This document shows positions 1-64,000 of a stretch of DNA of 64,000 bases, piece after piece (the stretch's first letter is position 1; every line of letters begins with the position of its first letter). The DNA comes from Cephalotus follicularis (taxonomy: Eukaryota > Streptophyta > Magnoliopsida > Oxalidales > Cephalotaceae). The notes below the pieces were generated by a model. It ran no database searches. It saw nothing but the letters and a program-made list of their open reading frames with translations, and was not told the DNA's origin. The translations under genes were made by a program, and so were the position numbers. The DNA lies in assembly GCA_001972305.1 (NCBI GenBank), contig BDDD01000551.1, forward strand, positions 384,419 to 448,418. The letters are read 5' to 3'.

Positions 1-1566
1 TTCAACTACCGAGAATCATAGGCAATAACCTTCCCTTCTTGAATCAACACACAACCAAGGCCATGCAAAGAAGCCTCACTGTAAACCACAAACCAACTCC
101 CGGAGAAGGAAGGGTCAACACCGGAGCTGATGTTAACCTACCCTTCAGTGTCGGGAAGCTCTTCTCACAGTCCTATGACCAAACGAACTTCACATCCTTC
201 CTTTTCAACTTTGACAGAGGAGACGCTATTACCGAGAATCCCTCCACGAATCATCGGTAATAGCCAGCAAGTCCAAGGAAACTGCGCACTTCAGGTACGC
301 TCTTGGGTCTTTCCCAGGCCAACATGGCTTCAACCTTCCTCGGGTCCACTTCAACATCTTGGCCCGAGATCACATGGACCAAAAACACAACTTTGTCCAA
401 CCAAAACTCACACTTACTGAGCTTAGCATACAACTCATGGTTTCTCAAGGTCTGCAAAACAATCCTCGAGTGTTCTTCGTGCTCAGCCATACTCCGCGAG
501 TATACCATCACGTCGTCTATGAACACCACCACAAAGGTATCCAAGAAGGGTTGGAACACTCGATTCATCAAATCCATGAAAGCGGCCGGTGCATTGGTTA
601 AACCAAACGGCATAACTAAGAACTCATAGAGACCATAATGAGATCTACAGGTTGTCTTCGGAACATCCTCTTCCTTACCCTTTAACTGGTGATATCCAGA
701 GCGAAGATATATCTTAGAGAACACACAGGCGTCTCGCAACTGATCAAACAAGTCATCGATCCTTGGCAACGGGTTTTTGTTATGCACAGTGACCTTGTTG
801 AGTTGCCTATAGTCCATACACAAGCGCATAGCTCCATCATTCTTCTTCACGAACATGACCGGAGCACCCCATGGAGAACTAGTAGGTCAGATAAATCCTT
901 TATCCAACAAGTCTTCCAACTGTACCTTTAGCTCTTTCAACTCTACAGGTGCCAGACGGTAAGGATCAAGGGATATAGGAGCCGCACCAGGGATCAACTC
1001 AATCTCAAAGTCTATTTCCTTATCCGGAGGAGGACCTGGTAACTCGTCGGGCAAGACATCAGGAAACTCACAAACCACGGGTATGTCCCTTACCTCTGGC
1101 TTAGACATCCGAGTATCCACCACATGAGCTAAGAATCCTTGCGTACATTTACCCAAAGCCTTACGTGCAACCATAGCCGAGATCAACTTAAGAGATGCCG
1201 AACGCTGCTCGCAAATTAACTCCATGCCTAACTTGTCAGGCAAGCAAAAGGAAACAACCTTACGCAAACAATCGACCACTGCTCCGTGCCTTACTAGCCA
1301 ATCCATGCCCAGGATGGCATCAAAGTCCTCAATCTTGAAGGGGATAAGGTCGGCTACAAAACTTCATTCCTTGATCACAACATCACAACCTCTGTAGACT
1401 CATTCTACATGGTAACTCTGGCACGTAGGGACAGATACGGCGATCTCTTCGTCCAGGGAACTTAACACTCCACATGCATGTATGCAAAATGCATGGGCAA
1501 CAAAGGATAAAGAGGCTCCCGTGTCAAACAAAAATGTGGTATCTCTGACGAAGATAAGAGCCTTAC
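1..1566 (-). pseudogene. Element A pol fragment: protease, RT, start of RNase H
   Basis: Protease is recognisable by FDTGAS at about 1514-1530, in a frame that ends at a TGA at 1400-1402. The protease-RT linker (1306-887) holds LGMDWL-like and IPGAAPIS motifs. RT (856-251) holds [31 protein letters not shown] and the catalytic FIDD box. The motif-A aspartate is lost: the usual [10 protein letters not shown] reads [10 protein letters not shown]. Two stops fall where family members have arginine, just before the SPWGAPV box (about 885) and in GLAGYYR-RF (about 248). Both read TGA where CGA would give Arg, as expected from CpG deamination. Coding sequence resembling the RT end and RNase H continues to position 1 in a broken frame. 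It is a dead copy. Confidence 0.88.
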
Positions 1567-2922
1567 CTATAGCCACATTCGCAGATCCGAGAGAATCTTC
1601 TCTGTCAGAGCATAGACTCTAGCTGTCGCTGCTGGTCTACCCTGTTGACGACTTCCACTAGCCCTGGATGATCCCACTTGCAAAGCCATTGTTCCACCTC
1701 TGGCTCCCGCAGGTTGTCTATTAGAAGTAACTGGTCCAGGCGTCGTCAAGGTCTGCTGAGCTTGTGGGCAATTCTCCTTGATGTACCCAAACTGGCCACA
1801 CTGGAAACATTCATGGGTCTCTCCTCTACAGTTGCAAAAATGGAAGCGACCACACCTCTGGCACTTGGGAGGCTGTTGAGAAACTGATGAACTCGGGTGC
1901 TTCCTCTGCTGCGCACCACTGGTTGTAGGAGGACTCATCTACTGCGAAGAAAATGTCCTCTGGCCATCAGACTTGGCCTATCCCCGGTTTCCACCGTCAG
2001 CTTGCTTGTGGGAGAAACGTCTTCTTCATTTCCGTTGTCCTCGGGAGGAACCCTCCCCTTGAGCAGCCTGCTGTCCATCTCTCTTCTGTCCCTTTTCCTG
2101 GCGATTCCTCTGCTCCGTAATACTTTGCTCAACCCTCTTGGCAGATTCCACCAAATCTCAAAAGATAGTCCAGTTGGTTGCTGCCACAGTATGTCTCACC
2201 TCGGGCCTCAACCTATCCAAGAATTTCTCACACCCCTCCTCTTGGTCTGCAACCAAAGCTGGAGAAAAATGAGACAACTCCATCAAGCGGTATTCATATT
2301 GGGTCACGGTCATATTCCTCGGACGCAGGTGCAGAAACTCTCTCCTCTTCTCCTTCACAAAGGTAGTCGGGAAGAAGTACTGACGAAACTCTCGCTTGAA
2401 AACATCCCAAGTGATCATAGCAACGTCGGTATGCCTAGCTTGGAGAGTTTTCCACCATCGAAGAGCATTCTTCCTTACCAAGAAAATGTCAAGTCCAATG
2501 CGTGAGTCATCAGAAACTCCCATCTGTACAAAGATCATCTCAAGATGATTCACCATGCCTCTGCATCCGCTGGATCATCCGTTCCCTCAAAGGTTATAGT
2601 GCCTAAACGTTGAAAACGTTCAACCGGTAAAGCTTGAGGTCGAGAACCACTCAAAGCTTGTATTGTCATCGTAACAAACTGCATCCACTCCGCTTGACTA
2701 CCAGTACCAATCGGAGGACGTACTTGCGCTACTAACTGCACTGCCGGGACCTCAGCTGCCAAAGCTGGTCCAGTCTCTTGTCCAACCATCCCAGGGTTAA
2801 ACTGCACACTAGGTCTAACAGGAGGCAGTTCTTGATCCACATGTGCTGGGGAGGTCTCTCTTCCTCTACCCCGACCACGCTTTCTGGCTGGGGAGACCCC
2901 TCGTCCCCAACCCAAGCCACAT
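1567..2922 (-). pseudogene. Element A gag (nucleocapsid/capsid), frameshifted
   Basis: Three frames must be joined to read this gag. The N-terminal part (2915-2550) is rich in Arg/Gly (RKRGRGRGRE) and ends in FQRLGTITFEGTDDP. The capsid-like Retrotrans_gag core (2556-2158) has RWWKTL, FKREFRQYFFP and MTVTQYEYRLMELS. The nucleocapsid (1938-1567) has CQRCGRFHFCNC followed by CFQCGQFGYIKENC. In this last knuckle the zinc-ligand histidine is replaced by Tyr (C-x2-C-x4-Y-x4-C), so zinc binding should be impaired. An ATG at 2920-2922 is not in frame with the Arg/Gly stretch, so the true start is uncertain. Known role of the family: packaging element RNA in cytoplasmic virus-like particles. Confidence 0.85.
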
Positions 2923-3044
2923 TCTCAAGTCTGACACGGAGGCACCGTCTATCTTCACATGCAAGGTTAGGGCATTACTAACATTTATACTACATGAAAT
3001 GCATGCAATGTCTCCAAAGAAAACACAAGCAGACTAAACCGGTC

Positions 3045-3056
3045 TCTCTGATACCA
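3045..3056 (-). other. Element A primer-binding site (tRNA-iMet)
   Basis: The minus strand reads TGGTATCAGAGA, an 11/12 match to the complement of the 3' end of plant initiator tRNA-Met. It lies 4-5 nt inside the inferred LTR end, which sets the border between LTR and internal region. Confidence 0.8.
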
Positions 3057-3060
3057 AAAA

Positions 3061-3722
3061 GCTAACATGCCCCGTTACCGAGTACCCCCGCCCGAGGACG
3101 GCCATGCCAGGTGGAAGGATCCCCTACCTGGATCTCTAACCAGAACCCCAACAGACAAAGACTAACACTAAGGCCAAGGGCAGGCGTTAAAACACGCTGC
3201 TGAGGAGAGCCACGTTCCCCAGGCCAAACTCACCTAAGGCATAGAAACAAGAAATGCTCGTTCACTAGGAAACGACAACGTTTAACATAAGCTAAGCCTG
3301 GGATCAACGCAAGGGCCAGGGAACAAACGCCAAGCATGGGAAAACTACCCTAGGTCCCTCCAATACTCAACTTACACTAAGGAGATGAAATCTCATCCCG
3401 GCCCAGTACCCAAGGGATCCACCAGGGCTCCCCTGACAAAACATCTTCAGGGACCGAGCTGGTCCGAGGTCGGGGGGACGGGCAAAACTAAGGAAAACTT
3501 CTTACTCTTACTTAACGCCTGCGAGCATGCCCGGGGACAAACACCCAGGGATGCCACCAGACCTCAGCTTAGGGTCAACCAACCCGAGCTGTGAGGTCAA
3601 CCTAAGGTTTGACTAACCATGAACATAGCCACCCCTCCCCCGGCATCTCAGCAGAGGTGCCACACACAAAAGGCCCCGGGGAGAAACATTGAAGTTTCAC
3701 CAAGCCCAGGGTTGGGGTGTCA
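3061..3722 (-). repeat. Element A 5' LTR (about 660 bp)
   Basis: On the minus strand it starts TGACACCCCAACC and ends GGGGCATGTTAGC just before the PBS. TGACACCCC and TGTGACACCCC are common starts of plant Ty3 LTRs. The end is not a clean CA, so the border is good to a few bases. No GTCGAC array is seen. The first five bases overlap the end of LTR B (TGTCA, 3718-3722). Confidence 0.65.
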
Positions 3723-4239
3723 TGCCCCAGTTTCGGTAAACACACATAAAAGCGGTAAAGGCAATCAACATATAACATTCAGCTTATGCGATTACCATAA
3801 AATTTAAACCTTTCAAATTAAGATATCAGTTGCGGAAGCATTAAAACTCATAAGCTGAAAAACACGTAACGTGCATACCATACTGCACACTACTCAATAC
3901 ATGTCTGTCATAGTTAAAAGCCCACAAAACGGAGCGTGATCACAGTACATTAACCCAAAAGTAAAGTACAACAGATAACTATCAGTACAGTACATCTGTA
4001 TCCTTAAAACAAAATAGCTTATTACAACCCGGAAGAACGTAAAGCCAACAACAACTAAGATAAGGCTTGTTCTTCGTCCATGCTAGTCCAACACCGGTCC
4101 ACTGCATCAATCTGTAAAGTAGGGGGTTAGCCTTTGTCCTCACTCGGCTAAGTTATAATAGTAGTTCGGGATCAACATTAAATGCATGTCATGTAATTGA
4201 TGCATAGATGATGCAACACAGTAAAAACACCAGTTTATA

Positions 4240-4402
4240 TCCAGTTTATATATATATGAAAAAATATATAAGTTAGCAGTATAGTAAAATAATAGTAGGG
4301 GCATATATATGAAAATATATGTATGCAGTAACAGTACACTAGTATATTGGTAGGGACATATATATGAAAATATATGTATGCAATAACAGTACAGTAGTAA
4401 CC
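4240..4402. repeat. AT-rich tandem repeat in LTR B (about 62-bp unit)
   Basis: Blocks of the type CATATATATGAAAATATATG, each followed by a GCAGTAACAGTACAGTAG-like tail, recur about 2.5 times. The word ACAGTACAGTA also recurs through 4330-4750. Confidence 0.7.
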
Positions 4403-5114
4403 CGGCCAGGGCTACATCACAGGTACAATAGTGTCCGAATAGGACCAGTAAACAGTACAGTAAGTCCACAAAGGGACCACAAACAGGCAGTCAGTATGTG
4501 CAACGCCGCCAACTCCTGGCCCCACGTTGCACTCCCACTTCGATCCCTTCTCCAGGCAACCAAGCAAGACAACAGTACAGTGAGTCACCCAGCCAACTCC
4601 TGGCCCCTAGGTCAACCCTGCCACTAGTCATCATTGGCAGTCCCCGCCACGCAACTAGTACTGCTCAAGCACAACCACAGTAAATTCACAGAGCAACACA
4701 GTGAATCAATACAGTAAACAGTGCAATAAACAGTACAGTAGTGATCGTTTAGATCGACAACAGGCAGCTCATTTCAAAATGTTTTCGAAGGTCATAAACA
4801 TTTGAAATATGCATTTTCAGTAGTAGAAAGTACTTTTAAACAGTTTCAGTAGGCGGAAATCGCTTTCCCAGTTGTTCAAAAATATGTTTTTATCAATTAT
4901 ATATTTTCGCACTCAAAACAGTTATTTTCAGTTTCATATGCATTTCTAAATTATCGTATTATCGTAGTAATCTAGAAATCATAAACAGTTTATAAACAGT
5001 CAATAAAAAGGCAGTAAACATTACATATGCAATGCATACAAATGCTCGAATGCATCCTAAGCGCAGAAAGGATCATCGGGTGTCAAAATCGTAAGGATTG
5101 TCCAAACAGGACTC

Positions 5115-5325
5115 TAAAGCTTCGACGTTTTTCCCTTGAGTGTCGACGCTTATGTCCTCTAAGCGTCGACGTTTAGTCCCATAGTGTCAGCGCTTTCCAG
5201 TCTCTAAACGTCTATGTCGCCTCCCATAGGCGTCGACGTTTAAATGCATTCAGTAAATAAACACACTACACGTTCCAAAGCGTCGACGCTTACCAAAGGC
5301 GTCGACAGTTTTGAGCGTCAGTCGT
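5115..5325. repeat. Palindromic GTCGAC array, LTR B distal cluster
   Basis: About seven copies of AAGCGTCGACGCTT-like words spaced 20-70 bp apart, some decayed (TTCGAC, GTCAGC, CGTCTATG). In LTR orientation this cluster lies downstream of the promoter-like block and of the donor-like site at 5547-5575. Confidence 0.85.
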
Positions 5326-5546
5326 CTTCTTCCTCGCGACATGTCAAACCAGTAACATTTCCAACATAGATACATGCAATCCAACATGTATAAAGCCCAG
5401 AAAACCGACATTCAACATCATATTACACATCCAGTACAACATGGCATAATTTCAGTAACCGAAAACAGTTCAACAGGCCATGCAATCCATGCATAAACAT
5501 CACTGAATAAACACCTATTTATTGAACACAAAATACGATTATGGCT

Positions 5547-5600
5547 CCCCCTACCTCTAGAATCAAGTTAGAAGCCGAAAGTCCTCCTCTTTTAGTATCC
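5547..5600 (-). promoter_or_regulatory. Conserved leader end with splice-donor-like AG|GTAGGG (LTR B)
   Basis: The minus strand reads CTTCTAACTTGATTCTAGAG followed by GTAGGGGGAGCC. Nearly the same words sit at the matching place in LTRs F (18400-18426) and C (36076-36106). This suggests the 3' end of a 5'-UTR exon. The splicing role is inferred. Confidence 0.45.
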
Positions 5601-5805
5601 AGATGGTAACTTTGAGCTCCCAGGTACTGCTTGAAAGCTCCCTGGTTCGTCCCAATAGTTGCTGTCCAAGCTCCAACTTCCACTTGCTCAACAATGGTGT
5701 TTTGAGCTTTCTCTCTCTAAACTTCTACCCTCTTTCCCTCACTGCGTTTCTCTCAAGCCTCTAGTTCTTTCTCAATCAGTAACAGCCGAAGGTAAGAGGT
5801 GAGGG

Positions 5806-5820
5806 CTGTCTTTTATGCAG
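5806..5820 (-). promoter_or_regulatory. TATA-like box of LTR B
   Basis: The minus strand reads CTGCATAAAAGACAG. Position and context match CATAAAA words in LTRs C (35856-35863) and F (18164-18172), all between two GTCGAC clusters and upstream of the AG|GTAGGG site. Confidence 0.45.
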
Positions 5821-6094
5821 GTTTCATTTTTGTTTCACCTGCATAGAACCCACCAGTCCCAGTCTTTCTCTCACTTATGCACACCTAATGCATAGGTGCT
5901 GCATTCTTCTCCTTCACAGGCCATGCATTCAGAGATTCTCTCTCTGTTCAAAGCCCTTTGGTTGCAGGTAATGTGGGCATCATAAGCATGCATGCCACGT
6001 TTCTAGAGAGCCTGCCCCTGTGTCGGTTAAGTGGCTCAAAAGCACCTCCACGCGACACGTTCACCAGCTGCTAGTGTGTATGCAGGAGGCGACC

Positions 6095-6252
6095 CAAAGC
6101 GTCGACGCTTTTATTTAAGCTTCAGCGCTTAAGTGTTTTGTGCGAAATGGCATCGACATTTATGCATTGCGTCGACGGTTTGGCCACTTGAGACACATGC
6201 GCATTCAAGTCAACAAGGAGTCGATGCTTCGGTTTAAGGCGTCGACGCTTTT
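6095..6252. repeat. Palindromic GTCGAC array, LTR B proximal (U3) cluster
   Basis: Includes AAAGCGTCGACGCTTTT near 6096-6112, CATCGACATT, GCGTCGACGG, GAGTCGATGC and GGCGTCGACGCTTTT at the end. In LTR orientation it lies between the LTR start and the TATA-like box. Confidence 0.85.
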
Positions 6253-6440
6253 GCCCCTTCCTTCAATATTTTCAAGTAAAGCAAAAGCTTAACATTTCTT
6301 GGTGTTTCTTATCCCACAACCAACATTACATAAAGATAGAAAACGTCATCAAAGTCGGGAAATCAGTCATTTTATTAACTTCACAATAACAGTACAAATA
6401 CATCGTGAAATTAAAATACATGAAAATCCCGGGCATTACA

Positions 6441-8636
6441 TGGGGAGACCTGCTCCTCTGCCGAAAGCCAACTGCCATAGACTTCACATACCAGACCAGA
6501 CGCGCATGTGCAAGCCCCGTGGTGTCAGACCATCAGACCAGCACATACCAGAATAGGCTTGCTATAGTACGTTCATGCCAGACCAAGGAGTCTGAGAAGT
6601 CACACAAGGCGATATATATATTGGACTGCTCAACGTAACACTACTCGGCAAGGGTGCTCGGACTGCTCAGCACAACATTACAAGCAATGCACATCTGATC
6701 TGCCCAGGAGCTCGACAGTACAAGGTACGCACCTCTGTAAAACATAGCTCGGCAAGCTCGGCATGTTAGCTCTCAAGCATCATCCACAACATTAGGATGT
6801 AGAACACCACAACTATTCCACCACCTGCTCGCAGAGAACCCAAGCACATGAGACTACTGTGAAATATTAGACCGTCCACGGAATATCAGACCAACATGCG
6901 TAATACCCAACCAACTGCGAAATACCAGACCAGCAGTGGATTACCAGACCAGAGGTGGAATACCAGACCATCCATGGAATATTAGACTAGAGGTGGAATA
7001 CAAGACCACTAATACTACACAAGCAAGATCAATGATGCGTACTGCCCGACAAGCCAACACTTGCATGAAAAGGGTGCCAGTACTTCCTCTAACAGTCCCT
7101 CAAAACCAGACTGGAGAAATTAGCTTATCTACCACTGTCCCCCGGACACCAAGGCATATCAAGAACTGCCGTCCACTACCAGCACGTTGTCTACACCAGC
7201 GGATCTCTAACTACTCCAAGATGTGGTAGACAGAAGGACAAGGAAGCTCGCCTACCACTGTCCCAAGAACACAAGAGGAGGAGAAACCATAACAGCCGTA
7301 CCGCCAGACTAGGAGGTCCGAGAAGGTCACTCGTTATAATCCCCAAGAGCCATCCTCAACAAAACGCCCGAGAAGCTACTTCACTCAAGCAATGCCTGAA
7401 GAGGCTTAACTCAACAAGACATCTGAGGAGCTCCACTCATCAACACCCGAGAAGCTTTACTCAACACCCGAGAAGCTACTTCACTCAGCAAATGCCCGAG
7501 GAGACACTACACTCAGCAATGCCCGAGGAGACACTACACTCAGCAATGCTCAAGAAGGTACTCGGCACGCACTGCTCGACAAAGGCTGCCCAACATGGAC
7601 TACTCGTCAAGCAATGCCTAACATGCACTGCTCGGCAAGGGATGCCCGACATGGACTGCTCGACAAGGAATGCACATGGCACTGACTCCTTGGCCAGGAG
7701 TCATATCAAGAACACACATCTAACTATAGCAATAACATCCATGTTCATCACATGAAATTTGGGAAACCTCGTCAACCCAGAATCTGGAACGCCATAACAT
7801 AGGCTCAACAACAACTCAACATAAAATGGTTAAGTCAGCAAAAACAATAAAACTAAATCACAGTAACACGTCACATACCTGGGTCTCTCAAGACCAGTTC
7901 CTGCGACGCTTACCAGTTTCCTTGGAACTTCGAATCCCTCACTGGATTCCTCACATTCCAGAAACTCAACCAGCCCACTTGGAGCTTCGAATCTGACACT
8001 GGATCCACATTTCACAATCCGAGAAACCAATCATACCAGGACTACCATCTCACTACTCACTGTACTGAGGAACACCAATTCTACAATACCACACCCGGAG
8101 TAGGGACATCGAAAGACCAGTGAGAATCACCTTCAACCACGGTTGATTACAGTACAAATGGAGAAGAAGAGAAATAGAGACTTGCAAAGGAGATTCTTCG
8201 GCCAGGCCAGAAGTAAGAATCCAACGAAAGAGGAGGCTTGAATCTCACAGGGAGCACTTACGACTCGCCAGAAGAGGAGTTCAATTGGCACCCTCTCTTC
8301 CTTCCCTTCTCCTTCTTCCTCTTTTCTTCTTCCTCTTTCCCACCCACACCCTGACACTGGGCTCCTGCCACTCCCTTCTGCCAACAACCAGTAAAAACAT
8401 CATCCCCCTTTCTCTACTAACACACGCCTGCTCACAAGAGGAGGCGTTAGCTTCCTTTAGAAGCCTCTCTCTTATGGGTTAAGCAAAAAATGATTTCCCT
8501 CCTAATCCACTTTGGGCCTTCACTGGTATAAGAGATAACTCCCAATTGGCCCAAGGAAATTTGACATAACACAATCCAGGCCCTTAACAAGCACATAACA
8601 CTGTGGATTTCCTCAAAACCGTACACGGGTATCACA
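6441..8636 (-). repeat. Element J 3' LTR (left copy, truncated)
   Basis: Collinear with about 12090-14203. Shared blocks include GCAAGCCCCGTGGTGT, tandem GGAATACCAGACCAG-type words (6870-7010), CCCGAGAAGCTACTTCACTC-type words (7380-7560) and CACTGCTCGGCAAGG-type words (7560-7690). The minus-strand start TGTGATACCCGTGTACGG is at 8636. The end furthest from that start was replaced by LTR B. No gene is seen. Confidence 0.78.
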
Positions 8637-8655
8637 ATCCTCCCCCCTTTTAGGA
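8637..8655 (-). other. Element J polypurine tract
   Basis: The minus strand reads CCTAAAAGGGGGGAGGAT directly before the LTR start TGTGATACCC. This is the classic plus-strand priming site position. Confidence 0.75.
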
Positions 8656-11145
8656 AATTTGTCCCCAAAATTCACTTGCCTGCCATGACAGAAGCTTGAG
8701 GAAAGATCATGCAGCCTGGTAATAATTTCAGACATCTCACTTTGGCATTAAGCCGACTGACCAATATCATCCCAGCTGCACAATATCGGCCTAGGGTTGT
8801 ACAGACAGTTGTACGTACATCAATCCCGCGCTCACCGGATGCATAGATATTCAAGGAGTCATACCTGTACACAAAAAATTTATATAGAAGCAAGATATTC
8901 ATTTTTAAATAGAAATCAAGGCTGCCCAGGAAATCACAGCATCAGAAGATGTTCTATTCTATCGAGACCACCTCGGCAATAGAGGGTCTTCTCTACCGTT
9001 ATAACCATAACAATCCGTAACACACTGCTATATAAACCAGCCATGTCGTAAACACATATCAACTAAATAGCAACATCAACCGGGAACACACATCGGCTGA
9101 TAATGACTCAATGACATATTTGAACTTCGACTGAGGGGGATCGTCGATTCATCACAAGAATCCAACCCTCGACGAAAATAATATATCATTTAACAGCCAT
9201 CCAGGAACATCATCAACACTGTCGGAATACCAATCAGCAATAAAACACAACCTGCTGGAATAACCATCAGTCGTCGAATGCTGAAATAACCATCAACAGT
9301 CATAAAAGAGCTGTGCCGGAAGGTCCCATAAACAATAGAAGCTCGGCTGGAATGTCCATCAGCAAAATATATAGATAGATACAACTGCTTGATCGGAATG
9401 ACCATCAGTCATGATTTGTGATGTGCCAAAATCACATCGGCAAGATAACAAGATAAGCCAGAATCACACATCAGCTGTATATTGAGATCCTCTACTCTGT
9501 CGGAACCATCGGCTCTGCAAGAACCACACCGGCCAGAACCATCGACAAATAGATATATCAGCAATGCCTGTAATAACAAAACTACATAACAATACCTTTT
9601 CCACACAGGCCATACCAAGCATCTTACACCGAAAACACATCGGCTCATCTCAATGGCGCGTAGACCGGAGTAAAAGTCATGGCTACAGGAGGTACACCAT
9701 CCCTCACATATTGACATGGATGCCACATGACTCGGTTTCCACCAGGGGTTCTCGGCTTACTAAGGCACGAACCTTCCCCCCGAGGAACACAATCGCTCCA
9801 CAGAGGTTCCTGGCTGATCAGGCACGGCCCTCCCTCTGAGAGTCACAGCAGATCACCAGCGTCGATTGAGGGGACAACGTACTATATCGACCGTGCTCTA
9901 CCCTCACCAGCATAGTATGGGAGAACATCGATCGAGGGGCCAGTGAATCACGCTCAGGCACCACCCCCGTCGACAATAGCCTAGCCTCATAATACAACTT
10001 CCATCGGAGGCCCTTGGCTAGCAAAGCATGACCCGTCTCTGAGGGGAATACCACAACTTCCATTGGAGGTCCTCGGCTACCAAAGCACGACCCTTCCTCG
10101 AGGGGCTATGGAGAAAATCATGAACATTGATCGAGGGGCCAGCGTATCACGCTCAGGCACCGCCCTCGTCGGCAATCATGTATGAGAACATCGACTGGGT
10201 AGTCGGCGCATCACCGCTCAACCCATCCTTGGTCGACAATGCCATAGGGAAGCAATCTACAAGGTCTTTTGGAAAGAGTAGCGGATCCTCAGCTACACTC
10301 ACACACATTCCCATCATAGACCAATGAGAATGAGCAGATCCAGGTTGGAACCCAGGGGCAGTCATATGTATAGTGCATCATAGACAATACCACTGCATTA
10401 ATGAGAGGGAGATAACGCTTGCTTATCCTCACCCAGATAATGCTCCACTGTCATCATTACCAGCAACCAGTATCCACAAATATATTATTGTGAAAATCGA
10501 TCGAGGGGCCAGTGTATCACCGCTCGAGCTTCTCCCTCATCAGCAATCATATACAAGAGCAACTCATAAGGCCTATTGAAAAGTGTGGCGGATCCTGCGT
10601 GTCTGCACTCAACGCACACGCCCGTCATAGACAACGGGAATGAGCAGATCTAGGTTATGGAAACCCAGGGGCAATCACACTCAACAGCACATAATAGACC
10701 AATGGAACTGTTAAATGGACGACAGATCAAACCCAAACTCATCCTTAACTAGGGGTGCTCAAATCTCAGCAAATCACATAGCACAGAACCTATCTCAATA
10801 CATCCTCAGCACATCTGTTAGCATTAGAGAACAAGTGATAGAAATAAGAAAATCACATAAGGAAAAGGAACTTTCCACTTACCTATCTTCTGCAAACACT
10901 ACCACTTACCAGATTCTTGGCTTACTATATTCATGATGCTCTGGATCACTTGTCATACCCAAGTCCAGTGACAAAATCAACTGATGTTCTTCGCACATAC
11001 CATCTGCCATACCAGAACTTGGAGGATACCAAACCTCAGTTCTATCATATACTCTTGGTACTCCTAAGAATTACCAACTTCCCATATTCAAAGTTCAACA
11101 AAAACCTCAAAGAATCTCATAACCACAAGCATCACTGAACCAATC
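8656..11145 (-). other. Element J internal region, no recognisable coding sequence
   Basis: Reading frames are short and show no capsid, CCHC knuckle, DTG, YxDD or DDE motif. The space is filled by degenerate repeats: GGAATAACCATCAGTCG-like words at 9180-9410, CGGCTACCAAAGCACGACCC-like words at 9740-10110, and the larger repeat described separately. Confidence 0.6.
9930..10705. repeat. Long imperfect direct repeats in element J
   Basis: The phrase ATCGATCGAGGGGCCAGTG, followed by TATCACCGCTC-like sequence, recurs near 9930, 10128 and 10497. A second block (GCGGATCCT ... GAATGAGCAGATC ... ACCCAGGGGCA) recurs at about 10280-10390 and 10590-10700. Together they form a roughly 310-bp repeated unit. 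Confidence 0.72.
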
Positions 11146-11157
11146 TCTTTGATACCA
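11146..11157 (-). other. Element J primer-binding site
   Basis: The minus strand reads TGGTATCAAAGA, the tRNA-iMet primer sequence with one G-to-A change. It is followed to the right by GCTTTAACGACCTGTTTTG, the inferred LTR end. Confidence 0.65.
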
Positions 11158-11569
11158 GCTTTAACGACCTGTTTTGAAACACCCTTACCTAACCCAAATG
11201 AGCCATTAATTTGGGATAACTTAGGCCATAACCCATGGCACGAATTGTTATACCAAAAAAATTTCAAATCATTTATTGTCCAAGGCAAAACACATATATA
11301 TAGTACTTAAGATCTCCGCCAGCATCAGCCAACTAACAGCGGTGCAACACCCGCAATAGCCAACCCACTACTGTGCACAAGTCTGCTTATACAATAGGAC
11401 TGTTGTAGAGGACCACCGCCTAACGTCGATATCCTGCCCACCCTCCTGCCTCAGTGGAAAGGAATCAAGTCCGGGCCTTAACATTAATTCTTGGGTATAC
11501 CACATATCAACACAGTGCATCATTCATCACAAGACAAGGAGTAAAAGAAAGGTAGAATGAGACACATGA

Positions 11570-11645
11570 ATTTTATAGTGGTTCGGCATAGAAAATGCCT
11601 ACGTCCATTTCCTCAATCATCCTTGAGGTTCCACTAGTATAAAAT
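11570..11645 (-). repeat. SIRE-LTR-like 'GTGGTTCGGC ... CCTACGTCCA' module inside J LTR
   Basis: The plus strand reads ATAGTGGTTCGGCATAG, then TGCCTACGTCCATTTCC and a CTTGAGGTTCCACTAG phrase. The same module occurs in the LTR of element N (59940-60003) and, inverted, in the solo LTRs at 17220-17275 and 49050-49097. It may be the remnant of a copia LTR inserted in J. Exact borders are not visible. Confidence 0.5.
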
Positions 11646-11987
11646 TCATTACATACAGGGTATTTACGTAGCTCAGAAAATACATCAATTCAATTTCCCA
11701 AAAGCCTCACTGCAACTTAATACAAGGCTGATTTCAATTGCAAACGCCACATAAATGTCAGCATATGCGGACTTCCTCTAGCAGACCCAACGATCACAAG
11801 ATTGGAGAAGGAGAAACTATCTGCTACATATCTCATAATCACTGAGAAGACATATGTGTATATGAAGAGAGAAATGTCAGAACAGAGAATGGAACAATCG
11901 CCTCACAGGCCATAGATAGCCAAGAAGCCGCACCAGATTTCATATGGCCAGAAAAGTTGTACCCAATCGAATACCGCTGCATAATGC

Positions 11988-12105
11988 CACAGCACAACGT
12001 CGTATAATGCCAGACCACAAGTGCTGCAAAATGCCAGACAACAAGCGCTGCAAAATGCCAGACCAAAATGCAAGACCACGAGGGCTGCAAATTGCCAGAC
12101 CAGAC
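11988..12105. repeat. Tandem repeat, roughly 28-bp unit (ATGCCAGACCACAAGTGCTGCAAA type)
   Basis: About four degenerate copies of a unit containing TGCCAGACMACAAG and GCTGCAAA, inside the right LTR of J. Confidence 0.7.
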
Positions 12106-15100
12106 CACGTAATCCAGGGAAACCACTCTCAGACTTCACATGCTAGACAAGCTGAGCATGCGCAAGCCCCGTGGTGTAAGACCATCATACCAGCACATAC
12201 CCGAATAGGCTTGCTAGAGCACTCTCATGCCAGACCAAGGAGTCTGAGAAGGCATGCACACCTGATCTGCCCAGCAGCTTGACATTACAAGGTACGCACC
12301 TCTGTAAAACATAGCTCGGCATGTCAGCTCTCAAGCATCATCCACAATAGCAGGATGTAGAACACCACAACTATTCCACCACCTGCTCGCAGAGAAACCA
12401 TGCACACCAGACCACTGTGGAATATCAGACCATCCATGGAATATCAGACAAACCTCCGGAATACCCAACCAACTGCGGAATACCAGACCAGCGGTGGATT
12501 ACCATACAAGAGGTGGAATACCAAGCCATCCATGAAATATCAGACCAGAGGTGGAATACCAGACCACAAACACTACACAAGTAAGATCAATGCTGTGTAC
12601 TGCCCGATCGGCCAACACTTGCATAAAAGGGGTGCCAGTACGTAAATGTACCCGTGACTTTCCTCTAAAAGTCCCTCAAAACTAGACTGGAGAAATTAAC
12701 TTTTCTACCACTGTCCCCTAGACACCAAGGGATATAAAGAACTACCATGCACAACCAGCACATTGCGTACACTAGCGGATCTCTAACCACTCCAAGATAT
12801 TCTAGACAGGAGGACAAGGAAGCTCGCCTACCATTGTCCCAAGAACACAAGAGGAGGAGAAACCATAACAGCCGTACCGCTAGACAAGGAGGTCCGAGAA
12901 GGTGACTCGTCATAATGCTCTAGAAGGTTCACGCCCGAGAAGGCATCTTCAACAAAACACCCTAGAAGCTACTTCAATCAGCCAATGCCCGAGAAAGCTT
13001 AATCAACAACACATCCGAGGAGCTCCACTCAGTAACACCCGAGAAGCTTTACTCAACACCCGAGAAGCTACTTCACTCAGCAATGCCCGAGGAGACACTA
13101 CGCTCAGCAATGCTCAAGAAGGTGCTCGGCCTGTACTGCTCTGCGAAGGCTGCCAAACATGTACTGCTCGGCAAGGAATGCCTAACATGCACTACTCGGC
13201 AAGAGATGCCCGACATGGATTGCTCGACAAGGAATTCACATCACACTAACTCCTTGGACAGGACGCATATCATACTATCTCCCTGGCAAGAACACACATC
13301 TTACCATAGCAATAACATCTATGTTCGTCACATGAAATTTGGGGAACCTTGTCAACCCAGAATCTCGAACGCTATAACACAGGCTCACAAACAACTCAAC
13401 ACAAAATCGTTAAGTCAGTAAAAACAATAAAACTAAATCACAGTAACACATAACATACCTGGGTCTGTCAAGACCAGTTCCTGCAATGCTTACTTGTTTC
13501 CTTGGAACTCCGAATCCCTCACTGGATTCCTCACATTCCAGAAACTCAACCATCCCACCTGGAACTTTGAATCTGTCACTGGATCCATATTTCACAATCC
13601 CAAAAACCAATCATACCAGGACTACCATCTCAATACTCACTGTACTGAGGAACACCAATTCTACCATACCACACCCGGAGTAGGGACATCAAAAGACCAG
13701 TGAAAATCACCTTCAACCATGGTTGATTATAGTACAAATGGAGAAGAAGAGAAATAGAGACTTGAAAAGGAGATGCTTCGGCCATGCCAGAAGTAAGAAT
13801 CCAACGAAAGAGGAAGCTTGAATCTCACAGGGAGTAGTTACGACTCGCCAGAACAGGAGTTCAATCGGCACCCTCTCTTCCATCCCTTCTCCTTCTTCCT
13901 CTTTCCCACACATAGCCCCACGCTGGGCTCCTGCCACTCCCTTCTGCCAACAACCAGTAAAAACATCACCCCCCCTTTCTCTACTGACACATGCCTGCTC
14001 ACCTTGGGAGGCATTAGCTTCCTTTGGAAGCCTCTCTGTTATTGGCTAACAAAAAAATGATTTCCCTCCTAATCCACATTGGGCCTTCACTCACATAAGA
14101 GATAACTCCCAATTGGCCCAAGGAAATATGACATAACACAATCCAGGCCCTTAACAAGCACATAACACTGTGGATTTCCTCAAAACCATACACGGGTATC
14201 ACATAACCATTTTGCAAATAACAACCTTAAAATTAAACATTTGAGAATAGCTTCAGAAGGAAACCTCCAAACTTCTTTTGTCAATCTGAAATTGTAGGTA
14301 TTATCCTTTGTCCTCGCTGGGCTAAGTAGGAATTATGCATCAAAACGAATATATAAATGTAATCTATAAACCATGATAAGTGGCTACAAATAATCAGACA
14401 TCAAGAATTCCACAAAGGGTACAATCAATCAGTCCAGTTGTCCGAAGACCAGTAGTGGGTGCCATCTATCGCTACCTCCTAGCTCCAACAATGCACCACC
14501 TAACTACTACCATACACTCCGATGATGATAGAAAAGGTAAATAATATTGTTGGCACTTGGTGGGCCATTAACAGTCATGGTCTGCATTACAGATAAGTTT
14601 GGTGTATAAGCTCTAGCCAACTCCTGGCACCTAGGCTCACCTCTGCAGTCCGTGATACACTCCGATCACAAGACCATCAGAAACTATCAAACACAGTCAA
14701 TACAGTATACAATACAGTAGTATTACATATGTAATGTAATATAGTAGTAGTTTCCTTTTGAAGAAAACGGTAAACCTGTTTGATAGAATCTCATTTGAGA
14801 AAACAGTACAGTTCAGTAATTCTCACTTGGAGAAAATAGTAAACAATTCAGTAATTCCCACTTGGAGAAAATAGTTCAGTAACAGTAGGATTTCGTTTGA
14901 AACAATAGTTGAAACCCTTTAATTGTGCATATAGCACTCAGTAGTTAAAATCCTCGAAACAGTAGTATTCATAAAATACTTTGATAGATATAACTATCTA
15001 TAACAGCAACAATATGTAATTGCATAACAATACATCATTAACAATTCAACAATCAGTACAGTACAATCAACATCAATTTATGTGAATCAAACAGTAACAA

Positions 15101-15249
15101 TGCACAATCTGTTCAATTTATCGGAGATACTGACCCTTACAAGCATAAATCCGATAGTCCAGTACGAATTCATGATTGTCAAGCATAAACAGTAGGATAT
15201 CATCCGATTTCAGTACTATTTTTCTCTTTAAAGCTGGCAATTTTCCTTA

Positions 15250-15370
15250 ACATTCGACTGCCCCTCATGAATAGTCGGTTGTTCTATTACAGAGTTGACT
15301 GTTTTTCCTTAATAGTCTAATGTTCCTATTGAGTAGTCGATTGTTTAGCTTAAAGAGTCGACTGTTATTA
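15250..15370. repeat. GTCGAC array, LTR K distal cluster (CAGTCGACTG type)
   Basis: Six decayed copies: ATTCGACTG, AGTCGGTTG, AGTTGACTG, AGTCTAATG, AGTCGATTG and AGTCGACTG, about 20-25 bp apart and each followed by TTTT/TTCC-like spacers. Confidence 0.8.
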
Positions 15371-16092
15371 CTCAGAATAACGATTCATAGGATAACAGAA
15401 ATAGGGAAATACAATTCTCAATCCAATTCTCTCTAATATCAACATGCAATCATATATAACTATCTTGACATAATATACATGATATATTTTCAAAATCATG
15501 TCATAAAACCTACCTCAATTCGCTATCCCAGAATCAATTAGATTGATTATTCTCTTTAAGTTTTATACTCCTTCACTCACATTCATTCTTCAATAGTCCA
15601 TAATTCATTCCAGGTTTGCATGTTAAGAGTAGATATATAACGAAATTCAGTACTTATATACCAATTGAATAACTATAACAATAACTGAATTCCAAAACAT
15701 AAGCTTACCAATCAATCTCAGCTTCTATTTCCAACTTTAAAACTCCCTTATAACATGCACACAATATAGCAGTTGTATTCCTTTCCTTTCCTGACGATTT
15801 CGAACTCTCAATTCACTCACAACTGATATAAAGAATCCATTCAGAGGTTCATTCAATAAGCTAACTCAATTCTCTGACATTTTCTCTTCTCTCACTAACT
15901 CACTCCACATTTTTTGTTTTCTTGTCAGTTGGCAAGTGTAAGACACCAATATCCTCTACAGATAGAAGCTGGTACCTCGTGGCACCTGGATATCAATTGC
16001 TTTGACATGTTCATTAGTCGCCTAATACCTGTCCAAGCCACTCACGCATTGCTCTGCTCTAAGCAACACGTATCAGATACCGGATTGAGCTC

Positions 16093-16228
16093 TCTCAGTC
16101 GACTGCTTCCTCGAACAGTCGACTGTTTCCTTCATGAGTCAACCAGTCGACTGTTTTCTCTAACTGTTGAGTGTCTCCTTTGCGAGTCGCCCAGTCAACT
16201 GTTTCTCTTGAACAGTCGGCTAGTTCCT
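16093..16228. repeat. GTCGAC array, LTR K proximal cluster
   Basis: CAGTCGACTG recurs at 16097, 16116 and 16144 with decayed copies (AACTGTTGAG, CAGTCAACTG, CAGTCGGCTA), spaced about 19-30 bp. Confidence 0.85.
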
Positions 16229-16373
16229 TTAAAAAATATTTCCCATTTAATTCAATTTAGTCCTTAAGACATACAATCAAGCCCTCAATAACTACCATTA
16301 GCTTAATCCATGAACAATTAAGCACTACTTTAAAATCAATGTATAATTTATTCTTCATTTATACAATATACAT

Positions 16374-17401
16374 TGTTGACTTTTAGTCTCAATCCTAAGT
16401 TTTAATGATTACAAATTTGCATTTAACTTTGCTGCTTTCTGTGCAAGAAAAGAAATAAGCAAAACAAAGAAGAAAAGAAATAAGCAAAAAAAAGAAGTAC
16501 AGAAATAGTGCAAAGCGTCGACTCTTTGATCAAAGCGTCTGCTCTTTGTGCAAAGCGTCTACCGTTTGTTGCAGAGAACAAAATGGAAATTACAAGACTG
16601 ACTAAGCGTCGACTCTTAAGGCTAAGCGTCGACACTTTAAGTCTGGCAGTCGACTCCAACATGTTGACGCCTGCGCTTTGAGCTGAGAATTCAAATTGAG
16701 ATCCCCAACGGTCACATGACCGTCGACGCTTAAGGCTACTCCGTCGACGCTTTGGACTGCTGGAACAATATCAGAACTTGTTTTAAAGAGCCATTCTTTA
16801 TGCAAACAACTTCCAACACTTCTACAACGGCTCTATTTCTTCACCAACGGCTATAATGTGAAGAATACTATAAATACAAGCCAAGAAACAAGACTCAAGT
16901 GTCTCGAACACAAGATTTGAACATCCAATCCCAAAATCTCAACTTGCACATCTACAAACAAAAGAGAAAGACAACAAGCTAGAGTTTTACACTTTCATAT
17001 CCAAAGCTTGTAACTAAGCTACAAATTTCATACCCAACCTTCAAGAGGTTATTGTAAACACAAAACCAATCTTTCTATCATTGTATTTGAGGGGAGTGAA
17101 CCCTTGTAAGGTGTTTATTGATTTGCACCCGGAACCCAAAATCAATTGTAAGGTGGTTTGTTTGATTTGCACCCGTAAGCCGAAAATCAGAGGTTGCTAG
17201 GGAATTCTAGTGGAAACTCAAGGGGCTCTTGAGAAAGTGGACGTCGGCACGGTTTTGCCGAACCACTATAAATTTGTTTTCACTCTCTCTAACTCTCTCT
17301 CTTTATTACTTGTGATTATTTGATTGTGTGTTGTGTGCTTGTTTAGTTTCATTGCTTATTTTGTATTTTCCGCATACAAAGTTATTAGTTAAAGGTTGCC
17401 A
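16374..17401 (+). mobile_element. SIRE-like Ty1/copia solo LTR (1028 bp) with perfect 5-bp TSD
   Basis: Starts TGTTGACTTTTAGTC and ends AAAGGTTGCCA. The flanking 5-bp duplication is TACAT (16369-16373 and 17402-17406). It contains a GTCGAC array (about 16510-16755), TCCGTCGACGC words, and the GTGGACGTCGGC ... GCCGAACCAC module shared with LTR N. There is no internal region, so it arose by LTR-LTR recombination. It sits in LTR K. Confidence 0.82.
16510..16755. repeat. GTCGAC array of the solo copia LTR (AAAGCGTCGACTCTTT type)
   Basis: About eight copies: CAAAGCGTCGACTCTTTG, CAAAGCGTCTGCTCTTTG, CAAAGCGTCTACCGTTTG, AAGCGTCGACTCTTAAG, AAGCGTCGACACTTTAAG, GCAGTCGACTCC, ACCGTCGACGCTTAAG and TCCGTCGACGCTTTGG. 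Confidence 0.85.
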
Positions 17402-17443
17402 TACATTACAACATACATTAAATTTGAAAATGCGGTTATTACA

Positions 17444-17762
17444 ATAGGAATGAGTTTCACCACAAAACACATACCTCTAATTAAACTTCTAATTAGTCAT
17501 CATCCTAGGCATCTTAATTCAATTATGATTGATGCGGTAGGCCCTGATACCACTGTTGGGAATCGATATAGATCATCGGTGTCAAAATTGGACATAAGGT
17601 GTTAAGCAGTGCAATTTTAATTTTCTGTTTTGGATAACAGAAGTAAAAGCCCCTCAACACCTTTATAAAATCAAGTCCAATTATGATTTTTCTGGGTCCA
17701 AGGAACTCCCACATCATGTCATAATTAAATTAGCATAACTTAAGCATGCCATTGTGATTCAC
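17444..17762 (-). mobile_element. Ty1/copia-type LTR and leader fragment
   Basis: A minus-strand PBS (TGGTATCAGGGC, 17541-17552) abuts an LTR end reading CGATTCCCAACA, with LTR-like sequence on its right (17554-17762) and leader on its left (17444-17540). Both sides are cut, by LTR K on the left and element F on the right. No coding sequence is left. Confidence 0.5.
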
Positions 17763-17905
17763 TGTAATGCCCAAAATTTCCATTAATGTATTGTTATAAT
17801 TCCCAGTGTGAATTATCATGAATAAATGATAATCATGAATTTTTCATCTTGAATGAAAACTATTAAGCGATATTGTGATGAATTGAATCATGGAGAAGTG
17901 CGCTC

Positions 17906-18008
17906 AAGGCGTCGACTCTCAGAGAAAGCAGTTGACTGGACAAGAAACCAGTCAACTAGGCAATGTGTAAGCAAACAGCCGACTGTCCAGAAGAACAGTC
18001 GACTGGAT
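17906..18008. repeat. GTCGAC array, LTR F proximal cluster
   Basis: GGCGTCGACTCTC, CAGTTGACTGG, CAGTCAACTAG, CAGCCGACTGTCC and CAGTCGACTGG within about 100 bp, upstream of the TATA-like box. The copy in the 3' LTR is at 54638-54738. Confidence 0.85.
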
Positions 18009-18163
18009 GATGCTCTGTTAGAACAACATGTGAAGTGATCACATGCAACAACTGAGGGGAAGGAAGTGGACGCCACGACCAAAGGAAAGAAAGAAAATGC
18101 CACATGTACTGCATTTAGGCACTATGCAAGCGGGTGAGGAGAGAGGGAGAGAAAATATCACCT

Positions 18164-18173
18164 ACATAAAATT
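18164..18173 (+). promoter_or_regulatory. TATA-like box of LTR F
   Basis: ACATAAAATT, followed by a CT-rich start region (TCCTTCTTCATCTCTTCC) and then a purine-rich leader (18190-18285). The 3' LTR copy is GCATAAAACT at 54971-54980. Confidence 0.45.
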
Positions 18174-18399
18174 TCCTTCTTCATCTCTTCCGACCAGAAA
18201 CAGAGAAAGGAAAGAAAAAGAGAAATTAGAGAGAAATACGTTGAGAAACCAGAAAAAAAGGAAGAGAAAGAGAGAGAAGTCTAATTATCCATAGTTGGAC
18301 AAGCTTGGAAGCTTAGAGTTGGACTGGATTGGAGGTATTGGACTGGACCTGGGGAGCTCAAAAGCTGCTGGTCGGTAAAGCTTAAAGAGCTGGACTTCG

Positions 18400-18428
18400 A
18401 TTCCTAACTTGGAATCTAAGGTAGGGAC
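18400..18428 (+). promoter_or_regulatory. Conserved leader end and splice-donor-like site of LTR F
   Basis: TTCCTAACTTGGAATCTAAG is followed by GTAGGGAC. The same words occur in LTRs B and C. In the 3' LTR copy, solo LTR G inserted in this very site. Confidence 0.45.
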
Positions 18429-18605
18429 TTTATAATTGTAATTTGAGTTCAATTATAGTAATGGTATATTTGGTGAAATGCATGAGTGATGGTTGTGTTC
18501 TGTAGCCAATACAATGACCATTGATGATATTATGTTACATGATTATGGTTGAATAGCTTGCGATAATCTGTTTAGATGAAATAGAATGGTTTGCATACTA
18601 CTATC

Positions 18606-18692
18606 CCGCAGAATAGCCGGCTGTTGAAGAAAAACAGACGATTGTTCAAGGTAGTCAGCCGAATGATAAAGGAAAACAGTCGACTGTGCATG
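18606..18692. repeat. GTCGAC array, LTR F distal cluster, first part
   Basis: AGCCGGCTGTTG, CAGACGATTG, CAGCCGAATG and CAGTCGACTGTGCATGCG, spaced about 24 bp with AAGGAAAA-like spacers. The cluster is split by element E and resumes at 30308-30435. Confidence 0.8.
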
Positions 18693-20079
18693 CGTTATTT
18701 TGCCCAGATAATGCAGGAAGATATTATGTAACACCCCCGATGGTAGGAGCCTTTACAGGTCATAATACAAAACTAAACAGGAGAGAATATCTAAACATGA
18801 ACTTTACGCAAAACGGATGTGGTGGTCTGAAAACATATCTTATAACAAACCGATATAAAACAGAGTCTTGGAACTTTAATGATTCATAACCAAAACAAAC
18901 CAAAATCCGATATCCAAATACTGTTTAATAAGAAACTAGTCTGACATTATCTCAAAATATGATCAATACTACTGAAAACACAATGGACCAACTCCTAGAT
19001 GATCCTCTGACAAGTGGGTAACTCTCATCACACGTTTCCCCCATCCTTCTGAAAACCTGCCGCATAGAAATAAAAAAAAACACGTGATTGAGCAAACCTC
19101 AGAATGGATAAGGAAGTAAAACAGTAAACGAAATATCTGGAACATTAAATTTTAGCAAAGTAACATAGTAAATATCCTTTAAAATGTAAAGCAGAATATT
19201 TAAAAACAAGCGGTTATAAAATCATCATAACTTTACGAAAAGCATATTATCATAATTCAAAACTTTATCTAATTTCATAATTCCATAGCAGAGAATTCAG
19301 ACATACATACATATATAGGTGCAAGGGGTTCGTGAGGCCCACATGCTCCGACCGAAAAGTCATGTACGGCACTACACAAACAATCCCAATACTAAATACT
19401 GAATTCTGACAATAACGCCTCAAAAGGATCCATATCCTACCCTTAGGACACATATTTAAAAGAGACGCCGTAGACCGATCACATCGCCATGGTAGGTGTC
19501 ATATCCTCTGTGCCAAAGGACATGCCTATGATACCTCATAGGTAGGGTTTTTCTGTGCATGTTATTATGCTAAAACCTTGTTTATTCGAAAACAACTTAT
19601 AACATATACTTCCGTGTCATAAACATACTTTCATATCTGAAATCATAATCTGATTCGTATCTGAAGTTTAACATACTTCCTAAAGTGAAAGCCATGTCCA
19701 AAATAAATAACATATTTTCGATAGCGGAAAACATGCATATCAAAATTAATATCCGATATAACAATATTAAAATTCATTTCAAATAAGTTATTGTCCAATC
19801 GAGAATATACGTACCAAATATGAATTTTAATTCGAATAAATCAAGAGCAAAATCATAGAAGCATAATTCCGATTTACTTTAAAATCGATAGGAGTTTATC
19901 AAAGAACGATGTATCCGTACCTTAGCAGTTCAAAAAATCTAATCAAATACGAGTACCGAACAAAAGCACCCTAAAAGTGTCATAATCTCCACCACGAATG
20001 ATATCAAGACCTAAACATATAAGTTCAAACATCACATAACATAAGAAGAAGCAATTATCAAAACTGGCTTAAAGCGGTG

Positions 20080-20215
20080 ACGCTTAACTATAGGCGTCGA
20101 CGGTTCCATTGCATAAAACGACAAAGCGCTGAGCAAAGCGTCGACTAAACACAGCACAAAATAGTACAAAGCATCGACGCTCAAAATACAAGCGTCGACG
20201 GTTTGCGTCGAGCAC
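20080..20215. repeat. GTCGAC array, LTR E distal cluster (AAGCGTCGACGGTT type)
   Basis: AAAGCGGTGACGCTTAA, AGGCGTCGACGGTT, AAAGCGCTGAGCAAAGCG, GCGTCGACTAA, AAAGCATCGACGCTC, AAGCGTCGACGGTTTGCG. Duplicate in the 5' LTR at 29122-29262. Confidence 0.85.
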
Positions 20216-20954
20216 AGAATACCAGTTGCAGAAAACAGTTTTAAATCCATGGCCAAGTCTAATTTTTCTTAAACACAAAGCATAAATACCAACATGCAGG
20301 TTCTTAAGATGTTATTTATAAGTTCAAAACGCCAGATATACGTATGATTACATACAACGTGCAAAACACATTTTGAAATACAATTTTCTGGTATAATAAC
20401 AATTTTTCCCAAAATCAAGAATTACAATCTAATTTTTCTGTGCATTATTCATAAAATTGTGATATGCAGATGATTTATAACATGATTTTCCTGTTTCATT
20501 ATCAGTATAATGAAATATGCTTGTGAATCATTCAAATTAAAACAGCAGAATTCCATTTCAAACATGCCTCTAAAATCATGCTCAAAAGTAAATTATAACA
20601 GTTTCTAATACTAAACGATGATTGATATCAAAACTATGTAGTTAAAACTACAAATTTCGTTCAGAAAATACCTTCAAAAGACGTCAAAAGATAAAGATCG
20701 AGGCTGACGAAGTTGCTGCTCTGGTGTGTTTTAGAACAAAATGTGCAGATGATTTTTGAAGAACAAAGCATGAAATCAGATTTTAAAAAGCCAGAAAACG
20801 TGTAATATAATGATAAAATTGTATAACTTAAGAGTTTCCCTTTCATGCAGATTCGATTTCGAACAATGAAGAAAAATCGGATCAACAAAAATGGCAAAAA
20901 CCCCTTTTTCCTTAAATAGCCCACCGTCCAAACTGGTATGGAAAAAGATGACTA

Positions 20955-21095
20955 AAGTGTCGACAGTTTACTGAAAGCGTCGACGGTTAGATCTTAAGTT
21001 ACAAAACGCGTCAAAGTCTCACGTTTTGGCGTTAACATATCTCACAGCACCCAAAGCGTCGACGGTTCTAATAAGAGCGTCGGCGCTTTGTGCCC
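20955..21095. repeat. GTCGAC array, LTR E proximal cluster
   Basis: AAAGTGTCGACAGTTTA, AAAGCGTCGACGGTTAG, CCAAAGCGTCGACGGTT and AGAGCGTCGGCGCTTTG. Duplicate in the 5' LTR at 30008-30145. Confidence 0.85.
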
Positions 21096-21218
21096 AGAAA
21101 ACAAAATAAAAGAAATTTCAAAATAAAAATAAAAGAGTTCACACACCATAGCATATATCAAAAGGTATAGACCCAACATAAAACGATAAACATGTAAACA
21201 TAGAAACGGGATATTACA

Positions 21219-21236
21219 TCCACCACCCCTTAAAAA
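21219..21236 (-). other. Element E polypurine tract
   Basis: The minus strand reads TTTTTAAGGGGTGGTGGA directly before the 3' LTR start TGTAATATCC. Confidence 0.85.
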
Positions 21237-21271
21237 GGATTTCGTCCCGAAATCATAACCATACACATACC

Positions 21272-24200
21272 TTATTCAAACAGGCGAGGATAATCCTCTT
21301 GAATATGTTCCTCCAACTCCCAAGTAGGTTCGTTTTCAGGATGATTATTCCACAAGACTTTTACAAAAGGGATGGTCTTACTACGAGTAACCCTCTGCTG
21401 TCTATCCAAAATACCCTCAACCTCCTCATCGTAAGACAAGTCCCGCGAATGCTATCAAAATAGTAGTGAACCACGTGCAAGGGATGATACTGATAACCCC
21501 TCAACATAGACACATGGAACACGTTATGGACATGAGATAACTGTGGAGGCAAATCTAACCAGTAAGCAACCGCTCCAACCTTTTCCAGAACTTCAAACGG
21601 TCCGATCTCAACTTTCCTTTCAGCCCAAACCTTCGGACTCCTTTCCATGGTGAAACTTTCAGAAATACATCTTCACCAACTCTAAACTCCAATTCCCTCC
21701 GATGTTTGTCTGCATAACTCTTCTGTCGGGATTGAGCTGCCTTCAGTATTTCCCTAGCTACAGTCACTTTCTTCGTAGTGATCCGGACAAGCTGAGGTCC
21801 CTCGATAACTCTCTCTCCAACCTCATCCCAACATGTCAGAGATCGACATTTCCTCCCATACAATGCCTCAAACGGAGCCATCCGAATGCTAGCATGCCAA
21901 CTATTATTATATGCAAACTCCACCAAGCTCAAATACTCATCCCAGTTTCCTGTCCACTCTAATGCACAAGACCTCAACATGTCCTCTAAAGTCTGGATGG
22001 TCCTCTCCAACTATCCATCTGTCTGTGGGTGGAAACCTGTATTGTAGTTGAGCCGTGTTCCCCAAGCCTTCTGGAATCCCTTCCAAAATCTAGACGTGAA
22101 ACGAGGATCCCTATCCGAAATAATGGATACAACTGTCCCATGTAGTCTCACAATCTCTCGCTGGAAAACCTCCGCCAACCGGTCTATAGAAAAGTCCTCC
22201 TGGATAGCCAAGAAATGTGCAGATTTAGTCAACCGATGCACCACTACCCAAATGGTATCATTCCTTCTGAACGTCCTTGGCAACCCTATGACAAAGTCCA
22301 TCGCTATGCTCTCCCATTTCCAAACTGGAACCTCCAAGGGCTGTAACAAACCATTGCCTCGTTGGTCCTCAATCTTAACCTACTGACAGACGAAACACCT
22401 CCAAACATACTCTGCTACATCCCTCTTCATTCCATTCCACCAGAAGTTTCGCTTCAAGTCCCTATACATTTTTGTAGAACCTGGATGTATAGAGAATGGA
22501 GAGTTATGCGCCTCAGACAAAATAGCATGTCTGATAGTAACATCCGCCGGCACAAATAACCGACTACCCAACCAGATCACTCCATGCTCATCCACCCGGA
22601 ACTCTGACTGTTTACCCTCACCAACATTCTGGACTAAGGCCCATAGTTCACCATCATCAATCTGAGCCTCCTTAATCCGAGATATAAGGGTAGGCTCTAT
22701 ACTCATATTAGCCATATATCCTCCAGAACCCCGAACAAACAAGTTTAAGTCTAACCGTTCCATTTCTACTATCAACTGCGGCTGAGTAAGCAAAGCTGCT
22801 ACATTTCAAGAACTCTTCCTACTCAACGCAACAGCTACCACATTTGCTTTACCAGGGTGGTACTGAATATTAAGGTCATAATCTTTCAAAAGCTCCAACC
22901 ACCTCCTCTGTCGCATGTTCAACTCCATTTGCGTGAAGATGTACTTGAGACTCTTATGATCAGTGAAAACATCACAAGTTTCTCCGTACAAATAGTGCCT
23001 CCAGATTTTTAACGCAAAAACCACAGCCGCTAACTCCAGATCATGTGTAGGGTAGTGAACTTCATAAGGCTTCAACTGTCTTGAAGCATAAGCTATCACA
23101 TGACCGTGTTGCATTACAACACATCCCAACCCTTTCTTGGAAGCATCGTTATAAATCTGGTATCTCCCTGACCCAGACGGTAAACAAAGAATTGGTGCAG
23201 ACACCAGACCATTCTAAAATTTCTAAAAACTTTCTTCCCTTTCTTCGTTCCACACAAACTTTGCTCCTTTTCTGAGAAGTTGTGTCAGTGGCAAGGCTAT
23301 GGAGGAGAAGCCTTCCACAAACCGCCTATAGTAGCCAACCAGACCCAAAAAGCTCCTAACTTCCGTTACTGTAGTAGGCCTCGACCATTTGGTAACAGCC
23401 TCAACCTTAGCAGGATCCACACTAATACCATATGTTGTAACCACATGGCCAAAGAATGTCACCTGCTCCAACCAAAATTCACATTTTGAAAACTTCGCAT
23501 AAAGCTGATTCTTCCTCAAAATACCCAGCACTATATGAAGTTGAGCTTCATGTTCTTCTCTTGACTTGGAATACACAAGGATGTCATCAATGAATACAAT
23601 CACAAACTTGTCCAAGTATTCATGAAACACCCGATTCATCAGATCCATAAAGGCTGCACATGCATTTGTAAGTCCAAAAGGCATCACCAGAAACTCATAA
23701 TGCTCGTACCGTGTACGAAAAGCAGTCTTAGCTATGTCCTCAGCTTTCACCCATAGTTGATTATAACCAGATCTCAAATCCATCTTAGAAAAATACCGTG
23801 CACCTTGGAGTTGATCAAAAAGGTCATCAATCCTAGGCAAAGGGTATTTATTCCTGATAGTAATCTGATTTAGCTCTCTGTAGTCTATGCACAACCTCAT
23901 AGACCCATCCTTCTTCCTGACAAAAAGAACTGGAGCTCCCCACGGTGAAACACTAGGCCGGATAAAACCCCGATCCAATAACTCTTGTAACTGCTCCTTC
24001 AGTTCTTGCAATTCTAACAGTGCCATTCTGTAAGGTGCTTTAGATGTCGATGCCGCTCCGGGAATGAGCTCGATGGTAAACCCCACTTCCCATTGCAGTG
24101 ACAAAGCAGGTAACTCCTCTGGAAACACATCTGAAAACTCTCTAACAACCGGATAGTCCTCAAGGCGAGGCTCATCCTTAGAGACATCTTTTACAATAGC

Positions 24201-24662
24201 TAGGTAACCCTCAGCACCCTTAGCTACCAACTTTTGAGCCCTCAAAGCTGAAATAACCTTAACTCCTTTTCTCGGCTGTGAACCCTGATAAACAAAATTA
24301 GGCCTATCCACATCCCCAGACAGAACCCCTCGAATATGACAATCAATCATGGCACAATGGAGATCTAACCAATCCATGCCAAGAATCACGTTGAAGTCAT
24401 ACATATCTTTCTGGAAAAGATCCGTATCTCGAACGCGATCATCAAAAGCGATAGGATAAGCACAAAAACATTCAGATATCATAACAGATGTCCCCATAGG
24501 GGTCGAAAGAACCAAAGCTGGATCCAAAGATAGAGATGGCATCCCAAGATGCCGAACAAAAGACCTCGCTACTACAGAGTGAGTCGATCCAGTATCATAC
24601 AAAACATAAGCCATACGACTACAAACAGAGACATAACCTGAAACAGTACCTAGAGCACCCAC
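21272..24662 (-). pseudogene. Element E pol: protease, RT, RNase H, integrase, chromodomain
   Basis: A 479-codon open block (24662-23223) holds protease ([10 protein letters not shown]) and RT with [13 protein letters not shown], motif-[11 protein letters not shown] and catalytic FIDDILVYS. RNase H (23204-22806) has YNDAS in place of YSDAS and VVAVALSRK where D reads VVADALSRK, so a conserved Asp is lost. The integrase zinc region (22793-22380) keeps HPGSTKMYRDLK and CFVCQ before a TAG. The catalytic core follows (MDFVIGLP, SDRDPRF) up to another TAG in the PQTDG region, then LERTIQTLED, a GPFEV tail and a chromodomain-like end (VLWNNHPENEPTWELEEHI) stopping at 21272. Stops are mostly at former Gln codons (CAG to TAG). 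Confidence 0.9.
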
Positions 24663-25828
24663 TGCCTAATGAGTAGTCAAAGCAAAGACTCGGCCACCTA
24701 CATTTCGCTATCCCGCGTCACTGCCATTACCTTTCCTCTCCTATGCCCGAGGATCTGTGCAATCCATAAAATGATGGCCCTGCTGTCCGCACACAAAGCA
24801 TGCTTCTGAAGCCTTCTAACAATTCCCAACTGAATGCCTCTTCCCACAAGTCTCGCACTGTGCAATCTGAACATTGGGGTTACCCCCACCAGTAGCTCCT
24901 TCATTCCGCCTTTGATCATTTCCATACTGTCCACCTCCTCGGTTATTGTTATTCTTCTTTTGCTGCTTGCTATTTCGGCCCTCACCCTATTGTCCCGAGT
25001 TTTGGCCTTGAGAATCTCCCCTATTTCTCTTCTTTTCCCCCTCTAGACGAGCAGCCTGAAAATCCAACCTTTCCATTTCTATGTTCTTTGCAGCGTTTGC
25101 AACCTCTGAAATGTCAGCGAACCTCAAGTTAATTAGCTTACCCCTAAGCTGATAGTGCAACTTCCATTTAAACTTTTCGCCTGCTCCGTTACTGACCCCG
25201 CTGTAGGTCCCGCAAAAGCCGTCAACTTGGTAAACCGGGCTAAAAGCTTAGTAACAGATTCACCTTCCTTCTGTCTCTTCATAAGAAACTCCCTCGCATA
25301 AACCTCTTTATCAGCAGTGGGGAAATACTGCTGATAAAAGATCTCACAGAAATCAGACCAAGACAAAGTCTCTACAAAACCTCTACCCTTAGTTGTCTTC
25401 AAGGTCTTCCACCATGTCTGGGCATCGCCCTCCAGCTTACACGCTGCCAACTTAACCTTCTGATCATCGCCGCATCATAGTACATCGAAAATCTTCTCCA
25501 AATGAGCAATCCAATGCTCAACCTCCACTGGTGTTGGCGCCGAACTAAAGGTTCGTTGTCTCTGTTTTTGGAACCTCTCCAGCCATACATAAACTGGAGT
25601 ATCAGGATGGACCCCAGCTCCCCTAGTTGCATGAGCATCAACTGGTACATTCTCCTCAGCTACCTGCTCACGACGACCTTGCTCATGATTTTGCTATTGC
25701 TGCATTACTCGGTTCACTTCCTGAGCCACAGCCTGTCTAACCATCTCATCCATTGCAGGCTCATTTCTTGCTCCATCCTGAGGTATAACTGGTTCGGTTC
25801 TCTGAGGGGTGTTCCTTTTTCGTGCCAC
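24663..25828 (-). pseudogene. Element E gag
   Basis: Aligned by eye with the gag of D. It begins at the place of D's ATG, but the codon is GTG (25826-25828). An early TAG follows the Gln-rich N-terminus (QEVNRVMQQ). The capsid core reads QTWWKTLKTT ... [24 protein letters not shown] (25450-25133). The nucleocapsid side (24985-24698) still shows CADSR/HALCADS-like remains of the CCHC knuckle. No intact frame remains. Confidence 0.8.
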
Positions 25829-25972
25829 CAATGCAATGAAAACCAGGAAAAGATAAAGATAAAAGAGTCAGAAGGTCAAAACGAATGACATATCAAAAGA
25901 TTGTAACGAAGAAGTCCTAACCCAGTGTCTATCCAATCTCACATGTCAAACCTAGTTAGGTCTTCTAAGGAC

Positions 25973-25984
25973 TCTCTGATACCA
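25973..25984 (-). other. Element E primer-binding site (tRNA-iMet)
   Basis: The minus strand reads TGGTATCAGAGA, separated by GATTG from the LTR end TGTTACA. The spacer matches the one in D. Confidence 0.88.
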
Positions 25985-27197
25985 CAATCTGTAACACCCC
26001 CGATTGTGGGAGCCTTTATAGGTTATAATACCAAACTAAACATAACAGAATATCTAAACATGAACTTTACGCAAAACGGATGTGGTGGTCTGAAAATATA
26101 TCTTATAACAAACTGGTATAAAACAGATTCTGGGAACTTGAACGATTCATAACAAAAACAAACCAAAATCCGATAACCAAATACTGTTTAAGAAGAAACT
26201 AGTCTGACATTATCTCAAAATATGATCAATACTACTGAAAACACAATGGACCAACTCCTAAATGATCCTCTGACAAGTGGGTAACTCTCATCACACATTT
26301 CCCCCATCCTTCTGAAAACCTGTCGTATAGAAACCAAAAAAAAAACGCGGTTGAGCAAACCTCAGTACGGATAAGGAAGTAAAACAGGAAACGATAAACG
26401 AAATATCTGGAACATTAAATTTCAGCAAAGTAACATAGTAAATATCCTTTAAAATGTAAAGCAGAATATTTAAAAACGAGCTGTTATAAAATCATCATAA
26501 CTTTACGAAAAGCATATTATCATAATTCAAAACTTTATCTGATTTCATAATTCCATAGTAGAGAATTCAGACATACATACATAAGTGCAAGGGGTTCACG
26601 AGGCCCACATGCTCTGACGGAAAAGTCGTGTATGGCACTACACAAACAATCCCAATACTGAATACTGAATTCTGACAATAACTAGAGTATATTCATACGC
26701 CTCAAAAGGATCCATATCCTACCCTTAGGATACATATTTAAAAGAGACACCGTAGACCAATCACACCGCCACGGTAGGTGTCATATCCTACGTGCCAAAG
26801 GACATGCCTATGATACCTCATAGGTAGGGTTTATCTCTGTATGTTATTATGCTAAAACCTTGTTTATTCGAAAACAACTTAAAACATACTTCCATGTCAT
26901 AAACATACTTTCAAATCTGAAATCATAATTTGATTTGTATCTGAAGTTTAACATACTTCCTAAAGTGAAAGCCATGTCCAAAATAAATAACATATTTTCG
27001 ATAGCGGAAAACATGCATATTAAAATCAATATCTGATATAACAATATTAAAATTCATTTCGAATAAGTTATTGTCCAATCGAGAATATACCTACCAAATA
27101 TGAATTTTAATTCGAATAGAATCAAGAGCAAAATCATAGAAGCATAATTCCGATTTACTTTAAAATTGATAGGAGTTTATCAAAGAATGATGTATCC

Positions 27198-28964
27198 TGA
27201 TGGAATCGAAAATACCGAGTCCAGTGCCAATATGGAGAAAGGGTGTAGAATAAAACTTAAATATACAATCATGGCAGCGGAATAACACCCTATATAACAA
27301 AACCAATCCATTATGGCACATCCACAGACCACATGGATCACCACAACATCAACAGAATTGAATTGGTGTCACCATTGCAAGCAATGGTGACACACAAGCA
27401 AGGCAAGAAGAAGAGAGACCAAAGATTATACCAGTGGGTGAAGGCTCCTTCTTTCTTTGCTGCTACAAGCTTGAGTAGATTCCCTTGATGTTCTCCAAGC
27501 CTCAGGAACAACAAGTAATCCAACCAATAATCACAAAGTGTATGAACTCACACTCTCTCTCACTTAGCTTAGAAAAGGTGTATTGATTTTGACCAATGAA
27601 GTCAACAATCAATCCACCCTAGATAAGACTTTGCTTTGTGTATATCAGATGAAGGAACACACACTTACAGAGAAGAATTCGAGGTCAATTGCCCAGCAAA
27701 AAATGTCTCTCCCTTACTTTTCCATTTTCTGTAGAAATGCTTAATACCAGCCTCAATTTCTCTCTCCCAATCTCCCATTCACTTAGGATCATGGCCTTCA
27801 CTCCCTGGGAGTCCGAAGCCATGATTCCCACGTTTCCATAACGTGTAAAATCAAGAGAAACCGGCTAAGGATGTGAGAGAAGTAGTGCCCACGATTTGAG
27901 CTCGTGCACTGGTTGCACGTTCTGCTCAAAGACGTCGACGCCTTCCAAAGGAAGTCGACGCCTATGCAACATGGCACTAAAGCACATCGATGCTTTCTAA
28001 AAGACATCGACGCCTTTATTAGAGAAAAGCATCAACGTCTTACTAAAAGACATCGATGCCTTTTGGCCAGTGAAGCATAACGAGTCTAACTCTTTCAGTG
28101 GTTTCATGTATCCTTCGAATATTGGTTAAGTAAGATCAAACATATGTGTTTCCACAAAATGTAAATTCCACGCAACCGATATTTGACACCAAGACTTAAT
28201 ATGTCCAACATATTAAAGATCTAATCACTATAAGGCAGGGACCCTTTAAAATCTTAGTTAATACGAGAGGTGTTCTCAAGTAACCGAAAAACCCCTAGGG
28301 TTCGATTTAGCCATTCTAAATGGTCCTCGACCAATTTAAATGCTATTGGAATAATATCCAAATATTATCCAAATGGAAAAAATTAATCTAATTAATTTTT
28401 CCCACACCTCAATAACCATAGATTTTCTAAGTCGTCGGTTCGCGTGTACTATAATACCTTGTCATACTTGGCCCCGATTGAGGTCTAGGGTAAGGATATG
28501 TGTCAACCCTAGATAGTACCTCAATGGCTAAAATATCTGATCATTACTAGGACCTTTGGTAAACTCTTCGGAAATCTAATTTCCAGTTTACCTCAACCTT
28601 GGCCAAGGATTTCATAAGTCCAAAGTATAATCAGACCATAATAAGGCTGATCACCTTCGCTCAGGTGTGACAATCCCTTATTGCGCACTCACTTATATTC
28701 GTATCTTGGAACAAGTTTGACATAAGGAATAAGGTAACCAGTCTCACAGCCTCCATGCCAGGCATCCAACCTTGTGTCAGGGCATCACTAGTATAAGTAG
28801 GTAATAATAAAACTACTTCAATTATGTGATAAAATACAAGTGATATAGCCATAACAAATTTAGCACGCATCATATATATATATATAAGAATAAGATTGTT
28901 CCATACATGGTAAGATATAATATGACAACCCATCTAATGGCTTGTCGGGTCACTATATCTAACA
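27198..28964 (-). mobile_element. Solo LTR L (1767 bp), Ty1/copia-like, in the 5' LTR of E
   Basis: The insertion is exact: TATCC (27193-27197) and TATCC (28965-28969) flank it, and the empty site is preserved in the other LTR of E (near 19915). On the minus strand it reads TGTTAGATATAGTGACCCG ... GATTCCATCA. The TGTTAG start and 5-bp TSD suggest a copia LTR (inferred). No coding sequence is seen. It holds its own GTCGAC array. Confidence 0.75.
27925..28070. repeat. GTCGAC array of solo LTR L (AAAGACGTCGACGCCTTT type)
   Basis: About six copies: AAAGACGTCGACGCCTTC, GGAAGTCGACGCC, AAAGCACATCGATGCTTTC, AAAGACATCGACGCCTTT, AAAGCATCAACGTCTTAC and AAAGACATCGATGCCTTTT. Confidence 0.85.
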
Positions 28965-30272
28965 TATCCGTACCTTAGCAGTTTGAAAAATCTAATCAAA
29001 TATGAGTACCGAACAAAAGCACCCTAAAAGTGTCCTAATATCCAGCACAGATGATATCAAGACGTAAACATATAAGCCCAAACATCACATAACAAAAAAA
29101 TAAGCAATTATCAAAACTGCCTTAAAGTGGCGACGCTTAACTATAGGCGTCAACGGTTACATTGTATAAAAGAACAAAGCGCTAAGAAAAGCGTTGACTA
29201 AACACAGCATAAAAAAGTACAAAGCGGCGACGCTCAAAATACAAGCGTCGACGGTTTGCGTCGAGCACAGAATACCAGTTGTAGAAAACAGTTTTAAATC
29301 CAAGGCCAAGTTTGATTTTTCTTAAACACAAAGCATAAATACCAACATGCAGGTTCTTAAGACATTATTTATAAGTTCAAACTGCCAGATATACATATGA
29401 TTACATACAATGTGCAAAACACATCTTGAAATACAATTTTCTGGTATAATAATAGTTTTTCCCAAAATCAAGAATTACAATCTAATTTTTTTGTGCATTA
29501 TTCATAAAATTGTGATATGCAGATGATTTATAACATGATTTTCCTATTTTAATATTAGTATAACGAAATATGCTTAAGAATCATTCAAATTAAAACAACA
29601 GAATTCCGTTTCAAACAGGCCTCTAAAATCATGCTCAAAAGTAAATTATAACAGGTTCTAATACTAAACGACGATTGATATCAAAACTACGTAGTTAAAA
29701 CTACAAATTTCGTTCAAAAAATACCTTCAAAAGACGTCAAAAAGATAAAGATCGAAGCTGACGAAGTTGCTGCTCTGGTGTGTTTTAGAACAAAATGTGT
29801 AGATGATTTTTGAAGAACAAAGCATGAAATTAGATTTTAAAAAGCCAGAAAATGTGTAATATAATGATAAAATTGTATAACTTAAGAGTTTCCCTTTCAT
29901 GCAGATTCAGTTTCGAACAAAGAAGGAAAATCGGATCAACAAAAATGGCAAAAACCCCTTTTTCCTTAAACAGCCCACCGTCCAAACTGGTATGGAAAAA
30001 GACGACTAAAGGGTCGATTGCTTACTGAAAGCGTCGACGGTTAGGTCTTAAGTTACAAAACGCATCAAATTCACACGTTTTGGTGTTAACGTATCTCACA
30101 GCACCCAAAGCTTTGGCGGTTCTTATAGGAGCGTCGGCGCTTTGTGCCCAGAAAACAAAATAAAAGAAATTTCAAAATAAAAATCAAAGATTTCACACAC
30201 CATAGCATATATCAAAAGGTATAAACCCAACATAAAATGATAAACATGTAAACATAGAAACGGGATATTACA

Positions 30273-30886
30273 TATTACTGGAAAAATTGTATGTATACTA
30301 TTTTGCAGAGACAATCGACTGTTGAAGGAAAACAACCGACAGTGCATGTGTTACTCTGCCCAGAACAGTCAACTACTGAAGGAATGCAGCCGACTGCTCA
30401 AGGAAACAGCCAAATGTTAGAGGAAACAGCCGACTGTAAAGGGAAATAATCAACCCCTAGGGAAAGTGGTAGACATAGGTGCGACGCCAAGAACCTGGTT
30501 GCTTTGAGCATATGTCTGTATTGTATATTGTTATGAACTGGACTGTAGATTGAAATTTATATGTTTTCTAATGTGTTTTAACATTGAAAATAATTGTGAT
30601 TATGGTTATTACAACGATGTTTTGTATGAAATATTGTATTTCAAAAGATAATGAGGTTTCAAAAGACGGATACATATTTTGAATAAATATGTTTGGCAAG
30701 TATTTTATTATATAGAAACTACTTAATGATGATTTTGGAAAGGGTTAATTTATATATCCAAATATGTATACGATTTCAAGCGTTTATGAATTTATAAACT
30801 ACTTGGAACATAACTGACTGAATTGATTGATTGATTGTGATTGTAATGCTATTAGTGCGGTGAAATAGGTTGTCACTTACACTAAT
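30273..30886 (+). repeat. Element F 5' LTR, segment 2
   Basis: Resumes F after element E with TATTACTGGAAAAATTG (compare 59393-59410) and holds the rest of the distal GTCGAC cluster (30308-30435: CAATCGACTG, CAACCGACAG, CAGTCAACTAC, CAGCCGACTG and others). It ends at the insertion site of C (CTAAT). No gene is present. Confidence 0.85.
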
Positions 30887-31039
30887 TGTAACGCCAAGAA
30901 ATTTCATGTATTGTAATTTCACAATGTAAATGTGCTTTATTTGTGGAATTAATAAAATGATGGTTTTTCTGAATTTGATGATGTTGATATTAAGTCAATT
31001 ATATACTTAGAAGTGTGATTACTTGGTAACTATACGGGA

Positions 31040-31200
31040 GGCAGTCGACTGGCACAACAGACCAGCCGACTGGCTGACTGCGTGTGGAAGCAGTCGACTG
31101 GTGGGATGAACCAGTCGACTGGCCAACTGTCGTGACACTTGGCAACAGACTGCCAGGCGAACAACTGACTGCCAGGGAAAGGCAGCCGGCTAGATCGTGC
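31040..31200. repeat. GTCGAC array, LTR C proximal cluster (CAGTCGACTGG type)
   Basis: GCAGTCGACTGGC, CAGCCGACTGGC, GCAGTCGACTGGT, CCAGTCGACTGGCC, AACTGACTGCC and GCAGCCGGCTAG. Copy in the 3' LTR at 35464-35618. Confidence 0.88.
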
Positions 31201-31561
31201 TCTGTTTTATTTGCATGTGACGAGATCACATACAGCCACTGATAAAAGCATCTTGCAGGCGCCATCTGATGAAAGATGAAACGTGTATGCCATGCACATG
31301 ACTGCTAGAACCTGCAGAAACTGAGGTGAAGGGGTGGAATGATATGTGTGTGTGCATGCAATTGCTGGAGTTTTGGTTTGGTTTTCATGCAATACCATGT
31401 TTGGGTTTCATTTGAATTACAATGAAAACGGAGAATAATGCATGAAGTGAGATGTGTTTTGGACCATGATATAATTACTAGTAATATTCTAGGGTATGAA
31501 TATGTGTGGATAAGTTTCAATTGCTTGTTGAATGGATTTAGAGGTGAATTACTGGTACTGT

Positions 31562-31795
31562 CCAGCCCAGAACAGCCGACTGTTTAAGTAAAACAGTCGA
31601 CTACTCGATCATCCAGCCGACTGCCTAGTAAGGACAGTCGACTGTGCATGCGTTTTTGCCCAGAACAGTCGGTTGTTGAAGGAAGGCAGTCGACTACTGA
31701 TTGCTCGTGATGAACAAGTTGACTGTTGGGGAAGAACAGTCGACTGACTCAAGGATCCAGCCGACTGTTATGGAAAAACAACCGACTGTTATAAC
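31562..31795. repeat. GTCGAC array, LTR C distal cluster
   Basis: About ten copies: ACAGCCGACTGTT, ACAGTCGACTACTC, CAGCCGACTGCC, ACAGTCGACTGTGCATGCG, ACAGTCGGTTGTTG, GCAGTCGACTACTG, AAGTTGACTGTTG, ACAGTCGACTGACTC, CAGCCGACTGTTA and CAACCGACTGTTA. Copy in the 3' LTR at 36446-36685. Confidence 0.88.
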
Positions 31796-33014
31796 AGAAA
31801 CCGAACCTTTAGAGAAGGTGACAGGCCTAGGTTAATTACCAACAACCCTAGGTGCATTCTGAGCATATGTTTGTCCTGCATTTGAACTGCTACTGTACTG
31901 TGAATTGCATTATGGTTGATTTCTAAAATGTATTAACCATCTTGGGAAAACTTGCATGATTACTAAAATCATTATTGTACGAAAACGTATATTTGTCAAC
32001 ATATGATTTTATATATTTTCAAAATGATTGGGGAAGTATTTCCAAAGACGGAGAAATGTTTTAAGGGATTTGTTACACAATCAAATGTTTTGTTTTAAGT
32101 TTATAACTTATCACAACTTGTGAACGGAGTAATATATTTTAAACAAATATATATTTGATCAAGTAATTATATTTTATTGCTTGACTTGTACTGTGCAATG
32201 CTTGTGCCTGTTGATTATTAGCCGCTGTGCTAATAACCTGTTGATTACTTAGCCACAGTGCTAGTAACCTGCTGTTGGTTTAGCCGAAGTGCTAAACAAC
32301 ATACGGAGGACTCGCTCCAAGCCGTTCGCAAACGGGGATGGGGTAAGAGTGCATGACGTTGGGGCCAGGAGGTGGCGACGGTTATGACGACTTGCTAGTC
32401 TGGTTCCTTTTTGGAACATACTACTGCTTGTGTTGATATAACTTATGAGGTTATACCTGTGCTATGATCATACATATATTTTTATATATACATACGGAGA
32501 TATATTCACTGTGAAAATTACATGTCATACTGCATCACTATGCATTCATTCATGATACGCATTACCTTTGACCTTGAACTGTATACATAAACTTTTCTAC
32601 TTAGCCGAGTGAGGACAAAGGCTAGCCCCCTACTGTAATAGATTATGGAGTGGGTTTTGATATGGAGCACACAAGGAGACTTAAGGAGAAGACTAAGCTA
32701 TTTCTCTTGTTTTATGTACTGAATGAACAATGACTATGTAAACTGGATTATTGTAACATAGGTTATTTGTTATCCTGTACTGTACTATCACGCTCCATTT
32801 ATGGGCGATCGACAATGATGTTGGGTTTTATATAAACTCTGTGGGTATCACGTAGTATGGGATGCGTGATGCATATTTAAATTCGGCTTATTATTGTTAT
32901 TGCTTCCGCTATCGAAGATTTTGTTTATACGTTTTATCACATAAGCTGAATTATATTGTGTTGATTGCCTTACCGCTTTAATGTTGTCTTAATGTGGAAT
33001 GGGGTGTGACAACG

Positions 33015-33026
33015 TGGTATCAGAGC
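33015..33026 (+). other. Element C primer-binding site (tRNA-iMet)
   Basis: TGGTATCAGAGC, a perfect match to the plant initiator tRNA-Met 3' end, three bases after the LTR end GTGTGACA. Confidence 0.93.
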
Positions 33027-33104
33027 ATATTCCATATATGCTTCGCTAGGATACTTTCCTTGGCAATCAATAAATTGTTTTCCTAAAGTCGTGACTAACC
33101 ATCA

Positions 33105-33122
33105 TCCTTCTTATAGGAACAA
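33105..33122 (+). promoter_or_regulatory. Splice-acceptor-like site before element C gag
   Basis: CCTTCTTATAG|GAACAA lies directly before the gag ATG at 33123. With the donor-like AG|GTAGGG in the LTR it would remove PBS and LTR-derived leader from a gag mRNA. Inferred from sequence only. Confidence 0.35.
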
Positions 33123-34109
33123 ATGGACCGAAGGAGAACACGTACTAGGGCTAGAGCTACGGGAGCCAATGCCCCTGAGGAGGCAAATATGCCGCAAGGA
33201 GTGAATGTTCCTCAGGATGATAGGGACCCGATGACCCGAATTGCAGATTACTTCCAGCAACAGATGGCCTTTAATATGGTTAGTGCGGAGGAGATGCGCC
33301 AGTACTACGCGCAAGCTCGGCCGCAACATAGAGCTCCCGATCACTGCCCGGGAGAGGATAGTAGTCAGTTTGGGAGGGACATCGAAAGGTTTATGAGACA
33401 GAATCCACCCAGCTTCCGGGGTGAACTTGATGCTACGATTGCTGAAAGATGGCTCCAAGACTTAGAGAAGATCTTTGAAGTGATGGACTGTACTGAAACT
33501 CAAAAGTTGAAGTTTACCCTATACTGCCTATGGGGAGAGGCCACTCACTGGTGGGAGATGGTCAAAGCAAGGTGGGAGTCAGCTGGACTCGATTCTACAC
33601 GGGAGAGATTCCAGACAGAGTTCCTCGATTCCTATGTACCCCGGATTGAGCAAGAACGGAGGGAGACAGAGCTTCTTGAGTTGCGTCAAGGGGAGATGAC
33701 TATGGCCGAATACCAGGCCAGGTTTATGGAGCTAGCCAGACATTCACCTTATCTAGTAGCCGATGAAGTGAAAAAGATACGAAGATTTCTGAAGGGGTTG
33801 CGACCGGATCTTCAGTCGAGGATTAGGGCTATGGAGCTGGGTACTTTTTTGGAGGTCGCTCAAAAAGCGAGGCTGCTGGAAAGCATATCCAGTGAGGACT
33901 GAGCAGAGAGAGCCCGAGCACAACAGAATAAACAGAGCCGAACAAGACCAGCTTATTCGAATTGGCAAGGCAGTGGTTATCCGACGAAATCATTGGAGAA
34001 TAGATCTGGACAGACTGCCACACAGGGGACTCCTAGTCAGGGGAGTAATGCGGGAACTGGAGCTTGTTATCACTATGGTCGTAAAGGCCACTTACAGAAG
34101 GATTGCTGG
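33123..34109 (+). pseudogene. Element C gag
   Basis: Starts at a clear ATG (MDRRRTRTRARATG). Open to a TGA at 33900-33902, then continues in the same frame to the knuckle. Capsid core: ERWLQDLEKIFEVMDC, THWWEMVKARW, RFQTEFLDSYVP, MTMAEYQARFMELARHSP, IRRFLKGLRPD. Nucleocapsid: CYHYGRKGHLQKDC, in which the second zinc Cys is Tyr (TAT for TGT). Immediately after KDCW the sequence jumps into integrase, marking an internal deletion of protease, RT and RNase H. Confidence 0.9.
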
Positions 34110-35260
34110 AGGATATGTCACGAAGTGTTTGACTTGCCAGACAGTCAAGGCCGAACACCAGAGACCAGCAGGGCTGTTACAATCATTACCAATGGCAGAG
34201 TGGAAATGGGAACACGTCACAATGGACTTTGTTTCTGGATTTCCACTGACTAGGCATCGTCATAATGCCGTGTGGGTTATTGTTGATAGACTCACCAAAT
34301 CAGCACACTTTTTGCCTACACATGTCACTGATTCTGCCAGCAAGTTGGCTCGATTATATGTGAGGAGATTGTGAGACTGCACGGTGTTCTGGTGAGTATC
34401 GTTTGCGATAGGGATTCGATCTTCACTTCCAACTTCTGGAAGAGATTCCAGACAGCCTTCAGAACGAGATTGAATCTCAGTACTGCTTTCCACCCTCAGA
34501 CAGACAGACAGTCAGAGCGTACCATCCAAACCCTGGAGGATATGCTTCGGGCTTGTGTGATCGATTTTGGTGGAACCTGGGAAGACCATATCCCTCTAAT
34601 AGAGTTTTCTTATAATAACAGCTATCACTCGAGTATTGGTATGGCTCCATATGAGGCACTATATGGGTGGAAGTGTAGGTCACCCGTCTATTGGGATGAG
34701 GTTGGTGAACGACCACTGTTTGGGTCAGATTTGGTGGAGGAGACTTCGGAGAAAGTCCAGTTCATCAGAGAAAGGTTGCTAGCAGCACAGAGTTGGCAGA
34801 AGAGCTATGCCGACAGTGTGAAGAGAAGGCCTTTAACCTTCAATGTTGGAGATCACGTGTTTTTGAAGGTATCTCCGTGGAAAGGAGTGCAAAGATTCGG
34901 GAAGAAGGGCAAGCTAGCGCCGCGCTATATTGGTCCTTTTGAGTTCTGGAGAGGGTTGGGGAGGTAGTATATCAGCTAGCCTTTGCTCCTACCTTGTCGA
35001 GTGTTCATGATGTCTTCCACGTATCAATGCTACGAGGTTATATCCGAGACCCATCACATGTCTTGGACTACGACTCGGTTACGGTGAGGGATGATCTTTC
35101 CTGCGAGGAGTCGCCTGTGAGAATCTTGGATTGGAAGACGCAAGTATTGAGGAACCGAACCATTCCAATGGTAAAGGTTCAGTGGCAATTTCATCAGCCG
35201 AATGAAGCGACTTGGGAGCATGAGGAGGATATCCGAGAACGCTACCCGCACTTGTTCTAG
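34110..35260 (+). pseudogene. Element C integrase remainder and chromodomain
   Basis: Begins inside the integrase zinc domain (YVTKCLTCQTVKAEHQRP). The catalytic residues remain: Asp in MDFVSGFP, Asp in CDRDSIFTSNFW, Glu in ERTIQTLEDML, spread over three frames (33892-34374, 34371-34967, 34994-35260). The C-terminal part has GDHVFLKVSPWKGVQRFG, GPFE and a chromodomain-like end, VKVQWQFHQPNEATWEHEED, with stop at 35258-35260. The frameshift at about 34370 lies between the two catalytic Asp blocks. In a chromovirus the chromodomain directs integration to heterochromatin (known for the group). Confidence 0.9.
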
Positions 35261-35289
35261 TTTTTTTGAATTTCGAGGACGAAATTATT

Positions 35290-35305
35290 TTGAAGGAGGG
35301 GTGGA
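35290..35305 (+). other. Element C polypurine tract
   Basis: TTGAAGGAGGGGTGGA immediately before the 3' LTR start TGTAACGCC. Confidence 0.9.
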
Positions 35306-37483
35306 TGTAACGCCAGGAAATTTCATGTATTGTAATTTCACAATGTAAATGTGCTTTATTTGTGGAATTAATAAAATGATGGTTTTTTTGAATTAGATGA
35401 CGTTGATGTTGATATTAAGTCAATTATATACTTAGAAGTGTGATTACTTGGTAACTGTACGGGAGGCAGTCGACTTGAACAACAGACCAGCCGACCGGCT
35501 GACTGCGTTTTGAAGCAGTCGACTAGTGGGATGAACCAGTCGACTGGCCAACTGTCGTGACACTTGGCAACAGATTGCCAGGCGAACAGCTGACTGCCAA
35601 GGAAAGGCAGCCGACTGGATCGTACTCTGTTTTATTTGCATGTGACGAGATCACATGCAGCCACTGATAAAAGCATCTTGCAGGCGCCTTCTGATGATAG
35701 ATGAAACGTGTATGCCATGCACATTACAGCTAGAACCTGCAAAAACTGAGGAGAAGGGGTGGAATGACATGTGTGTGTGCATGCAAGTGTTAGAAGGGGG
35801 GTGGCATTTAGTGCCATGTGAGGGAGCTAGGGGAGAAGGGAAGAGAAAAGTCTCTGCATAAAATGCCTCTCCTCACTCCTCTCGTCCAGACACTGAAAGA
35901 CCAAAGAACCAGAGAATTTGAGAGAGGAAATAGTGAGAAATTGAGAGTGTTCTCCATTGGTAAGCTTGGAGCTCGGATTGGAACTAGTGGACTGTTCTTG
36001 GAGCTACTGGAATTTGAGTTGGAGCTACTGGGAGGCTCAAAGACACTGGGAAGGAGACACAAAGAGGTGGACTTTCGATTTCTAACTTGAAATCAAAGGT
36101 AGGGGAAATAGTAGAGAATTCTCTGCATGCATTTTGAGTTTAAGAGTAATGATGTTATAAATGAATGGTGTAGTTGTTTGGCGATGGATTTCAGTGTTAA
36201 TGTTGTGGTTAATGTTATTAAATAACCCAACATGCACACTGAGTTTTGGATGGAGTTTTGGTTTGGTTTTCATGCAATACCATGTTTGGGTTTCATTTGA
36301 ATTACAATGAAAACGGAGAATAATGCATGAAGTGAGATGTGTTTTAGACCATGATATAATTACTGGTAATATTCTGGGGTCTGAATATGTGTGGATAAGT
36401 TTCAAATGCTTGTTGAATGGATTTAGAAGTGAATTACTGGTACTGTCCAGCCCAGAACAGCCGACTGTTAAAGTAAAACAGTCGACTACTCGATCATCCA
36501 GCCGACTGTCTAGTAAGGACAGTCGACTGTGCATGCATTTTTACCCAGAACAGTCGAATATAGAAGGAAGACAGTCGACTACTGATTGCTCGTGATGAAC
36601 AAGTTGACTGTTGGGGAAGAACAATCGACTGACTCAAGGATCCAGCCGATTGTTATGGAAAAAGAGCCGACTGTTATAACAGAAACCGAACCTTTAGAGA
36701 AGGTGACATGCCTAGGTTAATTACCGACAACCCTAGGTGCATTCTGAGCATATGTTTGTCCTGCATTTGAACTGCTACTGTACTGTGAATTGCATTATGG
36801 TTGATTTCTAAAATGCATTAACCATCTTGGGAAAACTTGCATGATTACTAAAATCATTATTGTACGAAAACGTATATTTGTCAACATATGATTTTATATA
36901 TTTTCAAAATGATTGGGGAAGTATTTTCAAAGATGGAGAAATGTTTTAAAGGATTGGTTACACAATCAAATGTATTGTTTTAAGTTTATAACTTATCACA
37001 ACTTGTGAACGGAGTAATATATTTTAAACAAATATATATTTGATCAAGTAATTATATTTTATTGCTTGACTTGTACTGTGCAATGCTTGTGCTTGTTGAT
37101 TATTAGCCATTGTGCTAATAACCTGTTGATTACTTAGCCACAGTGCTAGTAACCTGCTGTTGGTTTAGACGAAGTGCTAAACAACATACGGAGGACTCAC
37201 TCCAAGCCGTTCGCAAACAGGGATGGGGTAAGAGTGCATGACGTTGGGGCCAGGAGGTGGCGACGGTTATGACGACTTGCTTGTATGGTTCCTTTTTGGA
37301 ACATACTACTGCTTGTGTTGATATAACTTATGAGGTTATACCTGTACTATGATCATGCATATATTTTTATATATACATACGGAGATATATTCACTGTGAA
37401 AATTACATGTCATACTGCATCACTATGCATTCATTCATGATACGCATTACCTTTGACCTTGAACTGTATACATAAACTTTTCT
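35306..37483 (+). repeat. Element C 3' LTR, first part (with promoter segment)
   Basis: Carries the segment absent from the 5' LTR (about 35791-36250): TATA-like GCATAAAA (35856-35863), CT-rich start region, purine-rich leader, then TTTCTAACTTGAAATCAAAG|GTAGGGG (36078-36104). Both GTCGAC clusters are present. It ends at TTTCT, the target site of D. The remainder is 47201-47614. Confidence 0.9.
36076..36106 (+). promoter_or_regulatory. Conserved leader end and donor-like site of LTR C
   Basis: GATTTCTAACTTGAAATCAAAG is cut here as leader end, followed by GTAGGGGA. It shares about 60 nt of leader (GAGCTC..AAAG, AGGTGGACTTTCGAT) with LTRs B and F. Confidence 0.45.
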
Positions 37484-40121
37484 TGTAATACCCTGCTCGT
37501 TCGTAAATATATTTTACGGATTTTATATGTGTTTTCGGGATTTTAATTGTGTTTAATTTTATAGTCCGGTTACCCTACGATTTGGGTTTATGTGAATTAT
37601 GATGTCTGTTACCAGTCTGAAATTTTGGGTATGTTATGCTAGTTGGGATTGAGTTTTGTTTAATTTTATAATAATTCAATATTATTTATTAAAAACAATT
37701 TATTTACCTTTTATTTTAAAATCCATTAATTCTTTTATTATTAATTCTTTTTATTATTCATTCTTTAATTTTTCCTTTTTTCCTATTTTAACATTTTCTC
37801 CCACTTTTCTCCTACTTCCTTCCATCTTCTTGCTTCTTTCCAGCAGATTCCTTATTCCCACCATCAAATGTCATGTTAAAGCTTCTCCTTTTTCCATTTC
37901 ATAATCCAGAAAAGTTCCCTTTCTTCCCCCTTTTGTCAAATCATGTCTCCACCATTCTCCTTTTTTGAGTGCCTTTGCCATTTTACATGATACCTCCATC
38001 ATTATTGCAAGCCATTGCAGATTCTACCTTATTAATGTGTAACAAACTGCTGTGTAATTCATTCATCAAATTCATAGAGGTAAATTCGATTCTTAGTTGT
38101 TCTTCAAGTTGAATTCATTCGGTTTGCTAAACTTCTCTTTATTTTGGTTTCTTTTGGTCCCTGTTTTTGTCACAGCAGATTGTGTGTTTGTGTTTGTGTT
38201 TCTCCTGCTAAATTCTGTGTCCTGAACATCACTACAGGTCAGTTAATTCATCCCTTTAATGATAAGTTTTGTTTAAATGGCATACTTTGAGTTTTTATGC
38301 TCTTGGAGTCTTTGAGTCTTTGATTCTTGCCTAAATGTGTTGTCATTGTATTTGTGATATTGCAAACACGTTTTATACTCATATATGTGTCACAAACTGA
38401 GTTTATAACATCTGTATTTGCTAAAACACAGAATCTGGACACCCATGTATAAATGTCTTCTTACTTCCTCTTGTAAGATAAATCACTATCAAGTTGTTTC
38501 CTTGTCAAATTTGTGTTTGTAAGTCACCTACAAGTCATATATGATCATATGTTTATGTCCATATGTCTCTAGTTTAATGTAGAAATCATTTGAACAATTT
38601 TCAGTAGCAAATCGTCAAAATGCCAACTGTTCTGTCGCCCAGAACAGTCGGTTGTCTCTTTGGACAGTCGGCTGGAATGGGTTGTGTAGTCGACTGGAGG
38701 GAAGAACACAGTCGACTGCCTGCATTTTGGGTTGTGTAGTCGACTGGACCATATGAACAGTCGACTAGATCCCTGTTTTAGTCGACTAATTTGCCCTGGA
38801 ATGTGCTGTTTTCAATTGTTTTGATTCGTTTGAACCCCGAATCGATCCGAATCTTTTCCAAACACTGTTAAGAGTCTGTTTAATGCTTCTTATGTGTTTT
38901 AGACTCTTATACATATGATTTTGAATGTCTTTATAGATTGTTGTGCTTCAAGTGGATTCCGTTTAAATTGTCTATTCGTAAGTAATTTATGAGCGCATAA
39001 GGTACGAATTTTCTGTTCCTTGGCTATCTGACATTCAAACTGAAGCTGTTTTGCTAAGCATCTTCGTTTATGAAATCAACGATATTTCATGTTTTTGATA
39101 CATTTTGAATTTAAAGTTGGGTTGACATTTAATTGATTCCGACTTTATCTATACGATATGTTATGGTACGATATGTTATGATATGATATGTTATAATACT
39201 GTTGTGAGCTGTTTTTGAATATGTTGTGTGAAAACATATTTATGTAATTTAAGTTGATTTTGATAAATCAATTATTTTGAATTAAATACTGAGTATTGTA
39301 CCCACCTATGGGGCGTATAGATAGGCACGTCGTGGGCCTGGCATGGGGGCGTGACACTTCCATAGTGGTGTGATTAGACTACGGCGTCTCTGAGTGTATG
39401 AACGAATCCCATGAGGTGGATTTGTGGATCCGCTATGTGATAGAGGCGTATGAATCGATTCTAGTTTATGTGATCTGAGGTGAATTCAGATATGTGGTCC
39501 GAGGTGTGATCGGACATGTGAACGTGAGAATTGACTTGTGTAGTGCCGTACACTTCAATTCTAGTGGGCATGTGGAATTAGCGCCTCCCTTGCAAAAATT
39601 TATGATATGTGATATGAATATGGCTCAGTATGTTTTACGAACTACGATTTATAGCGTTTTGAATTGTTTCGTAATTGTTTCGAAAGATATGCAATTGTCA
39701 TTTGTATATGATTAAACTGTTGTAAGTTTTTAAGTTATCGTTTACAGTTTTAATTCCCTTATCCGTACTGAGGTTTGCTCAGCCGCGTTTTTGTTTCCAT
39801 GCGGCAGGTTTTCTGGAGCAGCGGGGGAAAGTGTGATTGAGTGATGACCACCCTTTATGTTGGATCCCTAGGAGAGTGATCCTTATATTATGTTTAGTGG
39901 TCTGATTCATGGATTTTTATGTTTTATGTTTTAAATTGAAACTGATTTATGTTTTGAATTTTCCGCAACTACTTAATATGTTAAATGTTAAGTTTTAAAT
40001 TTTTTATAAGACTGCCATGTTTTCTGGCTGTTTTGGCTAATAAAGTAAACCTTATGATTTGTTAAGTTATGTTATGTATGATATGACCCTGTGACGACTC
40101 CCGCCGTCCGAGGGTGTTACA
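37484..40121 (+). repeat. Element D 5' LTR (2638 bp)
   Basis: Starts TGTAATACCCTGCTCG and ends GGGTGTTACA. Contains an AT/TC-rich promoter-like zone, a TAGAG|GTAAATTCG donor-like site (38074-38090) and one GTCGAC cluster (38636-38795). It holds about 400 bp (39182-39580) missing from the 3' LTR. Confidence 0.93.
38636..38795. repeat. GTCGAC array, LTR D (TAGTCGACTGG type)
   Basis: ACAGTCGGTTGTC, ACAGTCGGCTGG, GTAGTCGACTGGA, ACAGTCGACTGCC, GTAGTCGACTGGACC, ACAGTCGACTAG and TTAGTCGACTAA. The 3' LTR copy (46033-46225) has one extra unit. Confidence 0.88.
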
Positions 40122-40126
40122 GATTG

Positions 40127-40138
40127 TGGTATCAGAGC
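40127..40138 (+). other. Element D primer-binding site (tRNA-iMet)
   Basis: TGGTATCAGAGC, five bases (GATTG) after the LTR end. Confidence 0.94.
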
Positions 40139-40298
40139 ATTTGGTTTTGTTTCCTTAGAAGACCTAACTAGGTTTGACCTGTGAGATTGGGTAAACACTG
40201 GGTTAGGCTGTTTCGGTTATGATTTTCAGATATGTTTTCTGTTTTCTATTTTCTGTTTTGTTCCTTGTGATGTTTTATGTTTGAGCGCCTTTTCGTAG

Positions 40299-43208
40299 AT
40301 GGCACGTACAAGGAACGCTACTCGGAGGACTGCTCCCGTTCAGGCTCAGGAAGCTAGAAATGAGCCTACCATGGAGGAGCTCGTACGTCAGGCAGTCGCT
40401 CAGGAGATACGACGCGTGTTGAATGAACAGAATCAGAATCAGGACCGTAGGGAGTCGATTGCTGCTAATGATGCTCCAGCTGATGTTCAGTTGGGAAGAG
40501 ATGCTGGGGACAAGACTGATACGCCCACTTATGTTTGGCTTGAGCGGTTCCAGAAGCAGAGACCGCAGTCTTTCAGCTCAGCCGTGACTCCGGTGGAAGC
40601 TGAGCACTGGATTGCTAATATGGACAAGATCTTTGACGTGCTTGGTTGCAGTGATGAACAGAAGATTAAGTTAGCTGTGTACAAGCTTGAGGGTGATGCT
40701 CAGAAATGGTGGAAAGCTGTGGTTTTGGCTAAGGGTGGCAACTATGCGGAGACTTTGACCTGGTCTAAGTTTTGCGAGGTCTTTTATCAGCAGTACTTTC
40801 CCACCGCTGATAAGGAGGCTTACGCCAGAGAGTTTATCAATACCAGACAGAAGGATGGAGAGTCGGTGACAGAGTTCTTGACCCGTTTCACTAGGCTTGC
40901 TGGTTTTGCTGGTTCTGCGGCAGGGACAGCATTGGAGCAGGCAGAAAAGTTCAAATGGAAGTTGCACTACCAGTTCCAGGGTAAACTGATCAACACCAGG
41001 TTTGTTGATGTATCTGAAGTAGCTAATGCGGCTAAGAACATTGAGCTGGAAAGGTTAGATTTCCAGGCTGCTCGACAAGAGTTTGACAGAAAGAGAAACA
41101 GAGGTGATTCTCAGGGGCAAGGTTCTGGACAGAATAAGAATAGGAATGGCAAGCGTGGGAAGAGAAATGATAACCGGGGACAGCAATATCCCGGTAATGA
41201 CCCGAGGCAGACACAGGGAGCTGCGGATGTCCAGATTTCCAAATGTGAAGTGTGTGGTAGACAGCATCCAGTGGGAGTGTGTTACAAGGCTAGTGGAGCC
41301 TGTTTTGTGTGTGGACAGAAAGGGCATTTCGTGAAGGATTGTTCTGACCCTCGTGCAAAGGAAAGGAAAGGGAATAATGCAGATCATGGACAGCGCAACG
41401 TGGGAGGTCGTGTCTTTGCTATCACGACTCAGCAGGCAGCTAACGCACCAGGTACTGTTTCGGGCTTTGTTTATGTTGGTAACCGTAGGGCTTATGTTTT
41501 GTATGATACTGGATCGACCCACTCGGTTGTAGCGAGGTCTTTTGTACGGCATCTTGGGATGTCTTCCCAGTTGCTTGATCCAGCTTTGGTTCTTTCGACC
41601 CCTACGGGTTCTTCTGTTGTGATATCTGAGTGCTTTTATGCTTGTCCTCTTGTGTTCGATGATCGGGTTCGTGATGCTGATCTTTTGCCTATCGATATGT
41701 ACGACTTCGATATGATTCTGGGAATGAACTGGTTGGATCGTCATCGGGCTACGATCGACTGCTATGCTCGAAGAGTTCTGTTTGGGGATGTGAATAGTCC
41801 TGAGTTTGTTTTTCAGGGTTCACAGCCAGGGAAAGAAGTGAAAGTTATATCTGCTCTAAAAGCTCGGAAGATGGTAGCTAAGGGCGCTGAAGGTTTCTTA
41901 GTTGTTGTCAAGGATGTCTCAAAGGTTGAGCCTCGCCTCGAAGACTATCCTGTGGTACGAGAATTTTATGATGTGTTTCCAGAGGAGTTACCGGGTTTAC
42001 CACCGCAACGGGAAGTGGAGTTTACCATCGAACTCATTCCCGGAGCGGCACCTATATCTAAGGCACCTTACAGAATGGCACCGTTGGAACTGCAAGAGTT
42101 GAAGGAACAGTTACAAGAGCTGTTAGATCGGGGTTTCATTCGGCCTAGTGTTTCGCCGTGGGGTGCTCCGGTTCTTTTTGTGAAGAAGAAAGACGGGTCT
42201 ATGAGGTTATGCATTGACTACAGAGAGTTGAGCCGAATCACTGTTCGGAATAAATACCCGCTACCTAGGATTGATGACTTGTTTGATCAACTCCAAGGTG
42301 CTCGGTATTTCTCAAAGATCGATTTGAGATCGGGATATCATCAGCTTCGGATAAAGGATGAAGATGTGCCTAAAACTGCTTTCCGTACTTGGTATGGGCA
42401 TTATGAGTTTTTGGTGATGCCTTTTGGACTCACTAATGCACCGGCAGTTTTCATGGATTTGATGAATAGGGTTTTTCATGAGTACTTGGATCAGTTTGTT
42501 ATTGTGTTTATAGATGACATTCTTGTATATTCCAAGTCGAAGGAAGAGCATGAAGAACAGCTTCGCATTGTGTTGAGTATTCTGAGGAAGAATCAGTTAT
42601 ACGTGAAGTTCTCGAAGTGTGAGTTCTGGTTGGAACAAGTGGTGTTTTTGGGTCATGTGGTTACAGTTGAAGGTATCTGTGTGGATCCTGCTAAAGTTGA
42701 GGCTATTACAAAATGGCCGAGACCTACCACAGTGACGGAGGTTAGGAGTTTCTTGGGTTTGGCTGGATATTATAGGCGGTTCATGGAAGGCTTTTCCTCT
42801 ATAGCCTTACCACTAACTCAGCTTATGAGGAAGGGAACGAAGTTTAAATGGAATGAGGAGCGAGAAGCAAGCTTCGAGAAATTGAAGAATGGTCTTGTGT
42901 CAGCACCAATTCTTCATTTACCATCTGGGTCGGGTGGATACCAGATATACAGCGACGCTTCTAAGAGAGGTTTGGGATGTGTTCTGATGCAGCACGGTCA
43001 TGTGATAGCTTATGCTTTGAGACAGTTGAGACCTTATGAAGTGAACTATCCTACGCATGATCTCGAGTTGGCAGCGGTAGTGTTTGCGTTAAAGATTTGG
43101 AGGCACTACTTGTATGGAGAAACTTGTGACGTCTTTACTGATCATAAGAGTCTCAAGTACATCTTTACGCAGAAAGAGTTGAACATGCGTCAAAGAAGGT
43201 GGTTATAA
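40299..43208 (+). CDS. Element D gag-protease-RT-RNase H (969 codons to a premature stop)
   Basis: One frame from ATG at 40299 (preceded by a CCTTTTCGTAG acceptor-like site). Domains by residue: capsid core about 100-215 ([35 protein letters not shown]); basic linker 265-310; CCHC knuckle 335-348 ([14 protein letters not shown], intact); protease DTGS at 403-406; RT about 580-780 with catalytic Asp675 ([10 protein letters not shown]) and Asp739-Asp740 (FIDDILVYS); RNase H with Asp886 (YSDAS) and the [12 protein letters not shown] and FTDHKSLKY boxes. It ends at TAA where E has Glu (RRWLELL), consistent with one G-to-T change. The polyprotein makes the particle, matures it and reverse-transcribes the element RNA in the cytoplasm. 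Confidence 0.95.
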
Positions 43209-44840
43209 CTTCTGAGGGACTATGATCTGAACATTCAGTACCATCCTGGTAAAGCAAATGTGGTAGCTGATGCTCTAAGTCGGAAGAGTTCTGGTAGTGT
43301 TGCGGCTTTGCTTACTCAGCCGCATTTGATCGTAGATATGGAACGGATGGATCTGCTTCTGTATGTTCGGGGTTCTGATGGTTGTATTGCTGCGATCAAT
43401 GTTGAGCCTACTCTTGTATCTCGGATTAAGACAGCTCAGAGTGACGATGGTGAGCTTTGGGCCTTAGTCCATAATGTTGAAAAGGGTAAGCAATCAGAGT
43501 TCCGTATGGATGAGCATGGTGTGATATGGCTGGGTAATCGGTTGTGTGTTCCGTCAGATTCTTCTATCAGAGCTACTGTTTTGTCTGAGGCACACAGTTC
43601 TCCATTTTCTATACATCCGGGTTCTACGAAAATGTATAGAGACTTGAAGAAGAATTTCTGGTGGAATGGAATGAAAAAGGATGTGGCGGAGTACGTTGGG
43701 AAGTGTTTGATCTGTCAGCAAGTAAAGATTGAACACCAGTGTGCTAGTGGTTTGCTACAGCCATTGGAAGTTCCTGTTTGGAAATGGGAGAGAATATCGA
43801 TGGACTTTGTAACGGGTTTGCCGAGAACTTTCAGAAGGAATGATGCTATCTGGGTAGTAATGGATCGATTGACGAAATCGGCTCACTTCTTGGCTATCCG
43901 AGAAGACTTTTCGGTTGACCGTTTGGTTGAGGTGTTTCAGCAGGAGATAGTGAGACTGCATGGGACTCCGGTATCCATTGTTTCGGATAGGGATCCTCGT
44001 TTCACATCGCAGTTTTGGAAAGGGTTTCAGAAAGCTTGGGGTACTAGGCTCAGTTATAGTACAGCTTTTGATCCACAGACAGATAGACAGACTGAAAGAA
44101 CCATCCAGACCTTGGAGGATATGTTGAGGTCTTGTGCTTTGGAGTGGACTGGGAGCTGGGATGAGTATTTGAGCTTGGTAGAGTTTGCCTACAATAACAG
44201 TTGGCATGCTAGTATCGGTATGGCTCCGTTTGAAGCTCTGTATGGGAGGAAGTGTCGTGCTCCGACATGTTGGGATGAGGTTGGAGAGCGAGTTATCGAG
44301 GGACCCGAGCTAGTGCAGATCACTACGGAGAAAGTGGCAATAGCAAGGGAGAGATTGAAAGCAGCTCAATCTCCACAGAAGAGCTATGCGGATAGACATC
44401 GGAGGGACTTGGAGTTCAAGGTGGGTGAACATGTGTTCTTGAAAGTTTCACATTGGAAAGGAGTCCGACGTTTTGGGCTGAAAGAAAAGTTGAGTCCGCG
44501 GTTTATCGGACCTTTTGAAGTTCTAGAGAAGATCGGCACGGTCGCTTATCGGTTAGCTTTGCCTCCGCAGTTAGCACATGTCCATGATGTGTTCCACGTA
44601 TCTTTGCTGAGGGGCTATCAGTATCATCCCCTACATGTGGTTCACTATCCGTTGGACAGCATTCGAGAGGATCTATCTTGTGACGAGGAGGCCGAGGCTA
44701 TTCTGGATCGACAGGAATGGGTGACACGTAGCAAGACCGTTTCTTTTGTGAAAGTGCTATGGAGGAATCATCCCGAACGTGAAGCTACTTGGGAGCTAGA
44801 GGAGCATATTCGGGAGCGATATCCGTACTTGTTTGTTTGA
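43209..44840 (+). CDS. Element D RNase H end, integrase and chromodomain (same frame after the stop)
   Basis: Continues the frame of the upstream block; from 40299 the whole is 1513 codons with one internal stop (codon 970). RNase H closes with VVADALSRKSS. Integrase: zinc part with HPGSTKMYRDLK and CLICQ (Cys1136, Cys1139); DDE triad Asp1169 (MDFVTGLP), Asp1230 (SDRDPRFTSQFW), Glu1266 (TERTIQTLED), a D-60-D-35-E spacing. Then a GPFEV box near 1403 and a C-terminal chromodomain (FVKVLWRNHPEREATWELEE) ending YPYLFV. Integrase inserts the cDNA in the nucleus. All key residues are present, so only the one stop blocks the product unless it is read through. Confidence 0.94.
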   Translation, partial: LLRDYDLNIQYHPGKANVVADALSRKSSGSVAALLTQPHLIVDMERMDLLLYVRGSDGCIAAINVEPTLVSRIKTAQSDDGELWALVHNVEKGKQSEFRMDEHGVIWLGNRLCVPSDSSIRATVLSEAHSSPFSIHPGSTKMYRDLKKNFWWNGMKKDVAEYVGKCLICQQVKIEHQCASGLLQPLEVPVWKWERISMDFVTGLPRTFRRNDAIWVVMDRLTKSAHFLAIREDFSVDRLVEVFQQEIVRLHGTPVSIVSDRDPRFTSQFWKGFQKAWGTRLSYSTAFDPQTDRQTERTIQTLEDMLRSCALEWTGSWDEYLSLVEFAYNNSWHASIGMAPFEALYGRKCRAPTCWDEVGERVIEGPELVQITTEKVAIARERLKAAQSPQKSYADRHRRDLEFKVGEHVFLKVSHWKGVRRFGLKEKLSPRFIGPFEVLEKIGTVAYRLALPPQLAHVHDVFHVSLLRGYQYHPLHVVHYPLDSIREDLSCDEEAEAILDRQEWVTRSKTVSFVKVLWRNHPEREATWELEEHIRERYPYLFV

Positions 44841-44875
44841 GGTATGTTCGTGTTTGTGATTTCGGGACAAAATCT

Positions 44876-44894
44876 TCTTTTTAGGGGGGGTGGA
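44876..44894 (+). other. Element D polypurine tract
   Basis: TCTTTTTAGGGGGGGTGGA just before the 3' LTR TGTAATACCC. The purine core is AGGGGGGGTGGA. Confidence 0.9.
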
Positions 44895-47195
44895 TGTAAT
44901 ACCCTGCTCGTTCGTAAATATATTTTATGGATTTTATATGTGTTTTCGGGCTTTCAATTGTGTTTAATTTTAAAGTCCGGTTACCCTACGATTTGGGTTT
45001 ATGTGAATTGTGTTGTCTGTTACCAGTCCGAAATTTTGGGTATGTTATGCTATGTTGGGATTGAGTTTTGTTTAATTTTATAATAATTCAAAATTATTTA
45101 TTAAAAAAATTTATTTACCTTTTATTTTAAAATCCATTAATTCTTTTATTATTATTTCTTTTTATTATTAATTCTTTAATTTTTCCTTTTTTCCTATTTT
45201 AACATTTTCTCCCACTTTTCTCCTACTTCCTTCCATCTTCTTCCTTCTTTCCAGCAGATTCCTTCTTCCCACCATCAAATGTCATGTTAAAGCTTCTCCT
45301 TTTTCCATTTCATAATCCAGAAAAGTTCCCTTTCTTCCCCATTTTGTCAAATCATGTCTCCACCATTCTCCTTTGTTGAGTGCCTTTGACATTTTATATG
45401 ATACCTCCATCATTATTGCAAGCCATTGCAGATTCTGCCTTGTTAATGTGTAACAAACTGCTGTGTAATTCATTCATCAAATTCATAGAGGTAAATTCGA
45501 TTCTTAGTTGTTCTTCAAGTTGAATTCATTGGGTTTGCTAAACTTCTCTTTATTTTGGTTTCTTTTGGTCCCTGTTTTTGTCACAGCAGATTGTGTGTTT
45601 GTGTTTGTGTTTCTCCTGCTAAATTCTGTGTCCTGAACGTCGCTACAGGTCAGTTAATTCATCCCTTTAATGATAAATTTTGTTTAAATGGAATACTTTG
45701 AGTTTTTATGCTCTTGGAGTCTTTGAGTCTTTGATTCTTGCCTAAATGTGTTGTCATTGTATTAGTGATATTGAAAACACATTTTATACTCAAATATGTG
45801 TCACAAACTGAGTTTATAACATATGTATTTGCTAAAACACAGAATCTGGACACCCATGTATAAATGTCTTCTTACTTCCTCTTGTAAGATAAATCACTAT
45901 CAAGTTGTTTCCTTGTCAAATTTGTGTTTGTAAGTCACCTACAAGTCATATATGATCATATTTTTATGTCCATATGTCTCTAGTTTAATGTAGAAATCAT
46001 TTGAACAATTTTCAGTACCAAATCGTCGAAATTCCAACTGTTCTGTTGCCCAGAACAGTCGACTGTCTCTGTGGACAGTCGGCTGAAATGGGTTGTGTAA
46101 TCGACTGGTGGGAAGAACACAGTCGACTGCCTGCATTTTGGGTTGTGTAGTCGACTGGACCATATGAACAGTCGACTGCCAAGCCTCCCCAGTCGACTGG
46201 ATCCCTGTTTTAGTCGACTATTTTGCCCTGGAATGTGCTGTTTTCAACTGTTTTGATTCGTCTGATCCCCGAATCGATCCGGATCTTTTCCAAACACTGT
46301 TAAGAGTCTGTTTAATGCTTGTGACGTGTTTTAGACTCTTATAATATGATTTTGAATGTCTTTATAGATTGTTGTGCTTCAAGTGGATTTCGTTTAAATT
46401 GTCTATTCGTAAGTAATTTGTGAGCGCATAAGGTACGGATTTTCTGTTCCTTGGCTATCTGACATTCAAACTGAAACTGTTTTGCTAAGCATCTTCGTTT
46501 ATGAAATCAACGATGTTTCATATTTTTGATACATTTCGAATTTAAAGTTGGTTTGACATTTAATTGATTCCGACTTTATCTATACGATATGTTATGGTAC
46601 GATATGTTAGGATGCGCCTCCCTTGCCAAAATTTATGATATGTGATATGAATATGGCTCAGTATGTTTTACGAACTACGATTTATAGCGTTTTGAATTGT
46701 TTCGTAATTGTTTCGAAAGATATGCAATTGTCATTTGTATATGATTAAACTGTTGTAACTGTTTAAGATTTCTGTTACGAAGTTTATTGAAATATTACTG
46801 TTTTTAAGTTATCGTTTACTGTTTTAATTCCCTTATCTGTACTGAGGTTTGCTCAGCCGCGTTTTTGTTTCCATGCGGCAGGTTTTCTGGAGCAGCGGGG
46901 GAAAGTGTGATTGAGTGATAACCACCCTTTATGTTGGATCCCTAGGAGAGTGATCCTTATGTTATGTTTAGTGGTATGACACATGGATTTTTATGTTTTA
47001 TGTTTTAAATTGGAACTGATTTATGTTTTGAATTTTCCGCAACTACTTAATATGTTAAATATTAAGTTTAAAATTTTTGATAAGACTGCCACGTTTTCTG
47101 GCTGTTTTGGCTAATAAAGTAAACCTTATGATTTGTTAAGTTATGTTATGTATGATATGATCCTGTGACGACTCCCGCCGTCTGGGGGTGTTACA
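44895..47195 (+). repeat. Element D 3' LTR (2301 bp)
   Basis: Collinear with the 5' LTR except for a gap of about 400 bp after 46610 (relative to 39182-39580), an extra block of about 44 bp (46758-46801), and one extra GTCGAC unit near 46180-46200. Ends GGGTGTTACA. Confidence 0.93.
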
Positions 47196-47200
47196 TTTCT

Positions 47201-47614
47201 ACTTAGTCGAGTGAGGACAAAGGCTAACCCCCAACTGTAACAGATTGATGGAGTGGGTTTTGATATGGAGCACACAAGGAGACTTAAGGAGAAGACTAAG
47301 CTATTTCTCTTGTTTTATGTACTGAATGAACAATGACTATGTAAACTGGATTATTGTAAAATAGGTTATTTCTTATCCTGTACTGTACTATCACGCTCTG
47401 TTTATGGGCGATCGACAATGATGTTGGGTTTTATATAAACTCTACGGGTATCACGTAGTATGGGATGCGTGATGCATATTTAAATTCGGCTTATTATTGT
47501 TATTGCTTCCGCTATCGAAGATTTTGTTTATACGTTTTATCGCATAAGCTGAATTATATTGTGTTGATTGCCTTACCGCTTTAATGCTGTCTTAATGTTG
47601 AACGGGGTGTGACA
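47201..47614 (+). repeat. Element C 3' LTR, second part
   Basis: Resumes C after D with ACTTAGTCGAGTGAGGACAAAGG (compare 32600-32625) and ends AACGGGGTGTGACA. Confidence 0.92.
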
Positions 47615-47988
47615 CTAATGGAAAGTTATGCCATGGGGGCCAGGAGATGGCAAGGACACCAAGCTATGAGCTTTCCCCCGCCTATGTGCCGGTTAGCCTC
47701 ATTTGTTTGATTGAGCTTTCCGCCGCCTATGTGCCTGTTAGCCTCAATTGTTTGATCGAACTTCCCCCCACCTACGTGCCGGTTAGCCTCATTTTTTGAT
47801 CAAGCTTTCCCCCGCCTACGTGCCGGTTAGCATCGATATGAGATACTACCAACCTTTGGGTGGTAGATATCGAACTCTGATTGGATTGATTGGTCATTTG
47901 TGACATGATTGATGGATTGCATGGTTGTAGCCACTTGGCATTGTTGCGTACCTATTGATGATATACATATACATATATGTATTGTTAT
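47615..47988 (+). repeat. Element F 5' LTR, segment 3, with about 58-bp tandem repeat
   Basis: After the CTAAT duplication, four imperfect tandem copies (about 47668-47835) of a unit with GAGCTTTCCCCCGCCTA, TGTGCCGGTTAGCCTC and TTTGTTTGATT are seen. It ends at the target of solo LTR M. No gene is present. Confidence 0.8.
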
Positions 47989-48119
47989 TGTTGACATTTA
48001 TGTGCTACAATCTTGGTTTTGATGATAACAAACCACCTAACATGTTTGTTGATGTGAAGGAATAACTAATAAAAAACAAACAAGTGAACATGAACTCAAA
48101 ACATGAATAAATTTGCATA

Positions 48120-48615
48120 TCAGTCATATTGGCGTCAACGCCTACATATTTTGCGTCAACGTGCTGGGTTTGAGTACATGTTCAGGGCTTTGGAAGATGA
48201 TTTTCGTCAGCGTGTTCATGGTGTTTGTCAATGTTCTGGGGATTGCATTATTAGTGTCAACGCCATACGAAAGACGTCAACGCCAAAAGGTGCGATTTCG
48301 GACAGTAGCTTTGGACGTTAACTTGAAGTCTTTTTGGTGACAACACCTATGAGGAAGACGTCAACACCATATTTAGATGTCAATGCAGAAGGATGTTCAA
48401 TTTTCAAATAGAGTTGGACGTTAACGCATAGAGAGAGTATTGACGCTCACAAATGACATCTGTGTCAATGCTATGAATATGCGTCAACGTGAATGAAGCA
48501 AGAATCGGACAATGGCTTAAGGAGTCAACGCAAAGAGCTAATGGAGTTAACGCATAAGGATATACACGTCAACGCAAAGGTAGCCAGACACAAAATCTGC
48601 AAAAGCGTTAACGTG
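48120..48615. repeat. GTCAAC/GTTAAC-core array in solo LTR M (GCGTCAACGC type)
   Basis: More than fifteen copies, among them GGCGTCAACGCC, TGCGTCAACGTG, GTGTCAACGCC, GACGTCAACGCC, GACGTTAACTTG, GACGTTAACGCAT, GAGTCAACGC, GAGTTAACGC, CACGTCAACGC and GCGTTAACGTGC. The core is GTCAAC or GTTAAC instead of GTCGAC, while the outer CG pairs are often kept. Confidence 0.85.
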
Positions 48616-48917
48616 CTAAAATTGTGAGATCCTTCCCAAAATAACTCCAACACGCCCTGGATGATAGCAACGGCCATATTCAAACAAAGGCTATAAGTCG
48701 AGGCTGAACCAAGTGATCAAAACAACAACAAGAAAACCATCAACACTTCAGAAAGAAAAATCAGTTTTCTTAGAGTTATTTTGAGTTATTCCTGTAAGTT
48801 TTATTTCTTATAATCCTTGAGCCTTATTGTTTAAATTCAGCCTTTTCTAGAGGTGATCATAAACACGATACCACCTGAATATTCTTGTATTACCAGGTCA
48901 TTCGTGCCTATATTCAA

Positions 48918-49008
48918 AAGTTAGGATTTAGCTTTTAAAAATCCGAGTTAGGATTTAGCTCACAAAAATCCGAGTTAGGATTGAACTTGTGAAAATCCAG
49001 AAGTTTAG
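48918..49008. repeat. 29-bp tandem repeat in solo LTR M
   Basis: About three copies of a unit reading AGTTAGGATTTAGCT followed by AAAAATCCG. Confidence 0.85.
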
Positions 49009-49252
49009 TTGTGATCGTGGGATTACAATCTAGTGGAACCTCAAGTGCAGCTTGGGAGAGTGGGCATAGGCATTGTTTGGCCGAACCAGTATAGATTGTT
49101 TGCATATATCTTTCCCTTACTCTTTTACATTTCTGTAATTTACTTTTATACTTTGATTGCTTATAATTGTTTAGAGTAATCTGGTTGAGTGTTGTTTTTA
49201 TCTTGTTTAGCCTTGATCATTAAAATTGTTTTAAGTTAATTGTGGACCTACA

Positions 49253-49797
49253 ATTATATATTATGTACTGCATCATGAATGCATTCATTATATGACATTG
49301 TTATCGTTGATCCCAAAGTACACTTATATTTTCTCCACTTAGCCAGTGGATTCGACTAACCCTATCAATTTTAGATTGATGCAGCGGATTCGACACTGCT
49401 TATGCTTGGGGAAACGAAGAGGAGTTTAAATTGTATTTCCTTTGAGAAATGTTGATTTGGATATTGTAATAATGGGATCATGTATTGACTGAATTTAGTT
49501 CAGGCACCGTTTTATGGGAAATTAACGATGGATATTGTATTGTTGTTTATCAATTTTGTAACATGTAATATGGGATGCATGTTACGTTATAATTTAGTTT
49601 ATAATATGATAAGGTTCCGCAATGAAATGAAATGTGATGACATGATTTGAAAAGTTTAAATTTTTTGTATTTTGTATAAGCGTAATATATATATATATAT
49701 ATATATCTCTGTGTGTGTGTGTGTGTGTGTGTGCTTGTTTGTTGATTGCCACGACCTCCAGCTCTTATATTACATGTTGTGAGAACGGGGTGCGACA
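49253..49797 (+). repeat. Element F 5' LTR, segment 4 (LTR end)
   Basis: Runs from the M target to GAGAACGGGGTGCGACA at 49797. Includes a CTTAGCCAGTGGATTCGACTAACCC phrase, as in other LTRs here, and a (TA)n-(GT)n microsatellite at 49684-49733. No gene is present. Confidence 0.8.
49684..49733. repeat. (TA)11-like and (GT)11-like microsatellite
   Basis: A TA run at about 49684-49706 is followed, after CTCT, by a GT run at about 49711-49733. Confidence 0.95.
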
Positions 49798-49801
49798 ACA
49801 G

Positions 49802-49813
49802 TTGTATCAGAGC
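49802..49813 (+). other. Element F primer-binding site
   Basis: TTGTATCAGAGC, the tRNA-iMet primer with one G-to-T change, four bases after the LTR end. Confidence 0.85.
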
Positions 49814-49909
49814 ATATTCCATATATGCTTAGCTTGGATCAGTTCCTTGGCAATTAACAAATTTCTTTTCTTAAGATGATTACTCACATCTTTCCATATA
49901 CGAAACGAA

Positions 49910-50271
49910 ATGGATGGGGAAAGAAGATGTGGGAGGCCTCGAGCCATCAATGAAAATATTCCTGACGAAGCAAGATATGGGGAAGATCAGATGGATCGTA
50001 TAGACGACTATTTCCAACAACATATGGCTGCTAGTGCGGCTCATAAGGAGGAAATGCGGCAGTTTTACGCTCAAACACAGCGGGCTAAACTAACCTCCAC
50101 ACAGACTAGACCAGCTTCATCGAGGTGGCAAGGTAGTGGTTCCCTAACCAAGTCATCGAAGAATAAATCTCAGTAGACTACAACTGAAGGAACTCCTAGT
50201 AGGGGAGTAAGGCGAGATCGGGAACTTGTCTTCATTATGGTCGTAATGGCCATCAGCTGAAGGATTGTTGG
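49910..50271 (+). pseudogene. Element F gag, internally deleted
   Basis: ATG at 49910 (MDGERRCGRPRAINENIP). The N-terminal part (IDDYFQQHMA, KEEMRQFYAQTQ) matches C gag, then the capsid core is missing and the frame goes straight into the linker (ASSRWQGSGSLTKSSKNKS) and a TAG. After a frameshift, the knuckle CLHYGRNGHQLKDCW remains. As in C, Tyr replaces the second Cys. The acceptor-like AG seen before C gag is AC here. Confidence 0.85.
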
Positions 50272-51123
50272 TTAAAGAATGGGTTTTGCGTTGAGTGTGA
50301 GGATAGTTTTCAAGAATTGACGGATCGGTTGATTTCTGCTCCTATCTTGGCATTACCCGATGGCAATGAGGATTTTGCAGTTTATAGCGATGCTTGGGGT
50401 AAAGGATTGGGTTGCGTATTGATGCAACATGGTAGAGTGATTGCTTATGCTTCGACGAAGCTGAAGCCATATGACAAGAATTAGCTAATGCATCATCTTG
50501 AACTAGCTGCTATTGTGTTTGCTCTTTAGAAATGGAGACATTATTTGTATGGAGCACAGTTTGAGATATTTACTCATCATAAGGGTTTGAAGTATCTATT
50601 CTGCCAAGATGAACTGAACATGAGGCAGCGTAGATGGGTTGAGTTCTTTAATGAGTATGATTACAGTATCCAGCACCACCCGGGAAAAACAAATGTTGTT
50701 GCTAATGCTCTGAGTCATAAGGCCATGATAGCCAATACGATGGTATCTCAGTGGAGGATGTTAGAGGATTTCTAGAGATGGACTTCGTTTCCACGATTCC
50801 CCGGGCTCTTTGTTCCTAGTTTTCGAGCACAACCACCATTGCTTAGCGAGATTAAGAAGGCTCAAATATATGATTCTGAATTGCAGAAAACCCAAGAGGC
50901 TTTGGATTCGAGTCCTGATTTCCAGGTACATTCTGATGGCATACTGAGATATAGAGGACGAGTTTGTCTTCCACATGTTGAGGGGTTGAAGAATTAATTA
51001 CTTTATGAAGCTCATAAATCTCAGTATAGCATATACCCTGGTAGTACGAAAATGTATCAGGATATGAGGCGAAATTATTGGTGGCCCGGCATGAAACGGG
51101 AAATTGCTGAATACGTTTCTAAG
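50272..51123 (+). pseudogene. Element F RT end, RNase H and start of integrase
   Basis: Joined directly after the gag knuckle: RT-connection sequence (CEDSFQELTDRL, APILALPDG), RNase H with [15 protein letters not shown], stops at KPYDKN and VFAL, then FTHHKGLKYLF and NVVANALSHK (Asp lost from the usual ADALSRK). The integrase zinc domain follows ([28 protein letters not shown]) and is cut by solo LTR H. Several in-frame stops. Confidence 0.87.
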
Positions 51124-51392
51124 TGTAAGCTCCGCAATTATTTGCAAATAGTTGTAATAAAAAATATTATGAAATGGTGCTTTCGATATGGCATCTTATT
51201 GACATGCTATATTGTGCTATACGTTATAATTCTTTTATGAATTATTAAGGCCTTGCGCATTAAATAAGTGGGAGGAACAAAGATGTATTATTGCATATGG
51301 ACCCAATGCCTTTTGTAATTATTGAAAAACACCGAAAGCAGCTACCTTTCCTCTCCTTTATATTGCCACACCCGCTACCTCACCAAAACCAA

Positions 51393-51395
51393 GGA

Positions 51396-51427
<32 letters not shown>

Positions 51428-51600
51428 GAGCCAGCGGGAGAAGCGAAGAGAAAAGAGGGAGAAAGAAAGAGCCAGCAGGAGAGAAAAGAAAAGAGAAAGA
51501 AAGAGAGCCAGCAGGAGAAGAGAAGAGAAAAGAGAAAGAAATGGGGCCAGCAGGAGAGAAGAAGAAAGGGAAGAAAAGAAGAAGGGGGAGGAGAAAGAGC
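51393..51600. repeat. GAAA microsatellite and purine-rich tract in LTR H
   Basis: GAAA repeated about nine times (51393-51430), then degenerate AGAGCCAGCAGGAGA-type repeats to about 51600, almost pure purine on the plus strand. Long charged ORFs here are repeat artefacts. Confidence 0.95.
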
Positions 51601-51889
51601 TTGGCAGTGAGGCTTGAAGCACCGGCAGCTCACCATTTTTGAACACAAATCCTCCATTGTTAGAAGCTAAATCGTCATTTTAAAGGTAGGTTATACTATT
51701 TGCCACATTTATGTATTTGTATGGATTATTGCTGTTGTTGAGTGATTGTTGGTTGCTCACATGTTAAATGGAAGGGATGGGGAACTGGGTATGTGTATAA
51801 TCAGTTTTTACTGGTTTTAAAACGGATTTCCTGGAATTTGGACATGATTCCAACTGATTTTGAACTGTTTTCTTGTCTGTTCTATTAAA

Positions 51890-52010
51890 AGTGTCGACGC
51901 CTTCTGCCCTTTTCTTTTTACCCGTCGACGTTTCGCATTGAAATTCTGGGACGTCTAAAACACTTAAGCGTCGACGCATGGTTGCTTAGCGTTGACGCTT
52001 AGTGCCATGC
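51890..52010. repeat. GTCGAC array of LTR H
   Basis: GTGTCGACGCCTT, CCGTCGACGTTTC, AAGCGTCGACGCATGG and AGCGTTGACGCTTAG. Confidence 0.8.
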
Positions 52011-52253
52011 TTTGCCAAAAATGATTGTTTTTACACTATTTTGGATTTTAAATGGCTTCTACCTTAAATGGACTCCATAGGAAGCCTCCCTAAGGCTTTG
52101 TGACCCATATAAATCCATCTTTAACACTTGGATTATAAAAATAAAGTTTCAAGGAAGATGTTTTACGAAGAGTTTCCCCTGAAAGAGTTTCCAAAAGTGT
52201 TTCATATAACGGTTTTCAATGAATGGTCATGATTGCTAGACTACACCATAGAA

Positions 52254-52475
52254 GAGACCCCACTTCATGGGAGGACCAACGGGACCCCATAAGTGCGGGA
52301 GGACCGACATCAATTACAATGGGACCTCGCAAGTGTGAGAGGACCAATATAAACTACAATGGGACCCCGCAAGTGGGGGAGGACCGACGTCAATTGCAAT
52401 GGGATCCCGCAAGTGTGGGAGGACCGACATGAATTACGATGGGACCCCACAATTGCGGGTGGACCGATATATCTT
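52254..52475. repeat. 40-bp minisatellite in LTR H
   Basis: About 5.5 copies of a unit reading GGGACCCCGCAAGTG, GGGGAGGACCGACAT and CAATTACAAT in order. The period is 40 bp, with point differences between copies. Confidence 0.92.
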
Positions 52476-53303
52476 GATACCCATGTATGATATTGATTGC
52501 TTACTAAGTCTCTGCTGGTCTATGACCTCCATAAGATTAGGACTAGCTAATATACTCGCAATTGCCATTCACACTCATGACATTACATGGCATATGATAT
52601 ACATTATTCACCACATGACATAGGTATATATTGGTTACATGCATATCACATTACTACCCTACGGAATACATGGCATATTATCATATTGCTCATACATAGC
52701 ATGTGGTATACCTACCAGACTTTATGTCGCTGACCCATTTCATTGTCTTGGAATGGGTCAGGCCCAGGTGATGGATCTGGGAGGGTATAGATGTTGATTA
52801 TGTTCTTATTGTATATGGCCTTGTTATTTCCACGTTAAGAAATTATCTATATGATTGTACTGAATAAGCCAATGAGACTTGGTAATTATAAGAGACATGT
52901 TTATTTCCAGCTATCGACCTGCCGGTTTGTGGCAGTGCCTTATTTATATATGTTGATGTATTGATCATATCAAGGATTAATGATAGGAGATATTAGAATG
53001 ATATATTTGTAATTTTCCTGCTTTGGGAGTATGGACATGTTAAGGGCTGAGTCCATGTTAAAATATGGTTTTCTTTACAGGGGGTAAAAGTTCAATAAAA
53101 AAAATACTTCATGCCCGAATTTTGAGAGATTATAAGAGTTAGATTATATTCGATTTAATTATTCCACTGATGTTATATGATTGATTAAAGTTTTAAATTT
53201 ATAGCACTTTGGTATATGATTATTATATGTTTGGATTGAATGAATATGTCGTATCTCACGCGTCGAGTAGTGGGAGTTTTCCCCTGAGGTTTGGGGTGTG
53301 ACA

Positions 53304-54435
53304 CTAATTGTTTGACTTGCCAGAAAGTCAAGGCCGAAAGACAAAGGCCGACGGTACTGTTACAGCCATTACCAGTTGTGGAATGGAAATGGGAACATGT
53401 GACCATGGATTTTGTTTCCGGTTTTCCTTAGACTCAAAATATTCACAATGCAGTCGATGATAGACTAACAAAATCAATGCACTTTCTTCCTACACATGTC
53501 ACTGATTCAGCGAGAAAGTTGGCTCAGTTATATATAAAGGAGATTGTGAGACTGCATGGTGTTCTGGTGAGCGTTGTATGTGATAGGAACTCGATCTTTA
53601 CTTCTAACTTTTGGAAGAGATTCCAGACAGCCATTGGGACAAAGCTGAACCTCAGCACAACTTTTCACCCACAGACAAATGGACAATTAGAGAGTACTAT
53701 CCAAACCTTGGAAGATACGCTCTGGGCTTGTGTGATTAATTTTGCTGGTACTTGAGAAGATAATATTCCCTTGATAGAGTTTTCGTACAACAATAGCTAT
53801 CATTCGAGCATTGGCATGGCTCCGTACGAAGCTCTTTATGGAAGGAAGTGTAGATCACGCATCTGATGGGATGAGGTTGGCGAATGACCATTGCTTCGAT
53901 CGGATTTGGTTGTGGAGACTTCAGAGAAAGTCAAGGTTATAGGGGAGAGATTGCTTACAGCTCAAAGTTGGCAGAAAAGCTATGCCGAAAGTGTAAAAAT
54001 GAGACCTTTCACCTTCGGTGTTGGAGATCATGTATTTTTGAAGGTATCTCATTGGGAGGGTGTTTCAAGGTTTGCGAAAAAGGGCAACCTAGCTCCGTGC
54101 TATATTTGTCTTTTTCAGATTCTGGAGAGAGTTGGGGAGGTAGCTTATCAGCTCGCTTTGCCTCCTGCATTGTGAATATACATGACGTCTTCCATGTTTC
54201 TATGTTGAGGAGTTACATCCGAGATCCATCACATGTCTTGGATTATGACTCGATACTGGTGCAAGATGATCTTTCTTTCCAGGAGTCACCGGTTAGGGTC
54301 CTTGATTGGAAGACGCAAGTATTGAGGAATCAAACCATCCCTATGGTGAAGGTTCAATGGCAGTTCCACCAACCTGATGAAGCTACGTGGGAACGTGAGA
54401 ATGATATCCGTGAATGCCACCCTCACTTATTCTAG
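53304..54435 (+). pseudogene. Element F integrase core, C-terminus and chromodomain
   Basis: Continues integrase after H: LTCQKVKAERQRP, MDFVSGFP (catalytic Asp) then a TAG, a short deletion before DRLTKSMHFLPTHV, CDRNSIFTSNFWKRF (Asp kept), STIQTLEDT preceded by Glu, [18 protein letters not shown], stops in the WDEVGE region, then GDHVFLKVSHWEG and a frameshift near 54175. The end is a chromodomain-like VKVQWQFHQPDEATWEREND, with a stop at 54433-54435. Highly similar to C. Confidence 0.9.
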
Positions 54436-54461
54436 AGATGTTAAAATTTGAGGACGAATTC

Positions 54462-54477
54462 TTTGAAGGGGGGAGGA
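54462..54477 (+). other. Element F polypurine tract
   Basis: TTTGAAGGGGGGAGGA before the 3' LTR, whose TG start is changed to TT. Confidence 0.8.
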
Positions 54478-55232
54478 TTTTAATGCCTAGAATTTCCATT
54501 AATGCATTGTTATAATTCCCAATGTAAATTATCATGAATAAATGAGAATCATGAATTTTTCATCTTGAAATGTTAAATCTTGAGTGAAAAGTATTAAGGG
54601 ATATTGCGATGAATTGAATTATGGAGAAGTGCGCTCAAGGTGTCAACTCTCAAACGAAGCAGTTGACTGGACAAGAAACCAGTCGACTGGGCAATGCGAA
54701 AGCCAATGGCCAAATATCCAGAAGAACAGTCGATTGGATTACGCTCTGTCAGAACAACATGTGAAGTGATGACATGAAGCAATAGAGGGGAAGGAAATGG
54801 ACGCCACCTGAGCATCATACGGCCAAAAGAAAGAAAGAAAATGCCACATGTACTTCATTCAGGCCGAATGGAAGTATAAAATAACCACATGGCGCATGCA
54901 AACTGATGGAGAAGGAAGAAAATGGCACCAAGGCGCCATGAAAACGGGTGAGGGAGAGAAAATATCACTTGCATAAAACTCCATTCTTCATCTCTTCGGC
55001 CCATAACTAGAGTAAGAAAAGAAACAGAGAAATTAGTGAGAAAAACGTTGAGAAACCGGAAAGAAGGGGAGAGAAAGAGAGAGAAGTCTCATTATCCATA
55101 GTTGGACAAGCTTGGAAGCTTGGAGTTGGACTGGATTGGAGCTGTTGGACCGGACATGGGGAGCTCAAAAGCTACTGGTCGGTAAAGCTTAAAGAGGTGG
55201 ACTTCTATTCCTAACTTAGAATCTAAGGTAGG
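54478..55232 (+). repeat. Element F 3' LTR, first part
   Basis: Matches 17763-18425 with extra sequence near 54790-54930. GTCGAC cluster at 54638-54738 (CAGTTGACTGG, CAGTCGACTGGGC, CAGTCGATTGG). TATA-like GCATAAAACT at 54971. Ends within ATCTAAG|GTAGG at the target site of G. Confidence 0.87.
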
Positions 55233-55328
55233 TGTGACACCCCGTGTCACATTTTTGAGGTTGCCGTATAAAGGACGAGACAGTATTCTATTATTATTAT
55301 TATTTAAAAAAGAGAGAGAAAACGGCAG

Positions 55329-55355
55329 AAGGCGCTAGAGGCCAACTAGCGCCTT
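55329..55355. repeat. Hairpin AAGGCGCTAG/CTAGCGCCTT in G
   Basis: Perfect 10-bp arms with a 7-nt loop (AGGCCAA) near the start of G, at a place where other LTRs carry GTCGAC palindromes. A partial GAGCGCCC word follows at about 55395. Confidence 0.8.
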
Positions 55356-57562
55356 AAATAAAAAAAAAAAAGAGAAGGCAGGACAGGGGCATTGAGCGCC
55401 CGTGTAAAGAAAGAGAACAGAGAGAGTGTTAGAGACAGAGAAAGATGGCGGGAGAGACAAGGAGAGAGAGAGATGCCGGGAGCAAAAAGGGATCGGAACA
55501 ACCGGGAAGAGCGGCTCATGTCCTCCTACACTGACGGTAACCCTTCCTCTCCTTCTCTTTTCTTTTTCTCCTGGCGCTTTGCCCCTGCCATTCGCTGTCG
55601 CCCGTTTCCACCTCCGATTCTGGCATGGGTGGAGGGTTGGTTCTTCTCTAGAGGATCAGCTCTTACCGTTTTGATGATAGTCTTGGCGTTTACCGATCAA
55701 AATCGGCTGGAATTTAGCCATTGCGTCAACTCAACGTTTTGACTCGCTGCCGCCTGTGACGCCACGTTTGGTGCCGAGTCACGGTGAGTCACGGCCACCA
55801 GTGCGTTTATCGGGGTGTTGGCGTCCATATATGTCGCCACCGGTCAATGACGCGTTGACCGAGTCGCACTGAGTCCGAACTCAGTGAGTTGTCGCCACTG
55901 TCTACCATTCCATGGCGTTCTGGGGAACTTCTAGGCGGGTCTCCTCCAGGAATGAGTAGACCTCTGCTTTTGGAGTCCGTTGGTGTGGTTGTTAGTGTTT
56001 TGGCAGGATGGCCAGAATCTGGTTGGAGTTCCGGTGACGCGTAGTGTTTGCTGTGTGTGTGTAGGATGTAACGAGAGTGTGATATGTGTTATTTATACAA
56101 GGTGAAAGTTATGACTTTTTGATCGATGATGGTGGAGCTTTCAATCCATAACAGGGAATCCGATAGCCGATCTAGATTTCAACGTCTTGTGAGGTGAATT
56201 TCATTTCCTATAGTAATTTCGTTATTTACATCTAGTATATTGATTTGTTTGATTGGTAAATAGTAATGATGGAGCATTGAAATGAATGAAGATTTGGTAA
56301 TAATTAAAAGTTCAATAAGGAAGAGGATGTGTAAGTATGTGAGAAAGAAGGTGGGATATTTCTAGAGTTTAATAATGTAAATATGGTTAATGAATTTAAA
56401 GATAATAGAGATTGCAACTGGGTGTTAATAGATTGCGGTAAATACATTGGGGGTGGAAACAATGATATGAAATTATATAAATTCCTGCATGTGCATACAA
56501 ATGGCATACTAATGTGAATAAATGTATTCGTGAGGATGTATAAGAGGTGTAATGCTTTTATCCGTGGAAAGGTAATATTGTGATAATGTGAGTGATGGAA
56601 TGATTTGTAAGTCGTAAGTGTTATGATTGAGAGAAATAAATTTGGGTAATGTAACATGCGGATTCATGTGACACTTTATGCATATGTATATGCATTTCAT
56701 GTGTATAAATATAGATAATGTGGTTAATGAATTAGTAATGTGATGGCATTGTAGACTCGGATCCTGTAGCTGATCCAGAGCATAGAGGGGCTAGTTCGCA
56801 GGGGTTATGTCATTGATACTGTGAGTGGGACATTCCCTTCCTTATTATTTGAGATTATTGTTTATTGCATGTGCCCTGTTGTCTGTTTTATATTATGATT
56901 CAGTCAGGATTTGTATACCCATGTGTCTTTGGTTAAACATATTTCTTGAATTGAATAGAGTCATTGATTGCTTGAGCGGGATTTGAATTCCCACATGTCT
57001 TAAGTTGAGCATGTTTATCGATTCTTATGAGTCAGATTCTTGGTGACTAGATCACCCTCTTGTGTTACGTATCATTGTGTTTGTGATATTGTGATCGCTG
57101 TCTGTTTTATATCATGACTCAGTTGAGATTTGTATCTCGTATGTTTTATGTTGAGCATGTGATGTCATTGAGACACAGTTCTGAGAATACGAGTGCTCTA
57201 GCTCTGGGTGCCTGGGTCACCTTCCAATTTACGTATCATTGTGAGTTGTGATATCGTATTTGTGCTCTGATGCTGGTACCAGTGATATGTCAGATCAGCT
57301 ATTGGCCCAGGGTGAGGTGTACATTCGAGGCTCAACTCTCCTCAGCAAGCCCATTTATCTATGATGGGGTGTTATGGGGGGTCTACCCCTGAGTTCCATA
57401 CGTCGATCTGCAGTATACTATTGTCTATGATGGTATGCTGAGTCTAAGTGCAGCAGAGCTGCTCTGTCGCCTACCCTTTGGACCCAGTTTCAGCTATTGT
57501 GCACCAGTGATGGTGTACCAGATTTTATGCACTGGATATTGTGCACCAGATTCAGATGTTTT

Positions 57563-57722
57563 GTATAGTAGACCCTCGGGCGAGGGTATGGGGTGAGTGT
57601 AGTACTGTATAGTAGGGCCCCGGGCGAGGGTAGGGGGTGAGTGCAGTATAGTAGACCCCCGGGTAAGGGTAGGGGGTGAGTGCGGCATAGTAAGCCCTCG
57701 GGCGAGGGTTGAGGGGGTACTA
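57563..57722. repeat. GC-rich minisatellite in G (GTAGACCCCCGGGCGAGGGT type)
   Basis: About four copies of a 35-50 bp unit: TAGACCCTCGGGCGAGGGTA, then GGGGTGAGTG and CAGTATAGTA. Confidence 0.85.
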
Positions 57723-57844
57723 CGTTGAGGATGACGGATTTGCCATTAGATATGGTCAGATGGGAATTGACGGATATATGGAATCGACGGATATATTGGG
57801 AATTGACGGATATATGTTAATGACAGCTTAGCTGTACCAGCATC

Positions 57845-58225
57845 CAGTATCCCAGATAGCACAGTTGTGCCAGTATCCCAGATAGCGTAGTTGTGTTTGT
57901 ATTCCATATAGCACAGTTGTGCCAGTATTCCAGATAGCACAGTTGTGCCAGTATTCCAGATAGCATGTTTGTGTCAGTATTCCAGATAGCACAATTGTGT
58001 CAACATTTAGATATCACAGTTGCTTTTATATTTTTCAGATAGTACAGTTGTGTCAGCATTCAAATATCACAATTGTGTTTATATTTCAGATAGTACAGTT
58101 GTGTCAGCATTCAGATATCGCAGTTCTGTTTATATTCCAGATAGTACAGTTGTGTTTGCATCCTAGATAGCACAGTTATGGCAGCATTCCAGATAGCATA
58201 GTTGTGTCAGTATCTTAGACAGTAT
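57845..58225. repeat. Minisatellite in G (CAGATAGCACAGTTGTG type)
   Basis: A dozen or more degenerate copies of a 26-30 bp unit, AGATAGCACAGTTGTGCC plus AGTATTCC, with GTTTATATTCC variants. Confidence 0.88.
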
Positions 58226-59084
58226 CGATGAGCCAGTATTCTACATATTATATCATATGGGCACATTTCTTGTTTTCTGATTTCAGATCATATTCGTAAT
58301 TCTTGATATTGATTTGCACTCTATTCTTATTGTGATTCTATTGTACTTGTGTAGTACCAGTTTAAGTTTTAGATTTGTTCAGTACCTTTCATTGTTGAGT
58401 TACTTTTATTGAAGTCTTGTTGATTAGTTCTGCCTTAATTATTGCTTTCTATATTCTTGATCATTGCTATATTATTTTCTTTCAGTAGATCCGATTCTTC
58501 ATGGATGTAACAGGGAATGACTTGTCCCAACTCACTTAGTCCTTTGGACTAACCCCCTCACCGTTTTTCTTTTCAGATGTCGGTGAGCAGTTGTTAGGTC
58601 AGACTCAATTGTGGATGGACCACAAAGGCAGGGCATGCTACCAGAATATCAACACAGGCATAGCTTCACTACATCAGCACTTTAATTATGCATTATATAT
58701 ATTTTTAAAATATATGTTTTTCCTTATGGTTTTGTTTTAAAAGGGCAGAGCCCAATATAATTATTATTTATGCTTGCTGGTATGGTTGAGGCAGAGCCCA
58801 ACTCATGCATGTTTATTAGTTTAAACTGTTGATTCCTCCTTCGGGAGTGTGTTTTATAAAATGTGTTTTTCTTTACATGGGGCATAGTCCGATAAACGGA
58901 TACTACATGCCCGATTTTCATAAAATTTTAAGACTTAGAAAAATTTTCAAGTTTTTGTAAAACGTTCAACTTTATGATGGTTTTAAGAAATTTTCAAACA
59001 GGTTTTAAGATATCACATGGAGGTTTCCGAAAGAACGCTTGTCACGTGATTGTCACATCTGTCTCGGTTGGGATAGGTGTGATA

Positions 59085-59819
59085 GTAGGGACTTTATAAT
59101 TGTAATTTGAGTTCAATTATAGTAATGGTTCATTTGGGGAAAGTCATGAATGATGGTTGTATTCTGTGGACCATATGATGACCATTGATGATATTCTGTT
59201 ACATGAATATGGTTGAATAGCTTACGATAATCTGTTCAGATAAAATAGAATGATTTGAATACTACTATCCCGCACAACATCCGACTATTGAAGGCAAACA
59301 GCCGATTGTTCAAGGTAGATAGCCGACTGTTAAAGGAAAACAGTCGATTGTGCATGTGTTATTTTCCCCAGATATTACAGGAAGATATTACTGGGAAAAT
59401 CGTATGTATACTATTTCGCAAAGACAGTCGACTGTTGAAGGAAAATATCCAATTGTGCATGTGTTGCTCTGCCCAGAACAGTTGACTACTGAAGGAAAGC
59501 AGCCGACTGCTCAAGGAAACAACCAACTGTTAGAGGAAACAACCGACTGTTGACGGAAATAATTGACCCTTAGAAAATGTGGTGGACATAGGTACGACGC
59601 CAGGAACCTAGTTGCATTGAGCATATATTTGCATTGCATATCGCTATGAACTGGATTGTCAATTGAAATCTATATGTTTTCTAAAGTGTTTTAACATTGA
59701 AAATAATTGTACTTAGGGTTATTACAACTGATGTTTTGCACGAAATATTGTATTTTGCTAGATTGAAATGAGGTTTCAAAAGACGGATACATATTTTGAA
59801 TAAATATGTTTGGCAAGTA
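59085..59819 (+). repeat. Element F 3' LTR, second part
   Basis: Resumes F after G (GTAGGGACTTTATAATTG). Matches 18421-18726 joined to 30273-30705, spanning the E insertion point uninterrupted (GAAGATATTACTGGGAAAA, about 59381-59399). It carries the distal GTCGAC cluster at 59278-59560, and is cut at GGCAAGTA by element N. Confidence 0.9.
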
Positions 59820-61106
59820 TGAAATAAACACTCTTGAAATATACAAGAGGGGGGGTGAATTGAATATTTAAGTAAAATCAGGAATTTAAAAACTTTCAAA
59901 GTAAATAGTGAACGGAAAGAAAAACTTCTCCGAATTTAGAGTGGTTCGGCTAACTCTTGCCTACGTCCACTTTTCCCAAGGGAGCTCCTTGAGTTTCCAC
60001 TATCTCGAATTGATTAAGGCAGCAATTCGTTACACCTTACAGCTTTGTGATTGACCTCAATCACAAGACCTTGACCTCAAGACCTTAGAGGATTCTCCTC
60101 TTTTACAAGTAAAATGTGAAAGTGTTTACAAGATAACCTCTCAAATAGGTTGATATGAATAATACAGCTCTCAATTTGAAACACTCAGAAAATCTCAAAG
60201 GATAAAGCTTAGAAGCTTGTTAGAACACTATTGAGAACTTTGAGCTTTTTGCACACTAGAATGCTTGACTTTGATATCTCTCTTGATGTTGGGTGATTGA
60301 TGTGAATAATTCTAAATTATTGTTCTTATTCTGAGGTTTCAGTCTTCCTTTTATAGGCATAAAAGATTTGTAGCCGTTGCATAAATCATGGAAGCTTTTG
60401 ATTTATAAATGTGTAGTTGCAATCTTTGATTTTTGTCTCCTGCTGACATAAAGAAGTCGATGTCTTTTGGAAAGGCGTCGATGTCTTTTCTGTTATTAGC
60501 CGTTGAAAGTGCGCCAACTAGCCATTCCATGTTTCCCGAGTCAGACCATTTAAAAAGACGTCGATGTCTTTTTAAAGGTGTCGATGTCATTTCTGGGAAA
60601 TCTCCAGGTATTGAAACTTTGAGCATCACATTGACTTCTTCTGTAGGGGTCGATGTATTTTCTGGGAAATGCAGGTAGCTCTAGAAAGGCGTCGATGTCT
60701 ATGGAAAGGCGTCGATGTCTTTTGTACTGACGTCGATGTCTTTGCATGTAGGGATCGATGTCTTCAATTGCAAATTTGAACAGTAGCTTCTGGCACAAAA
60801 GACGTTGATGTCATCTTGAAAGGAGTCGATGTCTTTCTGTACGGACGTCGATGTCATTACTGGAAGGACGATGTCTTCATTATAATTTGATCTTGTAACT
60901 TCTGACACTAAAGACGTCGATGTCTTTTTGGAAGGGATCGATGTCTTTCTGTACGGACGTCGATGTCATTTCTTGAGAGTCGATATCTTTTTCTGCAGAT
61001 GGTATTTTGCCTTGGTATTGAACTTGTAATTTCTTGCACATCCAGTAAACTTGTTAAATGCAAATATGTTATCATCAAAACAAGGATTGGGACTAAATCA
61101 TCAACA
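59820..61106 (-). repeat. Element N 3' LTR (1287 bp)
   Basis: The minus strand starts TGTTGATGATTTAGTCCC, then CTTGTTTTGATGATAACA, and ends in a CACCCCCCCTCTTGTATATT stretch and TTTATTTCA. Contains the GTGGTTCGGC/CCTACGTCCAC module (59940-59975 on the plus strand) and a long GTCGAT array. Similar in size and plan to solo LTRs M and 16374-17401. Confidence 0.85.
60448..60972. repeat. GTCGAT array in LTR N (GACGTCGATGTC type)
   Basis: About 18 copies, spaced mostly 15-45 bp: GAAGTCGATGTC, GGCGTCGATGTC, GACGTCGATGTC, GGTGTCGATGTC, GGGTCGATGTA, GACGTTGATGTC, GAGTCGATGTC, GGATCGATGTC. This is the densest array in the window. Confidence 0.9.
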
Positions 61107-61122
61107 ATCTCCCCCTTTTTTA
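61107..61122 (-). other. Element N polypurine tract
   Basis: The minus strand reads AAAAAAGGGGGAGAT directly before TGTTGATG. Two similar tracts lie at about 61363-61378 (AAAAAAGGGGGAGAA) and 61408-61420 (AAGGGGGAGC), as often seen in the 3' part of SIRE-like elements. Confidence 0.85.
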
Positions 61123-61647
61123 TGATGACAAAAATTTGCTCAAAAGGCATAAACTAAAGTAATACCAATTTAAAAACATAAGTAAATACCAATAGAGATA
61201 AATTATAATGTAAGCAATGGCAATGTTCATGCAATATCAAATAAGCAATGAGTTATGCTGTTGAGAGCTCTTTTCTAAGAAGCATAGCATTTTGAGTCTT
61301 AATCTCCCATATTGAGCCTTTTCTCCAAAATTCATAAACTCAAGCATTTTGAGCCTATTCTCCCCCTTTTTTGTATAGCATCAAAAAGTTCTACAAAAGG
61401 AAGAAATCATTAGCTCCCCCTTAATGACAGCAAGGGTAAAAAGAATATGAACATAGGCATTATGCACAAAATATCATAATATCGGTAATGAGCATAAGTT
61501 ATTGGCAATAATTGAGAAACACAATCATTAAGCAAAAACACGTTCATGAAACACAATTCATAAACATATATCATAAAACTGTATAAACATCATCTCATAA
61601 ACACAATTTCATAAACACATAAACATTTCATTAATATCATAAATTCA

Positions 61648-63052
61648 TTAACAAACTTTGTTCTTACAAAGGATAAGTAAACACTTAGTTTCATTACAAC
61701 ACAAAAAAAAAAAACAACAAAAACATGATAAAAACAGCAGCAACAAGCAATCAAGAGGCAGCAGACGGGGCATCGAGTCGGATTTATCGCCCGAAGTCTC
61801 TTCGCAACCATCAATAGTCTTGGAATCGGCAAGTTTTCGTTCCATTCTTTTGAGACGCCTCCTTACGACTTTTAGATCGTAGTAGATAGTGTCATCGATG
61901 TTATCAAAATCGGAACGAATCGTTACATGATCTCTCTCCAAGCTAGTGATCCGCGTGTTGACTTGCTCAAATTTCTCTTCAAGCGAGGCTTGCATAGAAT
62001 CAAAACGAGAGCGTATATACTCCATTATCCTGTCAAAATCAGTAGAGGATGAGGTTCCTTGAGCTTGAGCCTGAGCAGGTGCAGATTCTTCATGTGCTTC
62101 CCAAGGAGGGTTCTCTTCTTGCTCTTCTCTTGCCATCCTTGGCCCTTGATCAACTTTGGGGCAATAGGTCCATATCCCTTCTTGCTTTTTCCACCCCATT
62201 CTATTCATGGTGATCTTGTTGTAAGTGTCATCTTTCTTCAATTTTGTTGCAATTTCACCTTCTAGCCGAAATTGGTGATGGAGAAAGACTTTGGTAAGGA
62301 TAGAGCCGAAAGGTAGAACTGATTTCTTTTGAGAGAATGCTCTAACCATAGTCTTGAGCAAGAGGAGAGGAAAACAAAATTCAATTTTAGAAAGGATGCA
62401 CCACATGAGAAAAACTTGCATCCGAGACAACTTTGCATACCCTCCACCGGTGGGTAGAATTTGATGTACAATGAGATGGTGGAGTAGCCTATGGTCAACT
62501 GATAATCTATTGGTGGTCAGTGCCATATTGGGATGAACATTTGGATCATTTGGGTACAAAAGAGACAAAATTTGGTTAGGGTGAAAACCCTCAACCTCCG
62601 GCCATTTCTTGTGTTCAAAAACATATAAACCGGTATGTGGAATGTGTAAAATAGAGGCTAGAATCCTGGCATCTAGATAAATTCTCTGCCCTTTGACAGA
62701 TGAGGAGAGTGCAAATTCCTCATTTGGGTTTGAAACCATTCGAAGGTTTGAGTAAAATTCCTTGACCAATTTTATGTAAAAAGGGTCAGAAATTTGTACA
62801 AGAGGGAGAAGATGGAGATCATCTAAAAGAAAACTCGGAAGAACAGAAATCCAAGTCGATATTTCTGCCTCCCATAACTCTTTTGTCAACAAACACAACA
62901 TTCCTAAGAGGAACTTGCTCTTCGGATTCGGAATCCGATAGAGAAGGGTCGGGGGAAGACTCTCTAAGTTCAAGTCTCTGCTTTTTAGCATATTTCTTAG
63001 GTTGAGAGGAAGAAGCAGCCTTCTTTTTGGCAGGTTGTTTTGTCCTAGGCAT
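61648..63052 (-). pseudogene. Element N 'putative plant transposon protein' (Transposase_32-like) ORF, one frameshift
   Basis: Starts at ATG 63052-63050 with a basic, Ser/Glu-rich head (MPRTKQPAKKKAASSSQPKK, later SDSESEEQ). At about 62820-62870 one frame (RNIDLDFCSSEFSF then stop) hands over to the long frame. The core has FYIKLVKEFYSNLR, VKGQRIYLDARILASILHIP and LIVHQILPTGGGYAKLSRMQ, typical of the plant Transposase_32 family, which despite its name occurs in retroelements and has no shown activity. Then comes a predicted coiled coil (FDRIMEYIRSRFDSMQASLE ... VVRRRLKRMERKL) and a hydrophobic tail (LDCLLLLFLSCFCCFFFLCC) partly coded by an A-run, possibly read-through of a lost stop. Confidence 0.78.
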
Positions 63053-63254
63053 TTTATCAAGCAGTTGGTGAGTACAAGAGACAAACACAAAGAGTGATAA
63101 AAACAGACGGATTGGACAAGACGAAAACTGTTTTTGATGTTGGAGAACTAAAAAGAAGATGGTTTTCGACAAAATAGAACGATTTTTGAAATAAAAATAA
63201 AAGAGTAGAAATTTTCTAAAAGACACAGAATAGGGTAAAAGTGGGTAATGAGCA

Positions 63255-63545
63255 TGAGATCGACGTTTTTATGAAGAAGTCGATTTCTGAGTGAAAGACG
63301 TCGACGTGATTCAAAAGAAGTCGACGCGTTCTTTAAATGAACGGAAGAAATCGATACAGAAAACGCTGTGTTTTGAAAAGCATCGACGTGTTTAAGAAGT
63401 CGACGTGTTTCAGGGAAACACAAAGAGGTCGATGTTTTCCAAAAGAGATCGACGTGATTTTCATAAGTCATAAAGTTTTGCAGAAAAGAAGTCGACGTGA
63501 TTTTGTAAAGCATAGAATTTCTTGAAAAGAAGTCGACGTTTTTGT
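63255..63545. repeat. GTCGAC array inside element N body (AAGTCGACGTG type)
   Basis: About ten copies, including GAGATCGACGTTTT, AGACGTCGACGTG, GAAGTCGACGCG, GAAATCGATAC, GCATCGACGTG, GAAGTCGACGTG, GAGGTCGATGTT, GAGATCGACGTG and GAAGTCGACGTT. It lies between the gag end and the Transposase_32-like ORF, outside any LTR. Confidence 0.88.
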
Positions 63546-63700
63546 AAAACAGAACACAAAATCAAGCAAAAAACAGAACAATGACCAAAAAACAATCATC
63601 ACATCAATTTATCATTCAATCAAACATGTCATTCAAACATAATAAACATCATTCAAGATCACATAAACCTAATTCTCTTCTAAACTTAGAAAAAGAATTC

Positions 63701-64000
63701 TCATCTAAGGGTTTGGTTCTTATCATCTAGTGACTTATTAGATAAGCATTCTAATTCATGTTTTATACTAACATTTTCTTTATTAAGAGCTTTGATGGTC
63801 TTTTTAAGAGAAGAATTTTCAAAACTAAATTTCTCAAGAAGTTCAAGAAGTTCGCTTACCTCATTCTCATCTTCATCTTCATCTTCATCTTTGTCGCTAT
63901 CATTGATTACCATTAATGCTATTTGTGCTACTTCTTGGTCTTCTTCTTCTTCGGAACTTGATTCATCACTATCCGACCAAGTAGCAAGCATTGCTTTCTT
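63701..64000 (-). CDS. Element N gag C-terminus (SIRE-type), partial
   Basis: Open to the window edge, reading KKAMLATWSDSDESSSEEEE, then an acidic run (NDSDKDEDEDEDENE), then a heptad-rich coiled coil (LLELLEKFSFENSSLKKTIK) to a TGA at 63701-63703. A KKAM.ATWSDSDS motif followed by an acidic stretch and coiled coil is the usual end of gag in plant SIRE/Maximus copia elements, just after the CCHC knuckle, which would lie outside the window. In a complete element the protease would follow in frame; here it does not. Confidence 0.8.
   Translation of the reverse strand, partial: KKAMLATWSDSDESSSEEEEDQEVAQIALMVINDSDKDEDEDEDENEVSELLELLEKFSFENSSLKKTIKALNKENVSIKHELECLSNKSLDDKNQTLR

Follow-up and report, generated by a model that had tools for sequence, protein, structure and literature searches.

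Short palindromes repeated upstream of the TATA box have been described in the LTRs of Sireviruses as repeated motifs, RMs (Bousios et al., 2010; PMC2829016). In the sections of that paper covered here, which compare Ty1/copia elements only, RMs are deemed specific to Sireviruses and absent from classic Ty1/copia elements, their core is CGG-CCG with the exception of Tnd-1, and no one binding factor is found to have a site shared by them. Palindromes in maize Sirevirus LTRs are small-RNA hotspots according to the parts of PMC5311732 and PMC10760457 consulted, which attribute to Bousios et al. (2016) a palindrome core CACCGGAC...GTCCGGTG given for structured regions of Copia and Helitron elements. 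Arrays of palindromic motifs in plant LTRs were described in 2010 without a known binding protein.

The window analyzed here is a stretch of 64,000 nucleotides from the genome of the carnivorous plant Cephalotus follicularis (contig BDDD01000551.1). It contains 67 copies of GTCGAC within positions 5142..63532, against a mean of 6.3 in 200 dinucleotide shuffles (sd 2.5, maximum 13), and this word ranks first among 2,076 hexamers in the window. Neighboring copies lie at most 60 bp apart in 33 cases (mean of 0.06 and maximum of 2 in 200 dinucleotide shuffles). The word is thus enriched over composition, and the clustering claimed in a preliminary description of this DNA is borne out. Its three flank types were also recovered as described: the words belong to three near-symmetric types, AACAGTCGACTGTT (type I), AAAGCGTCGACGCTTT (type II), and AAAGACRTCGAYGTCTTT (type III), sharing the core [AG]TCGA[CT] across all arrays. 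Genome-wide, CAGTCGACTG occurs 197,377 times and AAGCGTCGACGCTT 18,108 times, compared to 939 and 15 copies of the respective reversed-letter controls. The spread is uneven, since 20 arbitrary 10-kb stretches of the genome hold 65 GTCGAC with 15 expected from dinucleotides, and only 4 copies of CAGTCGACTG with about 25 expected at its genome-wide density.

The Ty3 elements of the window, and arrays not assigned to an LTR, are as follows.

3056..6440, minus strand: 5' LTR of Ty3 element B, with a PBS-like signal at 3044 and LTR start TGTAATGCCC
6095-6250 and 5136-5306: type II arrays of element B, their words at about 199-339 and 1139-1298 bp, counted from the start of the LTR
251-2571, same strand as the B LTR: reverse transcriptase (RT), protease and gag pieces of element B
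16094..16222, no strand assigned: type I array outside any assigned LTR (word positions)
17763..18726, plus strand: element F, initial part of its 5' LTR (self-BLAST), with mostly type I words at 17910-18003 and 18679
18727..21218, minus strand: 3' LTR of putative chromovirus L1, with type II arrays at 20956-21086 and 20093-20201
25990..30271, minus strand: 5' LTR of L1, split by an insertion
27198-28964: the insertion in the L1 5' LTR, carrying type III-like words of its own at 27931-28013
30272-30886, inferred to 49800, plus strand: continuation of the F 5' LTR (self-BLAST), its stretch 30272..30703 with type I variants at 30313-30434
30887..33011, plus strand: 5' LTR of element L3, with a PBS-like signal at 33014, paired with 35306-37483 + 47193-47614
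31041-31121 (4 words) and 31572-31767 (8 words): type I arrays of the L3 5' LTR
35306..37483, plus strand: first part of the L3 3' LTR, with homologous type I arrays
37484..40121, plus strand: 5' LTR of chromovirus L2, with about 400 bp extra at 39183-39580 and a type I array at 38664-38788
40299..44840, plus strand: L2 gag-pol, with Pfam matches to gag, protease, RT, RNaseH, integrase and chromodomain (rve and Chromo scores slightly under the Pfam cut-off)
44895..47195, plus strand: 3' LTR of L2, with a type I array of 8 words at 46055-46220 (gaps 20, 22, 22, 28, 21, 21, 21)
51890..51998, no strand assigned: type II array u51, flanked by pol pieces of F (word positions)
54481-55232 and 59085-59820, plus strand: the two parts of the F 3' LTR, with type I words

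The LTR pair of L1 is formed by 18727-21219 and 25990-27197 + 28965-30271, and a PBS-like signal of element F is located at 49801. L2 has the arrangement typical of chromoviruses, a Ty3 pol whose integrase precedes a chromodomain, as far as the sub-threshold rve and Chromo matches indicate, and a chromodomain match is present in F at 53875-54432. The body of L1 is 77% identical to L2, and positions 371-1081 of the window, in element B, have 69% identity to L2 pol. No chromodomain was seen for element B. On the basis of pol homology, B, L1, and L3 are probably of chromovirus type. The LTRs of L3 and F are related to each other.

The Ty1 features all belong to Sireviruses or Sirevirus-like LTRs.

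16374..17290, plus strand: Sirevirus-like solo or partial LTR (3' end approximate), with a mostly type II array at 16512-16750
59821..61106, minus strand: Sirevirus 3' LTR (3' end approximate), with PPT, AT/TG junction and polyC signal
60453-60986: type III array of this LTR, 13 words, with a TATA-like box about 100 bp beyond
61648..63147, minus strand: Sirevirus ORF with a PF20167 match, in the ENV position
63256..63539, minus strand: another array of the Sirevirus, with 10 words, lying upstream of its PF20167 ORF

The Sirevirus at 59.8-64 kb carries three copies of the PPT AGGGGGAG before its 3' LTR (about 61420, 61365, and 61115, minus strand), an AT/TG attachment site where PPT and LTR join (AGGGGGAG-AT-TGTTGA), and a polyC-rich signal CACCCCCCCTCT near 59850, close to the 3' end of the LTR. 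It runs past the end of the window; Pfam found no gag match in the piece 63704-64000 and no copia pol in the pieces scanned. Its LTR array resembles an RM, for which eight or more palindromic copies are required, most of them in the upper half of the LTR: 13 near-palindromic words are placed at 124-647 of an approximately 1.28-kb LTR, 12 of them in its first half, followed by a TATA-like box at 749, and 10 further words precede the PF20167 ORF, a putative ENV gene by position. Both ends of the LTR at 16374 align with this LTR, the start even when the words are masked; its words lie 147-373 bp from the start and a TATA-like box is found at 495. The CGG-CCG core of RMs is replaced by [AG]TCGA[CT] in every array, and the arrays in the LTRs of B, L1, L2, L3, and F are not carried by Sireviruses. 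Because these Ty3 arrays lie outside Sireviruses, we regard them as RM-like in their working and do not class them as RMs.

The arrays are thus carried by five Ty3 chromovirus-type LTRs, two of them related, by two Sirevirus (Ty1) LTRs, and by the site upstream of the Sirevirus ORF in the ENV position. This agrees with the earlier view that Ty3 and Ty1 elements alike bear them. Their presence in nearly every LTR family was stated too broadly: the word is missing from at least one repeat family, the repeat pair 6479-8636 / 12131-14203 having no GTCGAC in either copy. The count of at least nine LTR types included both LTRs of single elements and relatives such as L3 and F.

Seven LTRs were examined for word position, and in six of them the first word lies about 124-199 bp past the LTR start. 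TATA-like boxes follow the first cluster at 42-286 bp in four of the seven (42 bp in L1), a count that has no chance control and includes two patterns, those matching L1 and B, added after these LTRs had been viewed. No TATA-like box occurs at that place in L2, which has no first cluster, in L3, or in the examined part of F. In B, L1, L2, and L3, many words sit deeper in the LTR, at 690-1320 bp, and may there be part of transcribed DNA. Of six arrays measured, five have a CpG observed/expected ratio of 1.3-1.9 (0.60 in the L2 array), compared to 0.65 window-wide. Between paired LTRs, differences at CpG bases affect 7 of 68 positions inside words and 87 of 442 outside them; non-CpG positions differ more often in words (15/172) than in the rest (346/7,557), although some drift is to be expected in inserted copies.

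Contrary to the earlier proposal, spacing within the arrays is not irregular: 41 of 76 adjacent gaps in the window measure 19-22 bp, with a mean of 8.4 and a maximum of 20 in 20,000 null placements. The spacing rule and the published Sirevirus precedent were both missing from the preliminary description. Genome-wide, pairs of GTCGAC number 105,145 at a center distance of 21 bp and 582 at 26 bp, i.e., about 10^5 pairs at two-turn spacing in a 1.58-Gb genome; the reversed control, with 1,224 and 110 pairs, is itself 11-fold commoner at 21 bp, so that high-copy families alone can yield some contrast. In 25 arbitrarily chosen 10-kb stretches of the genome, 250 kb in total, the 564 pairs of words separated by 24-200 bp have a period of about 10.35 bp (power 63.9; maximum 16.1 in 400 jitter nulls), and the last five stretches by themselves give 31.5 at 10.4 bp versus 12.9. 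The fitted helical periods overall span 10.15-10.4 bp. In the window alone the phase of pairs 24-200 bp apart is not significant (7.48; 95% null, 7.91), and adjacent gaps of at least 24 bp peak at 13.05 bp in the window (n = 26) and at 11.4 bp in the last five stretches (n = 27).

Such regularity could be a product of mutation rather than function, through tandem duplication of units of about 21 bp by reverse-transcriptase slippage at palindromes or unequal crossing over, with the words kept by recent origin. The 112-bp repeat inside the Sirevirus array, the excess of reversed-control pairs at 21 over 26 bp, and the greater likeness of spacers within arrays (0.43) than between them (0.32; permutation maximum 0.40; 71 spacers) are consistent with this. 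However, the odd half-multiples of a 20.6-bp unit (31, 51, 72 bp, and so on) hold 33.2 pairs per bin, nearly as many as the even multiples (37.8), and the midpoints 12.2 (odd/midpoint ratio 1.7-4.9, 95% range of the array bootstrap). Repeated duplication of a single 21-bp unit does not by itself account for this. Spacers between words 20 or 21 bp apart were distinct in 38 of 38 cases in the sample, and words within arrays are 0.83 alike, a value inflated by their selection on the core, compared to 0.43 for spacers. Unrelated LTR families, moreover, have the word in common although their spacers cannot be aligned. This origin appears unlikely.

We are moderately inclined to regard the arrays as cis-regulatory modules of LTR promoters, offering same-face, two-fold symmetric sites to a cooperative dimeric, probably host, protein. 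Near-symmetric words, their position in the LTR, the 20-21 bp spacing, and the 10.35-bp phase were observed, as were a core and grammar common to Ty3 elements and Sireviruses with non-alignable spacers. The dimeric binding protein suggested earlier gains support from the helical phasing and from the flanks: among 229 words, complementarity at the fourth base from the dyad is 0.65, compared to 0.41 in global shuffles (maximum 0.50 of 2000), and symmetric divergence extends over distances 4-6. At distance 3 complementarity is 0.62, below the shuffles (0.69), because type III words break the symmetry there. The TATA-like boxes, the CpG richness of most arrays, and the rarer CpG differences within words also favor this reading. 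Counting against it, besides the break at distance 3, are the words deep in the LTR, the non-CpG differences in words, the CpG ratio of the L2 array, the contrast within the reversed control, the phase values of the window alone and of adjacent gaps, and the result of PMC2829016 on binding factors.

Word types differ between LTRs related to each other, as would be predicted for self-recognition by an element-encoded protein similar to VANC, the anti-silencing proteins of VANDAL transposons. This possibility is very remote, since type II is common to the Ty3 elements B and L1 and the Ty1 Sirevirus-like LTR at 16374, and the L2 ORFs yield only standard gag-pol domains in Pfam. The earlier proposal of horizontal spread of a module is not supported for an intact module, because with words masked the spacers of the unrelated LTR families do not align. 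Together with word types that do not track the superfamily, this makes convergence on one host factor, also proposed earlier, the best fit, the binder being putative. It is possible, although we hold this only tentatively, that one host protein or small family independently captured, or was captured by, LTRs of two superfamilies, imposing one grammar (a TCGA-centered dyad, an approximately 20.6-bp unit, one helical face), and that the LTRs then diversified by concerted switching of symmetric flanks.

The arrays might instead act as RNA, with neighboring palindromes pairing in LTR transcripts and the hairpins feeding small-RNA silencing, as proposed for palindromes of maize Sirevirus LTRs, which are small-RNA hotspots (PMC5311732, PMC10760457, in part). 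In ten folds, each of the two type I arrays was far more stable than its shuffles whichever strand was folded (z -4.3 to -6.4), and z was -4.3 for the array at 16.6 kb, -4.7 for the Sirevirus LTR antisense strand, and -2.6 for the array before the Sirevirus ORF. But the B array (-0.9 sense, -1.7 antisense) and the sense strand of the Sirevirus LTR (-1.0) folded less well, and the 10.35-bp phase has no obvious RNA reason, which makes this a rather unlikely account. Silencing may still follow from the arrays.

Recruitment of a host silencing or chromatin factor, or rotational phasing of nucleosomes, rather than of an activator, is improbable. The fitted periods are close to the nucleosomal helical repeat, and some phase is seen in the GC and AT dinucleotides of the spacers, but unmasked degenerate words may cause the latter signal. 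The AAA/TTT flanks present in types II and III are absent from type I, and keeping a silencing site in many families should bring the element no gain.

In the promoter-module reading, rows of palindromic words on one face of the helix would be occupied cooperatively by the putative protein, and occupied arrays would drive, or at least control, transcription from the LTR promoter, activating rather than silencing the element. The flank types of related families would change in step as these families adopted other members, or other preferences, of one protein family. The same palindromic word in control regions of two unrelated retrotransposon classes suggests the same kind of paired DNA-binding protein. 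The helical spacing rule and the common Ty1/Ty3 grammar raise a question that can be put to the test, namely which dimeric protein recognizes helix-phased TCGA palindromes and whether it activates the elements or silences them. Should that protein be a host factor, one protein would link the control of two large retrotransposon classes in a plant.

A similar geometry is found in plasmid iterons, direct repeats of replication origins that lie about two helical turns apart and are bound cooperatively, although their sequence and host are unrelated and the repeats are direct. The VANDAL transposons of Arabidopsis likewise carry arrays of short motifs that vary between families of the mobile element, but VANDAL is a DNA transposon with its own binding protein. 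Like the Sirevirus RMs, as described in the sections covered of PMC2829016, the Cephalotus arrays comprise many short palindromes in a CpG-rich stretch of the upper LTR, upstream of TATA, and in the Sirevirus include another cluster ahead of the ENV position, and the Vitis RM CGGTCGACCG includes GTCGAC; they differ in their GTCGAC core and in their presence in Ty3 LTRs, and those sections contain no spacing or helical rule. The maize Sirevirus palindromes, in the portions of the sources consulted, are also clustered in the LTR cis-region and differ in core. As far as the literature searched extends, the occurrence in chromoviruses, the GTCGAC core as a shared rule, the switching of types, and the helical spacing are new.

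The preliminary description reported clusters of short words centred on GTCGAC in the LTRs, and the hexamer occurs 67 times in the window against 6.3 in shuffled sequence. GTCGAC ranks first among the 2,076 strand-collapsed hexamers of the window, and both the shuffles and the reversed-letter controls reject chance or composition as the source of the words. Within the arrays (rows of near-symmetric words centred on this hexamer, mainly in LTRs), the top one-mismatch variants are GCCGAC (11, expected 0.95), ATCGAC (11, expected 2.5) and GTCAAC (9, expected 2.5), the expectations being taken from the window outside the arrays. The genome was sampled as 20 stretches of 10 kb and later 5 more, picked by contig number with their content unseen and counted without de-duplication. 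In the first 200 kb, CGTCGA is the first-ranked and GTCGAC the ninth-ranked hexamer, and GCGTCGAC, CGTCGACG and CATCGACG are the most enriched 8-mers, ranking behind GA and AG repeats.

Self-BLAST revealed that the window, which spans 384419-448418 of its contig, is made up of LTR elements inserted into one another:

Left end of the window, minus strand: B, a Ty3 element
From 17763 (start of 5' LTR): F, a Ty3 element, host of the L1 and L3 insertions
18727-30271, minus strand: L1, a Ty3 element inserted into F
30887-47614: L3, a Ty3 element inserted into F, its LTRs related to those of F
37484-47195: L2, a Ty3 element inserted into the 3' LTR of L3
Right end of the window, minus strand: a Sirevirus (Ty1)

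The gag-pol region and chromodomain of L2 remain recognisable. A portion of its pol, used as a query, found no relatives among viral contigs, in which two loci carry two CAGTCGACTG words each. The right-hand element bears the hallmarks of Sireviruses, namely three AGGGGGAG tracts, an AT/TG junction, a polyC signal and a TATA-like box, and both ends of the Sirevirus-like 16374 LTR align to its LTR in unmasked BLAST. Inside the window it has no pol between a gag-like piece, judged by eye and without a Pfam match, and the PF20167 ORF (61648-63147, minus strand). The PF20167 protein (61648-63144) matches, across some 70% of its length and with up to 91% identity, proteins named Cephalotus follicularis, a name borne by every one of the 120 matches listed of 319. 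The missing pol and these 319 relatives indicate that this Sirevirus may be a high-copy non-autonomous element expanded in Cephalotus.

The words fall into three near-symmetric types. L2, L3, F and the 16.1-kb array carry type I. Type II words make up the arrays of B, L1, the 16374 LTR and 51890-51998, and type III occurs in the LTR of the right-hand Sirevirus and upstream of its ORF, with a loose fit for the insertion at 27.2-29.0 kb. Flank symmetry was analysed in 229 words of 43 arrays from the first 200 kb of the sample plus the window, an array here and in the phase and spacer analyses being at least three words with gaps of at most 75 bp. The fraction of words whose two flanks complement each other is 0.65 four bases from the dyad, 0.47 at five and 0.44 at six, compared with 0.41, 0.30 and 0.34 after shuffling among all words; shuffling inside arrays alters little. 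The flanks thus vary between arrays, mostly symmetrically, yet are common to an array. At distance 3, within the core, the asymmetry of type III words brings complementarity (0.62) below the shuffle value (0.69). In the Sirevirus LTR (60453-60986) the perfect dyad is consistently broken at one base, since all 13 words counted there have ATCGAC, each time in sense orientation.

With the words masked, BLAST still aligns L1 (type II) to L2 (type I), B (type II) to L3 and F (type I), and the 16374 LTR (type II) to the beginning of the Sirevirus LTR (type III). These are therefore three sets of related LTRs differing in word type, and LTR backbone and word type are decoupled. In none of the three sets do the aligned stretches extend over the arrays. 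Spread of the arrays from one recent insertion or by gene conversion is not supported, since the alignments of L1 with L2 and of B with L3 and F leave the arrays uncovered and the Ty3 and Sirevirus LTRs of the window give no alignment once masked. A single 38-bp match links LTR L1 to the stretch preceding the Sirevirus ORF.

Spacing within the arrays is regular. In the window, 41 of 76 gaps between neighbouring words measure 19-22 bp; random placement in the same 15 clusters gave a mean of 8.4 and a maximum of 20 in 20,000 trials. This count takes one LTR per pair and clusters with gaps of at most 120 bp, and excludes the F 3' LTR and lone words beyond the listed ranges. The 25 sampled stretches (40 arrays, 244 words) have 114 of 204 adjacent gaps in the 19-22 bp range, and a 10.35-bp period emerges from their 564 pair distances of 24-200 bp, its power of 63.9 exceeding the maximum of 16.1 among 400 position-jitter nulls. 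The five later stretches alone reach 31.5 at 10.4 bp versus 12.9, and the phase of such pairs in the window alone falls short of significance (7.48 versus a 95% null of 7.91). Adjacent gaps of at least 24 bp, the least dependent data for phase, give a power of 8.2 at 10.6 bp over the 250 kb (n=80) and peaks at 13.05 bp in the window (n=26) and 11.4 bp in the last five stretches (n=27).

The distance bins fill in a way not expected of plain tandem duplication: odd half-multiples of the unit (33.2 pairs per bin) are nearly as full as even ones (37.8), with 12.2 at midpoints. Where sampled words are set 20 or 21 bp apart, all 38 of the intervening spacers are distinct. When pairs at 19-22 bp were compared with neighbouring distances for all 64 palindromic hexamers over 250 kb, only GTCGAC (12 versus 3) and the overlapping GACGTC (6 versus 3) combined more than five pairs with an excess; ATATAT and TATATA have abundant pairs at every distance. 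Across the 1,577,397,061-bp genome, GTCGAC forms 105,145 pairs at centre distance 21 and 582 at 26, and the reversed-letter control 1,224 and 110, a contrast of 181-fold versus 11-fold in counts that include copies of high-copy families many times.

The window also holds other repeats. The direct repeats 6479-8636 and 12131-14203 (2.1 kb, 86-88% identical) lack GTCGAC and have their own short tandem words with 19-, 27- and 28-bp units; CCGAGGAG, part of the 27-bp unit, is over-represented in the 200-kb genome sample (26 versus 1.8). Tandem arrays lacking GTCGAC also occur at 52277-52467 (40-bp units), 47668-47831 (45-bp) and 57845-58213 (26-bp). LTR B contains many TACTGTACTG-like words at 4200-5000, and CAGTAC is over-represented in the window (61 versus 23); these are possibly a second motif family.

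Among the seven LTRs examined, L2 stands apart with its first word about 1167 bp from the LTR start; in the other six this distance is about 124-199 bp (124 in the Sirevirus, 139 in L1, 147 in the 16374 LTR, 152 in F, 161 in L3 and 199 in B). A candidate TATA-like box follows the first cluster after 102 bp in the Sirevirus, 42 in L1, 286 in B and 122 in the 16374 LTR, and none was found at this position in L2, L3 or the examined part of F; the patterns matching L1 and B were added after those LTRs were viewed. Clusters about 690-1320 bp into the LTRs of B, L1, L2 and L3 may lie in transcribed DNA. Five of six arrays measured are CpG-rich. The LTR pairs in the window, with difference totals excluding the repeat pair 6479/12131, show no post-insertion constraint at non-CpG word positions.

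One common RNA structure for the arrays is not supported, as type I arrays and some others fold unusually but the B array and the sense strand of the Sirevirus LTR do not. Nucleosome dinucleotide phase in the arrays is ambiguous. From the phase of about 10.35 bp we infer that double-stranded DNA is read from one face, the symmetric words being putative sites of a protein assembly. The position near the LTR start and the CpG richness suggest a role in transcriptional control. A host protein would be the simplest binder, given one word type common to Ty1 and Ty3 LTRs with unalignable spacers.

In Sireviruses, palindromes repeated ahead of both the TATA box and the ENV gene have been described and called Sirevirus-specific relative to classic Ty1/copia elements (Bousios et al., 2010; PMC2829016). 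The published core there is CGG-CCG, and a TCGA centre appears in two of 13 motifs, CGGTCGACCG of Vitis and ACAATCGATTGT of Tnd-1. Among four 10-mers sought in the open-access literature, only CGGTCGACCG was found printed as a whole word, in the same paper. No description of Ty3 palindrome arrays or of helical spacing was found in the open-access papers searched, within which such arrays in chromoviruses are not previously reported. The right-hand Sirevirus fits the published scheme, core excepted, and the Ty3 arrays, lying beyond the elements compared there, extend that scheme rather than contradict it.
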